The translations under genes were made by a program, and so were the position numbers. From positions 5,456,001 through 5,520,000 of the forward strand of contig OU612075.1 of the NCBI GenBank assembly GCA_914767715.1: a stretch of DNA of 64,000 bases, written 5' to 3'. A model generated the notes under the pieces. The model saw only the letters and a list, made by a program, of their open reading frames with translations, ran no database searches and was not told where the DNA came from. This DNA comes from Membranipora membranacea. Lineage: Eukaryota; Bryozoa; Gymnolaemata; Cheilostomatida; Membraniporidae. Shown here one piece after another: positions 1 through 64,000 of this stretch (position 1 is the stretch's first letter; each line of letters opens with the position of its first letter).

Positions 1-1
1 A

Positions 2-556
2 CTCCTTGGTTTTACTTTGAATGACTCATTGACATGGGACGATCATGTAGACCAGATTTGCACCAAAATAAACAAAAGTTTGGCATTATTCCAGAAATGC
101 AGGGCATTCCTAGATAGTAGATCATCTCGTAACTTTCATTTCCAGTATGTCTTTTGTCATATGATATATGGCATCCGCATATATGGCAACCTATCACCAC
201 AATATATTCTTGGAAGAATATACTTGCTCCAAAAGAAGGCTTTCCGCCTAATAGCAAATGTCAACCACATACCATATCATCTAATACATACAACAGATTT
301 ACATACATCTCTTGGTCTGATTCCTTTTCCTCACCTTGCTGGTCATTTCACCTGTATTTTTGGTTTTCAAATTTTGCATTTAATTGCACCTGACTTTCTT
401 TTGGAAGGCTTTATTCCAGCTAGCTCTAAAACCTATTTTAGAGACAAATACCTATTACATTATCACACTGATCAATTAAGACAAAAAATCACTACAACTT
501 TTAACTCTTTACCAATTCCGCTTAAGTTTTTTCTTTTTTGTTCTGTCACAGCATGA
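2..556 (+). pseudogene. LINE (non-LTR) reverse transcriptase C-terminal fragment
   Basis: The reading frame is already open at the window edge and runs to a stop at 554-556. It begins with a stretch typical of the segment after the catalytic part of CR1/Jockey/L2-type reverse transcriptases: LTWDDHVDQICTKINK, then LALFQKCRAFL, and further on LLQKKAFRLIAN. No catalytic YADD box is present, so only the C-terminal tail is inside the window. The element probably ends in the AATAAAA plus TA-rich tail near 585-612, as 5'-truncated LINEs do. The clade is not certain. No frame break is visible in this part, so it may be fairly young; the rest lies upstream of the window. Confidence 0.7.
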
Positions 557-1084
557 AAAACATTCCTAAAGATGATGTAGAATGACAATAAAAGTATATA
601 TATATATCTATACCCTGAACACAAAAGTCTTGCTAATGACACAGCAACACTGTAGATGCAGGAATTGTTGAGAGATGTCAAATGATGTCAAGAATAAGTG
701 CTGAATTTATGAAGATCTGACAAAAACCTTTGTTCAACATGATAATAAATCAGTTTGTATCCTCAACTCTGATGAGATACAACATTGTATCAGCCCTGTC
801 GGATGACTTGGTCCCGAACAATGAGAACATTTGCCCATCAGGGACTATGCTTTGACAAGATGACTCATTCATATTAAAGGCATCATGCCTACCAAAGATA
901 TCCTTTTCATGTGCACGGAAGGTTCAGAAATAACAACCGTGTCACCATTCCAGCTTGCGTTGCTGGTGGGATCAGGCGGCAACGGCCTGAACCAAACGCA
1001 GAGACCCTTTAGGGAATCCGACAAGGGACAAAGTTTGAGCACTTAAAATTCTGCCATTTATATCATGTGCTATCTAACATAATC
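557..1084. other. Non-coding stretch after the LINE
   Basis: It starts with the TA-rich tail of the LINE at about 585-612. I see no supported gene in the rest. Confidence 0.4.
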
Positions 1085-1905
1085 ATTGATGGGTCAATTC
1101 AGCAGCGATCACCATAGAGAGGAGCAGCCACTTATTAAGAGGGGGAATCCAAAATATTGCTGGCTTCCCGGGAGCAGTAGGCTTGATTGAAGGGACCCAT
1201 GTAAAGATTGGTAACCACCATCTGACAGAGTCCAAGTATATCTACACAGGCAAAACACAAAAGAAAAATTCATTAATGCTATAAGCTATGTCATCCAGAT
1301 ACTACCGGCTTCGCTGATGTCGTCAACAATACCTTTGTATATTTTGAGAGTTGTGGCCTCTTCATATATAAGGAGCGATCGACTCAAAAGTATTGAATCT
1401 GTAATCCTGAGCAGGGTGACGCTGAGTAAATTGGAAAAGCATATGCATAATGAATTAGGAACATTTTAATAATTGTGAATTTGTCGTTAAGAGATACCAC
1501 TCTGAATGGGATGGTGGTTTGTGACCACAGAACACTTTCAATAGAAAGTTGATCATGCTGTGCGTTATCTAGGTGCACACCATGAGTCCATAATATTTCA
1601 AAACAGCACATCAAGCAAGGACCTGGGGAGCGGAGCATTCAGTCGGCTTCTCCTAAGTGAGTTCCTAAAGTTGTCGTTCAGATAGTAGCATTGCGTGAAA
1701 CCATCGGCATATGAAACCATGGTTAATGTCTTTCACGCTGTATCTCATGACATTCCTCCAGGTCAACAAATGTTCTCTTGAGGCCAGGTACAATTCAGTC
1801 CACAGGAAGACAAGATCTCAAGTAGAAAACGCCCTCGGCGATTTGGAAAATGGTTGGAGGTGTATTCATCGACATGGAGAGTCTAAAATTACCAAGTTAG
1901 TATAG
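1085..1905 (+). pseudogene. Decayed PIF/Harbinger transposase, copy 1
   Basis: Fragments in several frames match the Harbinger nuclease. Around 1150-1215 there is FPGAVGLIEGTHVKI, the FPxxVGxIDGxHI block with the catalytic D changed to E. Near 1225-1260 follows ESKYIYTGKTQKK, in place of the usual NxKxxxS strand. Near 1780-1870 comes RYNSVHRKTRSQVENALGDL, equivalent to the terminal fN..hs.tR..vE..fG block. The frame is broken repeatedly and no single ORF covers the domain. The order of the blocks supports one decayed insertion rather than chance. It is more worn than the copy at 23.2 kb. Confidence 0.55.
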
Positions 1906-3900
1906 TAAATATTCTGTACGTATTTCAATTTTAAATAGTCAAATATGTTTAAACAATTGTCGAAGGAGTGTTGGTTCAGGTTCAGGTTGTTCATTATATG
2001 ATTTCAGAACTGAGGGACCGAGTGAGGTATGGTCAAGCACTGCTGGATCAATTAAGAAGAAAACCCGGCACAGAAAAAACTCTTTAATAATCTCAAAACG
2101 GTTTCTCTCCAAAAGGCTCATCAAATCTTAGTTGCCCAAGTCAACACTCATTGAAAAGTAAAAAAGAATACAAAAATAGTGATGATCCACTGACAATGAG
2201 AACCTCAACAACAAGTGCTGCCTAAGATATTCAGGCTAACAAGTGTCAAGACACTTCAACAACTGCGAGATAAAGTAGATAGAACGGAAGGCTTCCACAT
2301 GTCAATTCTTGAATCACTGACCATAAAATCAGCTCAAACTGAACATAAAGAACCTTGAAGTATCAATGAGTTTTGACGAAAACAACTTCCGCTCGAGTAA
2401 GATGTCAGAAGCTGATAAGATAGTTGGACTTGACAACACAAACCCACCGGTGGTGATAGCGTCGATGTTTTATGATCAGGGGCCTCAAGTCGAATATCAG
2501 CAGATAAGCTCTTTCTTCAGCAGTGGGCTATTATCAGCGGAACGCCTAGCACAGGTAACTACAGAAGCTATACTTTAAGCTGACAAATTGCCAAGGGGAG
2601 GGGCATGAAATACAAGAATAATCTAAACAAGGAGATGGAACTTTCTCGGTAAAAAAAATGTCATAAGAAAAAGTACAATTAACTAGTTAATTCCAAACTG
2701 CCATCCTCGATAGGGAGCAATGAGTGCTAAGTATCAGGCGCAATGGACATCCAAATGTTCAGGGAGGAGTCAACTCATTCCATCAGTAAAACATCCTTGG
2801 AGAAGCTGAAGCCCAATAATGTATACCTGATGAAATCATCAAAGCGGCTGCAGGGCCTATGAGAGATGTGTGATGTTTCAATGTTATTCAGAGCAGAAAA
2901 GCTGACGCTTTGGAGGTCAGGTCTACCATCACCAACCTACCTATCGGATGACCTTTCTCTAGGCAAATATTGTGTGTGATTTATGGAACTTCGACTGTCA
3001 TGCTGGAATATCTTTAAAAATGCTCTTCCTATCCAGTCTGTGCTGATTTTGCGGACTGGATCAATAATAATGTGAGTGAGAAGGTTTAGTATGTGAAATG
3101 AGAATGTGTCGTAGAGTATGTCGGAGGTGAAGGAGGTGAAGGAGGTGAAGAAATTGAACAATGTTGATATTTTTAGCTATATCAATGGGAGGAAGTCTTT
3201 GATCTGCCATCTCAGCTAGAAACCCCAAGCATATATCATGCTTATCATGGTGTCACTCATCTTTTAGCGTTCAAAACATGTAAGGCATATTTGCGGAGTG
3301 ACTCTGTGGTTGTGGTCAGTGATGACCTTGTATCAACAGCATTGATGTTGGGCAGGGGGCGACCGTGTTTCTGGACCCACCCTCCTCGACTCCGAGACTA
3401 GTTACTCAGCAAACAAGCTTACCAAGCCATAGCTTAGATGGATGGTGAAGGAGCTGCATGTGTTGTTGCTACTTTGAATGTTAGAGGAGAGAGGTAAACA
3501 TTTAACATGATTATATACGAGATTGCATTGAAAATTCTTGTTTGTAAGGATAGAACTGGAGTTATTGAGTGTACAGATACTAACAAATATTAGCAAGGAA
3601 GGAGTAACATAGTCTCCTGAGTAACAGAGTCGTCAAAGTAACAGAAGACTCTGCTAATCCTTGATATCAGTGATCACTCATTGATAAATTGATGGTTTGA
3701 TGATTGGTGTGTTGTTATAGCCGCGCGCTACAATCCCTCTACATTTCCTACTCAACTTTTTGTTCGGGAATACCAGCGTAAGTGCCTAATGTGATATGCA
3801 GTGAAGATCGGTACAGAGTAATTCCTTCGTGATAATCATCCTACATGTGCAAAATATATTGTGTCGTTCCCTTACCTATTGTTTTTGTTTTGTTTTGTAG
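1906..3900. other. Unassigned stretch
   Basis: I see no supported gene. A 70-codon open frame at 2366-2578 and short frames near 2940-3160 lack recognisable motifs. A small 9-bp tandem repeat (GAAGGAGGT-like, three units) lies near 3123-3150. Confidence 0.3.
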
Positions 3901-4116
3901 GTCAACGCAATGATATGCGTAGAGGGAGAATGGGCCTATGTGCAGGCGTCGCATCCAGCAGGGGCCTACCGCCAGATAGTGCCGTACTTGATCAGGGATA
4001 AACCAGGAGACATCATGGACACCGCCGACACTCAGGAAACCCGACGACTGAACTCACGACTTTATCTCCCCACAAATCGACTTGGAACTTCAATCCCTGG
4101 TTGCACACATGGCTGA
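3901..4116 (+). CDS. Possible isolated exon, unknown product
   Basis: A T-rich tract ending in TTTTGTAG directly precedes 3901. The frame after it is open for about 70 codons (contains EGEWAYVQASHPAGAY and VPYLIRDKPGDIMDT) and is more GC-rich than its surroundings. I do not recognise the product. No partner exon could be tied to it, so it may be a worn transposon exon. Confidence 0.2.
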   Translation, partial: VNAMICVEGEWAYVQASHPAGAYRQIVPYLIRDKPGDIMDTADTQETRRLNSRLYLPTNRLGTSIPGCTHG

Positions 4117-4250
4117 TCTGTATGGGACTACAGTTTTTGGTCACAGGTAGCTGCGATAGGTCTTTTCTTGGCAGTTTAGCAAACTCATAATTATACATCC
4201 TTGATTTTTTACAACCCTATTCATCAAGTTAATAATAAATCATTACGCAA

Positions 4251-4274
4251 TATATATATATATATATATATATA
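4251..4274. repeat. (TA)n microsatellite
   Basis: Twelve uninterrupted TA units. Confidence 0.95.
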
Positions 4275-5490
4275 CCACTTTGATTAGTATCTGTCACCTC
4301 TACAGGCTCAGTAACGAGTCTTAACCATTAGCTGGCACTAGTTGCTAAAACAGAGGAAGATTCCTTTTCGTTACAGCGAGTAGATGCAAAGATTAAACCT
4401 TAGAGTTGACCAAGTATTAGCCGTCATGGTCCATTCTGGCCCAGTAGCAAACCCAATGTATCTAGCAACAACAAACCATACTTCCTTAAGTTCAGATGGC
4501 TAAAATTGTGCACCTAAAATTCTCTAGGAATTCTTCTTTTCATCATCTATGGTAAACAGATCTGTATTTCAATTATAGGTTGCCTGGCCACATGATAACG
4601 AGTCTTTGAAATAATCAAGAGCACATCAATTACGATAAAGTCTGTGGCTGAAAGAAGGTTCCTGCTTTACGAGTACCAGTTTTCCTTCAAACCTGTGTTA
4701 ACATGCATTTACGATTCACATATATATGCGGGCAATCAGTGTGGCCATGAAAAAATGTGAGCCAATGAGTTTCTGACTTGCGTAGTGCCGGCAGCCTATA
4801 ACTTGCTGTGACAGGGGATGGCTTTATGGTGACTATCAAGCGCCATATACAAGTCAATGTTACATCGGCCTTCACTCAATATCTGAAATATTAATACAAA
4901 TCAACGAATATGTAGTATATAAACGTATATCAGGTGGGTAAATCGTACGGAAGAGTGTACTTTATGTACGATTAGATTAACCCCACCAGACTGGCTTTGC
5001 ACATTTGCAGTCATTATACGGCCATGTTCTGACGATGCGGGTTCGGTGTCGTATGAAGAGATACCCGAAGGGTTATCTAGACAAGCAACCTAAAACAGAC
5101 TTAGACCCAGATAGTGATTTTCCAAGTGGACTAAGACCACTATGAGTAGTTTAAGAGCTTTTATGATATATAAATAGCTAAATTTCCAACTATGACGAAA
5201 AATGAAAACTTGTTGAGAATTGATGATGGGGAGACTTCTATGGATATGCAAACTTTATATATTATTACCTGATGATTTATTGTTACATTTATGTTAATAA
5301 GTTCATATTATGAATATATTCCTTGTTAAAAGATAACATCATCCTTATGGCACTCACTCAACCAACAGCCCGGACCTGATAATTCCAAGACAAGAAAAAG
5401 CAGTAGTAAGACAGAAAACTGCCCGCAAAGGGGGAATGATCAATCCACACTACATCAGTGAATTTACTTCATTCAAGAACATCGACAACA
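4275..5490. other. Stretch without a gene before the BEL element
   Basis: Only short, motif-free open frames on both strands. A 36-codon open stretch near 5030-5140 has no recognisable domain. Confidence 0.35.
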
Positions 5491-5495
5491 GTAGA

Positions 5496-6022
5496 TGTAG
5501 CTGCGGTGAGCTTCGTGCACGCCCTCACTGATAGTCTGGGAGCGTGGGCTACGCTTGCTCACCATGCTATGTGTTGCCTTTGTTATCTGGCCAATTCAAG
5601 CTCCAATTAGTGCACTGTGTGGACATTCTTTTGTTGTGAATTGACAGGATTTTAACTGTAAATCAGTGTCTCACAGACACCCATGGTGATAGCAGCTCAA
5701 ACCAATAGTCATCAGGTTTACTGCTATGAACAGGATACTGTTTTCAGATTAAAATAAACAGTTTATTCCAAACTATAACTTTACGCAGCATATGCCTTAC
5801 CTAATAGGCCAAAGAGGTATGTTTTGTTTTCATATCCATTTTCTTTTTATTAATTGACACTAACTTTAATTTAATGTATATCTCTTGCTGCAATTTCTTT
5901 TTGATGTAATGATTACCGAACACGACTGCTTATATTACCTGTTCCTTACACCATGAATTTTATTTGCAGTTTTACAAAATAAAGTACGATTCTGCCAAAG
6001 ACAAAGTGTATATGCTGTGACA
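5496..6022 (+). repeat. 5' LTR of the BEL/Pao element
   Basis: Begins TGTAGCTGCGG and ends GCTGTGACA; 527 bp, pairing with the 3' copy. It contains AATAAA-like sites (AAAATAAAC, AAATAAAG) able to act as polyadenylation signals. A TGG a few bases after the LTR (6039) could begin the primer-binding site, but I cannot match it to a specific tRNA. Confidence 0.95.
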
Positions 6023-6067
6023 GTAAAACTCTGTGCCTTGGAGCTACATTGAATATCTGAGCAACCA

Positions 6068-6440
6068 AGAAGTGCATCTAAAGCTGTCATCTCGATAGAA
6101 GTACATCTAAAGCTGTCATCTCGATCTCAATCTAACGTCACATCTGCCCCACAGTTACATCAGGCACATGGCGTCATCGTGATTTAAATCCGACTCATCG
6201 ACAGCTCTAAGCTACGCTCTAAGCTAGTACTCGCTTCTACTATATCTGTGCTCACTTCTACTATATCTGTGCTCACTCTCCGCTCCATCATGGTACAACC
6301 GTCAACTGTAAGTTATTCTTCTGGATCTACTCTCTTCTGCTGCTCGTGTGAGGGAATCTAAGCCGGTGATTTAATTTGACTAAATAGAATTTTTTTTGAT
6401 TAAATAGAATTTTTTGATTAAATAGAATTTTTCTTGATTA
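6068..6440 (+). repeat. Three small tandem duplications in the BEL leader
   Basis: Two 29-bp units (AGAAGTGCATCTAAAGCTGT..., 6068-6096 and 6097-6125) differ at one base. About two copies of a roughly 21-bp unit (GCTCACTTCTACTATATCTG) lie at 6230-6280. Three copies of a TTAAATAGAATTTTT-type unit lie near 6371-6440. All sit between the LTR and the gag start, in the region expected to hold leader and packaging signals. Confidence 0.8.
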
Positions 6441-6656
6441 GATTTGATTTAAATTGAGCCTGTCAATTTTTTCACTTTGTTACACAGCAAGTAGGGTGTT
6501 TACATAGTGCAATCCTTGGAGCTTGTTGTTGGTCGGTGACATTGGCATCCTTGCTGGTTTGCAATCTATGCCTGTGCTTCTGGGCGTCAGTGTGGGCTTG
6601 TTCGTTGATCATTGTTGTTATACTCCCCTCGGCTCATTCTTTGGCTCGTCATCAAA

Positions 6657-9600
6657 ATGGCATCTAGTAGTGTTTATACTTCCGATGAATTGGTTGGGGA
6701 GCGCAATGCTGATCTCCGGAGCATTCTTAGGGAGGCGGGGAAGCCCTCATATGGTAATAAGGCAGCACTCATTCAAAGGATACTTAGCCACAGGTTAAAA
6801 AGGTCTGACACAATTAAATCATCCATTGAGCAGAAGCTTGAATCTATCCATGAAATGGAGAAAAATCTCTCCACATTAAAATCTGAGCTTGTTGCTTTGG
6901 AATCGTCTGCTACTGCCAATAAATCTAAACATGTAGCAGATACAGAGTGCAATCCTTTAACCTACACATTTCAGGCGGCAGCACCAAATATTTCTATACC
7001 AGCTATTATACATAATCTAGATGATTCAGATTCTGACCATGATTCTTATTCGACGCCAGTCAGATCATATAGGAAGGAAGAATTTGTGCCAACTCCTGCA
7101 CCTAGATTATCGAAAACTGCTGCCTTCAGTTCAGTTAAATTAGCTCATATCACCAGAAATGAAAGCTTTCGGGATCATTTAGATAATCAAGCTAGCAGAC
7201 TAGCTAGCCATCAGAGCACTAGACCTAAACCTTTGCCACGTTTATCTTGTAATACGCCATCCATGAATAGCCAACAAGCTGAGCTGTATTATAATCATCA
7301 TAGCCAACCATGCGTAAATAGTACTCCAGAACCTCCATACAATAGACCTATTGTCTCGGACACAGTTGTACAATGTCGTGATAATGGAACCCTGGTAGCT
7401 AAGCCTCCATTAGCCAGTGCACATGCTCATTTAGCTAGTCATAGTGGTAGCTCATGTAACTGTAGCTTGCAGACAGCCCTGTTAGAGAAAATATCTGAGA
7501 GTATTAGCGATGCTCATTATCCTATTGTAGAGCCAAATATTTTCTCTGGTGATATTATGTTATATCAGGAATGGCGTAAGCAATTCATGAACTTCATCAA
7601 TCGGAAAAAGCATATGAGTTCTGATGACAAACTGTATCACTTGCAAAAGTATACATCAGGCGAAGCTGCTGAGGCTGTACGAGGCTATTGTATTCTGAAA
7701 TCTGAACAAGCGTTCACTGATGCTATTGATACTCTTGATAACGACTACGGCAGCTCATTTTTGGCAGCACAGGCGTTCAGTAAGAAACTAAAAAACTGGC
7801 CAAAAGTCCCTCCCAACGATCCAAAGGCACTCAAGCGTCTTACCAATTACCTGAAACAGTGCAGAGCAGCGATGGCCGATATACCACACCTAACTAATCT
7901 TGATAGCTGCTCTGAAAATCAGAAAATCCTAGCGCTTCTGCCTGACTACTTAGTAAATAAGTGGAATGAACGTGTGACTGAGTATATGATTGCTAATGCT
8001 GACGACTATCCTAGTTTTAGCATGTTCGTAGAATATCTAATCAGACAAACAAAATCTGCTAACAATCCTATATCATCACTAACAGCCGTACGGCAGTTAG
8101 CAGTCATACCTCAATCTAGTCACTCTAAACTAGTGTCACCAACCCCAGCTCCAAGATCCAGACCTGTTCGTGCTGTGACTAATAATAGTGTGAATGAAGA
8201 AAAGCACCATAAATCTGAATGTATCATCTGTCATGGGACAGACCATAGGTACGTGGCTCAGTGCAAGAGCTTCAAGACAATGGATCAATCTGCTAAGCTA
8301 AAATCAGTGAGAGATCATAAATTATGCTTCCGATGCTTGGGTCAGGGTCATGGTGTGAAAACATGTGATAAAACGTGGAAATGTAGATTGTGTAAAGGTT
8401 CTCGGCATCATTCGTTGCTCCATGATGCTGATAATCAGCCTGAAACAAACAGTGAGAAGACAATTCCACAAGCTGCGTGTACAAACACCCATATCATGTT
8501 AGAAACTCGTAGAATATTCACTAAAATTGTCCCAGTGTGGCTTTCAACTGATGAAAACCCAGATAGCGAGTTTTTGACCTATGCCCTCTTGGACGATCAG
8601 TCTAACAAGACATTCATCACAAATGATCTTGCCTCTAAGATTACAGCCAGATCTGAAGCTACACCCTTGAAAATATCAACGATGACCAGTCAGAAGTGTG
8701 CCGTTACATCTAGGAAGTTTCATGGGTTGAGAGTTCGTGGGTTCTACTGCGGCAACATTGTCAAGATGCCTCCTACATTCAGTCGCCAATACATACCATA
8801 TATTCAGTCAAGTATTCCTTTATGTGATGACATAGATAAATACAATCATCTCAGACCAATATCTCATCTGATCGCCCCTAAGCTGAACTGTGGCGTTGAT
8901 ATTCTAATAGGTAGAGATTGTATTGCAACTACTCGCTATCAACAGCTTATTGAGGCACCTGAAAACACACCATGCGCAGTGAAAACACCAGTAGGTTGGT
9001 GTATTCTTGGTCCGGCCGGTGATGATGAGCCTGTGATACATAATGATTTTGTAGATGAATTAGGGATTAGCCATGCATTGCTCTGTCAACCTATAGATGA
9101 ATGTAATCAACTCACAAATAGTCTTGACCCCATACTGTCTCAGCCTGAGGTTACTGTAGCGCTTCAAACTGAGGTGCAGGAGTTATCTCCCTCTGATCTC
9201 ATGAAACTAGTGTGTGATGCTGACTTTCTCTCAGTCGATTCTAAAACTATGTCACAACAGGATATGAAATTTCTTGAAATACTAGACAACCAAACATATC
9301 AAGATGAAGACATGTTTTACACTATGCCTCTGCCGTTCAAGACAGACTCTCCTAGCCTGTCTAACAACTATCATGCTGCACTGACCAGGTTTGAGTATCT
9401 CCAGTCAAAATTTCAGCGCAATCCCGATTATGCTAAGCAATATTATGAGTTCATGCAGGGTGTGATTGATCGTGGGGAAGCTGAAAAGGTACCAAGTTCA
9501 GAACTAAAAAAGAGGGAGTGTTGGTATTTACCACATCACGGGGTTTTCCACAAACAGAAGAAGAAAATTCGTGTTGTGTTCGACTGTTCTGCTAAATACC

Positions 9601-10991
9601 AAGGGGTGAGCCTGAATGACACACTATTACAAGGTCCCGATCTCAACAATCCTCTCATAGGTGTTCTGCTAAGATTTAGAAGAAATCAAGTTGCCATTTC
9701 TTGTGATGTAGAGAAAATGTACCACAGGTTTAGGGTAACTCCAAATCAGCGTGACTATCTCAGATTTATATGGTTAGAGCAGGGTAAGCCTGTTGTGTAT
9801 AGGATGCGTGTGCACATTTTTGGGGCACGATCTTCTCCAAACTGTGCCAAGTATGGGCTAAACAGACTAGCCGCAGACTATGCTAATGACCCAGCTAAAT
9901 CGTTCATATCATCAAACTTTTATGTCGACGATGGTCTAGGTAGTGTCAGTTCAGTACCTGAAGCAATCAATCTTCTAAATCAGACTAGGGATGTGTGCGC
10001 TAAAGCTAATCTACGGGTTCACAAGCTTCTAAGCAACAAGCCAGAAGTTCTACAAGCATTCCCAGCATCAGACTGTGCAGTAGTAACTGACAATGTCAAT
10101 CTATGTAGCTCTACAGAGCGAGCCCTGGGTCTCTTGTGGTCATTAGAATCTGATTCATTCAAGTTTGAGTTCACCGCATCAGATCAACCATACACACGCA
10201 GAAACATGCTGTCTAATATTGCATCATTGTACGACCCACTGGGATTAATCTCCCCTCTCATACTGTCAGGCCGTATTATTCTTCAGAATGCATGCAGATC
10301 AGGATATGGCTGGGATGAAATCTTGAGCGATGACTATGCTGAACAATGGGCTGTTTGGAACAAAAACATGTCTAGTTTGTCAAATCTAAATATTCAGCGG
10401 GTCGTCAATCCTCCAGATTTCAACGCAGTCAAACAAGAAATACACACATTCGCAGATGCAAGCCTATCAGGATATGGAGCATGCTCATATCTCAGATCCA
10501 TCAATGATAAGGGTGAAGTACATTGTACTCTGATATTTGGAAAGTCACGTGTTACCCCTGTCAAAGTAACGACCATACCTAGGCTTGAGTTGCAAGCTGC
10601 ATTGCTGGCAGCGAAACAGACTGCAATGCTGTCAGAAGAGCTACAAATAGAGGCTAAGTGTTATCTGTGGAGTGACTCTAAGATTGTGCTAGGGTATCTA
10701 AACAATGACGAAAAACGATTCAGCACTTATGTATCAAACAGGTTATCTCAGATTCATGATATATCAGATGTGACTCAATGGCAATATGTAAATACCAAAC
10801 AGAATCCTGCAGATCTAGCCTCACGAGGCGTCTCATCAGTCGCAAATCTCTCACAGTCGATATGGTTTCGTGGACCAGAGTTTCTATGGACTTCCTCTCC
10901 ATCAGAGTGGCAGACATTTGGTGTTGGTCACTTTGATGTAGCTTGTGATGATCCAGAATTGAAGCAGGAGGTAATTACTCATGATATCTGA
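6657..10991 (+). CDS. BEL/Pao gag-protease-RT-RNase H part of the polyprotein
   Basis: I chose the ATG at 6657 because a SAP-like segment follows at once (residues about 10-45, DLRSILREAGKPSYGNK). The frame is open upstream to 6612 but that part looks non-coding. Domains in order: gag core of DUF1759 type (about 290-430, EWRKQF, YTSGEAAEAV); CCHC-like knuckles (about 520-585, CFRCLGQGH and CRLCKG); retropepsin-like DUF1758 (about 640, ALLDDQSNKTFI); reverse transcriptase with active site YVDD at 9921-9932; RNase H with FADASLSGYGA and WSDSKIVLGYL. The protein makes virus-like particles and copies the element RNA. The frame ends at a TGA at 10989-10991 that breaks an otherwise continuous polyprotein. 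Confidence 0.93.
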   Translation: MASSSVYTSDELVGERNADLRSILREAGKPSYGNKAALIQRILSHRLKRSDTIKSSIEQKLESIHEMEKNLSTLKSELVALESSATANKSKHVADTECNPLTYTFQAAAPNISIPAIIHNLDDSDSDHDSYSTPVRSYRKEEFVPTPAPRLSKTAAFSSVKLAHITRNESFRDHLDNQASRLASHQSTRPKPLPRLSCNTPSMNSQQAELYYNHHSQPCVNSTPEPPYNRPIVSDTVVQCRDNGTLVAKPPLASAHAHLASHSGSSCNCSLQTALLEKISESISDAHYPIVEPNIFSGDIMLYQEWRKQFMNFINRKKHMSSDDKLYHLQKYTSGEAAEAVRGYCILKSEQAFTDAIDTLDNDYGSSFLAAQAFSKKLKNWPKVPPNDPKALKRLTNYLKQCRAAMADIPHLTNLDSCSENQKILALLPDYLVNKWNERVTEYMIANADDYPSFSMFVEYLIRQTKSANNPISSLTAVRQLAVIPQSSHSKLVSPTPAPRSRPVRAVTNNSVNEEKHHKSECIICHGTDHRYVAQCKSFKTMDQSAKLKSVRDHKLCFRCLGQGHGVKTCDKTWKCRLCKGSRHHSLLHDADNQPETNSEKTIPQAACTNTHIMLETRRIFTKIVPVWLSTDENPDSEFLTYALLDDQSNKTFITNDLASKITARSEATPLKISTMTSQKCAVTSRKFHGLRVRGFYCGNIVKMPPTFSRQYIPYIQSSIPLCDDIDKYNHLRPISHLIAPKLNCGVDILIGRDCIATTRYQQLIEAPENTPCAVKTPVGWCILGPAGDDEPVIHNDFVDELGISHALLCQPIDECNQLTNSLDPILSQPEVTVALQTEVQELSPSDLMKLVCDADFLSVDSKTMSQQDMKFLEILDNQTYQDEDMFYTMPLPFKTDSPSLSNNYHAALTRFEYLQSKFQRNPDYAKQYYEFMQGVIDRGEAEKVPSSELKKRECWYLPHHGVFHKQKKKIRVVFDCSAKYQGVSLNDTLLQGPDLNNPLIGVLLRFRRNQVAISCDVEKMYHRFRVTPNQRDYLRFIWLEQGKPVVYRMRVHIFGARSSPNCAKYGLNRLAADYANDPAKSFISSNFYVDDGLGSVSSVPEAINLLNQTRDVCAKANLRVHKLLSNKPEVLQAFPASDCAVVTDNVNLCSSTERALGLLWSLESDSFKFEFTASDQPYTRRNMLSNIASLYDPLGLISPLILSGRIILQNACRSGYGWDEILSDDYAEQWAVWNKNMSSLSNLNIQRVVNPPDFNAVKQEIHTFADASLSGYGACSYLRSINDKGEVHCTLIFGKSRVTPVKVTTIPRLELQAALLAAKQTAMLSEELQIEAKCYLWSDSKIVLGYLNNDEKRFSTYVSNRLSQIHDISDVTQWQYVNTKQNPADLASRGVSSVANLSQSIWFRGPEFLWTSSPSEWQTFGVGHFDVACDDPELKQEVITHDI

Positions 10992-12524
10992 GTTGACTCG
11001 CATTCTGAATACCTTCTGGAGTTGTGCTCTCGATTCTCTAGTTGGAAGAAAGCTGTTCATACTTTAGCCTTAGTACAGAAAGTTATCAAACATAGGCATG
11101 AGATTCTGAGCAAGCAAGCTGTCAATATCTATAGCAAGGTTACTGTTGATGATGTACAGGCCGTATCTAAACGTATAATCCGTGCTGAGCAAGCTAGCTC
11201 GTTCAGTTATGAGATTCAATGCTTACAGTCCGATAAAACAATTCCAAAAACTAGTAGTATGTGGAAGTTGGATTGCTTTTTGGATTCAGATGGTATTATG
11301 AGAGTAGGGGGTAGAATCAAACATGCATTGATACCTGGTGTTGAAAACCATCCAACTGTATTGCCAAAGGAGTCGCATATCTCAAATATCATAGTAGGTC
11401 ACTATCACAACACTTGTGGCCATCAGGGGCGGACAACAACCATGGGAGCGATCAGATCTGCTGGATATTGGATTATTGGTTTACATGGTATTGTATCATC
11501 ACATGTTCATCGATGTGTAACATGCAGGCGTCTGCGTAGACCTACAGAAACTCAGAAAATGGCAGATCTGCCCGCTGACAGGGTTGAAATTGAAGCTCCA
11601 TTTACTTATACAGGATGCGATGTGTTTGGTCCTTTCACTGTAAAAGATCGGCGCACCATAATCAAACGCTATGGGCTTATTTTCACTTGTCTATCAAGTA
11701 GGGCTATACATATTGAAATGCTAGACGATCTCACATCTGATGCGTTCATAAATAGTCTGAGATGCTTTACTGCTCTACGGGGAAATGTAAGACTTCTACG
11801 TTGTGACAATGGAACAAATTTTGTGGGTGCATCTAACGAGCTACGTAAATCTCATACCAACATGATCGGTTGCCCCAAAGTAAAGGAGTTTCTTCTAAAG
11901 AATAGCTGTGAGTTCAGGTTTAACCCACCAGAAAGCAGTCATTTTGGGGGTACTTGGGAACGCATGATACGCTCTGTAAGAAATGTTCTATCAGGTCTGT
12001 CAGGCCAGATCAATGAGAGATTAGATAGCACTTCATTGCGTACCTTGTTTTATGAGTGTATGGCAATAGTCAATAGCAGACCACTAACTACAGTCGACAG
12101 TGATGCGAGACCTTTGTCTCCCAATGATATACTACACATGAAATCAAATATTCTGTTACCTATCCCTGGATCATTTACTGATGACGATGTGTATGCTAGA
12201 AAGCGTTGGGTTAGGGTGCAAGCGCTTGCTGACATTTTCTGGAAGCGTTGGTCTAAAGAATATCTAACAACCCTCCAATGCCGACAAAAGTGGAGTAAGA
12301 TAAACAGGAATCTCGCAATCAATGATGTAGTCATATTAGCCGACCAATGCTCTAGAATAAATTGGTCTCTAGGTTTGGTCACAGAGGTTAGTCAAAGTAA
12401 GGATGGACTAGTCAGACATGCTAGTGTACGGATTTATGATAAATTGTCTGACAAAACATCTCTTCTTGTACGACCCATAACCAAGCTTGTGTTGTTGGTC
12501 GAAACCAGTAGAAGTGCTTGCTAA
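10992..12524 (+). CDS. BEL/Pao integrase part of the polyprotein, after an in-frame stop
   Basis: Same frame as the preceding part, separated from it by a single TGA. Contains the HHCC zinc-binding region (HYHNTCGHQGR near 11403, CVTCRRLRR near 11515), the integrase core with D (TGCDVFGPF), D (RCDNGTNFVG) and E (GGTWERMIRSVR), and the DUF5641-like C-terminal domain (RWSKEYL, VVILADQ) that closes BEL/Pao pol. It would integrate the cDNA. All three catalytic acidic residues are present. A first ATG inside the frame falls well into the domain, so independent translation is unlikely. Either the copy is inactivated by this one stop, or the stop is read through. Confidence 0.92.
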   Translation, partial: VDSHSEYLLELCSRFSSWKKAVHTLALVQKVIKHRHEILSKQAVNIYSKVTVDDVQAVSKRIIRAEQASSFSYEIQCLQSDKTIPKTSSMWKLDCFLDSDGIMRVGGRIKHALIPGVENHPTVLPKESHISNIIVGHYHNTCGHQGRTTTMGAIRSAGYWIIGLHGIVSSHVHRCVTCRRLRRPTETQKMADLPADRVEIEAPFTYTGCDVFGPFTVKDRRTIIKRYGLIFTCLSSRAIHIEMLDDLTSDAFINSLRCFTALRGNVRLLRCDNGTNFVGASNELRKSHTNMIGCPKVKEFLLKNSCEFRFNPPESSHFGGTWERMIRSVRNVLSGLSGQINERLDSTSLRTLFYECMAIVNSRPLTTVDSDARPLSPNDILHMKSNILLPIPGSFTDDDVYARKRWVRVQALADIFWKRWSKEYLTTLQCRQKWSKINRNLAINDVVILADQCSRINWSLGLVTEVSQSKDGLVRHASVRIYDKLSDKTSLLVRPITKLVLLVETSRSAC

Positions 12525-12897
12525 ACCTTCGTCTCATAAGCCTCTGTGTTTCCTATCTTTTTCTACTCATTTATATGTACTTTGTCAATAAAATAAATAA
12601 AAGACGCAAATCTGTTAAACTTTTTCTCTTTACAAAAAAAAAAAATAAATAACTGTAACATAATTCTCTGTCAAAAAGGATCAAGCATTATGCATAGTCT
12701 CATGGTGATGTGTTCAACATTGTGTAAACCTGTTTGTTTCCAACGGAAGGAGTTCTGTCAGTTTGCTGATTGGAGTTGCTTCCCTTTAATCCCTGGGCTG
12801 CTCAGCGGGATCAGTATGCTTTGAGGCCTCAGGTGTTCCTGATTACGGTTCTGACGTAGTGTGGCAATTATTTCCATTAGTGAGGAATCACTGGGTG

Positions 12898-12909
12898 ATT
12901 CGGGGGGAG
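12898..12909 (+). promoter_or_regulatory. Polypurine tract of the BEL element
   Basis: The G-rich run CGGGGGGAG lies directly against the 3' LTR start, where plus-strand DNA synthesis is primed. The preceding 12,525-12,897 is non-coding and holds AATAAAATAAATAAAA and an A-rich run near 12635. Confidence 0.75.
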
Positions 12910-13436
12910 TGTAGCTGCGGTGAGCTTCGTGCACGCCCTCACTGATAGTCTGGGAGCGTGGGCTACGCTTGCTCACCATGCTATGTGTTGCCTTTGTTAT
13001 CTGGCCAATTCAAGCTCCAATTAGTGCACTGTGTGGACATTCTTTTGTTGTGAATTGACAGGATTTTAACTGTAAATCAGTGTCTCACAGACACCCATGG
13101 TGATAGCAGCTCAAACCAATAGTCATCAGGTTTACTGCTATGAACAGGATACTGTTTTCAGATTAAAATAAACAGTTTATTCCAAACTATAACTTTACGC
13201 AGCATATGCCTTACCTAATAGGCCAAAGAGGTATGTTTTGTTTTCATATCCATTTTCTTTTTATTAATTGACACTAACTTTAATTTAATGTATATCTCTT
13301 GCTGCAATTTCTTTTTGATGTAATGATTACCGAACACGACTGCTTATATTACCTGTTCCTTACACCATGAATTTTATTTGCAGTTTTACTAAATAAAGTA
13401 CGATTCTGCCAAAGACAAAGTGTATATGCTGTGACA
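12910..13436 (+). repeat. 3' LTR of the BEL/Pao element
   Basis: 527 bp, same ends as the 5' LTR, one observed base difference, followed by the target duplication GTAGA. Confidence 0.95.
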
Positions 13437-13441
13437 GTAGA

Positions 13442-14429
13442 CTGCAAGTTGATCACAATGAATTTTCAAACTACCAGTGCTTGGGGTAAGATGGGTTTTG
13501 TGGTAATTAAGCCTTATTTTGAAGTTTATCAGGAGTGATAATGTATTTCCCAACAATGGAAGGTACACGCTTCAAGAATTTATATAAAATTCATCATTTT
13601 TTGTCTGTATATATTTGCAGTTGTAAAAGTGTATCTTTTTCATATACTCTCTTTCCAATATCCCTTTTCATATACTATAATCCTTTTGCTTTTGACAAAA
13701 TAAATATGTTATGCAAGTTAAATTAGTTTTATTGGTAAAAATACATCTCTGTAAAAATCACCCGTTGTGCACCAGTTAGAGAACTGAAGGCAATAGGAAT
13801 TTAGCCTTGTGTTTTTGATATTTATTGTCATTATATTAGGCTAAATTCATATTGGCATCATTCAACCCAAGACATTTATACCGAGTGTCTTTTTTTTGCA
13901 GGATGGCGGCAGAGAGTTGTTGTAGAACAGATCGATAAGGCCTCTTCTTGGCAGAGTTCACTTGGCTCGGTACGACCAGCCCTCGTTTTTTTATAGCATG
14001 TGGAACTAGTGAGAGACAAATCTGCCATGTTTTTCGCAACTTTGCTTTGGTGTGTCTGTATATAGGTGTTATATGGGTGTCATGAAAAATTTTCATTTCT
14101 AATTACATAACTTAACAGCTCAGATGAATCATTTTGGTTTTTGGATCGAATCATGACATGGCTGAGGACATAGATTTGATCACTGTAGTATGCCTATTCT
14201 CGATTGACGCACAAACAGGCTTGTAGTTAGTGATGGAACTCTTATTTTTTGACAAGTGGTATGGGGGCAAAAAATATTAAAAAATCTGAATGTAAATAAC
14301 TTATTCATAATTCTGCTCATCTCTCATTCGATTACATGATGCAAGATATGTGGAAGTTTTCTATAAATGCATCAAAGAAATCAAAAGCAAACATATTTAC
14401 ATGCAGGCACAGGATCGTAGGAACATAAT
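13442..14429. other. Stretch without a gene
   Basis: AT-rich; the open frames at 13535-13726 (+) and 13836-14096 (-) have no recognisable motif. Confidence 0.35.
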
Positions 14430-14720
14430 ACTTCAGCTTTAAGAGGTCCTTCTTAATGAACCACGATGGAGCAGACTTCCGCTCCATCGTGGTTGATATT
14501 GCCCATAATGGAAGCTGAAGCGTTGAAGAGGTGTGGGAACGATGAAAACGAAAAGGAATATGTCCTTATTGCAGGCAAGGTTTCTCCTATGGAGGATATT
14601 TGTTCAAGGATATAAAAGGACAATGTGTCAACTCGATAGCATTACAAGTTGTCTGCACAGCCGACAACCTCATATCAAGTTGAAACATATGCCCTAATTG
14701 GCCTGCTTGATGAAAATAAC
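14430..14720 (+). pseudogene. Decayed PIF/Harbinger transposase, copy 2
   Basis: One frame reads GADFRSIVVDIAHNGS, a stop, then SVEEVWER, matching GADYRFIMVDIGQTGS...GGVWER of the copy at 23.2 kb. It is followed by EKEYVLIAGKVSP, matching EEEYVLIADEAFP. The catalytic D of that last block is changed to G and stops interrupt the frame. Only this middle part of the nuclease is left. Confidence 0.6.
14461..14492. repeat. Perfect 12-bp inverted repeat
   Basis: CCACGATGGAGC, an 8-nt loop, then GCTCCATCGTGG. It lies exactly over the conserved GADFRSIVVD part of the Harbinger relic. Confidence 0.9.
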
Positions 14721-15280
14721 AAAGGAGTCACATGAGCACCCAATCAGTCACACTGCTTGCAGATCTACTCTGAGACACGAGACCCTCTGCACCGTAGCGA
14801 CATTAGCCATTAATATGTCAATAGAAGAAAAAAAGACAACTCCATTGAAAACATGACATACGCACTGCTTAACATTGTACTGATAGCTCTAGTTGAGGGC
14901 TTGCGCATGGTTGCAAGTTAAATATTTGTCTGTGGTTAATATTATCTGCTCTTTGAGGTCAGTACATCACACCATATTCTGCCTTAATCTTTACATGCTG
15001 CTACCGAAAATAATAGAGACAATAAGTTTGTCACAAAATGAATGTGTCGTTCATTAAAATCAGATGCCAATCTAAATGCTTATTTATAGTCCGTTCAAGG
15101 GGTCTTAACATTGGTAAAATGCTACTGTTCACTGTTCAACCCAACGTCAAAAAATAAGCTGTTGATACATGATTGTCAATATTCTACCTCCATAGATGTC
15201 AGGTCCTTCTACCCATTTCATTTTGTATGGAATTATCATTCAGATAAGCTTTCGGATCATTTGGATCTGCTGTATGTCGT
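14721..15280. other. Stretch without a gene
   Basis: Only short frames; nothing recognised. Confidence 0.3.
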
Positions 15281-15652
15281 TTGTCGTATTGCACCCCTCT
15301 AGTTCCTGCCCTGAGTGTAACTGTGGCTGATGATAGCTACCATCAACATCAAAACCTTGATACTAAAGACTCCCACAGTGATGTCATTAAAATGAAAAAG
15401 GCCCTGCATGATATCTTGACCCTTCTTGTACACGACTTGAAAATGGAATTCCCAAAGACAATAATATTCACTGGGCATACTCTCATTACCGCAATAACAC
15501 GCTTCCTGACAAGGAATCTTAAAGATGCAATGTACCATGGCACTATTCAAACTCTCTCCAAACTGGTTCAACATAGGATGCCATCATCAAAGAATTACGG
15601 AGGCAAGATAGCAGGTATGTTCGGATTATTCTTCAAAAACAATGCATTGTAA
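15281..15652 (+). CDS. ORF with a faint helicase-like segment
   Basis: A 123-codon open frame, with residues about 40-70 reading ALHDILTLLV...FPKTIIFTG. The P-K-T-I-I-F strand is like the start of the C-terminal helicase domain in RecQ-type proteins (often KTIIFC...). Nothing else of a helicase is visible and no Walker motif lies nearby, so this is at most a fragment, perhaps a transposon relic. The minus strand is also open across part of it. Identity is weak. Confidence 0.25.
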   Translation: MSYCTPLVPALSVTVADDSYHQHQNLDTKDSHSDVIKMKKALHDILTLLVHDLKMEFPKTIIFTGHTLITAITRFLTRNLKDAMYHGTIQTLSKLVQHRMPSSKNYGGKIAGMFGLFFKNNAL

Positions 15653-17121
15653 ATTGACATAGCTACTAGCAAGAGGTGGAGAAATATGCTGATAAGGAGG
15701 ATCTGCAAAATCACTAATTTAGCCTTCATGACACATCACATCATGACACATCTCAATATCTGTTATTATTGCCAGCACAGCATCTGATGTTGGGGTGAAC
15801 TAATCGGTTGCACATGCGCCAAGTGCCCATTGTCGTGATTATCATCTGAAATAATGTTTAATGCCATAGCAGTGGCCCAAGCTTAGAAATGGCTGTGTAT
15901 TTCACCAACAATCTTCCTATCGACCTGAGAGAATGGAACGGTTCAGGCTCGGGATAATTCCAAATTAGGGATTCCCCTCGATCTGTATGTTGCATTTATG
16001 CGAACAGAGATACACCTGTCAGGTGTGTCAAGGATCACGATCAGTAAGTTAATTTTAGAATTCGAAGCCCATAATGCATTCTTGCAAGAAAAAAGCAAAG
16101 TTTGCATATTAGCAAGATTGTCTTTTACATTTTCATCTCTGGTATGATAAGAGAGCAGATGGGGCATGACAATAAAAGCTGTGAAGATCAAATAATTAAA
16201 AAGTTGGTTTGGGTAACCATTTATTAAGGTGATTATGATGTATGTAAATTGTTATTGTCATTTGAAGGAAGACGAAGTAAAATCATTTGCAGATATGAGG
16301 GGGCTCTGAGGAGTACAGATCAAACATCCCACAAAATAATGTCAATATTTAATTCATCTACAATTATATATCAAAACTTCAATAGTCTAATAATAAATCA
16401 TCATACTGGCAGAACTCTAGTCTTTTCTTATTTCTGTTCAGCATTTCCCGATTTCTTTCTTTTGGGGAAAATGTCTCACTGGGGTCGGAATCACGTTGAT
16501 TCCGAGATGGTCACTAATCGGCACCGGCTCCAGTATGTACTCCATCATAAGCACCAGCATCATACTCCTACTTTCACAGTACATCCCTGTCCTAGGGACC
16601 TCGGCGGCGCTTGTCACCGCATCTATATAAAAAAAGGTTCAATATTTTTTTATTACCAGGGCTGCCCATCGGAGTGCTTCGGTCATGACACGAATAATTA
16701 TGCACACCACTCGATACTACCATTGATCGGGTTGCCACCGATATAGGTTCATTGCCAATAACACCCTGCTGGATTCCCCCAGTCCTACTGACGGAACTAC
16801 AAAATACACAACTGATAACCACCAGTTGCTTAGTATGCCATACAGTGGTCACACAAAAAAATCCATAAACAAGAATACTCATGTCAAAAATAATAAAATC
16901 AAAGTACTCAATACAACACCTCACTCGCAGTATTAACATTATAAAATATATATTATTGTTATTTCCAGTCAATAAACTGAAGGCTGAAACCAAGGATTGG
17001 TACACTATCACATCTAATTCTACCGTCAAGCTGTGCGGAAATCTAAAATCATCGATTCCCTTAAATTCCTATTTATGGTACAGACACACTGTAATGATCA
17101 ACCAACAATTGGTGGATTAAA
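15653..17121. other. Stretch without a supported gene
   Basis: Open frames on both strands (for example 16249-16746 + and 16592-17029 -) overlap each other and show no domain or splice logic. Confidence 0.3.
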
Positions 17122-17400
17122 TGACGGATGAGGCGGACGTAGATGAGACAAATGATAACTGTGGATTCACAGCAGAGCATTTAAAAAAATTGAAGCAAGT
17201 AAGGTATTTGTCAGAGAAAACGTTAGCTGCGTTAAGCCATCGGCTAAACACTCCTATAAGATTATAATTTTTGATTAGGCTGATAGTCAAATTCGGAAAG
17301 ACTAACTACCTGTAGGTGCCATTCATTGGGGATTCGCATGTTAGACGACTGAGAGACCAGGCTGGGGTGAACTTCAGCAGAAGTTATCTATCTTAGGTGA
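17122..17400 (+). pseudogene. Transposon-related fragment with an SGNH-like GDSH start
   Basis: An acidic leader (MTDEADVDETNDNCG, 17122 on) is followed, after what may be an intron, by VPFIGDSHVRRLRDQAGVNF near 17316-17380, then stops. GDSxxRRL is the block-I motif of SGNH-hydrolase-like domains, known as passengers in some animal transposons. A block-III-like piece (VVIMMLEGNDL) lies at 27.9 kb. Here only the first block is left. Confidence 0.35.
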
Positions 17401-18019
17401 GGTGCTGCGGGGGAGCCCAACCATCTATTTAGAGGTCCCGGTGAACCAACAACATTATGATGTGATAACCAAGTGATACGATCGAACATTATGGGAGAAG
17501 GGATTGCACCATGCAGTGTCTATGCAAAATTGAGGGGCTATGCTAACCTATATGCTCAATTTGCCTGAGTGGATAGTTTCTTCACTCTTTTGTTCCAATT
17601 ATGAACAGATTAACTGATCTAAATGATCTGATTGCCAGACATTCAGACCAGGATATTGTTGGCTGGATTTGGTCCAAGAAGTTTGATCTATCAACAAGGC
17701 CAACAAAAAATCCTGTAAATACCATGTGTTGCCTGTTCTAGACCTAGTAAACATCCTTTGTGCACTAAAATGCTACCGCTCCCCCAAAAGCTATTATGTT
17801 CCCACAAAAATATTAGTAACTGGTTGGTGTTCAACTGGTTTGAATCAGACAGATGACACCTAAATGATGGATTGATTTGGAATGTGTAGGCCACAATTAC
17901 AGACCTTGGGAGGATAAATCATAATGAGAGTTGCCCCGTTTCATCGAAAAATAAATAAATAGCTTAAGTATATATGTTGTATCTGTATAGCCAAATAACG
18001 TAGATGACTTCTATTTTAG

Positions 18020-18940
18020 GTAAAAAAATCAAGCCCAAATCCATCGAGGAAGAGATGGAGATGTGGAGGGAGATCAGGGAGGAGAGCCGATATGAGAAAT
18101 CGGCTAGGAAGCGCCGACATGCCGTTAGAAAGTTGCTTTTTGCTGTAAGTAATACGATTTCCCTATTTCACCGCTGCTTGAAGTACAGTTCGTGTATGGT
18201 ATGATGCTAGTATATTGTTATTGGCCAGGTATATCAGTTGTCTGGACTTTGAAGTGGTTAATCGCTTGTGCCGATAGATGGCAGAGTTCTTGGCATATAA
18301 GAAGTGAGCTAAGCTATCATAAGCTTGCACCAATATAAGTGGGGCTGGATTGTATGAAGTGCTGTGAATTTCCCTAAAAAAGTATACCCATCATTATTTT
18401 CCAGCTTCTTCAAGGCATCATACCTCTCTGGGTATTGCGTTAAAGTAACTCTATACGCTACTGTCTCCGGCAGGGTCCAGGTGTGGACCTCAAATGAAGA
18501 AAAGACAGTATTGAAGCTGCTAGTGAAGGCAGCAAACAAAGAAGCGGACCTCCCGCGGGACCACGACGAATGTAGGTTAAAACATGAATGTATGACTTGT
18601 TTTCTGTTGAGACTCAGTTGTGCCAATTTTGACTTTACGTGATTGACTTTTATCGATTTCTTCATTCATAGTTTGGTTATGGATATAATGGGGGAGGTAA
18701 CCAATTATTTTGTTCAAGATAGAAATAACATGTAATACTGATGTATTTTGCACCGTAATTGCTCTAAAGTTTATATTACCTGTGAGCTATTGATGTACGG
18801 TGAATGATTGTGGTGATATATATTTTCAGATGAAATGCTTCTGAAGATTAAAGAAGAAGCTGAGGAGGTGGAGGCTAATAGTGGGCTGGATGGTGGTGAG
18901 GCTGAATCTCTATTAGTTGACGATAGCGTAGCAGAAGTGA
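18020..18940 (+). other. Two isolated exon-like open frames, unknown gene
   Basis: 18020-18144 has an acceptor (CTATTTTAG) and a donor (GCT|GTAAGT) and encodes a very charged helix (SIEEEMEMWREIREESRYEK, then SARKRRHAVRK). 18830 on has an acceptor (TATTTTCAG) and a frame rich in E (KIKEEAEEVEAN). Between them, near 18390-18640, an open frame contains VWTSNEEKTVLKLLVKAA. None is recognised. They could be upstream exons of the pogo-like or the DUF7869-like element. Confidence 0.3.
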
Positions 18941-19039
18941 GATATGATATGATATATATAAGAGATATGGAGGTGAATTCCACTTCGCTGGCTGTGATAT
19001 CTACAATGGTGATGAAACAGCGCTTACCACCGACTTCCA

Positions 19040-19960
19040 ATGATCCTTACTCAAAAGAACCTGAAACAGGTTGGTCTTCAAACTTCCGAAGAAAGAGGAA
19101 CATTGGTAACTTTGGTTGGATGCATCAACGCAGAAGGTAGATCAATTCCTTCATTTTTGATCTTTCCTCGTGTTCACTTCAAAGAATTCATGCTGAATGG
19201 TGCTCCTCCAGGATCGAACGGAACTGCACTTGTCAGGCTGGATGGACAAGGAAATATTTCAGTTGTGGCTGGAGCACTTTGTCAAGTCCACCCGATGCTC
19301 GCCTGAAAGCCCAGCCTTGCTCTTGATGGACGACCATATTAGTCACTTGTCCATTTCTGCAGTCATAAACTACAACCACTGGATAGATGTGTGTACGGCC
19401 CCCTCAAAAAATTCTACAGCGATGCACGTGCCAGATGGATGACCGGCCACCCTGGACGTACCACCTCCATTTATGAAATCGGGGATCGCCTTGGAGAATC
19501 ATATCCTAGAGCCTTCACACCAAGCAATATTATGTCTGGTTTCCGGGTTGCTGGAATTCAACCTTTGAGGCCTGATATATTTGGAGACGACTAGTTCATA
19601 CCCTTCATTGGTGACTGACAGGTTTGATCCCACCAATCACCATTAACTAGATCATAATCCACAACCATCGACCTCTCAAGATGGCACAGCCAATGCTTCT
19701 ACTAGGTGAAGTCATTGCAACTGCAAAATCAACCACCCCCCCCCCCCCCCTGTGATGTCAGACCCCATGGAAAAGCGTGTCAGGAAAAAAGTTGAATCCC
19801 TTGTCCTAACAGATACTCCCGTGAAGGAGCAGCTCGAAAAAGAACAGTTAGAGAAGTCCAAGATGCAGCCAAATAAGCGGAAGATGGTGAATGTTGATGA
19901 TTGGTCAGAAAGTGATTGGGAAGCGGAGGAGCTGCTTGCCAAGCAGTGAAGGAAAGTTGA
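19040..19960 (+). pseudogene. Decayed pogo-like (Tc1/mariner superfamily, DDE_1) transposase
   Basis: Blocks in order: SEERGTLVTLVGCINAEGRS, FLIFPRVHF, GAPPGSNGTA; frame change near 19225; SGWMDKEIFQLWLEHF, LLLMDDHISH; a small deletion plus frame change near 19375; QPLDRCVYGPLKKFY; then PSNIMSGFRVAGIQPLRPDIF. These are the standard blocks of JRK/Tigger/pogo DDE domains. The usual PPHxTHxL segment before QPLD is missing. A charged C-terminal part (VKEQLEKEQLEKSK) follows to about 19949. The first catalytic D and the N-terminal DNA-binding domain are not seen. A C run of about 15 (19736-19750) interrupts the region. Confidence 0.75.
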
Positions 19961-20596
19961 CAGCTCTGGAAACGAAGTAGATCTGGATGGCATCAGTGAT
20001 CCCTGTTCAGATGATGACCAAATGAAAATAGAGTTTTATGTTTTTTGTGCAGTATGTTGGCTAAGGCAAAAATGCCATTATGTTGGAGTTGTTAGCGGAA
20101 CTGACAGCTGTGATTCTATGGTGTCATTTTTTAAGACAATAAAATATGTAAGATGAAGAATTATGCATGGAGAAGATCCTGCAGGATGATCCCTTTTCGG
20201 CTTGGTCGCCAGAGATTGTAAGTAGCGCTGTACGAAATTCTTTTTTATTAAAGTGCTTATTCCAGTCAAAATGAGTTATTATTAAACTAACATGCAACAC
20301 GTAACTCAACTTGACCGGTCCTGACAATACTTGTTCATAGTGCGGGGGGGGGGGGGTCCGCAAATCCTTTAAAGACTAGGCTGACCCAATGCTGTGAGTC
20401 TCAGTATAGTCCTAAGTTGGAGCTATATTTGAAAGATAACACTATTGATGGAATATTCAGTACTATAAAGGATTTTGATTTCTGTGGCCAGATTTGAAAT
20501 AGAAGAGGAAACAACTTCATACTATAATACTGCAGCGGTAAAACTTTTGATTTCCATTAAGCAACTTTGTTTATGTTCTGTTATCTCTTGTTGCAG

Positions 20597-22308
20597 ATTG
20601 ATTTTGAGTTCCATTTACTACTTGGAGGACCAGGCACTACTAACTTCTATGAAGAACTCGTGGATAGGTTTTCGGACCTGGTCATGGACGTTACGGAGAA
20701 AAAAGGTATATCATGATTCAAACAAATACATTTATATAAAATTTCATCGCTATCTTCTCAGTCTGTTGGATCAATTCTCACCCAATTGAACAATTTGACA
20801 AGTATTTTTGCTTCTGTGTGCTTATCAAGCTACAGATTGGAATGAGTTTATTCAATACTACTGACAATATGTAAACCATAAGTCAATTCAACTCCATCAG
20901 ATATCCTGGCTATCCCGGTCTTGTCTTGTGCTAACTTGATGTATCCTTGTCATTGAAGCCTGTGATCACTGTTTAACGTATCATTTTTCTCTAGAAGACA
21001 CCATGAAAGACCTGCTGACCACAACTCTGCGAGGCCAGGCAGCAAAGTACCGAGAGACGCTGGTTGTGAAGGTACCACCCGGAACAGTGTGTAACAAGGC
21101 CTATATCACCATGACGATACACAATGGCATCTATTATGTGATGTATCCTACTGGCCAGGTCTTTCCATTCAAGTGGCCGCTCCACAAGTGGATGTTCCTG
21201 GTGAAATCCGTATATGTGTTTGATTCAAATTATGAGACAGCCCATCATGAGGCTATTGGGATATTTTTGAGATACTTTTAAATATTCCCAAAAAGATGCT
21301 GACACCTGTCATAGCACATAAATTAAAGATTCTGAGAGACCGGGCAACGTAAGCTCGAATTGCATTGTATGTCTATTATTGCATTTTTATAGTTCAGGTA
21401 TCTGTTTTATACTATTATTATTATCTTATGCTGTACTCTTTTATTAATCTGCTAAAGTTCCTTGTTATTCCTGTAGCGGTCAGAATAAGAACAACGCCAT
21501 GATGTTCTACCTTGCTTGGCGAGTTATGAAGAAGCTACATGACCAAATAGAGATGAATTTCCTCGTGGCGGGACATACCAAGTTCTCATGTGATGCTCTC
21601 TTTGGTGTTATCAAGAAGAAGTTTCGCTTAACTCACGTCTCTTCTCTACAGGATATAGTGAAGGTCTGATTATTAGCAGAAAAAGTAGATATGGTTTCAG
21701 GCTGTAAAAAATCATTCAATGTTGTCAGCTGCTGTTTTTTATTCTATCAAACGACTACTGTTTACCAGGTTGTTGAGAGGTCATCCCAACCAAACAAGGC
21801 CCAGCTTGTTGGAACACAGGATGGAGAGACTCTGGTCCCTGTATATAACTGGACGGATTTCTTTACTGCCGTTAAGAAGATACCGAAGATACTGGAGAAC
21901 CACCAGTTCACGTTTACCAAGGACAGACCAGGTACATTACAGTAGAAGCAGGGTTATTATATCGGTGATTCGTGTGCTTTGTCCAAGGCTGTAGCTTGAG
22001 GTATCGTCGATGCAGAGAAGAGATGAAACTTCTCTCATTTTAACTGTTAGTTAACCCTGACTATTTGCATAGGTATTGTGGAGATGAGGGCCGACACACA
22101 TACGCGCACGGTTGATCTCAACATCACACAAGACGGCTTCCCCGCACAGATTACGCCTAGTGGCCTGTCTTATGATCAACAGAAGTATCTATTCAATGAG
22201 ATACGAGAGTTCTGCCGTCCAGGGACTGAGGATTTAGTGTGTCCCTCACTTGTTCAGCTAGCAAACAACACAACCAGCACACAAAACAAAAAGAAAAGGG
22301 GACAATAG
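20597..22308 (+). pseudogene. Multi-exon DUF7869-like gene of a transposable element, one frame fault
   Basis: Exons with good splice sites: 20597-20705, about 21000-21348, 21477-21663, 21769-21931, 22073-22308 (stop TAG). The second holds VYVFDSNYETAHHEAIGI; the third GQNKNNAMMFYLAWRVMKKL and FLVAGHTKFSCDALFGVIKK; the last GLSYDQQKYLFNEIREFC. GQNKNN...WR and AGHTKF.D..FG.IKKK are, from memory, hallmarks of DUF7869-type proteins found in many copies in cnidarians and other invertebrates, with an RNase-H-like fold suspected. A frame change is needed at about 21275 in exon 2 (stop after FLRYF, continuing as NIPKKMLTPVIAHKL). The remaining exons are clean, so decay is slight. Upstream exons probably exist (one candidate near 20150-20218). 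Confidence 0.6.
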
Positions 22309-23212
22309 ATTGATGATACAATCATTACTGTGGCGGATTACAGAATTCCATGATATTTTAGTTCTTTTTTGAGACCAGATTATACCATGAAGGCATAATT
22401 CTACAAACTTATTTTTGATGGCATTGAATTCGCCATAGTCTAAAGTGACAACATGTAAATTTTGGTAGTTCTCTGATAAATATAGACCCTCGTCGCTAAG
22501 GACATTTTAACTTAAACAAAAACCGTCCAATTTTCTCACGAAACTCGAACTTTGAGAGCCATTATCTCAAAACAATGTTTCCGCTTATCCTACAGAGGTT
22601 GCCGAAGTAAATTTGTCATAGCTTCATCAAAAATTGTCGTAGATAAAAAACTAAACCAGATTCTGAAAGCTGAGATAATTCTTAATCAGAGCAATTAAAA
22701 ATCTCTATTTTGTTAGGGGCAGCCTTTCAGTCTATTTTTGTGGAGTGGGTCACATAGTAGGAAGTGACATATTTTGTATGTATGTACTTCATCATTGTGA
22801 TTAGGGTTATAAGAATGCATTTCACTGGGAGGGAGATTAATACCGATCTGATTATGATATGAAAGTGTGATTGATCTTTTCTGTCTAATATTTTATAGAT
22901 CCCCACTTCATATCAATGAACTGCCTCTACTAGTGATTTTGCTCCTACTGTAAAGCTGTGGCTACATGTGCCGAGTTAATTACGAGTCGATGCCCTATTT
23001 AGAGAGGATCGGCCGAGCTAATCCTGCTACACAGCCCTACCTGATGTACGTTATGGTCGGGTGATTTAAATGAGATTATAGGTCATGTGACTAGATTGAC
23101 CAATGAGATTCAAGGGCGAACATAGGTCATATTAAATGTGTCCTCCATCTTGAACTCTCCAAAACCTAAGCAAAACTTCAGTCTTCACTCAGTAAAATCG
23201 ATTCCATGTGCT
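22309..23212. other. Stretch between two elements
   Basis: AT-rich, no gene. Near 22950-23035 two sequences (GCTGTGGCTACATGTGCCGAG and GGCCGAGCTAATCCTGCTACACAGCC) are imperfectly inverted and could be terminal repeat material of the Harbinger element that follows; not certain. Confidence 0.3.
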
Positions 23213-24829
23213 ATGGATGATCTTGAAGATATAGAGCTCGAACACTACATGTTTCTCATTGTTGTGGGGGCATATTTAGCTCTTCAGAGGAACCACAGGG
23301 AGCACTGGGTTCACCCTTTGAACCAGACTAGACAGGAAACATCAGTGATCAACAGGTTTCAGCAATTGAGACAGTATCCTGATAGGTTCCATGCACAGTA
23401 CAGGATGACACCACACACCTTTGACTATCTGCTTGCTATAGTTTGACCAAGGATCAGGAGACAGGATACTGTGATGAGGAAGGCTATTGACCCTGAAACT
23501 AGACTCTGTGTGACTCTGCATTTTCTTGCTACTGGGATGAACTTCAATAGCCTAGCATACATATATGCTCTAGGTAGAAAGACTGTGTCAGACATGGTGT
23601 ATGACTGCTGTGAGGCACTGTGGGATATGCTATGTCCAATCTACTTGAAACCTCCCACCAACCATAATGAATGGAGATCTATCTCACAGAGGTATGTCCT
23701 CTCATTGACCTGAGAGAAATAGGGACAGTGAAGTGAGAGTGAGGTTGAGGTTTAGGTTCTGAAGTGATTTTTATTCATGTATTAATGACTGACTGAGATC
23801 ATCTCAGATCGATTTCAAATGAACACCTGGTAAGTACCCAACTCCCAATTAAGATGCCCTAACCAAGGAGTAAAATGATCTATGTATGTATGCACTAACT
23901 ATCTCGTCAGTAGCCTAATATATAATGCTGCTCTCCTCTATTCATTCGCAGGTTTCTAGATGTGTGGAATTTTCCGAATTGTGTTGGAGCGATTGATGGT
24001 AAACACATCCACATGCGGGCACCTGACAACACAGGGACTTTATATTTTAATTATAAGAAGTCCTTCTCGATAAACCTAATGGCGATAGCTGGAGCAGACT
24101 ACCGCTTCATCATGGTAGATATTGGCCAGACTGGAAGCTGCAGTGATGGTGGGGTGTGGGAAAGATCTCAATTTGGACAAGCATGGAAGAGAGGTATGTA
24201 CACAATAATTTTTTCACTGGTAATGCTTGTGCTCTGATGTATGTTGCCAATTACTGCATGAAAATAGAAATCCTCCCTTGAATAAGATTAGACTACTTCC
24301 CTCTTGTGTATGATAAGATACCCTTGCACCTTCAATATAATATGATTCTCCCTTTTCGCCCTAAATGAACTGATGATCCCCCTCCCTTTATAGATTTCTT
24401 CCCTATCAATCTGTCACCCCCCCCCCCACATTAATGATATGATACCCAATTTCCTATCCATACGAACTTAATAAGATTCCCTCGCCTTCACAAATATTAT
24501 TATTCCTATGTATGATGATCTATGTCCCTTGCCCCTCTCCTCCGTCAATGATTAGTCTCAACTCCTCTATATATATTGCCCCCTTTGCTATATATCACTG
24601 TTCACAGAGATATTTTGTTTCTCAGGTGAGGTGAAAGTTCCACCACCAATATCACTGCCGAATACAGAGGGTCATGAGGAGGAGTATGTTCTCATCGCAG
24701 ACGAGGCTTTTCCGCTGCAGACTAATTTGTTGAGGCCATTCGCACGACGAGACCAGGAAAATGTCATGGTAAAGAAGAGGTTCAACTATAGACTATCAAG
24801 AGCTCGCAGAGTGGTTGAGAACACCTTTG
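23213..24829 (+). pseudogene. PIF/Harbinger transposase (DDE_Tnp_4 nuclease), spliced, one in-frame stop
   Basis: Three exons: 23213-23691, 23952-24193, 24626-24829, all with GT-AG ends and matching phases. Exon 1 starts at the ATG giving MDDLEDIELEH and has one TGA at 23444-23446 in an otherwise open frame. Exon 2 has the first D in WNFPNCVGAIDGKHIHMRAP and then NYKKSFSINLMAIAGADYRF. Exon 3 has the later D in YVLIADEAFPLQTNLLRPF and the NYRLSRARRVVENTFG block. The fold cuts DNA for cut-and-paste transposition. The usual last block (RWRIF...) should come after the next donor and was not found, so the 3' end is lost or far decayed. The Myb-like partner gene of Harbinger elements was not seen. 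Confidence 0.85.
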
Positions 24830-25077
24830 GTAAGTAATATAAAATTCAAATCCCTGTTATTCGAATTAGAGGCAGCATCAATGGCAGTAAATAGCTTCAT
24901 TTTATGTGCCTGCAAGTCTGAGAATTTTTGAGACATCATGGGTAGATATTAGAATATGATATTATAATTATTTACCAAACGTCACTGTTCTCAATAATTA
25001 TCGGCATTGAAGCCAGTTTGCCAATAAAATATTCAAGACCTGCCTGGTCAACACAGCAGTAGTCTCTGTGTCAGCAC
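24830..25077. other. Short gap without a gene
   Basis: Would hold the last Harbinger exon; nothing convincing is left. Confidence 0.3.
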
Positions 25078-25880
25078 TTGGAAAGTGAATCCATAACCAG
25101 TTACAGATTGATCAGCAACCAAGCTCTGCAAGACATGGTAGATGCACTAAGTCCAGCTTGTAAGCAATGTGATGTTATGGACAGCTTGTATACCGTCGAG
25201 TCTACTGTTCATGGACTATCATCCAAGATAGAAATCCAATGTAAGTACAGTCAGGATGTCGTCTACTCAGGAAACACATCTCCAAAAGTGCAAGAGGGCA
25301 GGTCCTAGGACATCAACAACATGTACTTCCTCGGTTGTAAGGCCAGTGGTGTTGGTTACGAACGATCTAGCTGATTTTCTGGTTCTGGTGCACCATTAGG
25401 AGGTTGGGGTATGCTGACAGCCATTATGATAAAGACACTGCACACTATTACAAGAATGCCATCAAGAACAATCCTTCTTCAATCAAAGCAATGAAGCAGG
25501 CGATCATGTCCCCCCTTATCGTGTGACCTCCAGTGATGACGCCCCGAACCACAGGTTTTGTCCAGAGATCAGTTGGTGTTGGTTCACAAGGAGCTAAAAA
25601 CCTGTCGTTATCTCCCAAAACAGATGTTGGATAAGCTCCTACCCGTCTAGGAGCGACTCTCAAATGATCAGCTGCTCAAGCGATGCTAAAGAGTTTCGGC
25701 ACAAAATGCCAACGCCTAAAAGCTCTATACTCACAGGTATAAGTACTAACATTAGTATCACTGCTGTTGCAGATTTGAAATCTCTGCCAGCTAATGAGCT
25801 CAAATCTCCACTTTGTGGTTCCTGCACCCAAGTGCTAGACATGTGCTTGATGTCAAGTGAATTAATTGGTCTCACTTAAA
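25078..25880 (+). pseudogene. Mutator-like (MULE) transposase relic, copy 1, internally deleted
   Basis: 25093-25240 reads YRLISNQALQDMVDAL, CKQC, then GLSSKIEIQC, like the N-terminal domain of animal Mutator transposases. From about 25403 the C-terminal half appears: GGWGMLTAIMIKTL, a frame shift, HYYKNAIKNNPSSIKAMKQA, another shift, then VTSSDDAPNHRFCPEISWCW. This parallels the copy at 35.6 kb block by block. The catalytic middle is missing. Confidence 0.6.
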
Positions 25881-26189
25881 TCTGAAGTAGCCAGGCTAAA
25901 CTCGATAGAGAACAGCTCTCATGAAAACAGGCTTCCAATCACAGCTGGCGATTTTCAGGGATATAATCCCTGAAAATCTGGTACTTAAACTTTATATTCA
26001 AATTTAATAGATTTGTTTTTATATTTGTATTGATCGGTTTTTCATGGATAACATAATGATAGTTTACAATGATCAATTTTGAGCGAATACTAATAATAAA
26101 ATAATATTGTGTCTCTTAATGTTTTATAACTTGTCATATTTATATGAACTTGTTTAACACTGCTAATGAACAAACAAATGAACAAACAA
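25881..26189. other. Gap before the B-box exon block
   Basis: AT-rich, nothing recognised. Confidence 0.3.
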
Positions 26190-26705
26190 AAGAAATACGC
26201 TGACTGCAAAAGGAGATTCTGTCGTAAACATGCTGATGAACATGAAATCCAGAGTGGTGACCATCAGATGCTGCTCATTGAGGATGAGTTGACACCAGAG
26301 TGCTATGACAACAACTATGTGCTAGATGAGATCTGTAAGCACTGTAAGAGAAGGTTCTGCAAGAGGTGCGACACAAAGGGAAGACTAGCCAAAAACTATA
26401 ATCAAAACATTTTTTTAAATCTTGGCATCGGTTATTTTAGTATCATGTCATATTCATCAATGGATGTGTAATAACTAAATTATAAATAAATAATGTTTTT
26501 ATAAACTAATGGTTACTGCTGTATCTAAATAGGGTTGCTGATACATAATTTCTTGCCTTGAATATTGCAAGGGTGACATGTTACTTCTACAGTCTTATTA
26601 CTTATTACAAACATTGATTTTTGTCTCAGTAGCAGAAGGTACACCACACCTGGTATCATGTGGTAACTGTCTTGAAGAAGAGGGATATATCCTTAACTCA
26701 GGATA
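26190..26705 (+). pseudogene. B-box-like exon block, copy 1
   Basis: 26196 on encodes KYADCKRRFCRKHADEHE: the second half of a B-box zinc finger (C, C, H, H, H), then VLDEICKHCKRRFCKRC, part of a second box. A piece matching VERCPAH of copies 3 and 4 is missing, so box 2 is damaged. A downstream exon follows at about 26629 (VAEGTPHLVSCGNCLEEEGY) with an early stop. B-boxes are typical of TRIM-type ubiquitin ligases and signalling scaffolds; no RING or coiled coil is seen here. Confidence 0.5.
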
Positions 26706-27380
26706 GTCATTGTTCACTTATAATGTAATAATCACGCCATCTGTTTTCTGCTATCTTATCAGATCTATTGGGTTTCTGTTTAATGTTTAGTTGTTGCTTT
26801 TGAACAATAAATTATTATCACTAAAACAAAATTCAGTCATTAATCATATTCGCTCCAGGCTGTTTTTCAGCTTGATTTTATAAAATTGTTGGCAATCCTC
26901 CCTTGAATCATATTCCTTGATTTAATATCTGTTACATTATATGCAATATCATGCTGTTTTTGGTACAGTCACATTCAATATCATCAGCTACCGAGCTACC
27001 AAGCTCGCTGTGACTTTATGATTTAAAAAGTCACACAGCATAAAATAATCTTCAACACAGATTACAGGGTATATTAATATATTATAATATATCTAACTCC
27101 ATCCCTGGAAACCAAACAAGGTATTTTTTAAAAGCTTTACTCTTGAATCCAGTCGTTTTGATATTATTGTGACACTGATATTGATTGTTTTATGTAATTA
27201 CTCAAGCTGGTTATTCTTATGCCATCAACTTAATTCATTTTATCAAGAAGTTTTCAGACCATTAACATTGCAAAAATTTTACCATTTTAGTTTTCACGTC
27301 GCTATTAGAGCTAGAATAATACCACAATATTAACAACAATCTCAGCGTCAGTGTGATCACATAAGCACCAATCTGGGGAG
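26706..27380. other. Spacer inside the B-box duplication block
   Basis: AT-rich, no gene seen. Confidence 0.3.
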
Positions 27381-27890
27381 GGAAAGTTACACCTGTTATC
27401 ATGTGGTAACTTTCTAGAGGTAGAGGGATAAATCCTTAACCCATGTAAGGACAGTCAATGTTCAGTTACAAGGTAATTATCATGTTATTTGTTTTCTGCT
27501 ATCTTATCAGTTCTATTCTGTTTTCTGTATCTGTTTAGTTTGTTATAGCCTTTAAAACGAGTTAATATAGTATTAAGTTTACAGTGATCAATTTTAAGTC
27601 CATACTAATAATTATAATAATTTTTGTCTCTTATCATTATAAAAATATATTGTAACAATGCTGAATACAAGAGGAAATTCTGTCGTAAACATGCTGATGA
27701 ACATGAAACTCACAGTGACGATCATCAGATGCTGCCCATTGAAGATGAGCTGGCACCAGAGTGCTATGAGGTAGAAAGATGTCCAACTCAAGAAAATTGT
27801 GCTAGATGTGCTCTGTAAGCACTGTAAGTTCTGCAAGTGAAGCGATAGAAAGTTAACACTAGCCATAAACCATAATCATAATACTTTTTT
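27381..27890 (+). pseudogene. B-box-like exon block, copy 2 (decayed), preceded by an orphan downstream exon
   Basis: 27385-27450 matches the downstream exon of the block (LLSCGNFLEVEG, then a stop). 27668-27800 matches the B-box exon (KFCRKHADEHETHSDDHQM, ECYEVERCP), then loses frame in the second box. The match to copy 1 resumes only near 28190, so foreign DNA sits inside the copy. Confidence 0.5.
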
Positions 27891-27936
27891 TACACCTTGG
27901 CATTGGAGTTTTTTACACAAAGAACTCATTTTTTCT

Positions 27937-28178
27937 TGAGCGGGGTTTCGCTTAGATTTGCAGAGAGAAGAGGGGCTGGCATTAGATGGAGAGAGATGAA
28001 TGCCCACGCGGCAACATATGGGGATGTGGTTATCATGATGCTTGAAGGCAACGACCTCGACAGTGGCATGTCTGCAACGCAACTGGCTGACAGGATTGCC
28101 CACCTAGGACGGCAGATGGTGGACCCAGACTGCCGTCATAACTTCACAGTGGCCAAGGACCAACCAACAGTACAATGA
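27937..28178 (+). pseudogene. SGNH-like passenger fragment inside B-box copy 2
   Basis: Open frame with YGDVVIMMLEGNDL, a good match to the strand and block III (GxND) of SGNH/GDSL-type domains, then ATQLADRIAHLGRQM. More GC-rich than the flanks. It probably came with the Mutator-like sequence next to it. Block I and the final catalytic D-x-x-H are not present, so it is not an enzyme by itself. Confidence 0.4.
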
Positions 28179-28265
28179 GCCAATTTTTAGTATCATGTTA
28201 TATTCATCAATCGATCTGTTATAACTGAATCTGGGTCTTCAATTGAGGAGTTAGCTTATAGCATT

Positions 28266-28813
28266 ATGGCTATATTATCGCATTATATGTCGTCTGATTC
28301 AAATCCCCAGCATGATAACTGCCCAACTGATTCTGGCACTTGGTGCAAATATAATAAACTTGCTTTGGGTCTGATTGATCACCTCAAACCTGAACCTATC
28401 CCAAGAATATCAGCACATGCTGGAGGAATCATAAAGCCAGTCTTTGAGGCCCTCAGCGGTGAAGGAATTTTGAGTCGATGCCAACGGGCCATGACTCAAA
28501 ACGCCAATGAGTCATTCAACAACCTAATTTGGTTGAGGTGCCTAAAGGAACACTGGACTAGTGCAGTGTGTTTGTAGCCACTGTGTTGGCTACTTTAAAG
28601 TTCAACCAAGGTGCTGCTTCTGTGTTTGATCATATTTTAGAAAATCCGTCGGACCGCCAGAACGTGAAAGTTGATGCAAGGGACAGAAGAAGAGTGGTAG
28701 CTGGTAGTGCAGAGAAGGTGAAACAGAAGGCTGAGAGGAAGTATGTTAAGAGAAGAAAAACAACAGGGGAGGAGTACGGCGCTGGTATAGAAGATAGTGC
28801 TGGTAATATGTAG
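28266..28813 (+). pseudogene. Mutator-like (MULE) transposase C-terminal part, copy 2
   Basis: Contains SGTWCKYNKLALG, VFEALSGEGILSRC, TQNANESFNNLIWLRC and, after a short frame change near 28575, ATVLATLKFNQGAASVF, ending in a basic tail (KVKQKAERKYVKRRK). TQNxNESxNxxIWxRCPK...FN.G is the signature of the C-terminal part of animal MULE transposases. No catalytic domain remains. Confidence 0.75.
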
Positions 28814-29766
28814 GTAAGTTCACCTCACCCACAATTCAAAATGATTACAATACAAATTTTGGAAGACAACGCAAAATGATTTGGAAGCACTTCATTATAT
28901 TTTATTTGTCTATGCCATATTACACACTGATCACCCATTACACGTAAATTTTTCATCTCATATCATGATAAATCATATTTGTGTTTATAGGAGTTGATAG
29001 AGGGCGGAGAATGATGCAAGATAGATAAGAAACAGACAAGCATCAATAATGTTCTATGACAATCATATAAACTGAAACTTTAGCACTGATTTTCTCTAAT
29101 TCTGTTTTTCTCGATTTCTGTTTTACTCTTGGGTATATAATTTCAGTTGTGTTAGAGATATGATCTTGAAATTTTTTGTGTGTTATTTGAGGCCATTAAT
29201 ACATCAAATGTTGAAAACAGATTTACCATTCATGTCTTAGATTCTTAGTTGTGAAAGATGCAAAAACACATTTTTTTCAAAATCGGAACTGATATTTTGG
29301 GTTGTTCCAACAGCAATCCAGGTTGGATTATATGTAAAGTGCTTCTATAATATGATAGAAACATGCCTTAGCTCTAGTTTTCATCAATCCATTTCAACCT
29401 TGAATAATTTCTAGTTAGGTGTTTCCAAAATAGATACGATGATCAACACAAGCCAAACACTGCCAATTGTGACTTCCAACTTCAAGATAGCTGATTTTTG
29501 ACAGCATTTTTCAATTCTACAGGCAAAAGGCAAAATTACCCTAAGAAAGTTTAAAGTCAAAGGATTAAGGTACTTAATATAGGAAAATTTCCAATTCGGT
29601 GGTACACCCCCCTTAAACGAGGAAATTTAGTAAAATATGTTTCTTTTCAATTTATAGAATAGTTTATTTTTGGTTTAGTTTATTACTGCAGTGAATTTTG
29701 CAGATTGTAATTAACAAATCAGATTGTAACAACAGCAAGGTATCCCTGTCAGACTAATGTCTGGTA
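28814..29766. other. Stretch without a gene
   Basis: AT-rich; no coding signal seen. Confidence 0.35.
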
Positions 29767-30350
29767 GTGAAATTCAACACGACCAATAAGGATAGCTCAT
29801 TGATAGTTGAGAGGGTAAATTCCAGCGTAGCAGGAACTATACAGGCCGGCAGTCAGAAATATGCTGACTGCAAGAGGAGATTCTGTCATAAACATGCTGA
29901 TGAACATGAAATTCATAGTGGTGATCATCAGATGCTGCCCTTTGAAGATGAGTTGGCATCAGAACGATACGAAGTCGAGAGGTGTCCAGCACACAACAAA
30001 CATGTGCTTGATGAGATCTGTAGTTTGTGTAAGGGACATATATGCAAGACTAGTCAAACTACCATCATAACACATAACATTTTTTTCAAACCTTGGCATC
30101 GGATAATAGTATCATGTAATATCAATTGACAGATTTGTTATAAATAAATTATGAATAAATCATGATTTGATAAATTAATGGTTACTGCTTTATCTAAATA
30201 GGGTTGCTGATACATTATTTCACTCACTTCTCTCACTTATCTACAGTCTTATTACTTATTACAAACATTGATTTTAGTCTCAGTAGCAGAAGGTACACCA
30301 CACCTGGTATCATGTAGTAACTGTCTTGAGGAAGAGGGTTATATCCTTAA
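29767..30350 (+). CDS. B-box-like exon block, copy 3
   Basis: 29860 on encodes YADCKRRFCHKHADEHEIHS (end of B-box 1), then RCPAHNKHVLDEICSLCKGH and ICK, the first half of a second B-box (C-x2-H...C-x2-C). The downstream exon at 30282 on (after TAGTCTCAG) encodes VAEGTPHLVSCSNCLEEEGY, ILNP, and may end at CCCAT|GTAAGG. If that donor is not used, the frame goes on into a hydrophobic stretch (YLFSVILLVLYGFLYLFSLL) that would be a membrane segment. No RING, start exon or substrate domain was found. It is the best preserved copy with copy 4, but could still be a fragment. Confidence 0.45.
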
Positions 30351-30689
30351 CCCATGTAAGGACAGTCATCGTTCACTTACAATGCAATTATCACGTTATC
30401 TGTTTTCTGTTATCTTATTAGTTCTTTACGGTTTTCTGTATCTGTTTAGTTTGTTGTGGTCTTTTAAACAAGGTAATTTAGTAAAATATGTTTCTTTTCT
30501 TTTTTTAGTTTATAGTTTATTTTTAGATTGGTTAATCACTGCAGTTGATTTGAAAATTACAAAATTGTATTTGTAATTTATTATGATTTTAAACTTTAAG
30601 AAACAATAATTAAATGAATATTCATAATTTCATGAAGCTGTTTCGCTGCGGTGATCAAACACTCCTACCGATATGAGATAAAAAAAAAC

Positions 30690-31190
30690 CAGAACTATAT
30701 TGACTGCAAGAGGAAATTCTGTCGTAAACATGCTGATGAACATGAAATCCATAGCAGTGATCATCAGATGCTGCCCATTGAGGATGAGTTGGCATCAGAA
30801 CGATACGAAGTCGAGAGGTGTCCAGCACACAACAAACATGTGCTTGATGAGATCTGTAGTTTGTGTAAGGGGCATAAAGGCAAGACTAGCCATAAACTAT
30901 CATCATAACACATAACATTTTTTTTCAAACCTTGGCATCGGATAATAGTATCATGTAATATTAATTGACAGATTTGTTATAATTAAATTATGAATAAATC
31001 ATGATTTGATAAATTAATGGTTACTGCTTTATCTAAATAGGGTTTCTGCTACATTATTTCAATCACTTCTCTCACTTATCTACAGTCTTATTACTTATTA
31101 CAAACATTAATTTTAGTCTCAGTAGCAGAAGGTACACCACACCTGGTATCATGTGGTAACTGTCTGGAGGAAGAGGGTTATATCCTTAAC
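30690..31190 (+). CDS. B-box-like exon block, copy 4
   Basis: Near-duplicate of copy 3 at about 840 bp spacing, introns included. Encodes DCKRKFCRKHADEHEIHSSD and RCPAHNKHVLDEICSLCKGH; the downstream exon near 31120 gives VAEGTPHLVSCGNCLEEEGY. The acceptor before the first exon is AAAACCAG. Confidence 0.45.
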
Positions 31191-32184
31191 CCATGTAAGG
31201 ACAGTCATCGTTCACTTACAATGCAATTATCACGTTATCTGTTTTCTGTTATCTTATTAGTTCTTTTCGGTTTTCTGTCATTACATGAGTCTTACTATTT
31301 ATTACGAACATTGATCTTTAATGTAGAGTTAATCAAAGTTTGACAATCACTTTTTCTTTTTCCGAAGCAAATTCCAAGATATATATCTTTGGTACAAAAA
31401 AAAGATTTTTTTCTGCCCTTACACTCTCCTTGTCTTGGCAATCAGACTCAAGACTTGAAAAATGACCAGGGCACCTAGAATGACAAGTTGCCCTCCCTCA
31501 ACAAACTAAGGAAAACGTATTGGTAAGGAATTGTTAAAAGTCAATGATAGGCCTTTATGTTATTCACATCTTTCCTTCAACCAGAAATCTGGTCAACACG
31601 CCAGTATTGAGAGAAAAAAGTCTGCTCAATTCTTGAGTTTCTTCAGTTTCCAAACTCACCATGCCAGCTACTCATTCAAAACCAGCTACTGACCAGGTAT
31701 TTTATGCATATTGAGAACATACATTGGAACTTGAAGAGAGTATTCTCATTGATTTGACAGAGAAGACCTAATTTATACATTTATTATGGTCATTTTTTTT
31801 TATCATTTTTATATGCAAGAGGATGTGGCGTCTATGTCAGTCGGGCAGGGACAACTAAGTAGGTATTCAGAGTGTGTGGGATGATGTTGGCGAGGATTTC
31901 TACAATCGGAGGGTGATAAATAAGATAGATAAAGATAATAATAATAATAGATAAATAGATGTCGTCACTAATATAAGGCCAGCTGCGGAACCTGGATTTG
32001 AAGCATGGCGTAGATTGCACGGTACATCCAGACCTAGGGTGCTGGCTGCACCAATAATACAGTCGACTCGTGCACGTAGTGTCAAACCCACCAACAGATC
32101 TGACTTTGTGTATCAGTCACCCTTGGTTTTCTATATTTTAAGGTTACAACCTCCCCTCTGAACTTAAGAGAAACGTACTGAGAA
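31191..32184. other. Stretch without a gene
   Basis: AT-rich; a short (AAT)n-like run near 31935-31950; nothing else supported. Confidence 0.35.
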
Positions 32185-32852
32185 ATGCCGCCGAAGCGAA
32201 AGAAGCATGACCATAGTAAACAGCCCCAGCGTTGTGAAGTGTGTATGGCTAACGACCACCCGACGATCAGGTGTGAGAGGTTGGTGTGCTTTGAGTGTGG
32301 TGAGCAGGGTTATTAGTAGGTTGTTGAAGTTCCGCAACAATTCGTTTTAAAATTACGCTTCATCATTCAAAACTTTGAATCACCCAACAGTTCCTGATAA
32401 TTCGAGCTGGAATAACAGCTACATGCTTGCTCTACAGGTTCGATAGTAATAGTAGGTTTTAATTTTTGTACTCTGACCTGTTGTCTTTCAGACTTAGCAT
32501 CACAGAGTACTCGAGAGGGTAGAGCTGTCAGCGAGCGTACTGGAGGTCAGCTGCAGTCTTCAGAGCTAGACCGAGAACCGGCAGGAGTTGCAGGAGATGC
32601 CACAGCATAGACCACTCCAAACCAGCCTGCCCACTCATTTGTGGCTAATTGGACTGATACTTGTGCAAAGGAAATGTGGCGGTTCCTTGCGTTGGTCTTT
32701 CTAACAGGATTTGTAAAGATGAACGAAATCAAAGATACTGGTCGACCAACCCTTTACTGATGTCACATATATTCCCTGCTACAATGACTAGGAACAGATT
32801 TCAGGCTGACATGCATATTCAAGACAGGAATTGCCTACTCCCTTATTTATGA
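32185..32852 (+). pseudogene. piggyBac-like transposase N-terminal fragment, preceded by a Cys-rich open frame
   Basis: 32185-32310 encodes MPPKRKKHDHSKQPQRCEVC and two further C-x2-C pairs before a stop; its link to the rest is unproven. 32643 on reads WTDTCAKEMWRFLALVFLTG, FVKMNEIKD, then shifts frame to QRYWSTNPLLMSHIFPATMT, RNRFQ. The order EiwrFLal.f.tG...YWst......f.a.M.RnRFq is the start of the piggyBac DDE domain. The catalytic part is absent. Confidence 0.65.
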
Positions 32853-32917
32853 TGTTGTTATTGTGTTAGGTCATAAGGGGATATCAATGCCAAGACTTGA
32901 CCAGATGTAAAGCGACC

Positions 32918-33783
32918 CTCAAATTTCGATGGAGCCAAGGAAGTATGGACACAGAGATGCTACGACCTGAGGTTTGAGCTGCAGTGGAAAGTGTTCCAGG
33001 ATTTTGATGTGACAGACCTCTCCCTGCGTATCAACAACACGAAGCTTAAGCAGTATGGGAGCACGATGGAGGCCATAACTGCTCAGTATTTGCTTCATCA
33101 GGTCTTAAAGATAAAGTACTCTTCTTCAAACTATAATCTTCCCATCGAGTTGGCTCTAGGGCCTCTATCGAAAGCTCCTAAAGCAAGCACAAAGTCTTTC
33201 TTAGCATTTCTTAGCGTATATTATGATATCTGCTCATAATAATTAAATCAAATTTTAAAACATACCTAACTATAAATTCCAATGGAACTTTGTTTTCTGA
33301 AATTTTAACTTGGTTTTAATTTTTTTCCATATAGACGTCGTCACTAGAAGCGCTGAAATATTAAGGGATGGGGCATATCCCGGGGACAGAAATACTATGC
33401 TCGTGCCCATGGCGGCATATGGGCTGGTGGCCGTGCCGAAATGCAAACAATTTTGCATATCGGTCATTCCAACGCCAGTCATGGCAGAGCTGGCCGTTCA
33501 GACGGTGCCACAAAACACCAACACACCCTCAGCGCCAGATACGGAGGTGACTTGCCGAGGTAGGAGGGAGAGAAGATCCCAGCCATACGGACCGCTCAAT
33601 AACTCGACCCAGTCCCAGAGAACTCAGACTCAGAGAATTCAGACTCAGAGACTGCCGGCCTTTCTAACCAGGATATCAGGAGTCCAATGTGGAGACAGTG
33701 GGTCTGGAGATGGGCCAGGAAGAGGAATCCTCCACCGCTACTACGGGCACCAGCACATCTTCGGAACCAAGTCAAAACACTGA
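32918..33783 (+). CDS. Two unassigned exons, probably element-derived
   Basis: Exon 1 about 32918-33100 (contains FDGAKEVWTQRCYDLRFELQ, then DLSLRINNTKLKQYG) ends at a GT. Exon 2 starts after CCATATAG at about 33345 and encodes EILRDGAYPGDRNTMLVPMA, a Q/T-rich stretch of short repeats (TQSQRTQTQRIQTQR), and stops at 33783. GC content and splice signals suggest real coding sequence. I do not recognise any domain, and a change of frame near 33700 would give a Ser/Thr-rich end instead. Confidence 0.3.
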
Positions 33784-34568
33784 AGAATAATTTATAGGTA
33801 GGTAATGTCTTTTTGCGATTCTATTAACTGCCTGTTATTGTGGGCCATAATCCAGTGAAATTATTATTATTAGGGATCTAGTTAAGCAAATGAGTAAGTT
33901 GGTAACACTCACCTCAACACTTGATATCATTAGGGAAATGACTAGCATTGATTTTATGGTTAGTAACATTTGGTGTGATTAATGAAGGACTAGCAGAGAC
34001 GTAACACGAGTTTAATGGCCTGCTTTATTTGGATTGGTATGTTAAATTGTATTCATACACCGGTAATGTTTGTGATCAGTATTATTATTGACAGGGGGTA
34101 AAGGTCATAATTGTGGCAACATGGTCCATCCTCCTGTTGCTTCATGATCATAGTGTGCATCATATTTTCCGGTTCATTGTGTCATTTGTTTGAATGAGGT
34201 TTGAGTTTGTAAAGAGCAAATAGGTGATTAGGCAAATATAATTATTTTAGAAATTGTCTTCTTCTTTCCAGATGTGGGACAACTTCCCCAAAAGAAAACC
34301 ATCAGGAAATGCAGTACAGATTTAAGAAAATACTTGAATTGTGCCAGTTTGAAAATTTATTAGTATACATCGAAGTTTGATATGAAGTATAATTGATAGT
34401 GATGTTTTTACGGTCGTCTTCAACAGAGCCATTTTATCTCAGCATAAGAGGGAACTTCATCAACATTCAACAAATTTCTAACGACAAATACTAGGCCTAA
34501 AGTATCCACACTTTAGCTAGCATAGACTGGTTTATATTAAATCATATATATATTTTACAACTTCATCA
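33784..34568. other. Stretch without a gene
   Basis: AT-rich, nothing recognised. Confidence 0.3.
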
Positions 34569-34680
34569 ATGAGTAACGGCGAGCCAACTCCCTGGCCTCT
34601 GCACCAACCAAAAGTGAAAAAAAACTACTATGAGACTAGAGAATCCTGGCGCATGATCCAGCTGTGCACTATACCTCTGC
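34569..34680 (+). repeat. Dispersed duplicate, first copy (second at about 37440-37570)
   Basis: Sequence around GCCAACTCCCTGGCCTCTGC, AACCAAAAGTGAAAAA and TGGCGCATGATCCAGCTGTG recurs, clearly diverged, near 37440-37570. The first copy is open (PTPWPLHQPKVKKNYYETRE). The two copies flank the MULE copy 3 and FLYWCH region, so they may be parts of one duplicated element. Confidence 0.55.
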
Positions 34681-35591
34681 TTCACAGGGCACTGGCCAAA
34701 CCCACCAATAAGCACGCTACGAATATAATGGAGATTATTATCTTCAGGAGCCAGTATCAGACAGAGGAAATCGCAGGATGCCAGAACTAAATTGTTCTTG
34801 GCAGCACAGAGAGGAGTTGACAGATCTGCAGTGTCTCTAGCTGCAGATAATCTCAAGGATGGTGGTAGGACTATTCTCACTAACCAATATATGGAGAATT
34901 ACAATGTGAGCACTCAATCAACGTAACAGCATAAAAAAGGATTTTTGATAAATTACCTGGTTCAGCGATCAGACGGACGTGTCTTTTGAAACTTTTTGTT
35001 TTATCATTAAGGGTGAATTCTCATAATTTATGTGGACTTCTGCAAATTTACGGTACAAATAGTACAGTGAAATCTTTTTCACAATCAAAGCTTTCTGCAG
35101 GAAGGTTTATGCTAATAAGTTGTCACCATAAGCTACATTACTCAGACATTTTCTTGCATTTCAAACCAACATGTCAGCCAGTACTACCAACGCTGTCAGA
35201 GCAGCCATCTAGGAGTCAGGCAGTACAGCCTGTTACTCCATGTGGCAGTCAAATTGAAAGTAAAGAAAGTCAGGTTGTGTCAGAAGGTAAAAAGCGCCCC
35301 AGAGCGCCCGTTAGAGTGGAAGTTTATGCAAAAAAGATGCTTTTTGGCAGTCAATACTTTCGCAGATAGTTTAAAAACTGAACTATTGAACAATAAACAA
35401 TTTGGATGAGGCAGAAGTCTTGTCAGTCTTAGTAAAGACTTTGAACTCAGGTTGGCAACAATCAGATCTGCCAAAGAAAAGTTGCTGGCCCAAAGAGCTT
35501 AGTACTCATTATGAAAGGATGACCAGGGAGGCCTTGGGAATGGGAAAGGAAAGCAGATGACAATTGAGTCAGCTAGTGACGAAAGTCATCC

Positions 35592-36365
35592 GATTCAGGT
35601 CAGTCAACAGACAAAATTGTCATAAAGAAGGAAGAATGCATCAACCATGTTGCTAAGAGATTGACTGCAGGTCTAGAAGCCCTCAAGTCTAAGGGCGGGC
35701 CTGACGGCAGAGCACTAGGTGGAAGGGGCATGCTGACAAAAAGTACCATCAAGATGCTGCACTCATATTACCACAAAGCTATAAAAAGTAATGGCGGTGA
35801 CATCGAGGCAATGCAAGCTGAGATCCTAGCTGCTCCTTACCACGTAACATCAACTGATGAAGCCCCTGATCATCGCTACTGTCTCTCTAACAGCTGGTGC
35901 TGGTACAAAAATGCTGAAAGCGAGCAAGGTCACAAGCTTGATCTTCCAAAGCCCATGCTAGACATCCTTCTTCCACTTTACACCAGGCTATCGTCAACAA
36001 AGCTGCCGGAAAAATGTGCTCGTTTAGCTACACAGAACGCTAATGAGTGTGTCAACGGAGCGATTTGGAAGCGTTGTCCCAAAGTACAGTGGTATGGAAG
36101 GCGGTCAATACAAATAGGAGCAACGGTGGGTGTCCTAGTATTTAATGAAGGAGAGGAAGCACTGGCTAGGTTGCAGAGAGAGTTTGGACTCATACCAGGT
36201 GACGCACTTATAAAACACTCTGAAAAACGAGATGTGCAACGAACATCAAGGGAGGTGATCAGTAGCAGCCAGCGGAGAGAGAGAAGCCATAGACTCCTCA
36301 CAGAGAGAGATCGGCAGATAAGGAAAGAGGGTGTTACTTATGCCACTGGAAGATATGGTGCATAA
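35592..36365 (+). CDS. Mutator-like (MULE) transposase C-terminal half, copy 3
   Basis: About 258 codons open, with no ATG at the start because the frame continues from an upstream exon. Blocks: KKEECINHVAKRL (the ECvnHV.KR motif after the catalytic core), GGRGMLTKSTIKMLHSYYHK, VTSTDEAPDHRYC, NSWCWYKN, ATQNANECVNGAIWKRCPK, VGVLVFNEGEEALARL, then a charged tail ending TYATGRYGA. It is the best preserved of the three MULE copies and has no internal break. Upstream exons with the catalytic D-D are not evident within a kilobase, so this is still a fragment. Confidence 0.75.
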   Translation, partial: DSGQSTDKIVIKKEECINHVAKRLTAGLEALKSKGGPDGRALGGRGMLTKSTIKMLHSYYHKAIKSNGGDIEAMQAEILAAPYHVTSTDEAPDHRYCLSNSWCWYKNAESEQGHKLDLPKPMLDILLPLYTRLSSTKLPEKCARLATQNANECVNGAIWKRCPKVQWYGRRSIQIGATVGVLVFNEGEEALARLQREFGLIPGDALIKHSEKRDVQRTSREVISSSQRRERSHRLLTERDRQIRKEGVTYATGRYGA

Positions 36366-37189
36366 GGTTAAGAAATAGCTATGTTAGCATTGGTTAGAAT
36401 GGTTGCTTGTCGATGGTTTGTGTGTAAAACATAACTCACTTCGCGTCTCAATTTTCAAACGTGTTTTTCTAAAATACACTTTTTTCGTATTTGTATGTTA
36501 TAAGAGCTATCATCGATCTGAAACTGGTCTGTGAGAAAAAGAAAGCAAAGTTCCTAAACTGAAATTTTGTGTACAACATTTTAAACAGAACAGAATTTTG
36601 ATAAGACTGTAACATTTTCAGATATCTACTATCTGATAGACCATACTATACCTTACGTGAAGGGTGTTCATAAGATTTTCACTTTAATAAAGACTAAATT
36701 TCAAGTTTAACTCACTTTAATATGCTCCTTACTTCATCTGCTTCCTTATTAGTAGATTTTAAAATAAATCATTTCAATACTCACACAGTTATCAACCTAA
36801 ACTCATAAAAATTGTTCTGTAGATACTTCATGATGTCTCTATTCACTGTATAAAATTTGGTAACTGTACCTCAAACCAATCAAAACTTATGTTGTAAAGG
36901 TTAGGTACCCCCCCCCCCCCCCCTAAGAAGAATACTCAAAATTGAAGAATACTCAAAATATCGACAAGTGCCAACAAGAGCCAACAAGTGCCAACAAGTG
37001 CCAACACAATTCATATCATTATTTGATTGGTAATGGACAGACCTAATATACCTAAAGACCTTATATACAATTTTTTGGAAATTATTATAAACTGCACCTG
37101 GGCATACAGAAGTATTCCTGCTGGGTCTGAGAGGGTGTACAACAGTCCATAAGCCACAAAAAGTAATGATTGAGTAGCGCCGGGTAATT
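36366..37189. other. Stretch without a gene, with a short tandem repeat
   Basis: Contains a C run of about 16 (near 36909), a doubled GAAGAATACTCAAAA, and four units of GCCAACAAG(T/A) at about 36967-37008. No coding sequence seen. Confidence 0.45.
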
Positions 37190-37436
37190 TTCAGATACTA
37201 CAAAGAGCCCAACACCTATACATCACTAGAGAAAGGAAGCACGAGAGGAAAACCTCTCCTGGTGAGCAGCTTTGGATTTTCATATGTACAGAGGAGATGT
37301 ATCCCATCACAGAAAAAGTTTCAGTGGCGCTGTAGTGTGAGAAACAAGACCAACCGATGCAAAAGCTGCAAAGCTGAGACAAAGTCAAGGCAAGTCAGAC
37401 AGGTGACTTCTGTAGAGTGTGACCACGATGACTAGC
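37190..37436 (+). pseudogene. FLYWCH-type zinc finger fragment
   Basis: An open frame without its own start reads TSLEKGSTRGKPLLVSSFGF, SYVQRRC, KKFQWRCSVRNKTNRCKSCK, AETKS and ends ECDHDD-stop. The G-K-x-L-L-x-x-x-G-F-x-Y...W-R-C...C-x-x-C...H pattern is FLYWCH, a finger that animal MULE elements carry. It probably belongs with the MULE sequence upstream. Confidence 0.6.
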
Positions 37437-38946
37437 GGCTTGTCATTTGGCGACTTTATCACTGAGCAATGGTTAGCCAATTCCTTGGGCCTTTGCTCCA
37501 ACCAAAAATGAAAAAGAACTACCATGGGAACTAGAAAAATGTGGCGCATGTTCTAGCTGTGCCAAGCAGTGGCAGCGATTCACAAAGCCACAATACTCAG
37601 GCATTTGCTTGTAGTCAAGAAACATCAGATACCATGCATGCAAGAGGTATGTTCAACATATTCATGGACTTCTTGGGAAGTCTAATCGAAAGCTGGTTCC
37701 AGTCGACTCAGTTAGAATGATATAGGACCTGTACCATCATATACTGGATACGTAGACAAAAAAGGACCTAGAACTTAACTTCAAAATGTAGCTTTTCCAG
37801 TAGGTGTACAGCTGCTGTGCTCATTATTTACATATGGTAAATGTAGCTATACAAATCTAAGGGGTTGCAAGGGAAAAAAAACAGTCAAATATTTTGAGAC
37901 TAAATTTGAGTATTCTGGTTAAAAAAAAAGATGGATAAAAAGAAAAGAATCCAAGACTCAACAAGAAATGAACTGCAAAATATTTGGTATTATTGACGAG
38001 ATGACCAGTCATAAAAAAAAGACAATCTAAATGGCATATTAGACAGGGCTGGGTGATTAAAGAAAAAATACATAATCACCCTTGGGACAGAACCAATGGG
38101 CATGCACACCACTATCAACAAATAGTTGTGTAGTGTGACCTGAGACAGCCCCAATTCAATGATGGTTTTAAAAAAAACTGAGAAACAACAACCAAGAAAA
38201 GACAAACAATCTGCCGAAAGAAAGTAATCCCAACATATTACGCTCAATCAGGGAGTCAAATATCGACTCAAGTCCTCACAGTTAGACCGGGGAAAACATA
38301 TCTGGTTTCACCTAAGGGCAAATTTATTTCTCAGATATTAACTCATTAGCTCCGACAACTGCAGGGATGACTTGGATGAGGAAAAATGTGCCAATGGGAA
38401 TTGGGGAAATTAAAAGACAGGTATCTGCGCAACATGGTTTAAAAATTAGGAAATTCGGAATCTTCAAGAAATCGATGACCAAATATCCTTGCTTCAAAAG
38501 TTGAAAAAAAATAAAACAAAGAATAAGAAGCAGCCTAATTGCATGACAAAAAGTCTGAAACGTTAACTAAATGATGTGCATATCATTTTGACAATCCATC
38601 AATCAAAGATAAATATTTAATAGGATTTGGATGCTGATTTCAAGAAGGATATCTTGCTCATGTGTCAGCAGTAACAATGACTCTGTGACTTATTGAGGCT
38701 TGTTGTAAGTTGCATTATTATCCTGACACATTGTATTTGACAGCGCTTTATGTTCATAGCTATGCTATCATGCTACACGCTCATGTCATAGATGATTGAG
38801 TGAGTCAAGTTTAAATCTAATTGAGCTGCATGCTGATGCAAGTGCAAATCAATCCAGTGGCTATAAATATCCCTCCTTACAACAATACAAGCAAACAAGG
38901 TGAACATAGCACATACCCTTGAACATCTAGTTTATCCATAGCTAGT
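37437..38946. other. Stretch between the transposon zone and MED4
   Basis: Begins with the second copy of the 34.57-kb duplicate (about 37440-37570). The rest is AT-rich with A runs; the minus-strand open frame at 37990-38247 lacks any motif. Confidence 0.35.
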
Positions 38947-41374
38947 TCATTGCTCATCGTCGGAGTTACTGATAGAGCTGTTGGAGCTTGTATCAGACTG
39001 AGACATGATCTCCACATCATTATTCTGCTTCATGTTCATCTGATGAGACAATGAGGAGGTGGACATGAAAGAGGGCGTGTCCAAAGATGTCTGCGTCTGC
39101 CAGCTATATGGGAAACTGGTGCTAGGTGTTTCTGTATGAAAGACAAGGCAATAATCACCAACAAATGATATCAGACAATGAGAAATCAACGCTTTATTTA
39201 GACAAGTTGAATGAGCAAAATACCTTGTACTTATCAAAGATAAAGCATATCTGCAAAGTAAGGGAAAGTCAAAGGAAATATAGACAAGCTTTGTAATTTG
39301 GCCGCTACATGGTTAACTGGCTTTGAATAAGCAAATAGCTTTTATTCTCGGGCTAAGCTATAGTGGCGTGACCAGCAAGTTTGTGCTTTCGAAGTTGCAT
39401 TTGTTTCTTTGAGACCTACCGTGAGCGATTGGCTTGTTTGCTGATAGTTGGAGAAAATAGATCAACTTACCAACTTGTGAGGTGTTAGAAGTTGATGGGG
39501 TATGAGATCCTGGTTGTGAAGCCTGGTTTAACAAACTCTCTCTCAGCTTGTCATAAGGCTTAGCCATATAGCCCTGCCTCATCTCAGTGTCTGTAGGGTA
39601 GGGACGCCTGCTCGGATCACCTAAGAAATGAAGTGAACAATGTTGGTGTTGCCATTGATGCTCTTTGACACCTATCTGATCAAGATCTACTAGAGGCCAG
39701 GAGTTGAGATACTCAAGCGGATCAGGACCCAGTTTGAATAGCAACTCGGACATAACTTTATAATAAGTAACTACCTGACTATAAAATGCATTGGTCTTTG
39801 GATAGCCTTTAAATAAAACAGTTCTTAGAACATGCTCCCAATCATTAGCAGCATTATAAGGGAAACGGTCTGCAGAAACACAACCAGGTACCCATGTTGA
39901 GTTATTGCAGATGTCGCCATTGTTTGACATGAATCGTATCTGTTCAAGATCTACTAGAGGCCCATCCTGAGATACTCCAGCAGAGGCAGGATCAAGTTTG
40001 AAAGCAGATAATTAAAATAATTATTTGAATATAATCACATACCAGGTACCCATGTTGATGGAGCAGCCACAGCTCCACTAGCACTGATTCTGTGTGCAAA
40101 TCTTATCAGATCATCAGCAGATACTGCCTTCTCTTCAGCTTTCTTTATCGATGCTAGCTTCTTCTTAGCCTCATAGACAGCTGAAGCCTGCAATGTAGAA
40201 GAAGAAGTAAGATTAATCAGCAAGTTCAGGAAAGAAGCACAGTAGAGAGACCAACAGGTCAACCAATTCTAATGGTTAACACATTTGAGTTTTGGAATGC
40301 AATCCGAGTCAAAGTCATATTACCTGCAACTACGCTGGGTACAAGTCCTAAGGTCTTATACTTCTCCAGAATGAAAATGGATTACATAAGTGCATGAATG
40401 GCACCTTGAAACCGCACATCTTAGGTTAGTGAGTGCATGCAAACTTGGGCAAAAACAAACCTGTATTTTGCGCATGCAACTACATGGTAAAAGATATAGT
40501 GGTATAAAGCTACAGTAAATGTAAAAGCTTATAAAAATTATAGGTTTGATTTGCTCATGGGTCAAACTATGAGTGAGATTACCAGAAGAGTTTCAGCTTC
40601 TTTTAGGTTCTTTTGCAAAGAAAGAATCTCTCCATTTTTCTTATCTAGTTCCACATTGAAGGCATCAATTCTTTGTTGAACACCTGCTTGGTCTTTTGCT
40701 GCAAACATAGCATATAAGTTGGGTCTCCAAATTCAAAATGTTCAACTGTGTGAATCTTGTAAACAGCTACAACTGGCTGATAATTTCCTATTTTTTCCTC
40801 TTGGTTGCCACACTCCATGATAGTAAATTGCGATTAATCAGTAGTCCTACATGAACTAATTAGTTCTACAAATACCTGTTTTTAATGTCTTGTGAAGCTT
40901 TTCATCTTGTCTCACCAAAGCTTCTAAGACAGGGGCAACACGGGAGGACTCCCCTTTGGTTGCCAGTCGGTTAGCCTGTGCACTGGTAGCCTCCTCAAAA
41001 ACTTCTCTTAAACAAATCAATAGAATAATTGCATGATCAAAACCAGGAAGGAGTTAGAAATCAAAAGAAAACTCCAAATTAGCACATGATGAAACATGAT
41101 AGAAAAATGCAAAGACTTGCAAATTGTATAAACACGCACGAGTAAGTGTGAGTTCAAAAAAATAGTTTGCATCAGAATCTCTTCTTTGTTTGTGAAGCAA
41201 ACCTTCTTTCTTTCTTGCAAAAATTTAATGTCTAATAAATCAAGATTGAAATTATTTCGCCTTGTTTGAATCATCGCTATAGATCAATCAATTACAAACT
41301 TACTTGGAGAGGAGCTCTATGTCATTGACAAGTGATATCAGAAGCTCTCTTGTGCTCTCACAGGGAGCGGCCAT
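38947..41374 (-). CDS. MED4: Mediator complex subunit 4
   Basis: Six exons, all GT-AG: 41304-41374, 40876-41006, 40583-40698, 40043-40187, 39471-39620, 38947-39131. Together they encode 265 residues, close to the family's usual length (about 270 in vertebrates). Residues about 65-130 form a coiled coil (LQKNLKEAETLLASAVYEAK), followed by the family hallmark FAHRISASGAVAAPSTWVPG joined by splicing to DPSRRPYPTDTEMRQG. The Ser-rich acidic end NNDVEIMSQSDTSSNSSISN, SDDEQ also fits MED4. MED4 pairs with MED7/MED9 in the middle module of Mediator and bridges regulators to RNA polymerase II in the nucleus. The ATG at 41374 gives MAAPCESTRELL and fits the short MED4 N-terminus. Exon phases match at every junction. 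The intron between exons 4 and 5 holds a duplicated copy of the end of exon 4. Confidence 0.95.
39678..40058. repeat. Tandem duplication inside the MED4 gene
   Basis: ATCTACTAGAGGCC...GAGATACTC and the following bases occur at 39683-39740 and again at 39947-40003. The 18-bp ACCAGGTACCCATGTTGA, the exon 4 end with its splice donor, occurs at 39883-39900 and at 40041-40058. One copy of the exon end is therefore intronic. Confidence 0.8.
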
Positions 41375-43173
41375 CTCTTATCTTGTATTGAGCTAAAAGA
41401 CTGATGATTTGTTAGACCAATGATATTTCCGTTTACTTAATGTGACGAACCAATCACAAAGAGCCTTTCTTAAATTTTCTTCAGCTCAAGGACATACTGA
41501 GGGCAATTGATGAATGAATAAATAAAAAAATTCAAGGAATTATGCTCTCCTTGATGTAGGGAGGACAATTACAAAATAGTTGGAAGGCTGATGTTTCAAG
41601 ATGCTTTTATTGAGAAATCTCTTTGTTGATTGTGTTGCCATTGATGATAGATCAAGTTTTGTTTTGAACTGTTCGTTCAAAACAAAGAGCTTCGCAATGT
41701 GTATGCTACTCAGGGCAGAAGCAAGTGGTAGGCATTGCCAAAGTGTTTCAGTGATCAGAGAAAGACAAGCTTTGACTTCAATGTCCGACTTTTGTAAAAG
41801 ATTGAGATGGTTTTGAGAATACATTGAGTCCGTCATTAGAAAATTCATTTTAAAATAGCCGAGAAAGGGGCTAAGAAAATTCTCACTGAGGGAAGAATTA
41901 ACAGGGCATGTGCATAAGTAATATATGCGAATAAATTCAGTCGATAAGATTAGGGTAAGACACAAAGCGGAGAAATAACAGTACATTTGTATTACATCAT
42001 TTTCACAACCAGATTAGCATCTCTTATATGCATATATGCATATATAGATAAAAGAAAGCTCATAAACTTCCTTGTCTTGGACAGTGTTTAAATATTCAAT
42101 TTTTCTTTATGAACAATGAATTATTTTGTATAGCAAGGGCCACAGTTTAGGATAAATTGTACGGGAGGCGAAATACCTTGAGCGGGTAAAGAAACAGCAG
42201 GCTGGGTATTGAAAGCTTTTCCTGAGTGCCAGTACCTAGGCTCCAACGCGTTTTATTTAATGATATCAAATATAGCAAGTGCAAGTCCCAAATGAGCCGA
42301 TTCTGACATAGAATTCTCGGGACGGTAGAGAGTCCCTGCCTTCCCTAAAACGACAGGCCTGATATCAATATCAGTCATGGAGGGGTATGAACCATTTTCT
42401 ATTATTTGTAATATGTTTGAATGGTGATAGCCTAATTAATTTGTTGCGTTTCCTCACATCACAACATCAAGACAACCGACCATTCAGTAAGGAGTTGTTT
42501 CCTCTTTCTCCATGAGGACACAACTCCAAGAAACTCAAATTATTCCATAATTTTATTCAAGCACATGAGGTTGTCCAAACAATGATTTGACTTCATAAAC
42601 ATTAGTTTAAGTGCTCTCTCAAACTGTGCCCGGATATTTGGTTTAGGCTTTGTGTAGGTGAAGGCGAAGTGGTTGATGATGAAATGCCACCCGGCACAGT
42701 TGAGGAAATTTAATTATATATTATGACAACAGGCCTAATCTGACAGATTAACATGTGCGATGAAAAGACATTAGTAATTTTTTTTTTAGCATTCAGTAAG
42801 CATCCAAAAATCCTTTTATTTGATAGTACAGATTAATTTCTAATATAATTAGCATATAATCACCAATTATTAATACGCATACAAAATATCATAAATTGAC
42901 AGAATTTGACCTCTTGTTAGAAATTAAAAATGTCATGTGTAGATATGCATGATTATCCAAAACCGTGAAGAAAGGACATCTTTTCTAAAATACCCTGTGC
43001 TGCACTGTCACCAGACAAAAACTCCATGCCCACTAGATAGGTTTATTGTCGCTGCAGTTGTTAAAATAGGAAACATGTAAATCAAGATTTGATAGGTTTA
43101 TGTGCTCAGATTATTCCGATTATTATTTTCCTGTAGACAGAGTTGTTGATTGTCAGTTTAGTGGTAGCCAACT
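41375..43173. other. MED4 upstream region and spacer before the gene array
   Basis: The MED4 promoter should lie just above 41374; no clear TATA box. A 148-codon minus-strand open frame (41540-41986) shows no domain. TGCATATATGCATATATA lies near 42030. A hairpin element is at 42491-42527. Confidence 0.4.
42491..42527. repeat. Short hairpin element
   Basis: GGAGTTGTTTCCTC and GAGGACACAACTCC pair at 13 of 14 positions around a 9-nt loop. Related hairpins lie at 48249, 55940, 56055 and 60054. Confidence 0.7.
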
Positions 43174-44467
43174 TTATTCTGCTCTTCCTGAACATCTACA
43201 CTTCCTATAAAGGTATACTTTCTGCTCACCATCTTCTCGGTATGCTTGATCTTGAATCCTCTTCCAGCGACATTGGGAATTGAAATGGTCTTCTGAACGT
43301 TCAGGGTCACGACTGACAATAAAAGCAGAATTTTGGTACATTAGTCTTGCAAGCATTGTTATAAATCAAGTATTTTATGTGTCTAGGACCAGCAACTGAT
43401 TACCCTTGGAATATAAGACCACATCCTGTCGGCACAAGAAGAATAATTTGGATCTTCTTTACAGCTTATAAGAAATTAAATATTTGACACTGCCAGACAA
43501 AACTGCACCAAGGTTATATAAAGATCAGTCAAAAGTCTCAGACCTGGGATATGATACAAATTCATTAATTCAGTACTTACACTTATTAATTCAGTACAAA
43601 TTCATTAATTCAATATTTACATTATACAATGATAACTTGTTATCCTTAGTCATCATTGATTATTTGAAGCAATGGTAAAACCTTATCATCATAGGAAAAA
43701 ACTGTTTACTTTGGGATAACCTTCACAGTTCTACTGGGAAAACCTTACTTTTGTGTTCATTGGGAAAACCTTTTTAGGGATTCTTACAAGAAGAGGGATT
43801 CCCCTTGGTTTGAATTATGAAATCATACAATTCAATGACACAACAATTTGGATAAGATTCAGCATTTAGTATCAGGTTAAGGGTTAGATTAGTAGACATT
43901 CAGGTTGGTATGGTCAATAACTCACATGGTATTCTTCTCTTTGCAATAGCAGTCCCTGGTTAATTTATACTTGTAGGCTGTGCCACCCCGATTATTCCTC
44001 CTATTGTGTACGACAGGAACAGTACTAGTCAAAAATAAGTCAAAAATATACAATTGATCACATAAATATTTGAAATCAATCATTGCGCCTCAGATGGAAA
44101 CTTTTTGTGGAGAGCTTTAACTTGGTCTCAAGTTTGAAGCTGCACAGGTCGTTTTTCATTTTGAGGTATAATTAAGACTTGTAGCCTATGTTTATACTTG
44201 ATATTGGAGACAAATAACTTCTATCAACAAAAACCCAATTGTTCAATGAGAGCATAAAAATTCAAAATACTTTACAAACAATAAATAAACGTACCATTTA
44301 GAACTCAACGAAATAAGATTTACAATCACCAAAATATGGTGATACCCTTACCTCATTTTATAGCGACAGTCTTCACTGAAATGAAGCTCCCCTTGTACAG
44401 GTAGGTAACCCTCTTCTCTCTCATCCGACGTCACCTCCGATGTAAGCCCTGGCGGTATATCTGCCAT
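43174..44467 (-). CDS. Array gene A: two-module HC-CxC protein, short tail
   Basis: Exons 44352-44467, 43926-44024, 43174-43312; 117 residues. The start gives MADIPPGLTSEV, like its paralogues. Module 1: ELHFSEDCRY ... YKYKLTRDCYC. Module 2: DHFNSQCRWKRIQD ... QKVYLYRKCRC, then SGRAE and stop. Both introns are phase 2. No signal peptide or membrane segment, so probably cytosolic or nuclear. Each module offers H-x4-C plus C-x-C, a possible four-ligand metal site (inference). The exon 2 of 99 nt is the longest in the family. It is head to head with gene B, 468 bp away. Family function unknown; no frame defects seen. Confidence 0.82.
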
Positions 44468-44830
44468 ATTGCACGATCAGATGCGGATAATAGTTTAAGT
44501 ATAACAATATTTTCTCAAGCTTTCCAACTGCTCATGCTTAGCTGATCAATGAACTCCTATTAAGCGTGACCAAGAAGTTGCTGCAACAAAGTTATTTTGC
44601 AATCTAAACTTGCAAGCTGAAGCCAACTTATTTTGAGCTTGTCAGCTATTGAGGCTACGGAACTAAGTTTACTCTCTCCCGATTGGCTACCCATGTTCTG
44701 TGGAATACAACGTGCCTAAAATTCCCGTTCGTCCTAGTACTTAATTAATTGATTTTCTGCGTTATTCACAAACCTGGGAAATCCAAGTTCAAAACAGCCC
44801 CCATCGTGCTTTGGAAAACCAATTGGTCAG

Positions 44831-44837
44831 TATAAAA
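44831..44837 (+). promoter_or_regulatory. TATA box of array gene B with upstream GGAAAACC
   Basis: TATAAAA lies 98 bp before the ATG at 44936. GGAAAACC at 44813-44820, directly followed by AATTGG (inverted CCAAT), is 10 bp upstream. The same pairing of elements recurs at other array genes. Confidence 0.7.
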
Positions 44838-44935
44838 TAGAAATAAGCTCCTCCCCAATTCATTCACTAGTGAGACTGTTGACGTGAACACACACAATCC
44901 CTCGGCTCCTTAAAAATAATTTGTGGAGATTAGCA

Positions 44936-46381
44936 ATGTCTATGATTGGAGACCCAGGACCTGGTCTGGATACTGATGTAGGGACTCTTGATGACGTTCA
45001 GACATTGGACCAAGGAGGTCACATGGCCGTTGAGGGGGAGTTGCACCATGATCGAAGGTGTCACTATGTCAGATAGTAAGTATATACCATATCTACTTTG
45101 ATATTGCCGGTTTACAGGTATCAGGGCAGGTAGGTGTAGTGGTTAGAATTCAAGCTTCTCAATCTGAGAGTCGCAGGTTCGAATCCCGGTCACTACCAAT
45201 GCTGCTAAAGGAGGTAAGCTCTCCGGACAATAGCCTAGCTCGCCCACCCCTACCTTGTACAAGGGTGAGCTTATTAGATAGTTGTATTATTGATCTTATG
45301 AAAGCATATTCTCATTGCCCCCAAGGGGCACTGAGTAGCAAATAAAGTGAATATTATTATCTAGCGATCATGATCTATGATCCAAATCATACCCAGCGGT
45401 TGAACCTTAGGGTGCTCGTTCAGTGCACTTTTATAGAATGTTGTGAGGATGGAATACAACACACACCATTATATTCATCATTAACTTTTTTTTCTTTATT
45501 TTTGTTTAGCAAATCAAAGGTGCCTTTAAAAACTGGAACAAACACTGTCTATGCTTACACATTGAGGCAGGCATGTTGGTGCGAAACAAGAAAGTGAGTA
45601 TTATAAGTCACCCACAAATTACTTCTTTCCCGTCATACACGATTTTTTCTCTCTAGGTGGATTTTGATTGGAACTAATCGAAATATTTTTCAAACATATT
45701 TGGTCAAATTTGTTGATATTCGGAAGCAGGGAATTGCTGCTATTAATTTTATTTAAAGACAATTTTCAAGATAATGTAATGTTGCTGTTCGTCTATGTAG
45801 CGGATGACTGCACCAGGGTGCTGTTAGAAAGAGGTTTTTATAGTGACGAGTAGGGTTCCAAGGCATTAGTGCCACTGACAGCTTCAACCCAGCTTGAAGC
45901 ATAGACCTACAAGGCCGGAGCTGCAGTGATTGATGACAGCACCCTCCTGTACAGAGCTATACCATACAGGAGGTTTCTTTTCTCGGCATGCATGATGTTG
46001 TTCTACCTACAAAAGACCCCCATTATTTTAAGCCCTGTTCCAAAGGGACTGTGTGATCAGTCAAAGTCGAAACGACTTTTGGTCCCGGAGGGGGGTTGAA
46101 CCCACACACGGCTGGTCAAATGGCAGACGCGGTTACCATTAAGCCAAACTGACTGACTAGTTACAAAATTTATATTATAATAACGAGATCCTGCCAACTC
46201 TGTTTATAGTGAGCAACCCATTGAGAAGAGAGCTGAGATGCATTTCTCTAGCAGATGTGAATGGAAGAGAATAGAGGATACCGTCCTCCAATCAAACAAC
46301 CAGAATGTGTATCTCTACAGAAAGTGCAGATGTTATATCCCAGAAACCTACGACGTCACTTATCGAGCACCTAATCAGTAA
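44936..46381 (+). CDS. Array gene B: two-module HC-CxC protein, long tail
   Basis: Exons 44936-45075, 45510-45593, 46210-46381; 131 residues. The start reads MSMIGDPGPGLDTDVGTLDD, like gene D. Module 1: ELHHDRRCHY ... YAYTLRQACWC. Module 2: EMHFSSRCEWKRIED ... QNVYLYRKCRC, followed by a 19-residue tail rich in Y/P (YIPETYDVTYRAPNQ). Both introns are phase 2; exon 2 is 84 nt, the commonest size in the family. Intron 1 contains a tRNA-derived SINE and intron 2 a second one on the opposite strand. Closest to gene D and the pseudogene C; together they form the subgroup with MAVEGELH and a Y/P-rich tail. Intact. Confidence 0.82.
45126..45360 (+). mobile_element. tRNA-derived SINE in intron 1 of array gene B
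   Basis: Head at 45129-45198 resembles a tRNA: A-box-like TGTAGTGGTTAGAATTC and B box GGTTCGAATCC, with 5 of 7 acceptor pairs left. The unrelated body ends in AATAAAGTGAATATTATTAT. Too worn in the acceptor stem to be a working tRNA gene. Confidence 0.7.
46062..46160 (-). mobile_element. tRNA-derived SINE head in intron 2 of array gene B
   Basis: On the minus strand: A-box-like TTTGGCTTAATGGTAACCG, B-box-like GGGTTCAACCCC. The body probably continues to about 45840. Different sequence from the SINE in intron 1. Confidence 0.55.
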
Positions 46382-47120
46382 CTGCCAGAAATCAGATACC
46401 CAGGCCCGTAGTTCTAGCGGTGGCAGGGAGGCACTGAATCCCCTAGAAAGCTAAATATAGTGGCTTAAGAACACTATAATTGAATAATCTACGTCAGAAT
46501 CAGCTCCTCTGCAATTTCCATTTGCTAATTATATGCCTCAAACTGCTTAGGGAGGAACTAACAGCACCTTTCTGGTGATGCTTTGGACTCGCGTCAGACT
46601 TTTGCCTCCCCTACCATTTTCTTCACTACGGTCCTGCTAGCATTTAAATGTTGGAATTGTGTATAAAGTATTTATCCGAATATCGATATGCAATGGATAT
46701 GCTTAGATCTTTTAATTGTTGATTTAATTATTTTGTTCTTGGTCCGAACTACACGCTCTCTGAAAAAACTCTTGCCATGGGGAGTTCATTTGATGCACTA
46801 ATCTCGCTTACTTTCTAAAGCAGACAAATTTTAAATAAATGTTTGGTTACGTTGTTATCTGGTTATGAATAAAAAACTCTTTTAATTCAAATAAAATATT
46901 TGGTAGTATTTCATGTTCCATGGCTCCCATCTGATGTTTACTTGTCTAGTCTCACACTTTTTAATCAGGATCATTAACACAACAAAAATCTTGCTAACAA
47001 ACTTGGCAAGGTATTTGCCTAATAAAAAATATGTTCCCCAATAAGTTAATTTAGCTTGGAAAACCTTAATGATAACAATGACATAGTCATGCTATTCTGG
47101 AAAACCTCAGTTTCACATTA
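46382..47120. other. Spacer between array gene B and pseudogene C
   Basis: Two GGAAAACC elements (near 47058 and 47099) and no coding sequence. From about 47110 it aligns with the 3' flank of gene D (50436 on), the edge of a duplicated block. Confidence 0.4.
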
Positions 47121-47459
47121 CTCACGTGTCATTGATTTTATCAGTTACATCATCATTATGCAGCGTGGAATACAACTTGAGAAAAACCTTGACTGAGTTG
47201 GGAAAACCAACTGAATTCAATGTAATTACAAAATACAAATCAACTTCCCTGAACTGAAGCAGCCTCGAGAATTTTGACTGCACCAAGGAAAGAAAATAAC
47301 AGCCATCAATCAGGGGTATATATAACAAATTACATTTATGGCGAACCTTGATGGAAGGATGGAGGCAATTCAGAGTTATAGTTTTGATAATCCAGTTTGG
47401 GAACTCTATAGTTTCATAGCATAGCGCAAGCTTCATACATAAGCGTGTAACTTCTAGTG

Positions 47460-47960
47460 ACTGTGCTAGAGTAGTAGTACTGGATGTTTGTGCTGTACTC
47501 TGTCACTAGAATAAAGCAGCGGCATTTTCTGAAGAGGTAGATGTTCTGGTTTTGTGTACTGAGTGCCGTGTTTTTAATTTCTTTCTACTTACATTTGTTT
47601 GAGAAATGCATCGGTTATATGGATTTGGGTCTGGAGTTGATTTTTAAGGCTCAATCCTTAGCGTGTCTGATTGTGAACTCTGAAAAAATATCGATTGTTT
47701 ATTTTTTATTCTCCCGCATATCTGCATCTCTGATCGCAATGAAGTTGAAGTCTTTAGCCACAAGGCCCCCACATGTCTGCACTTCATCTGCAGTCCAAAC
47801 ATCAGTATAGCATTAGTAAACTATAGTGCCATTGGTAAACTACCTATACTATCTGAAATATTTGCATCCTTCATTGCAATGAAGTCCACCCTTCACAGCC
47901 ATTACATATCTGAACATCCCAAAATTGGCATCCAGTACTGGTCCGATATCACATGTTTAG
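47460..47960 (-). pseudogene. Array pseudogene C (relative of gene D)
   Basis: 47850-47960 matches exon 1 of gene D, but two bases are lost after ATGTG so the frame stops at once, and the donor GTAAGT has become GTATAG. 47708-47800 is a second partial copy of the same exon (ACTGATGTTTGGACTGCAGA ... GAGATGCAGATATG). Exon 2 is not found. 47460-47625 matches exon 3 (GATGCATTTCTCAAACA..GT, CCTCTTCAGAAAATGC) with stops. The flanks on both sides also match gene D. Its TATAAAA (48056-48062) and GGAAAACC (48080-48087) are still intact. Confidence 0.8.
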
Positions 47961-48248
47961 TTTGTTTTCTCAATTTTCACGAGAAATGTTATAGTGTTGG
48001 TGTGTTCACCTCGGGAGTTTCACTAGTGACCGAATGTGGGAGGAGCTAACATCTCTTTTATACTGGCCTTTGGGAAATTGGAAAACCCTGATTCCTACCG
48101 TTTGTTGAGTAACGTAAGGGAATTTAGGTTTTGGGATAATCCAAAAGTGTCAGTAGCCTATCAGACAGAGCTACCTAATCTATAGCACCCAGAAGATTTC
48201 GAAAGCGATTACATGTACAGGAATATTCCAAGATTAGTAATAGCCAAT

Positions 48249-48274
48249 CCAAGGAGTTGTCTCTAACTCCTTGG
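48249..48274. repeat. Short perfect hairpin
   Basis: CCAAGGAGTT, 6-nt loop GTCTCT, AACTCCTTGG. It sits in the shared intergenic region of the C/E pair. Confidence 0.75.
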
Positions 48275-48405
48275 CCAATTAGAAGAGCACACCTAATATC
48301 ATGACCACATGATCATTCAGGACCTTTCACTTATGAAATTGATCGCAATTTTGAACCTAAATTCAGTGCTAAGCTTGTGTCGGTTGAGGCTACATCAACT
48401 TAAAC

Positions 48406-49445
48406 ATGGTGGATATTGGACCAGGGTTAACAACTGACATCGGTGATTTCGGCGTATCTCGTAACACCGGATATCTGCCATTAATAGGAGAAGTACACTA
48501 TGATACGAATTGCAAATTTATCCAAAGGTAAGTTGGTAATATTTTCCTATTCTCTTTACAATCTCATATAACGTTCCTGTTCATCGATAACAATGTCTAC
48601 CTGGTAATAAAACGTCTATCTGGGCTCAAAGAAAGAAACAACAATTTTAATTGCAGGTTTGCTCTTTTGTGTCAGCGATTTTCCCTTCTCACTGAATTAT
48701 GTGAATGACTAGTGTTACTGGATAGTAGGTTGTTCAAGTATTATAATGAAAAACAAACAGAGACCCCTTCGAGTGTATTTATTCCTGTCTAGTCTTCTTT
48801 ACTAGGTTGCGATCTTAAGTGAGTTGGTCACTACAATATTCAAATTTCAAAACAGTTCTATTTGTTAACCTGAAATAAAAGATCTGTAACGTATTACGTC
48901 TTTTTTGTTGAGCACATTACAGTTCTCCCCCCCCCCCTCCTGATATGGATGCATGTGGATTAGGTCTTGCCTTTTTTTGTGAGATAGCAATATGGAATCT
49001 TAAAAAGGGGAGTACAGTTATATTTCGTAAGGTTATACTAGGTCGTCGAGGTCAATGCTCACTCGATTTTATTTTTGTGCCTCTTATGATGCTTTACAGC
49101 CCGTACGTGCCTGTAACTAGCCGGATATCAGGCCTACCTATACGATGCTATGTCTTGACGCGACACTGCTCCTGCAAACTTCAGTTAGTAGATTTCTCTC
49201 AGATACTCATTTAATCCTGAATGCGTTAAATTATTTCAATGATCAAACAACTGTGATCAGTATATATCTGGTTTTTTGTGGCTTACGTGGAGTTGACTGA
49301 TTCTTTATTTTGTAGTCTACCATCCTTCCAAGAACAGCATTATCTCCCAACATGCCACTGGGCTAGAACAAAAGACATGGTACCTGACTTCAATGGTGAT
49401 CAAAAAGTGTACCTCTATCGAAAGTGTGAATGCTTCGAAATATAA
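48406..49445 (+). CDS. Array gene E: two-module HC-CxC protein, short tail
   Basis: Exons 48406-48527, 49100-49183, 49316-49445; 111 residues. The start reads MVDIGPGLTTDIG, then GYLPLIGEVHYDTNCKF (module 1 start) and VLTRHCSC (module 1 end). Module 2: EQHYLPTCHWARTKD ... QKVYLYRKCECFEI-stop. The second intron uses GTTAGT as donor, less usual but with the right phase 2. It stands head to head with pseudogene C (446 bp). No clear TATA box; GGAATATTCC and two CCAAT-like motifs lie near 48222-48280. No signal peptide. Closest to genes G, J and A. Confidence 0.82.
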
Positions 49446-49840
49446 CAATCAAGTCAAACAAAATAACGGAATATACACAAATAAATGATCCGTCATGTTG
49501 TTCTAGTGACCATATTTGATTCTAAGTCTCTTTTACCATTAAGCTGTAGTTCGCTTTTTTCTGGGTTGTGGCTTGCTTGACTAAATGAATTCATACTACA
49601 ATTCATGGTGGCACCTTCGTATTATGTTTTTTTGGCAAAATAATCAGATCCATACTATGGTTTCATTGGTCAAAAAAAGTGGGAGGTGCTTCACTTCTAT
49701 TTGATAATCAGATACATTAGGAAATGGGAAAATCCTGATTCCTTCCACAGCGCTTTGCGTCAATAATTGTTTGCACACTGCTGACGTGATAAAGAATTTG
49801 TTTATGACAAGTCTTATATGACAGGAAACACAATCGGATC
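49446..49840. other. Spacer after gene E
   Basis: No gene seen; AT-rich with CCTGATTCC-type sequence near 49735. Confidence 0.35.
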
Positions 49841-49849
49841 AGATGGGGA

Positions 49850-50100
49850 ATTTGTCTTTTGGAATTTCCCAAATTTTCAGAAGCCGATCAGACAGCGGGA
49901 CTCCTAGGACATTCCTAAAACCGGTACGAAAGTTGGTGAGGTCATGATTGCATAGTCGTACCAGGTATCATACTCGTTTCTCGCAATTATTTTGGTAAGC
50001 AGTCAATGATTATGCGGCGTTGTGTTTGCTTTCCACAATAATACAGCTGTGGAATGTTTAAAAAAAAACCTAAAATCTGCATCAGGAATTTCTCATCTAC
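49850..50100 (+). promoter_or_regulatory. Orphan copy of an array promoter without a gene
   Basis: GGGGAATTTGTCTTTTGGAA at about 49843 onward and CCGGTACGAAAGTTGGTGAG, CATAGTCGTACCA align in order with the promoter of gene G (GGGGAATTTGTGTTCTGGAA, CCGGTATAAAAGTAAATGAA, CTTAGTCATACAA). The TATA box has mutated to TACGAAA and no exon 1 follows. GGAATTTCCC at 49861-49870 is a perfect Rel/NF-kB consensus. Confidence 0.6.
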
Positions 50101-50762
50101 AGACTAGTTTTTCCGTTATGTTTATAAGCTTATAAGTCATAAGCCGAATTTGAGGGTTAGTTACGGCATTTTTGGAAGTAACACTCCATCTCAATGTGAA
50201 ACAGCTGGTACTGAAGATCCGTATCACCTGGATTATTCTTTCTCGCTCAACAAAAAAATCACTATGTCGTATTTATTCTTGGAACTAAAATCCACACTGG
50301 TCCGCACACTATCACTTTCCTTCAACAGGATATCTCAGATAAGAATTTGCATCTCAGGACTCGCTCAACAAGCTAACTGAGCTTTGAAAAACTTAGTAAT
50401 ACCAATGTCATGATACTTTGGAAAACTCATATCCACATTACTCATGTGTTATTGATTTTATTGGTTTCATCATCATCATTATGGAGTGGAAAATAAATAA
50501 GGAAAACCTTGACTGAGTTGGGAAAACCAACTGAATCAAAATTACAAGCTGACCAAAGATATTTACATTTCAACTTGAAAACAAAACTACAGACATGTAT
50601 CAGGGAAAGATTATATAACTATAACAGATTAATTGTCATCCTTGAAAGAAGGTTCAAGATTGTAGTTTGGGTAGAAAGTTCTAAGATGATTTAATTTTTG
50701 ATATTGTGAATTTAAAAATTAAATTGATAGTTCAAGCAAGTCAGTAATAAACTGTCCGTGTT
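50101..50762. other. Spacer, 3' flank of array gene D
   Basis: From about 50390 matches the 46.9-47.4 kb flank of pseudogene C (for example CCTTGACTGAGTTGGGAAAA). No gene. Confidence 0.4.
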
Positions 50763-51829
50763 TTAGTGGTAGTACTGGTTGGTTGCGTTGTACTCTGTCA
50801 CTGGCTGATAGCAGCTGCATTTCCTGAAGAGGTAGACATTCTGGTTATGACTGCTGAGTGCGGTGTCTTTGATTCGTTTCCACTTACACCTGTTTGAGAA
50901 ATGCATCTCCGATCTGATGATCCCCTGGTTTCTACAAAAAGAAATCGTAATTAATTAGAATCCAATAAGGTAATATACTGTGAGAATTTAAAATTATGAC
51001 GCCATTGTTGACTATATCCAGACTGTTTTCTTTATCAAGAATGTACAGGCACTCTCATTTATCATTCGATTCCGCAAAATGCTGAAATCTAAACATCACC
51101 AAAAAAACTAGTATTGAGGTGATTCACAGATGTTTACTTCTCGGCCTATTGGCTAAGATCGTTAAAATCGCTTCTCCGCCTATTGGCTAAGATCAAAGTG
51201 TCACTGCCAATGGCCAATTAGTGCCAGTTCAGTTTTGGCAGCTCGCTGCACACCCATGATTAGGAGGTCCTCCATGGCCCCACCTCTAGGATACATTCTA
51301 GTTTTCTAGGATGCACCTTGCTTCCCTCTTTAGGGGCAGCCCAATCTTCTGTTTCTTACTGAACAGCAAGATCAAAGTGTCTTTGCCAATCCCAGCCCAA
51401 CCTCTGTTTTGACATAATCACTTACTCCTGAACATTGCAGTAACAGACTCGTCTCAGAGTGTATCCTCGTACAGTGCTCCCTCCGCTCACCATGTCAACC
51501 GTCTGGTTACTACAAAAAATAAAACAAAAATTACAGTGAAACCTGGCTTGCATTTTGTGCATCAATCATTTAAGATTGGTTATGTGATAACTTATTACGA
51601 TTACGAGTTCACACAAACCGTTGGCGTCATGAGGTTTCAAATTTATTCGCAAAAATCTAAAAATCCCGTGAAGTTGATTGATATAGTATTAGTAAATTAC
51701 TTACTATCTGACATATTTGCATCTCTGGTCGTAATGAAGCTCACCCTCCACAGCCATATGACCTTGACATGTCTGCACATCATCTATAGTCCCCACATCA
51801 GTATCCAGTCCCGGTCCGATGTCACACAT
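50763..51829 (-). CDS. Array gene D: two-module HC-CxC protein, long tail
   Basis: Exons 51705-51829, 51426-51509, 50763-50931; 125 residues. The start reads MCDIGPGLDTDVGTIDDVQT. Module 1: ELHYDQRCKY ... YTLRRVCYC. Module 2: EMHFSNRCKWKRIKD ... QNVYLFRKCSC, then a tail YQPVTEYNATNQYYH. Introns phase 2, exon 2 of 84 nt, all splice sites canonical. Intact and very close to gene B in sequence. It stands head to head with gene G, 538 bp away. Confidence 0.84.
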
Positions 51830-51946
51830 TGCTGTCTTTAGTTAGCTTTCTCACTAATCACGAGTATAGTTTTAAGCGCTTATAGAGTTGTTGTGTTCGC
51901 CTCGAGAGTTTCACTAGTGAATGAATGTGGGAGGAGCTAACTTCTC

Positions 51947-51978
51947 TTTTATACTGGCCTTTAGGAAATTGGAAAACC
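51947..51978 (-). promoter_or_regulatory. TATA box and GGAAAACC element of array gene D
   Basis: On the minus strand, TATAAAA (51947-51953) lies 118 bp before the ATG, with GGGTTTTCC (complement of GGAAAACCC, 51971-51979) 17 bp upstream of the TATA. Pseudogene C has the same layout. Confidence 0.7.
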
Positions 51979-52232
51979 CTGATTCCTTCCGCAGCGCATT
52001 ACATCGGCGATTATTTTGCAGATATGGTGTAATACCTGTATTCATAAAAAGCATTGTTGGACGGGGAATTTATGCTGTGGAAAACTCCAAAGATTACACA
52101 AGCCAATCAGAAAGAGCTGTATGAACAATCAATAGCAGTTTACGGGGAATTTGTGTTCTGGAATATTCCAATATTCCATTAGCCAATCATACGGGACATC
52201 AGGAAACACTCTTCCGGGATTCCAAGAGCCGG

Positions 52233-52239
52233 TATAAAA
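52233..52239 (+). promoter_or_regulatory. TATA box of array gene G
   Basis: TATAAAA 128 bp before the ATG; upstream lie GGGATTCC, CCAAT-type AGCCAATCA and GGAATATTCC. Confidence 0.65.
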
Positions 52240-52366
52240 GTAAATGAAGTCACAATGTCTTAGTCATACAACTCTTGATCTTCAAGTAATAACAAGTTAT
52301 CAAATTGATAAAACTTCAGTGTAAAACTTAATAATTTACCTAAAACAAAATCTAAAAATTGAAAAC

Positions 52367-54072
52367 ATGTCAGACATCGGGCCAGGACTTACTACAGACG
52401 CTACTGAAACTGAAACATCTACTGGTTACCTACCTGTCCAAGGAGAACTTCATTATGAGGAAGACTGTCAATATATCAGAAGGTAAGTGTTATTACTCTT
52501 CTTTCTTTTTCTCTTTTTCTATGCGCTAGGTCTTATATAACCACCTTGTTTAACGGGCACCTTAAGCACAGGTGGCTTATGTTGGGTGGTACCCTATACC
52601 CTTGCCCGCCGTGGCTTCCATTTTTCAAAGAGGCAGAGGGGATCTTTATATTGCATGCAAGCCCACAGTAGACCTCCTGTATTTATGGTACTGATCCGAC
52701 CAGACCTGGCCAGGATGAATGGCTGGCCAGTGCCAAATCAGAGATGCCAGATGGCGCCGGGAATCGAACGTGGATCTTAAGATCACAAGTCCTTATCCTT
52801 AACTGCCAGACCAATCCTCATACTTCACGTTCTTCTGCAGTGCTCTAAGTAAGGTCAAACTGTGGTGGGGTCTGATCTCCCAGTTGTTCTTTCTGGATGG
52901 CCTTAGATGAAAATATTTTACATTTCTCTAGTTATATCCCTCATCAATTGATACAGAAAAATATGGGGCAGCTAACAAGAGCAAAATCTTATAATCACAC
53001 AAGGTAAGAATATATGTTGTAGCGGCTCTATATTCCTCCCTGAGATCAACAATATTGGCCATAGAGATAGGATGAATTTGAGGATTAAATTTTATAAAGT
53101 AGTTCATTTAAATTTGTTCTCCTTTTTTAGCGGTCCCAGGATAGTCTTATACAGAGGCAGACAAGTTCGAGCTTATGTTCTGACAAGAGAGTGTGCTTGC
53201 CAAAGAAGACTGTAAGTAAATATATCATTCGATTTCATCCAAGTGATCTCATGCAATATGATAACTTGTCAGTGACTTACATTAATGCTAATGATGAAAT
53301 TCCTCTGTGCTCCAACTTTGTAATCTTGGAAATCCCTGCTCTTTGGAATCCTTTGATTAAGAAAGTTTTCCTATGTTGGTTTTCCAAACTCATCAAGGGT
53401 TTCCCATTATGATATGGGATTTCCATATTGCTGAGAGATGTACATACCTAGGAAATGGGAACTGGGAAAGAAGTTCAGACATACAATTAACTTGGGCAAC
53501 TCAAATCAATTGGCTTGACTAGTGTAGATCAACCTCATCCAACAATTTATCTTGCCGAGCCAATTTTTGCTTTTATTTTCATTATTGTTATTAGAATGGT
53601 TCGGTTTCAAGCACAGTACATGGTTTTCCTTAAAAGCAATTCAGCTGGAATTTTATGTGATGAATAAAATAATTTTTTTCAGAACAGATCACTCACCAAA
53701 CCTTGATTTTGTCATGGTATAGCGAACACTGTGCATACGCACAGTTCAAGTAACATATGTGAGATCATAAATAAGTTTAGCCAATTGAATGTGTTATTGG
53801 AGGAATGGCCTCAAGGTGGACAATCACTGTTAACTTTTGTATCAATATCTATTTTAATATTGTCAAACTTTTTCAGAACTGATCTTATTTGCTTTGTTAA
53901 TGCTGTCGATAATAGCCTATTTTAAAACATGCGTATTTGTAGACCTGCAGATGAAGAGTATCATTTCGATTCTAAATGCAATTGGCGGAGAATCAAAGAT
54001 CAGGGATTTGACTTCAATGGTGAGCAGAAAGTATACATCTATCGACGTTGTGTGTGCCAAGAGCCGCGCTAA
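52367..54072 (+). CDS. Array gene G: two-module HC-CxC protein, short tail
   Basis: Exons 52367-52482, 53131-53211, 53943-54072; 108 residues. The start reads MSDIGPGLTTDATETETSTG. Module 1: ELHYEEDCQY ... RAYVLTRECAC. Module 2: EYHFDSKCNWRRIKD ... QKVYIYRRCVC, then QEPR-stop. Both introns phase 2. Intron 1 carries a tRNA-derived SINE (minus strand). The first exon has the same length (116 nt) as genes A and J; the last (130 nt) equals that of gene E. The start is supported by alignment of MxDIGPGL with the paralogues and by the TATA box at a suitable distance. Intact. Confidence 0.84.
52562..52818 (-). mobile_element. tRNA-derived SINE in intron 1 of array gene G
   Basis: Minus strand: A-box-like TCTGGCAGTTAAGGATAAGG, B box ACGTTCGATTCCC, then a body ending near 52562. 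The plus-strand open frame at 52586-52780 is only a shadow of this repeat. Confidence 0.65.
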
Positions 54073-55499
54073 GTATGGTGACAGGTATGAGTCTGGCAAA
54101 CTAAACAAAGACCAAACACAATAGAAAACTCTTGAGAAAACTAAACTGGTCCTTGACAGTGTACAGTGTACATATATAGCATGATATTGGTTTATTGCAG
54201 CATGTAACAGTTTCCCAAAAACTGTTCGTGCTTTTACTTGATTAATGTCATTTTTCGCCAATTTTCTTCAATCTCACTTCTCAGTTTGTTGGCGTATGGG
54301 GACTGTATTAGCCTAGAGTCTACCGACGCACCAACGAACTCTTTGATCTTAAAAAAGGTTCAGTTACATTGTGTGACCCATTCTCAGTAACGTTTGATGT
54401 ATTACATTTAAAGATTTTCATTGCATGTGCTCATGTCAACTGAGAGCCGCTGTGGGCTAAGAATTAACTTATTCATGGTACCATTGTGGTTAAGTTTATC
54501 GATTTACTTTCCTAGGCATATTATGTTATGAATTATCAAAGAACAAAATAAAACTTTGGTCGAACATGAACCACACCAACAAATTTTATAAAAAGGGCTG
54601 TCTAAAATCTTAGCTGGACAAATTTAAATATTGGCTAGAGTTTAGTTTAGCTAGTGAAGGGTCAATATATAGAGAGGGTGATACAATGTTAGCTTGCATT
54701 GATAGATAGCTATTTAAAGCATGCGCGAAATGAAGAACTTTCATCCTGTGAATCTCCTCTAGGGTACATGGTGCATACAATCTGCCTCTTTGGCTCAATT
54801 CCATGTTGCAAGATTGCTGTCAGAATCTTATAGTGGTATTTGCTTCATTGCAAGCTAATGCGAAGTTAGCTTGCAATGAAGCGCAATATATAGCGTTATC
54901 AAAATAGTAATGGATTGAGGCATGGTATTTACACACAGCTTACATTACATTGCTTTTAATTAAGCCCATATAAATGCATCAATCAGTGATCGAGAACCTA
55001 TGTATCCGTTTTGATGATGAGAAATAAATAATCTACATCTATGATTGAAATTGTTGCACCTCTATGCAATCCGTTAGATCTTTAATTGAATGTAGATCTC
55101 TAATTTTTTATATTTTAATTAAAAATGCAAAAAATATGATACTGTTATCACTATTGAGCGTGTAGAGTTGATAAAAAATTAGGGAGGCAAGATTCAAGCT
55201 GTTTTATAAAACCATTCATAGCTTAACCTAATAACACATAAAATATACCTTGAAATAAAAACCAACTACATTTCATATATTATTTTTATTGTCTTTCTAT
55301 GTATAACAGATGGGGAGTATGAAAATAATACCATAGATTTAAAGTTTAGGGCAGTGGCACACTTCTAACAAAAGGCCATACAGTTAGATGAATTCGTACA
55401 AGTGCCTTTCCAGCATCCTTAATTTTTCAGCTGTCAGTTTTTGTGTAGAATTTCAACAGTAAAACTAGATATATAATTGCATTCTGATCTCCATTACAA
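54073..55499. other. Spacer between array genes G and H
   Basis: No member of the family and no other gene seen. Contains a 17-bp perfect hairpin at 54842-54882 and AT-rich sequence. Confidence 0.4.
54842..54882. repeat. Perfect 17-bp inverted repeat
   Basis: GCTTCATTGCAAGCTAA, loop TGCGAAG, TTAGCTTGCAATGAAGC. Confidence 0.9.
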
Positions 55500-56788
55500 T
55501 CAGTCAAACTTTTGCCAGAGCTGCTGCTGAAATAAGTAGGGCTGTAGCGCTGCCTCTGGAAGGTAGCAGTGACAGTATCTGACCAGGTAGGTCTTTTGCT
55601 CCTTGTTAGTCAGCACTTTGTCTTTGATTCTCTTCCAGTGGCAGTCCTCATCGAAATGGAACTCTGGCCTTGTACCCAGTTTGCTGTGTGAGGAAAGATA
55701 GAAATACATGTAGTTCATGTGAGGATGTCCAATGTGTGGATTCTTTAAATGTCATCATCTTATGTCAGCTAAAGTATGTTTTGGTTTTGTTGGTACTCCG
55801 ATAGTCTAAGTGCTCAGACTGCCTCAATTGGAGTTGGTGGCAATACATTATCAATGAAAGTCAGCCTTTTCAAACAGGCTATGATATGATACAAATTAAA
55901 TACCATCATTCCACACACAAAATTGATACTGGTAGGAACAAAGAGTTAGTCTCTAACTCTTTGGTAGGATCAGTTGATGATGAAGATCACAAAAACAGGT
56001 AATTAGGGATTTGACATAAATTTCAAAGCAAAGCTAGAAACAGTTGGATATTTTAGGAGTTGTCCTCTTACAAATCAAGAGGAGACAATTTGTAAACATA
56101 ATTCTCAAGTGAAATGTTGATCTTTGAAATGAGCTCATAACAGCTTGGCTTTTTCTTTCATAAACAATTTCAGAGGTGTTTAATGCTGCTGTGGGCCATG
56201 TGATAAGGGATAAAATACTGGCCACTGATAAGACTACAGCACGTAATCACGTGTTCTTCACTCACCTCTTTAGCCTACAGTGGCAATCCAGCTCAACAAA
56301 ATGTGTCAGAGTCAGTTCTCCCTGCTTGAACTCATAACGCCTCTTACTGCAATTGAAGATAAAACTAGAATCAACTATGAATAAATAGCAGAGTATCCCA
56401 CAATGCAACACAACTTTCCAGCGTTATAAGCAAAAGCAGACTAGGGATTACATTTATCAGATTGATATAATCTTGCTCGGAGATTAAGGCAAAAGTGTAT
56501 TATGGGCGTTTGCTAACATACTCTAACAATAGGAAAACTCTATCATTGGTATTGCGATGTATGTACTCGAAGTCCTAAATAATATGTTTCTCCATTTGAC
56601 TAGAAGATAAAAGTGTCACACTTCTTTATTTACTACTTTACTTACTATTTACGGTAAGTGCAGGCATGATGATAGTGCTGTTCGCCTTCTATCGGTAAGT
56701 AGCCTTGTTTTATTCTATACTCTCCCTCCTCAGTTTCCACATCAAATGTGCTCAAAACAGTGTCAACTCCAGGACCGGTCTCTCCCAT
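55500..56788 (-). CDS. Array gene H: two-module HC-CxC protein, long tail
   Basis: Exons 56646-56788, 56266-56346, 55500-55683; 135 residues, the longest in the array. The start reads MGETGPGVDTVLSTFDVETE. Module 1: EQHYHHACTY ... HFVELDCHC. Module 2: EFHFDEDCHWKRIKD ... QKTYLVRYCHC, then a tail rich in L/Q (YLPEAALQPYLFQQQLWQ). Forms a subgroup with gene I (YLVR-K/Y-C-x-C, LPEGAL/LPEAAL tail, exon 1 of 143 nt). Introns phase 2. It has no head-to-head partner in view: the next gene upstream, I, points the same way. Two short hairpins lie in intron 2. Confidence 0.82.
55940..56089. repeat. Two short hairpin elements in intron 2 of array gene H
   Basis: 55940-55962 is perfect: AAAGAGTTAG, TCT, CTAACTCTTT. 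56055-56089 is imperfect: AGGAGTTGTCCTCTT ... AAGAGGAGACAATT. Both resemble the hairpins at 42491, 48249 and 60054. Confidence 0.55.
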
Positions 56789-56866
56789 TTTTTTTATTTT
56801 ACTGTTTAATAAACTAGTACGCCGTATGCTAAACACATAATGACGGTATAAATGCGGTTTAACTGA

Positions 56867-56898
56867 CTTTATAATACTTGGCATCAGATGGGAAAACC
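56867..56898 (-). promoter_or_regulatory. TATA-like box and GGAAAACC element of array gene H
   Basis: Minus strand TATTATAAAG (56867-56876) about 80 bp before the ATG, with GGTTTTCCC (complement of GGAAAACC, 56891-56898) 14 bp upstream. Confidence 0.55.
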
Positions 56899-58143
56899 AA
56901 ATATTAGTCAGCAATACGGGTAGGCATTCGACCAATAATATTGCAGCGCTGATTTTAATGGCGTGGGAAACCATATCAGGGGAAACCCACATCACGGTCA
57001 TATTTAACTGCAACGAGACCATGTAAGATTTATGGGAAACCGGAATTCCACTGATGTTTATGCTTTGTAAAATAATGCTTTGACTTAATTTGAGTATAAA
57101 ATCATACTATGTATTGTCAAAATCATTTTAGCTACACCTTTGTTTTTGATTGGTTCTAATTCTAAATTAGTATGAAAAACTCAAAGATATGGGACATGGG
57201 ATGAATATAGCTGTTGGGTGAACTTTGATGGTTGCTGATTAGCTTTAGATAGCTATGGCTAACCCTAAAGGTATGCGGCCTTGCAAGGATATTTCTGATA
57301 AGTGAAGTTTGATTCCTGTTTCAATATTGCAGCGGTTATACTTTATTGATTACCAAAAAATAAACAGACAGCTCTATATTGTATAATTGAATAAATACAC
57401 AAACACTCTAGAATGAATACTTGTAGGATGTTAAATGGCACAAGAGCTAGTATTCTCAAGGGATACTGTTGTTTTTTACAATGATCATAATATTGTGTGT
57501 AATGGACCTGCATATGCATGATAAATTGGCAATACACTTGCATTAAAATCGATAGGACTACTCATATGTTATCATATTTTGTTACTTGCTTTCATATTAT
57601 ACACCTCCCTCCCCCCCCCCCCCCATCTTCTATCCATTTACAGTTATGCATAAACTGCCAATATCGGAGTTAGTCAGATCAGATTAAAAATTACATCATC
57701 ATGTTATTGACCATGCAATATTGGAAAACCCAATCATTGGTCTTGTCAGCTATTGGCCATAGCAAAACAAAGACAACCAATCACAGCTCAGCTGAAAATA
57801 AATGCTGGTTTTCCCAAAGGATTCTGTAGGCTTTACAATGACTGTGCAGTACATATTGATAACGCTCCTCTAGATTATAAATTTAGAACATGCGTTCATG
57901 GCCAGTTAAGTTTATTGTGAAACACTTTGCTTACATACAGTATAAAATAAAACTTCTATTTTAATTTTGCGATAAACTAAAACAATTGCTAAATGATAGT
58001 CTGCTCCATTCTTCGGGAAGAAACAGAAAGATAATATATATTCGTTTGCTTTTTATGATGCTGTAAAATGCGAATATGATACTTTGAGATTAGAAGAAAA
58101 GACACATGCTCCAGGTTAAATGTTATATGTATGTATATTAGTG
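56899..58143. other. Spacer between array genes H and I
   Basis: No gene seen. GGAAAACC-type elements at about 57723 (+) and 57800 (-) and a C run of about 15 near 57612. Confidence 0.4.
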
Positions 58144-58976
58144 TCAATGATGGTTGCGCCACTGTGCGACCTCCAAAGCTCCCTCAGGAAGAAAACATGT
58201 ACACTTCCTCACAAGGTAGTTCTTCTGATCTTGGTGGGTGTAGGTTTGATCTTTGATTCGTTTCCATCGGCAATTTTTGGAGAAATGCAACTCCGTTCTG
58301 GTACCAAGGTTTCTTAAAAACAAATATACATTAAATAGTATTTCATCAAACTTACAGACGGTTCAAAATATCTCCACAACTTCTATGTCAAATGTCCCTG
58401 GGTTAAGGCTGAAAGCCGGCAACCTGAGAAATGATGTCGTATTATTTCATTGAGAATCTAGAAAACACTACGAGCTTGTTATCTTTATATGGGTATTCAT
58501 TTATTTTCCAACGGTACATACTACTCATTATAACATACATAACAATGTACTAACCGCTTCTGCTGGCAATAACACTTCAACACCATACTATAGGTCTGCA
58601 CCTGTGCGGCTCCATTCCTGTATGACCATGGATAAGGGCCACTAAAATAACACGAGAAAATATTTTAGGGAACTATCACAAATGCCATAAAAGTTCTAAA
58701 GGCAGAGCTACTCTAGGGTGACGACATACCATGTTCAAGAATTTTTCCACTGCTGGCAAAATAAAGATGTTTTCAAACCTGATGTTTGTATGTATTTTCT
58801 GATTTTCTGGTTTTTGATGTGATGACAACTTACTATCGAACATATTTGCACTCGGTACTATGATGTAGCTCTCCCTCGGTGGCCAGATATCCTTGCTCCC
58901 TTCCGTTGAGTTTCGGGTCTTGGACCTCATCAAATGTGTTCAGAAATGTATCGATTCCGTGTCCCAGCTCAGGCAT
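58144..58976 (-). CDS. Array gene I: two-module HC-CxC protein, long tail
   Basis: Exons 58834-58976, 58555-58641, 58144-58312; 132 residues. The start reads MPELGHGIDTFLNTFDEVQD. Module 1: ELHHSTECKY ... YSMVLKCYC. Module 2: ELHFSKNCRWKRIKD ... QKNYLVRKCTC, then a tail FLPEGALEVAQWRNHH. Introns are short (about 190 and 240 bp), both phase 2; intron 2 uses GTTAGT as donor. Head to head with gene J, 468 bp apart. TATAAAA on the minus strand is at 59098-59104, 122 bp before the ATG. Confidence 0.84.
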
Positions 58977-59097
58977 GTTTACGATAGTGTCTTGAATTTG
59001 TTATCCGTGAACCGCTGGTATTATGTTATTATGTTATTGACTGTAATTCTCTCAGTTGATATCTACTCAAAATAAACTCAGGTAAGCGGTAAACTGC

Positions 59098-59122
59098 TTT
59101 TATACTCCTCACATGGTTTTCC
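59098..59122 (-). promoter_or_regulatory. TATA box and GGAAAACC element of array gene I
   Basis: Minus strand TATAAAA at 59098-59104 and GGAAAACC (read as GGTTTTCC on the plus strand) at 59115-59122, 10 bp apart. A second weaker GGGAAACC is near 59136. Confidence 0.7.
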
Positions 59123-59290
59123 AATTTCACGTAAAAGTTGGGAAACCAGTTTGCTTAGTCAGCGTAGTAACTAGCCAATGATTGCAGCGGTATTATGAGG
59201 CAATCTATTGGAAAGATGATTTTGGAAAGCCTAATTTCCAAAACAAGCAGCCAATCAGAATTGTGAATGAGATTGCTCATAGAAGAATGC

Positions 59291-59315
59291 GGAAACCCTA
59301 CCCAGCAGTATAAAA
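59291..59315 (+). promoter_or_regulatory. TATA box and GGAAACCC element of array gene J
   Basis: GGAAACCC at 59291-59298 and TATAAAA at 59309-59315, 10 bp apart; the ATG is 128 bp past the end of the TATA. Confidence 0.7.
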
Positions 59316-59443
59316 GCAAATTCAGCGGAAGCTTAGCTCACACGTGATTCAACTACACAGCAGCAGCAACTAAACTAGACTAGGAAAAGTGAGAGAGATC
59401 ATTTTGAGAGTTTTTCTTAATATCAGACAGTCAATTGTTCAAG

Positions 59444-60313
59444 ATGGCCGGGCCAGATGCTGGTATTAACATTACATTTACTGAAGAGGCAAACCAAGGA
59501 GCATACTTACCAGTGGTTGGTGAGCTACATTACAGCCTGGACTGCTCCTACGATAGAAGGTAAATCTCACACACAATCTTATTCATTTAATTCATTTGCT
59601 TGTTAGTACGATAGTGGTTGATCCATTGATACATTGATGAAATGAAGTAGTATGTGATACTGACACCTCAAGAAGGTTTGCTTGGTATTTTAGGGATAGA
59701 TTCATTGCAAAGAAGGAAATGCATACCCAGTCTCATGTGACTCCCATTGATCCTCTCATATTGATTGATAGAAATCGTCAATAATGGTGGTTTGTACTTG
59801 TTTATATTTTCTCTATTATATTGCAATATTGTATGTGACTTAGTTTACAAAATTCTCATGTTTATTCATAGCAAAGAGCCAAGGCAAGTTATCCACAACG
59901 GGCAACAGGAGAATGCATATGTACACACAAGATTCTGCACCTGTAAGGCAAACATGTAAGTCTTTTACCACTTCTATATAATTGTTAATCTTCAACACAA
60001 CAAATACTAAATGGTGAATTATTTGACAAAATTCCAACAAATTGAACTACATTAGGAGTTATCAACACCTTCCCTTAAAGGAGACAACTCCTTGAGAGAA
60101 ACTGATTGTCATAATTTTTGTTGTTATAGTATTTTATAATGGATGATATCTTTGTTCATTGTGCTAATCTTTGATTTTAGGCCTCAGGTGACTGAGCACC
60201 ACTTTAAAGTTGGCTGTAAATGGATGAGAGTGAAAGATTCTACATTTGATTACAATGAGAGACATCAAAAGGTCTACATCTACAGAAAATGCCAGTGTCA
60301 AGAGCCTTATTAA
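59444..60313 (+). CDS. Array gene J: two-module HC-CxC protein, short tail
   Basis: Exons 59444-59559, 59872-59955, 60181-60313; 110 residues. The start reads MAGPDAGINITFTEEANQGA. Module 1: ELHYSLDCSY ... YVHTRFCTC. Module 2: EHHFKVGCKWMRVKD ... QKVYIYRKCQC, then QEPY-stop, like gene G's QEPR. Introns phase 2, exon 2 of 84 nt. An alternative ATG upstream is not in frame. Partner of gene I. Intact. Confidence 0.84.
60054..60093. repeat. Short hairpin-like element in intron 2 of array gene J
   Basis: AGGAGTTATCAACACC ... GGAGACAACTCCT; an imperfect member of the hairpin group. Confidence 0.5.
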
Positions 60314-61723
60314 CCATTATGTGATCGGTGTAACACTCCCTTAGCAATGTTATATACCTTCATTATTTTTCTGTAAATAGTTTGAATAACAAAAGTAATA
60401 ATTGACAAATTATTTCATTGCCATTATCTGATTTTCTTCAATGTGCAGACTTTTTTTTAATTTTTAGCCATTGTACTTAAATTGGAGGATTATGGTTACT
60501 TTTAAAACTGTAGCTAGCATCTGAATAAAGTTATCATAACCACTACAAACTAAGAAGTTGAATTGCTTCAAGTTATTTGAAGAATGCTTCCCGGAAATCC
60601 CATTTCTCATAGTTTGGTAAATATTTTCTTCCCGCTCACTTAGGAAACCCTTGGTCGGTTGTAAATTGTTAATGATGCCCAAGGCAACACACAATGACTC
60701 CATCTAAGACAGTAAGGCCACGGATTTGTTGAAGTGCTCACAAGTAATTCTGTCAGCATTCTGGGCATTTGCAGAAATAAGGCAGTCTGAAAAATACGTG
60801 AAAATGTAATATAAACGTAATACTACTGACAAATCCTTTGGGTTTCTGCATAAACCCGAGGATTGTAAGGAGCAATGATTTGGTGTGTGGTATGGAGATT
60901 CCTCATTTTTATAGCGCTGTTTTATCCTTTTGATTTGGCCAGGATTTGACAGCCAATTTTGAAATTTAGCTTGTATACCAACCAGCAAAGATTTATCAGT
61001 GAAATTGAAGCCCTTCACTTGCATGAAAGGAGATTGAAGCGGCAGCAAAGAGCACAAACTACGAGCGAATAGACAAAGTAATCGGCAGCTTTACCTATCT
61101 TTGCATGTGGCCTCCTATTTTAACCAACATTTGTTTTAACAGAATTGATCCATGTCATCCATTATTATGACTGTGTGTAATCAACTGGCATTCAGCTAAT
61201 TGCAAGCAATCATAAGGGATGATAGTATTACTACCAAGTCACACTCAAGCGTGAATTTGATCGCTTAATTTTAATCAAGTCTAAACAGCCCGGTCGTTTT
61301 TTCGATGTCAATAAAATACAAAGTATGTTGTGTTTATTTAATATGATCCTGATTTTTTATTTATGAGTTTATAAGCAGAAGTAATTAATCTAGATAAAGC
61401 ATAAACAAAACATCACCTCTCAAACCAATCCAGTTGATAGTAAACGTGGACATTTGGCTATATATCATGATTACTCAAAGACAGTCAGCTAAAGATAGAC
61501 ACTCTGGTAGAACTCATGATGTCCTGGTGAAAAACTGCCTATCAAAAACTATCTTTTATAAATATATATGATTATGCATATCAATACTTCACTAATGGTA
61601 TTTTTAAAAAGTTTCTATTGTCTGCCACGTTCTTAAATGATGTGTATTTTCTTCTTAATGCATGTTTTGAACGGTTTTCAATAATTATGTTCATATCATT
61701 ATCATCTTATTGCATATATACAT
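60314..61723. other. Spacer between array genes J and K
   Basis: No gene seen; the minus-strand open frame at 60704-61057 has no recognisable motif. Confidence 0.35.
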
Positions 61724-63103
61724 TTATTGGGTTTGTGGCTGACAGAAACATCGACGATACAGATATGCGTATCCAGTTATTTCATCAACAACTCTTTTCC
61801 ATTTGCAGATATATTTATTGTGTTCTTCCTCATAATCAGAGCTACAAAATGGATTAATTCAAGTTGTTAAATTATGCATGATATACAACTAGATAACAAG
61901 TTGATATGTAGTCAAATTATAATTTTATATGATGAGAGGTAAGAGGTCATCCTTGCTCAAATATATTAAATTAATCAGGTTTCGCACTGTTTGGTACACT
62001 GATTATTTAGCAAGAAATATATAACTCACCGGTATCTCCCACAGCGACAGATCCTTTTGTGGTAGTACGTTCTTTTAATACCTTTCCATTCAGAACTGAA
62101 ATACCGAAAAGAGTTTCAAGATCATGAAACACAGCAATCTGAGAGCTTAGGCTTAGGCATATAAGGCGCCCTGGAGTTTTGTAAGCATTTTAAGCATTCT
62201 GCAAATTTTTGTAAGCATTTTGGAAAATGTAGGTTGGCAAGTCTGCAAGAAGACAACTCTACACACATATTACAATGCAGGCACCCAGTACAATGAACTT
62301 GTATACACTATACATACATTTAATGTACATTGTACATGCATGAATTGAACGCATGAAATTCGCGCCAAAAAGCGCGTGAAATTTGCAAATATTAAAATGA
62401 GCCACCCAAAAAGCCAAAATGAGCCGAGGTGGCTCATGAGCCATAGGTTGGGCACCCCTGCACTAGTGCAATTAGCTAATAGTGCATGTTAAGTTTGATT
62501 CAGTTTGTAATATATAATGAACTATGTTGAGACCAAGTTTCATCAAATTCTGTCAAGTATTTATCGAATTATAGATGTCTGAAGGCTTTATGTAGTGTTG
62601 TAAGCCGTTCATAATAATCACAGCAAAAGCATGAGTAATAGCTATATGTTTTATGATGGTATAGTCTCTATTTCCAACCTCGTCACATAAAATCCATAGC
62701 ATAATGGTTAAGATCTGTACTGAAGTGCACAAGGTCTCAGGTTCGTGCACGCAGTATTTTGACCATCACTCTAGTAGTTAAAGATGCAGACCTCTGACCC
62801 GACTTGACCCTAACATGACCCGACCACAGAAACCCGTTGACTCGACCCTGAATACAACACTAATGGTTATGGCCAAGTCTTCTGGAATTTATCCTCTTGC
62901 CATAACTTACTATTTTCTGAATCTTGAAATTGAGTTTCTCATAAAGTTGCCACTTTTTTTTCTGCTACTTTTATTACATACCCATTTTCTTTGAATTTGC
63001 ATTGCAGACTGCTATGAATTTCAACCTCCGTTTTGAGACGACCTTCGACGGTCTCTACATTGCTTGTGATGATATGATTTCCATCTGGTGGATCTCGCGG
63101 CAT
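61724..63103 (-). CDS. Array gene K: divergent two-module HC-CxC protein, short tail
   Basis: Exons 62982-63103, 62030-62095, 61724-61841; 101 residues. The start reads MPRDPPDGNHIITSNVETVE. Module 1: EIHSSLQCKF ... YYHKRICRC. Module 2: EEHNKYICKWKRVVDE ... YAYLYRRCFC, then QPQTQ-stop. It lacks the GPG-L/V-xT start and has the shortest exon 2 (66 nt), yet phase 2 is kept at both introns and all eight ligand residues are present. Intron 1 is long (about 890 bp) and holds a tRNA-like repeat. Next to gene L and on the same strand. TATAAAA at 63283-63289. Stopping exon 2 at its own in-frame TGA would give a one-module protein, so alternative ends are possible. Confidence 0.75.
62690..62765 (+). 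mobile_element. Worn tRNA-like SINE head in intron 1 of array gene K
   Basis: A-box-like TAGCATAATGGTTAAG and B-box-like AGGTTCGTGCACG. Too worn to name its source. Confidence 0.35.
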
Positions 63104-63282
63104 TTTTTCAGTTGAGTGAGAATGAAGAAAAAGCAAATCCAACAACAAGAACTTATTCTAGTCCTCAGCTGGTTGGAATAGGAAAAGTGTAGTAAAAAAA
63201 ACACTTATCTCCTATATTTCGAGAGCTCCTGACAGGCAGAAGGTGTGTTAGCAGATGAATCATGACAGATGCCGGGCCGGTC

Positions 63283-63289
63283 TTTTATA
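63283..63289 (-). promoter_or_regulatory. TATA box of array gene K
   Basis: TATAAAA on the minus strand about 180 bp before the ATG. GGGAACCC and GGAAAAACC lie further upstream (63310-63405). Confidence 0.5.
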
Positions 63290-63664
63290 GCAGGCCTTAG
63301 GAAATCCAGATCGGGTTCCCAAATTTGTTCGGGTGTCATCATATTACGCAGCATTGCAAAAAAACAGGACGGGAATTTACAAATTCCAATTTGGAAAAAC
63401 CAACTATTGGAAAAAAATCTTGATAAAATATATGAGCTGTTTGGAAACATGACATGGAAATTCCTAACGTCATAAATATTATAAAAAATGTACATTCGTA
63501 GTCTTTCATCAAAATTTTAGGATAGTTTGTTTTCTCTTGTTTATTGGTTATAAAGATCCTGTCTTCCAAAATCAAAATGAAAATAAAAACAAAAACTCTA
63601 ACATAGGAACTTGTGATTCATGATGATAATAAGTTTGGTTTTACACAGGGTTGAGAAATCCTCT

Positions 63665-63788
63665 TTATGGTCCCTCACAGAAACATCTTCTATAGAGGTA
63701 GACTTTATTGTCACCTTCATCCTGGATTTTCTTCCAATGACATTCTAAAGAGGAATGCTCTTCTGTGGTGTCAGGACCATATTCGTAC
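63665..63788 (-). CDS. Array gene L, last exon only (continues past the window end)
   Basis: Exon 63665-63788 after the acceptor GTCTGAAG; it begins in phase 2 like all last exons here. It encodes EEHSSLECHWKKIQDE ... NKVYLYRRCFC, then EGP-stop, so module 2 of a short-tail member. Exons 1 and 2 must lie above 64,000 on this strand; no exon 2 is seen up to the window edge. Confidence 0.75.
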
Positions 63789-64000
63789 CTTCAGACATAA
63801 ACATGCATTGAGTTATACGATATCCGATGAACACTGATATGGAATATCATACCTCTGTACCAAAGAGACAGTATAAAAATTGTGCTGCTAACTTTTCCAA
63901 CCTGTAAATATCCGTATTTAGACAGAGTGATTAGGAAATTGGACAAAATTGTCTAGATTCAACCCCATACAGATGAGAGAACAGGCCCTGTGTAGTTGGT

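Follow-up and report, generated by a model that had tools for sequence, protein, structure and literature searches.

The closest described systems are two kinds of small multigene family and two kinds of compact domain. Drosophila Bomanins form a small induced multigene cluster under Toll/Dif control, and their products are secreted with a signal peptide; the small cysteine-rich proteins (SCRiPs) of corals are secreted and disulfide-rich. The WRKY-GCM1/FLYWCH zinc fingers carry their ligands in the order C...C...H-x-H, and BIR domains follow the spacing C-x2-C-x16-H-x6-8-C. The locus described here lies at positions 43174–63788 of a 64,000-nucleotide stretch of Membranipora membranacea DNA (the window), and it resembles each of these systems only in part. 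The reading we favor, tentatively and at a little under even chances, is that its genes form a lineage-specific family encoding intracellular proteins with zinc hairpins, arranged as alpha/beta pairs with a Rel-type inducible promoter and likely acting as immune or stress effectors or regulators.

Gene cluster and alpha/beta pairs

The cluster comprises ten or more small, related animal genes, most of them paired head to head. Spliced models resolve nine complete three-exon genes (A, B, D, E, F, G, H, I, and J), a third exon (K), and a pseudogene (C). All 18 introns of the complete genes have GT-AG borders and phase 2, and the encoded proteins are 101–135 aa long. Two types can be distinguished: alpha, with a short C-terminal tail, and beta, with a C-terminal tail of 15–21 residues. 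Gene A (alpha, 117 aa; 43174–44467, minus strand; exons 44352–44467, 43926–44024, and 43174–43312; modeled by splicing and alignment) faces gene B (beta, 131 aa; 44936–46381, plus strand; exons 44936–45075, 45510–45593, and 46210–46381). Pseudogene C (beta; 47460–47955, approximate ends, minus strand), which has a frame-shifted exon 1, a second degenerate copy of exon 1, and an in-frame stop within exon 3, lies head to head with gene D (alpha, 111 aa; 48406–49445, plus strand; exons 48406–48527, 49100–49183, and 49316–49445). Gene E (beta, 125 aa; 50763–51829, minus strand; exons 51705–51829, 51426–51509, and 50763–50931) is paired with gene F (alpha, 108 aa; 52367–54072, plus strand; exons 52367–52482, 53131–53211, and 53943–54072), and gene H (beta, 132 aa; 58144–58976, minus strand; exons 58834–58976, 58555–58641, and 58144–58312) with gene I (alpha, 110 aa; 59444–60313, plus strand; exons 59444–59559, 59872–59955, and 60181–60313). 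Gene G (beta, 135 aa; 55500–56788, minus strand; exons 56646–56788, 56266–56346, and 55500–55683) is unpaired, and gene J (101 aa; 61724–63103, minus strand; exons 62982–63103, 62030–62095, and 61724–61841) is divergent.

Gene K is represented by its third exon (63665–63788, minus strand), and the rest probably lies past the window end. Because this exon starts 212 bases from the window edge and seven of the nine second introns in the family exceed that length (range 132–731 bases), K is probably a gene cut by the window rather than a partial gene. An earlier note on this DNA had listed ten coding members, one of them partial, and one pseudogene; the spliced models bear out the membership, whereas the "partial" member is better read as truncated by the window edge.

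Across all 36 gene pairs, mean differences at codon positions 1, 2, and 3 are 0.474, 0.411, and 0.655; NG86 dS is undefined (saturated) in 32 of the 36, with dN of 0.30–0.98. By these measures, the family consists of old duplicates under purifying selection.

Each of the four head-to-head pairs (A/B, C/D, E/F, and H/I) joins one alpha and one beta gene, an arrangement that would arise by chance in about 23% of cases (24 of the 105 matchings of four alpha and four beta genes). The ATG-to-ATG distance is 468 bp in A/B, 537 bp in E/F, and 467 bp in H/I. The beta group is split off in the gene tree with support of 88/82; the same tree does not support the alpha genes as a clade. The pairing is best explained by duplication of a single ancestral pair, and the family would have grown by repeated duplication of a head-to-head alpha and beta gene pair. 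A segment at 49660–49756, with no intact gene alongside, is 76% identical to 51908–52000, between E and F, and may be a promoter remnant of a pair since lost. Within pairs, the alpha and beta genes would share a promoter of about 450–540 bp; given this sharing, joint production of the two proteins is probable, and partnership between them is possible.

Two homologous modules and a candidate zinc site

The motif H-x4-C-x-[YF]...C-x-C (module 1) is present in 9/9 complete proteins, and H-x4-C-x-W...Y-[LI]-[YFV]-R-[KRY]-C-x-C (module 2) in 10/10 third exons, which confirms the shared motif and fixed spacing proposed earlier. Modules 1 and 2 align to each other with an hhalign probability of 92.8 (E 4e-7); the two modules within each protein are homologous and constitute an internal repeat. 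One His and three Cys are invariant in each (module 1, 9/9; module 2, 10/10), and seven of the nine proteins contain exactly six Cys, all inside the motif, with none to spare. Because these six Cys all fall within the pattern, so that each module has three Cys and one His, the sequences suggest one zinc per beta-hairpin module, with the His and three Cys as candidate ligands. Each protein would begin with an acidic N-terminal tail and continue with the two homologous beta-hairpin modules, each with one putative zinc. In the better AlphaFold2 model of module 2 (pLDDT 75.7), predicted strands 14–23 and 28–37 form a hairpin; H7 and C12 fall just before the first strand, and C37 and C39 end the second, which brings the four to the same end. 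The remaining four models from this run had pLDDT values of 48–57, and a separate first prediction reached at best 62.3, and its strands were arranged somewhat differently.

In all nine proteins the first 25 residues have a net charge of −1 to −6 and the remainder of +2 to +8, and conserved W, R, D, Y, and R residues sit between the candidate ligands. Both features would also suit nuclear regulators whose zinc fingers bind DNA or RNA, with the acidic tail contacting partners and basic hairpins (WKRIKD, YLYRKC) contacting nucleic acid. However, Pfam returned no DNA-binding family and the PDB no fold match for the predicted structure, and we regard such a role as rather improbable.

Hydropathy, upstream stops, and TATA position revealed no signal peptide in the nine genes, as the earlier note had held. 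Near the N-terminus, Kyte-Doolittle means over 11 residues reach 0.87 at most; an in-frame stop lies 9–54 nt upstream of the ATG in eight of nine genes (318 nt in G); and a TATA box lies 85–186 nt before the ATG in seven genes, in six of which that ATG is the first past TATA+30 (G has one earlier). For most genes, the upstream stops and TATA positions disfavor a hidden exon encoding a signal peptide. A secreted cysteine-rich peptide of the defensin, SCRiP, or Bomanin kind is disfavored on these three grounds. Disulfide-bonded extracellular peptides, for example antimicrobial ones, might be released without a signal peptide, and the proteins are suitably small, cysteine-containing, multicopy, and divergent, with promoters that look inducible. 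Against this stand the invariant His and odd number of Cys in each module, the evidence disfavoring a hidden exon, and selection that is purifying rather than diversifying; we consider extracellular peptides very improbable.

A profile built from nine third exons recovered the left-out tenth from six-frame translation in 10/10 trials, with E values from 4.9e-21 (E) to 3.4e-8 (J), and a profile from all ten exons matched five resampled windows 0, 0, 1, 0, and 0 times at E ≤ 0.1. Searches of Pfam-A, NCBIfam, PHROGs, and PDB sequences returned no known family at better than E 0.026; the earlier description of the family as unrecognized thus holds within these libraries, and the claim of novelty is limited to them. 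As only these four were covered, the family could already be described in another database, which would be compatible with any other reading; however, Pfam-A, which covers most described animal domains, gave nothing below that value, so prior description seems unlikely.

GGW4CC-type promoter element

A GGW4CC-like (Dorsal/kB-like) site stands 9–17 bp upstream of TATAAA in eight of ten promoters, a switch-like arrangement similar to that of genes active in immune responses. The site is GGAAAACC, 10 bp from TATAAAA, in B (44813–44837, plus strand) and H (59098–59122, minus strand); GGTTTTCC, at 17 bp, in C (48056–48087) and E (51947–51978), both with TATAAAA, and in G (56867–56898) with TATAAAG, all on the minus strand; and GGATTTCC, 10 bp from TATAAAA, in J (63283–63307, minus strand). 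Relaxed forms precede TATAAAA in F (GGGATTCC, 9 bp; 52216–52239, plus strand) and I (GGAAACCC, 10 bp; 59291–59315, plus strand). Neither of the alpha genes A and D has its own TATA box accompanied by such a site. Within the cluster, 8 of 32 TATAAA[AG] occurrences have a GGW4CC-like site ≤35 bp upstream, all at family promoters, versus 0/29 elsewhere, for a pattern defined after inspection of the promoters and with the relaxed form adding F and I; strict GGW4CC gives 6/32 versus 0/29 elsewhere in the window, and loose GG-N4/5-CC 10/32 versus 2/29. The eight promoters are not independent, because B, C, and E have promoters of recent common origin. The F, G, I, and J promoters give no blastn alignment with any other at E ≤ 0.01, and that of H aligns only over 27 nt, with B; the site is kept in each. 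Neither the head-to-head alpha/beta pairing nor the promoter element appeared in the earlier note.

The element is also enriched across the noncoding DNA of the cluster. GGW4CC occurs 23 times in cluster noncoding DNA versus a mean of 3.7 (maximum 9) in 100 resamples, and 4 times versus 7.0 in the other 43 kb of the window; by cluster/rest ratio it ranks first among 136 NN-W4-NN classes. The 9-bp form GGRAWWYCC occurs 13 times in the cluster versus 1.4 in shuffles, and 3 versus 2.7 in the rest of the window. Intron 2 of gene A holds a group of three GGW4CC sites and one GGW5CC site (43674–43770), and that of gene F a group of four GGW4CC sites (53328–53629).

Excerpts of published work give the Dorsal consensus as GGGWWWWCCM, with flanks KGG/CCM also counted (PMC2626603, PMC3009591), and report early-animal NF-kB as p50/p52-like in specificity, with the gel-shift site GGGAATTCCC (PMC5700166). 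Many cluster sites are GGAAAACC, which is shorter than that gel-shift site. The same proteins might instead be expressed in particular stages or cell types, as a developmental or structural family, under a non-Rel factor that binds GGAAA or GGW4CC (NFAT-like or Ets-like). Many cluster sites share a GGAAA half-site, and the 10-bp kB consensus forms show no clear enrichment (GGGRNWYYCC, 2 vs. 0.8; GGRNNYYYCC, 5 vs. 3.3; GGRAANNYCC, 3 vs. 1.3). Yet GGAAAACC (16 vs. 0.6 in shuffles) is more strongly enriched than GGAAAA (36 vs. 27, counted over twice the length of sequence), and enrichment falls on a two-sided class, GG...CC, the form that a dimeric Rel-type site should take; a non-Rel factor is a serious candidate, if a somewhat unlikely one. 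Under the preferred Rel-type reading, a GGW4CC-type element at near-fixed distance from the TATA box, with further copies nearby, would be expected of a Rel/NF-kB-type factor, and this likeness makes it most likely that the proteins are induced by a stimulus and act inside the cell as effectors or regulators of immune or stress responses.

Comparison with known systems

If this reading is true, the cluster would represent a new domain that binds zinc and a family of inducible, paired genes, and the promoter, protein, and partner hypotheses would each be open to direct testing; the near-fixed GGW4CC-to-TATA spacing offers a simple means of searching this genome for more members and for other genes controlled by that factor. 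In its most far-reaching form, which we hold to be unlikely, the locus would encode an undescribed H-C-C-C zinc hairpin used twice, within an obligate alpha/beta system that was duplicated one pair at a time, has bidirectional Rel-controlled promoters, serves intracellular inducible defense, and has no known counterpart.

The putative zinc site resembles that of WRKY-GCM1/FLYWCH fingers in its terminal position on a small beta-sheet, with an aromatic beside a ligand, but the ligand order here is H-x4-C...C-x-C, which, with the lack of a Pfam match, speaks against that identity. As in BIR domains, E-x-H...C-x-[aromatic] could be read after a Cys pair across the two modules; the spacing, however, differs and varies among copies, and BIR identity is not supported, since neither the nine proteins nor the ten third exons matched the BIR model (PF00653) at E ≤ 10. 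Coral SCRiPs, from an early-branching animal group, are likewise small Cys proteins of multigene families, whereas the cluster proteins have no signal peptide and carry three Cys and one His per module. Although the lack of a signal peptide and the invariant His/Cys pattern also separate these proteins from Drosophila Bomanins, the two systems have in common small genes in tandem, copy-number turnover, and, near the promoter, sites of Rel type, which in the cluster are candidates.

Gene models and age of the cluster

Gene models for the cluster at 43174-63788 (loci A to K) were all rebuilt from DNA. There are nine complete genes, each comprising three exons and encoding 101-135 amino acids, and all 18 of their introns are GT-AG and in phase 2. 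Locus C is a pseudogene: its exon 1 is frame-shifted and followed by a second, degenerate exon-1 copy, and exon 3 carries an in-frame stop. Only the third exon of gene K is visible, 212 bases from the window's end; this gene is probably cut by the window, because second introns in the family (132-731 bases) exceed 212 bases in seven of nine cases. The motif described in the earlier note, with its H-x4-C and C-x-C spacing in both modules, is kept in every copy, and in leave-one-out trials a profile of nine third exons recovered the tenth in 10 of 10 cases (E 4.9e-21 to 3.4e-8). The existence of a gene family is certain.

Comparison of module 1 with module 2 (hhalign probability 92.8, E 4e-7) shows that the two modules are homologous; additionally, several module 1 exons are weakly matched by module 2 profiles (E 0.01-0.53). 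Across 36 gene pairs, mean differences at codon positions 1, 2, and 3 are 0.474, 0.411, and 0.655, and NG86 dS is undefined in 32 of the 36, with dN of 0.30-0.98. The copies are old, and the proteins are thus under purifying selection and more than just recent duplicates.

Predicted zinc-binding modules and the search for relatives

Sixteen residues are invariant in the nine proteins (gene F numbering): M1, E27, H29, C34, C60, C62, E71, H73, C78, W80, R82, D85, Y97, R100, C102, and C104. Seven proteins contain exactly six cysteines, all within the pattern, while D has seven and E eight. No signal peptide is seen in the proteins, and start codons follow shortly after in-frame stops and, in seven genes, after a TATA box as well. 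Together with the three cysteines and one histidine per module, these features point to an intracellular protein with one zinc per module, rather than disulfides; we regard zinc binding as likely.

Structure prediction used module 2 alone as AlphaFold2 input. A first job gave a poor model (pLDDT 62.3; strands 7-9, 17-25, 28-36, and 38-40); when gene I headed the input, a second job yielded a hairpin (strands 14-23 and 28-37; best pLDDT 75.7), the remaining four models scoring 48-57. In this prediction, H7 and C12 come before the first strand of the hairpin and C37 and C39 end the second, so that the four candidate ligands would lie at the same end, as judged from strand positions rather than coordinates. 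Fold comparison of the module 2 models returned no match.

Searches of Pfam-A with seven proteins, ten third exons, and nine proteins in separate runs returned no row better than E 0.026, and likewise for NCBIfam, PHROGs, and PDB sequences. The statement that there is no known family is limited to these libraries. Viral and prokaryote contigs were also scanned and yielded no relatives.

Head-to-head pairs and surrounding sequence

Four head-to-head pairs occur, A/B, C/D, E/F, and H/I, with start codons separated by 468, about 450, 537, and 467 bp, respectively. The gene tree splits a beta group (B, E, G, H) from A, D, F, and I with support of 88/82, and a third-exon tree recovers the beta group including C (80/75); the alpha genes A, D, F, and I are not resolved as a clade. 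Proteins of the beta genes continue for 15-21 residues beyond the last C-x-C, and intron 1 of these genes interrupts its codon as TA|T or TA|C; in the alpha genes the C-terminal tail is 3-5 residues long and the codon is split as AG|C or AG|T. All four pairs combine one alpha and one beta gene, an all-mixed outcome expected by chance in about 23% of pairings. Taken together with the tree, this composition suggests that the pair was the unit of duplication. Gene G is unpaired, and J and K are less closely related to the others. At 49660-49756, a stretch of 97 bp is 76% like the E/F promoter, with no intact gene adjoining, and is possibly a lost pair. Near this possible relic, a 33-residue open frame on the plus strand (49940-50040), outside any known exon, weakly matches module 2 profiles (E 0.09-0.37); it may be either chance or a decayed copy.

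Adjoining the cluster on the minus strand (approximately 39361-41380), a gene that looks like Mediator subunit MED4 matches Pfam Med4 (E 3.7e-5; 23.9 bits, cut-off 26.9); its open frame contains a duplicated stretch (39673-39743 vs 39937-40006, 81%). A BEL/Pao-type retroelement at 5496-13439 contains Peptidase_A17, DUF1759, and DUF5641 above cut-off, whereas RVT_1, an integrase zinc domain, and a SAP-like match at the N-terminus fall below it. The 530-bp LTRs of the element are 99.8% identical, so its insertion is very recent. A Mutator-like transposase fragment (PF20700, E 6.1e-13) lies at 35580-36362. Several related copies of a ~600-bp block occupy 26178-31278, two of them (29854-30439 and 30690-31278) 95% identical; two open frames tried there matched nothing in Pfam at 0.01. 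Intron 1 of gene B contains, by eye, a SINE-like stretch (45120-45345) with a tRNA-like internal box, GGTTCGAATCCC; ARAGORN called no tRNA in the window.

A shared promoter element and its resemblance to Rel-type sites

The 8-base word most enriched in the cluster relative to the other 43 kb is GGAAAACC (16 vs 2; shuffles 0.6). For the class GGWWWWCC (GGW4CC), non-coding DNA of the cluster has 23 copies vs 3.7 expected (maximum 9 in 100 resamples), and the other 43 kb has 4 vs 7.0 expected; the cluster/rest ratio of this class is the highest among 136 NN-W4-NN classes. In a pattern framed after the promoters had been seen, a GGW4CC-like site lies within 35 bp upstream of TATAAA[AG] at 8 of 32 such sites in the cluster and 0 of 29 elsewhere in the window. 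All eight belong to family promoters (B, C, E, F, G, H, I, and J), where the site stands 9 bp (F), 10 bp (B, H, I, and J), or 17 bp (C, E, and G) from TATA; genes A and D lack the arrangement. A strict GGW4CC retains six (F and I drop out) vs 0 of 29 elsewhere; loosened to GG-N4/5-CC, the pattern matches 10 of 32 vs 2 of 29. Promoters of B, C, and E mutually align, those of F, G, I, and J have no alignment to any other, and the H promoter matches that of B over 27 nt only; the element has therefore outlived the surrounding promoter sequence. The B, C, and E promoters (44840-44900, 48000-48060, and 51880-51950) also have in common a AGCTCCTCCC-like element and, just downstream of TATA, the palindrome TCACTAGTGA, whose 9-base core counts six in the cluster (three palindromes) and zero in the rest of the window.

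Of the possible accounts, the most likely one makes these genes a lineage-specific family coding for intracellular zinc-hairpin proteins, which would be produced as alpha/beta pairs from an inducible promoter and may work in immunity or stress. In this account, an immune role and a partnership of alpha with beta proteins are both hypothetical.

We term the promoter element Rel-type by resemblance only, because 10-bp kB forms show no clear enrichment and the NF-kB of early animals is reported, in passages of PMC5700166, to be p50/p52-like; the chance that a Rel-type factor acts at these promoters seems about even. The GGW4CC site fits the Dorsal consensus GGGWWWWCCM, with KGG/CCM flanks, as given in passages of PMC2626603 and PMC3009591, and the 9-bp form GGRAWWYCC is enriched (13 vs 1.4).
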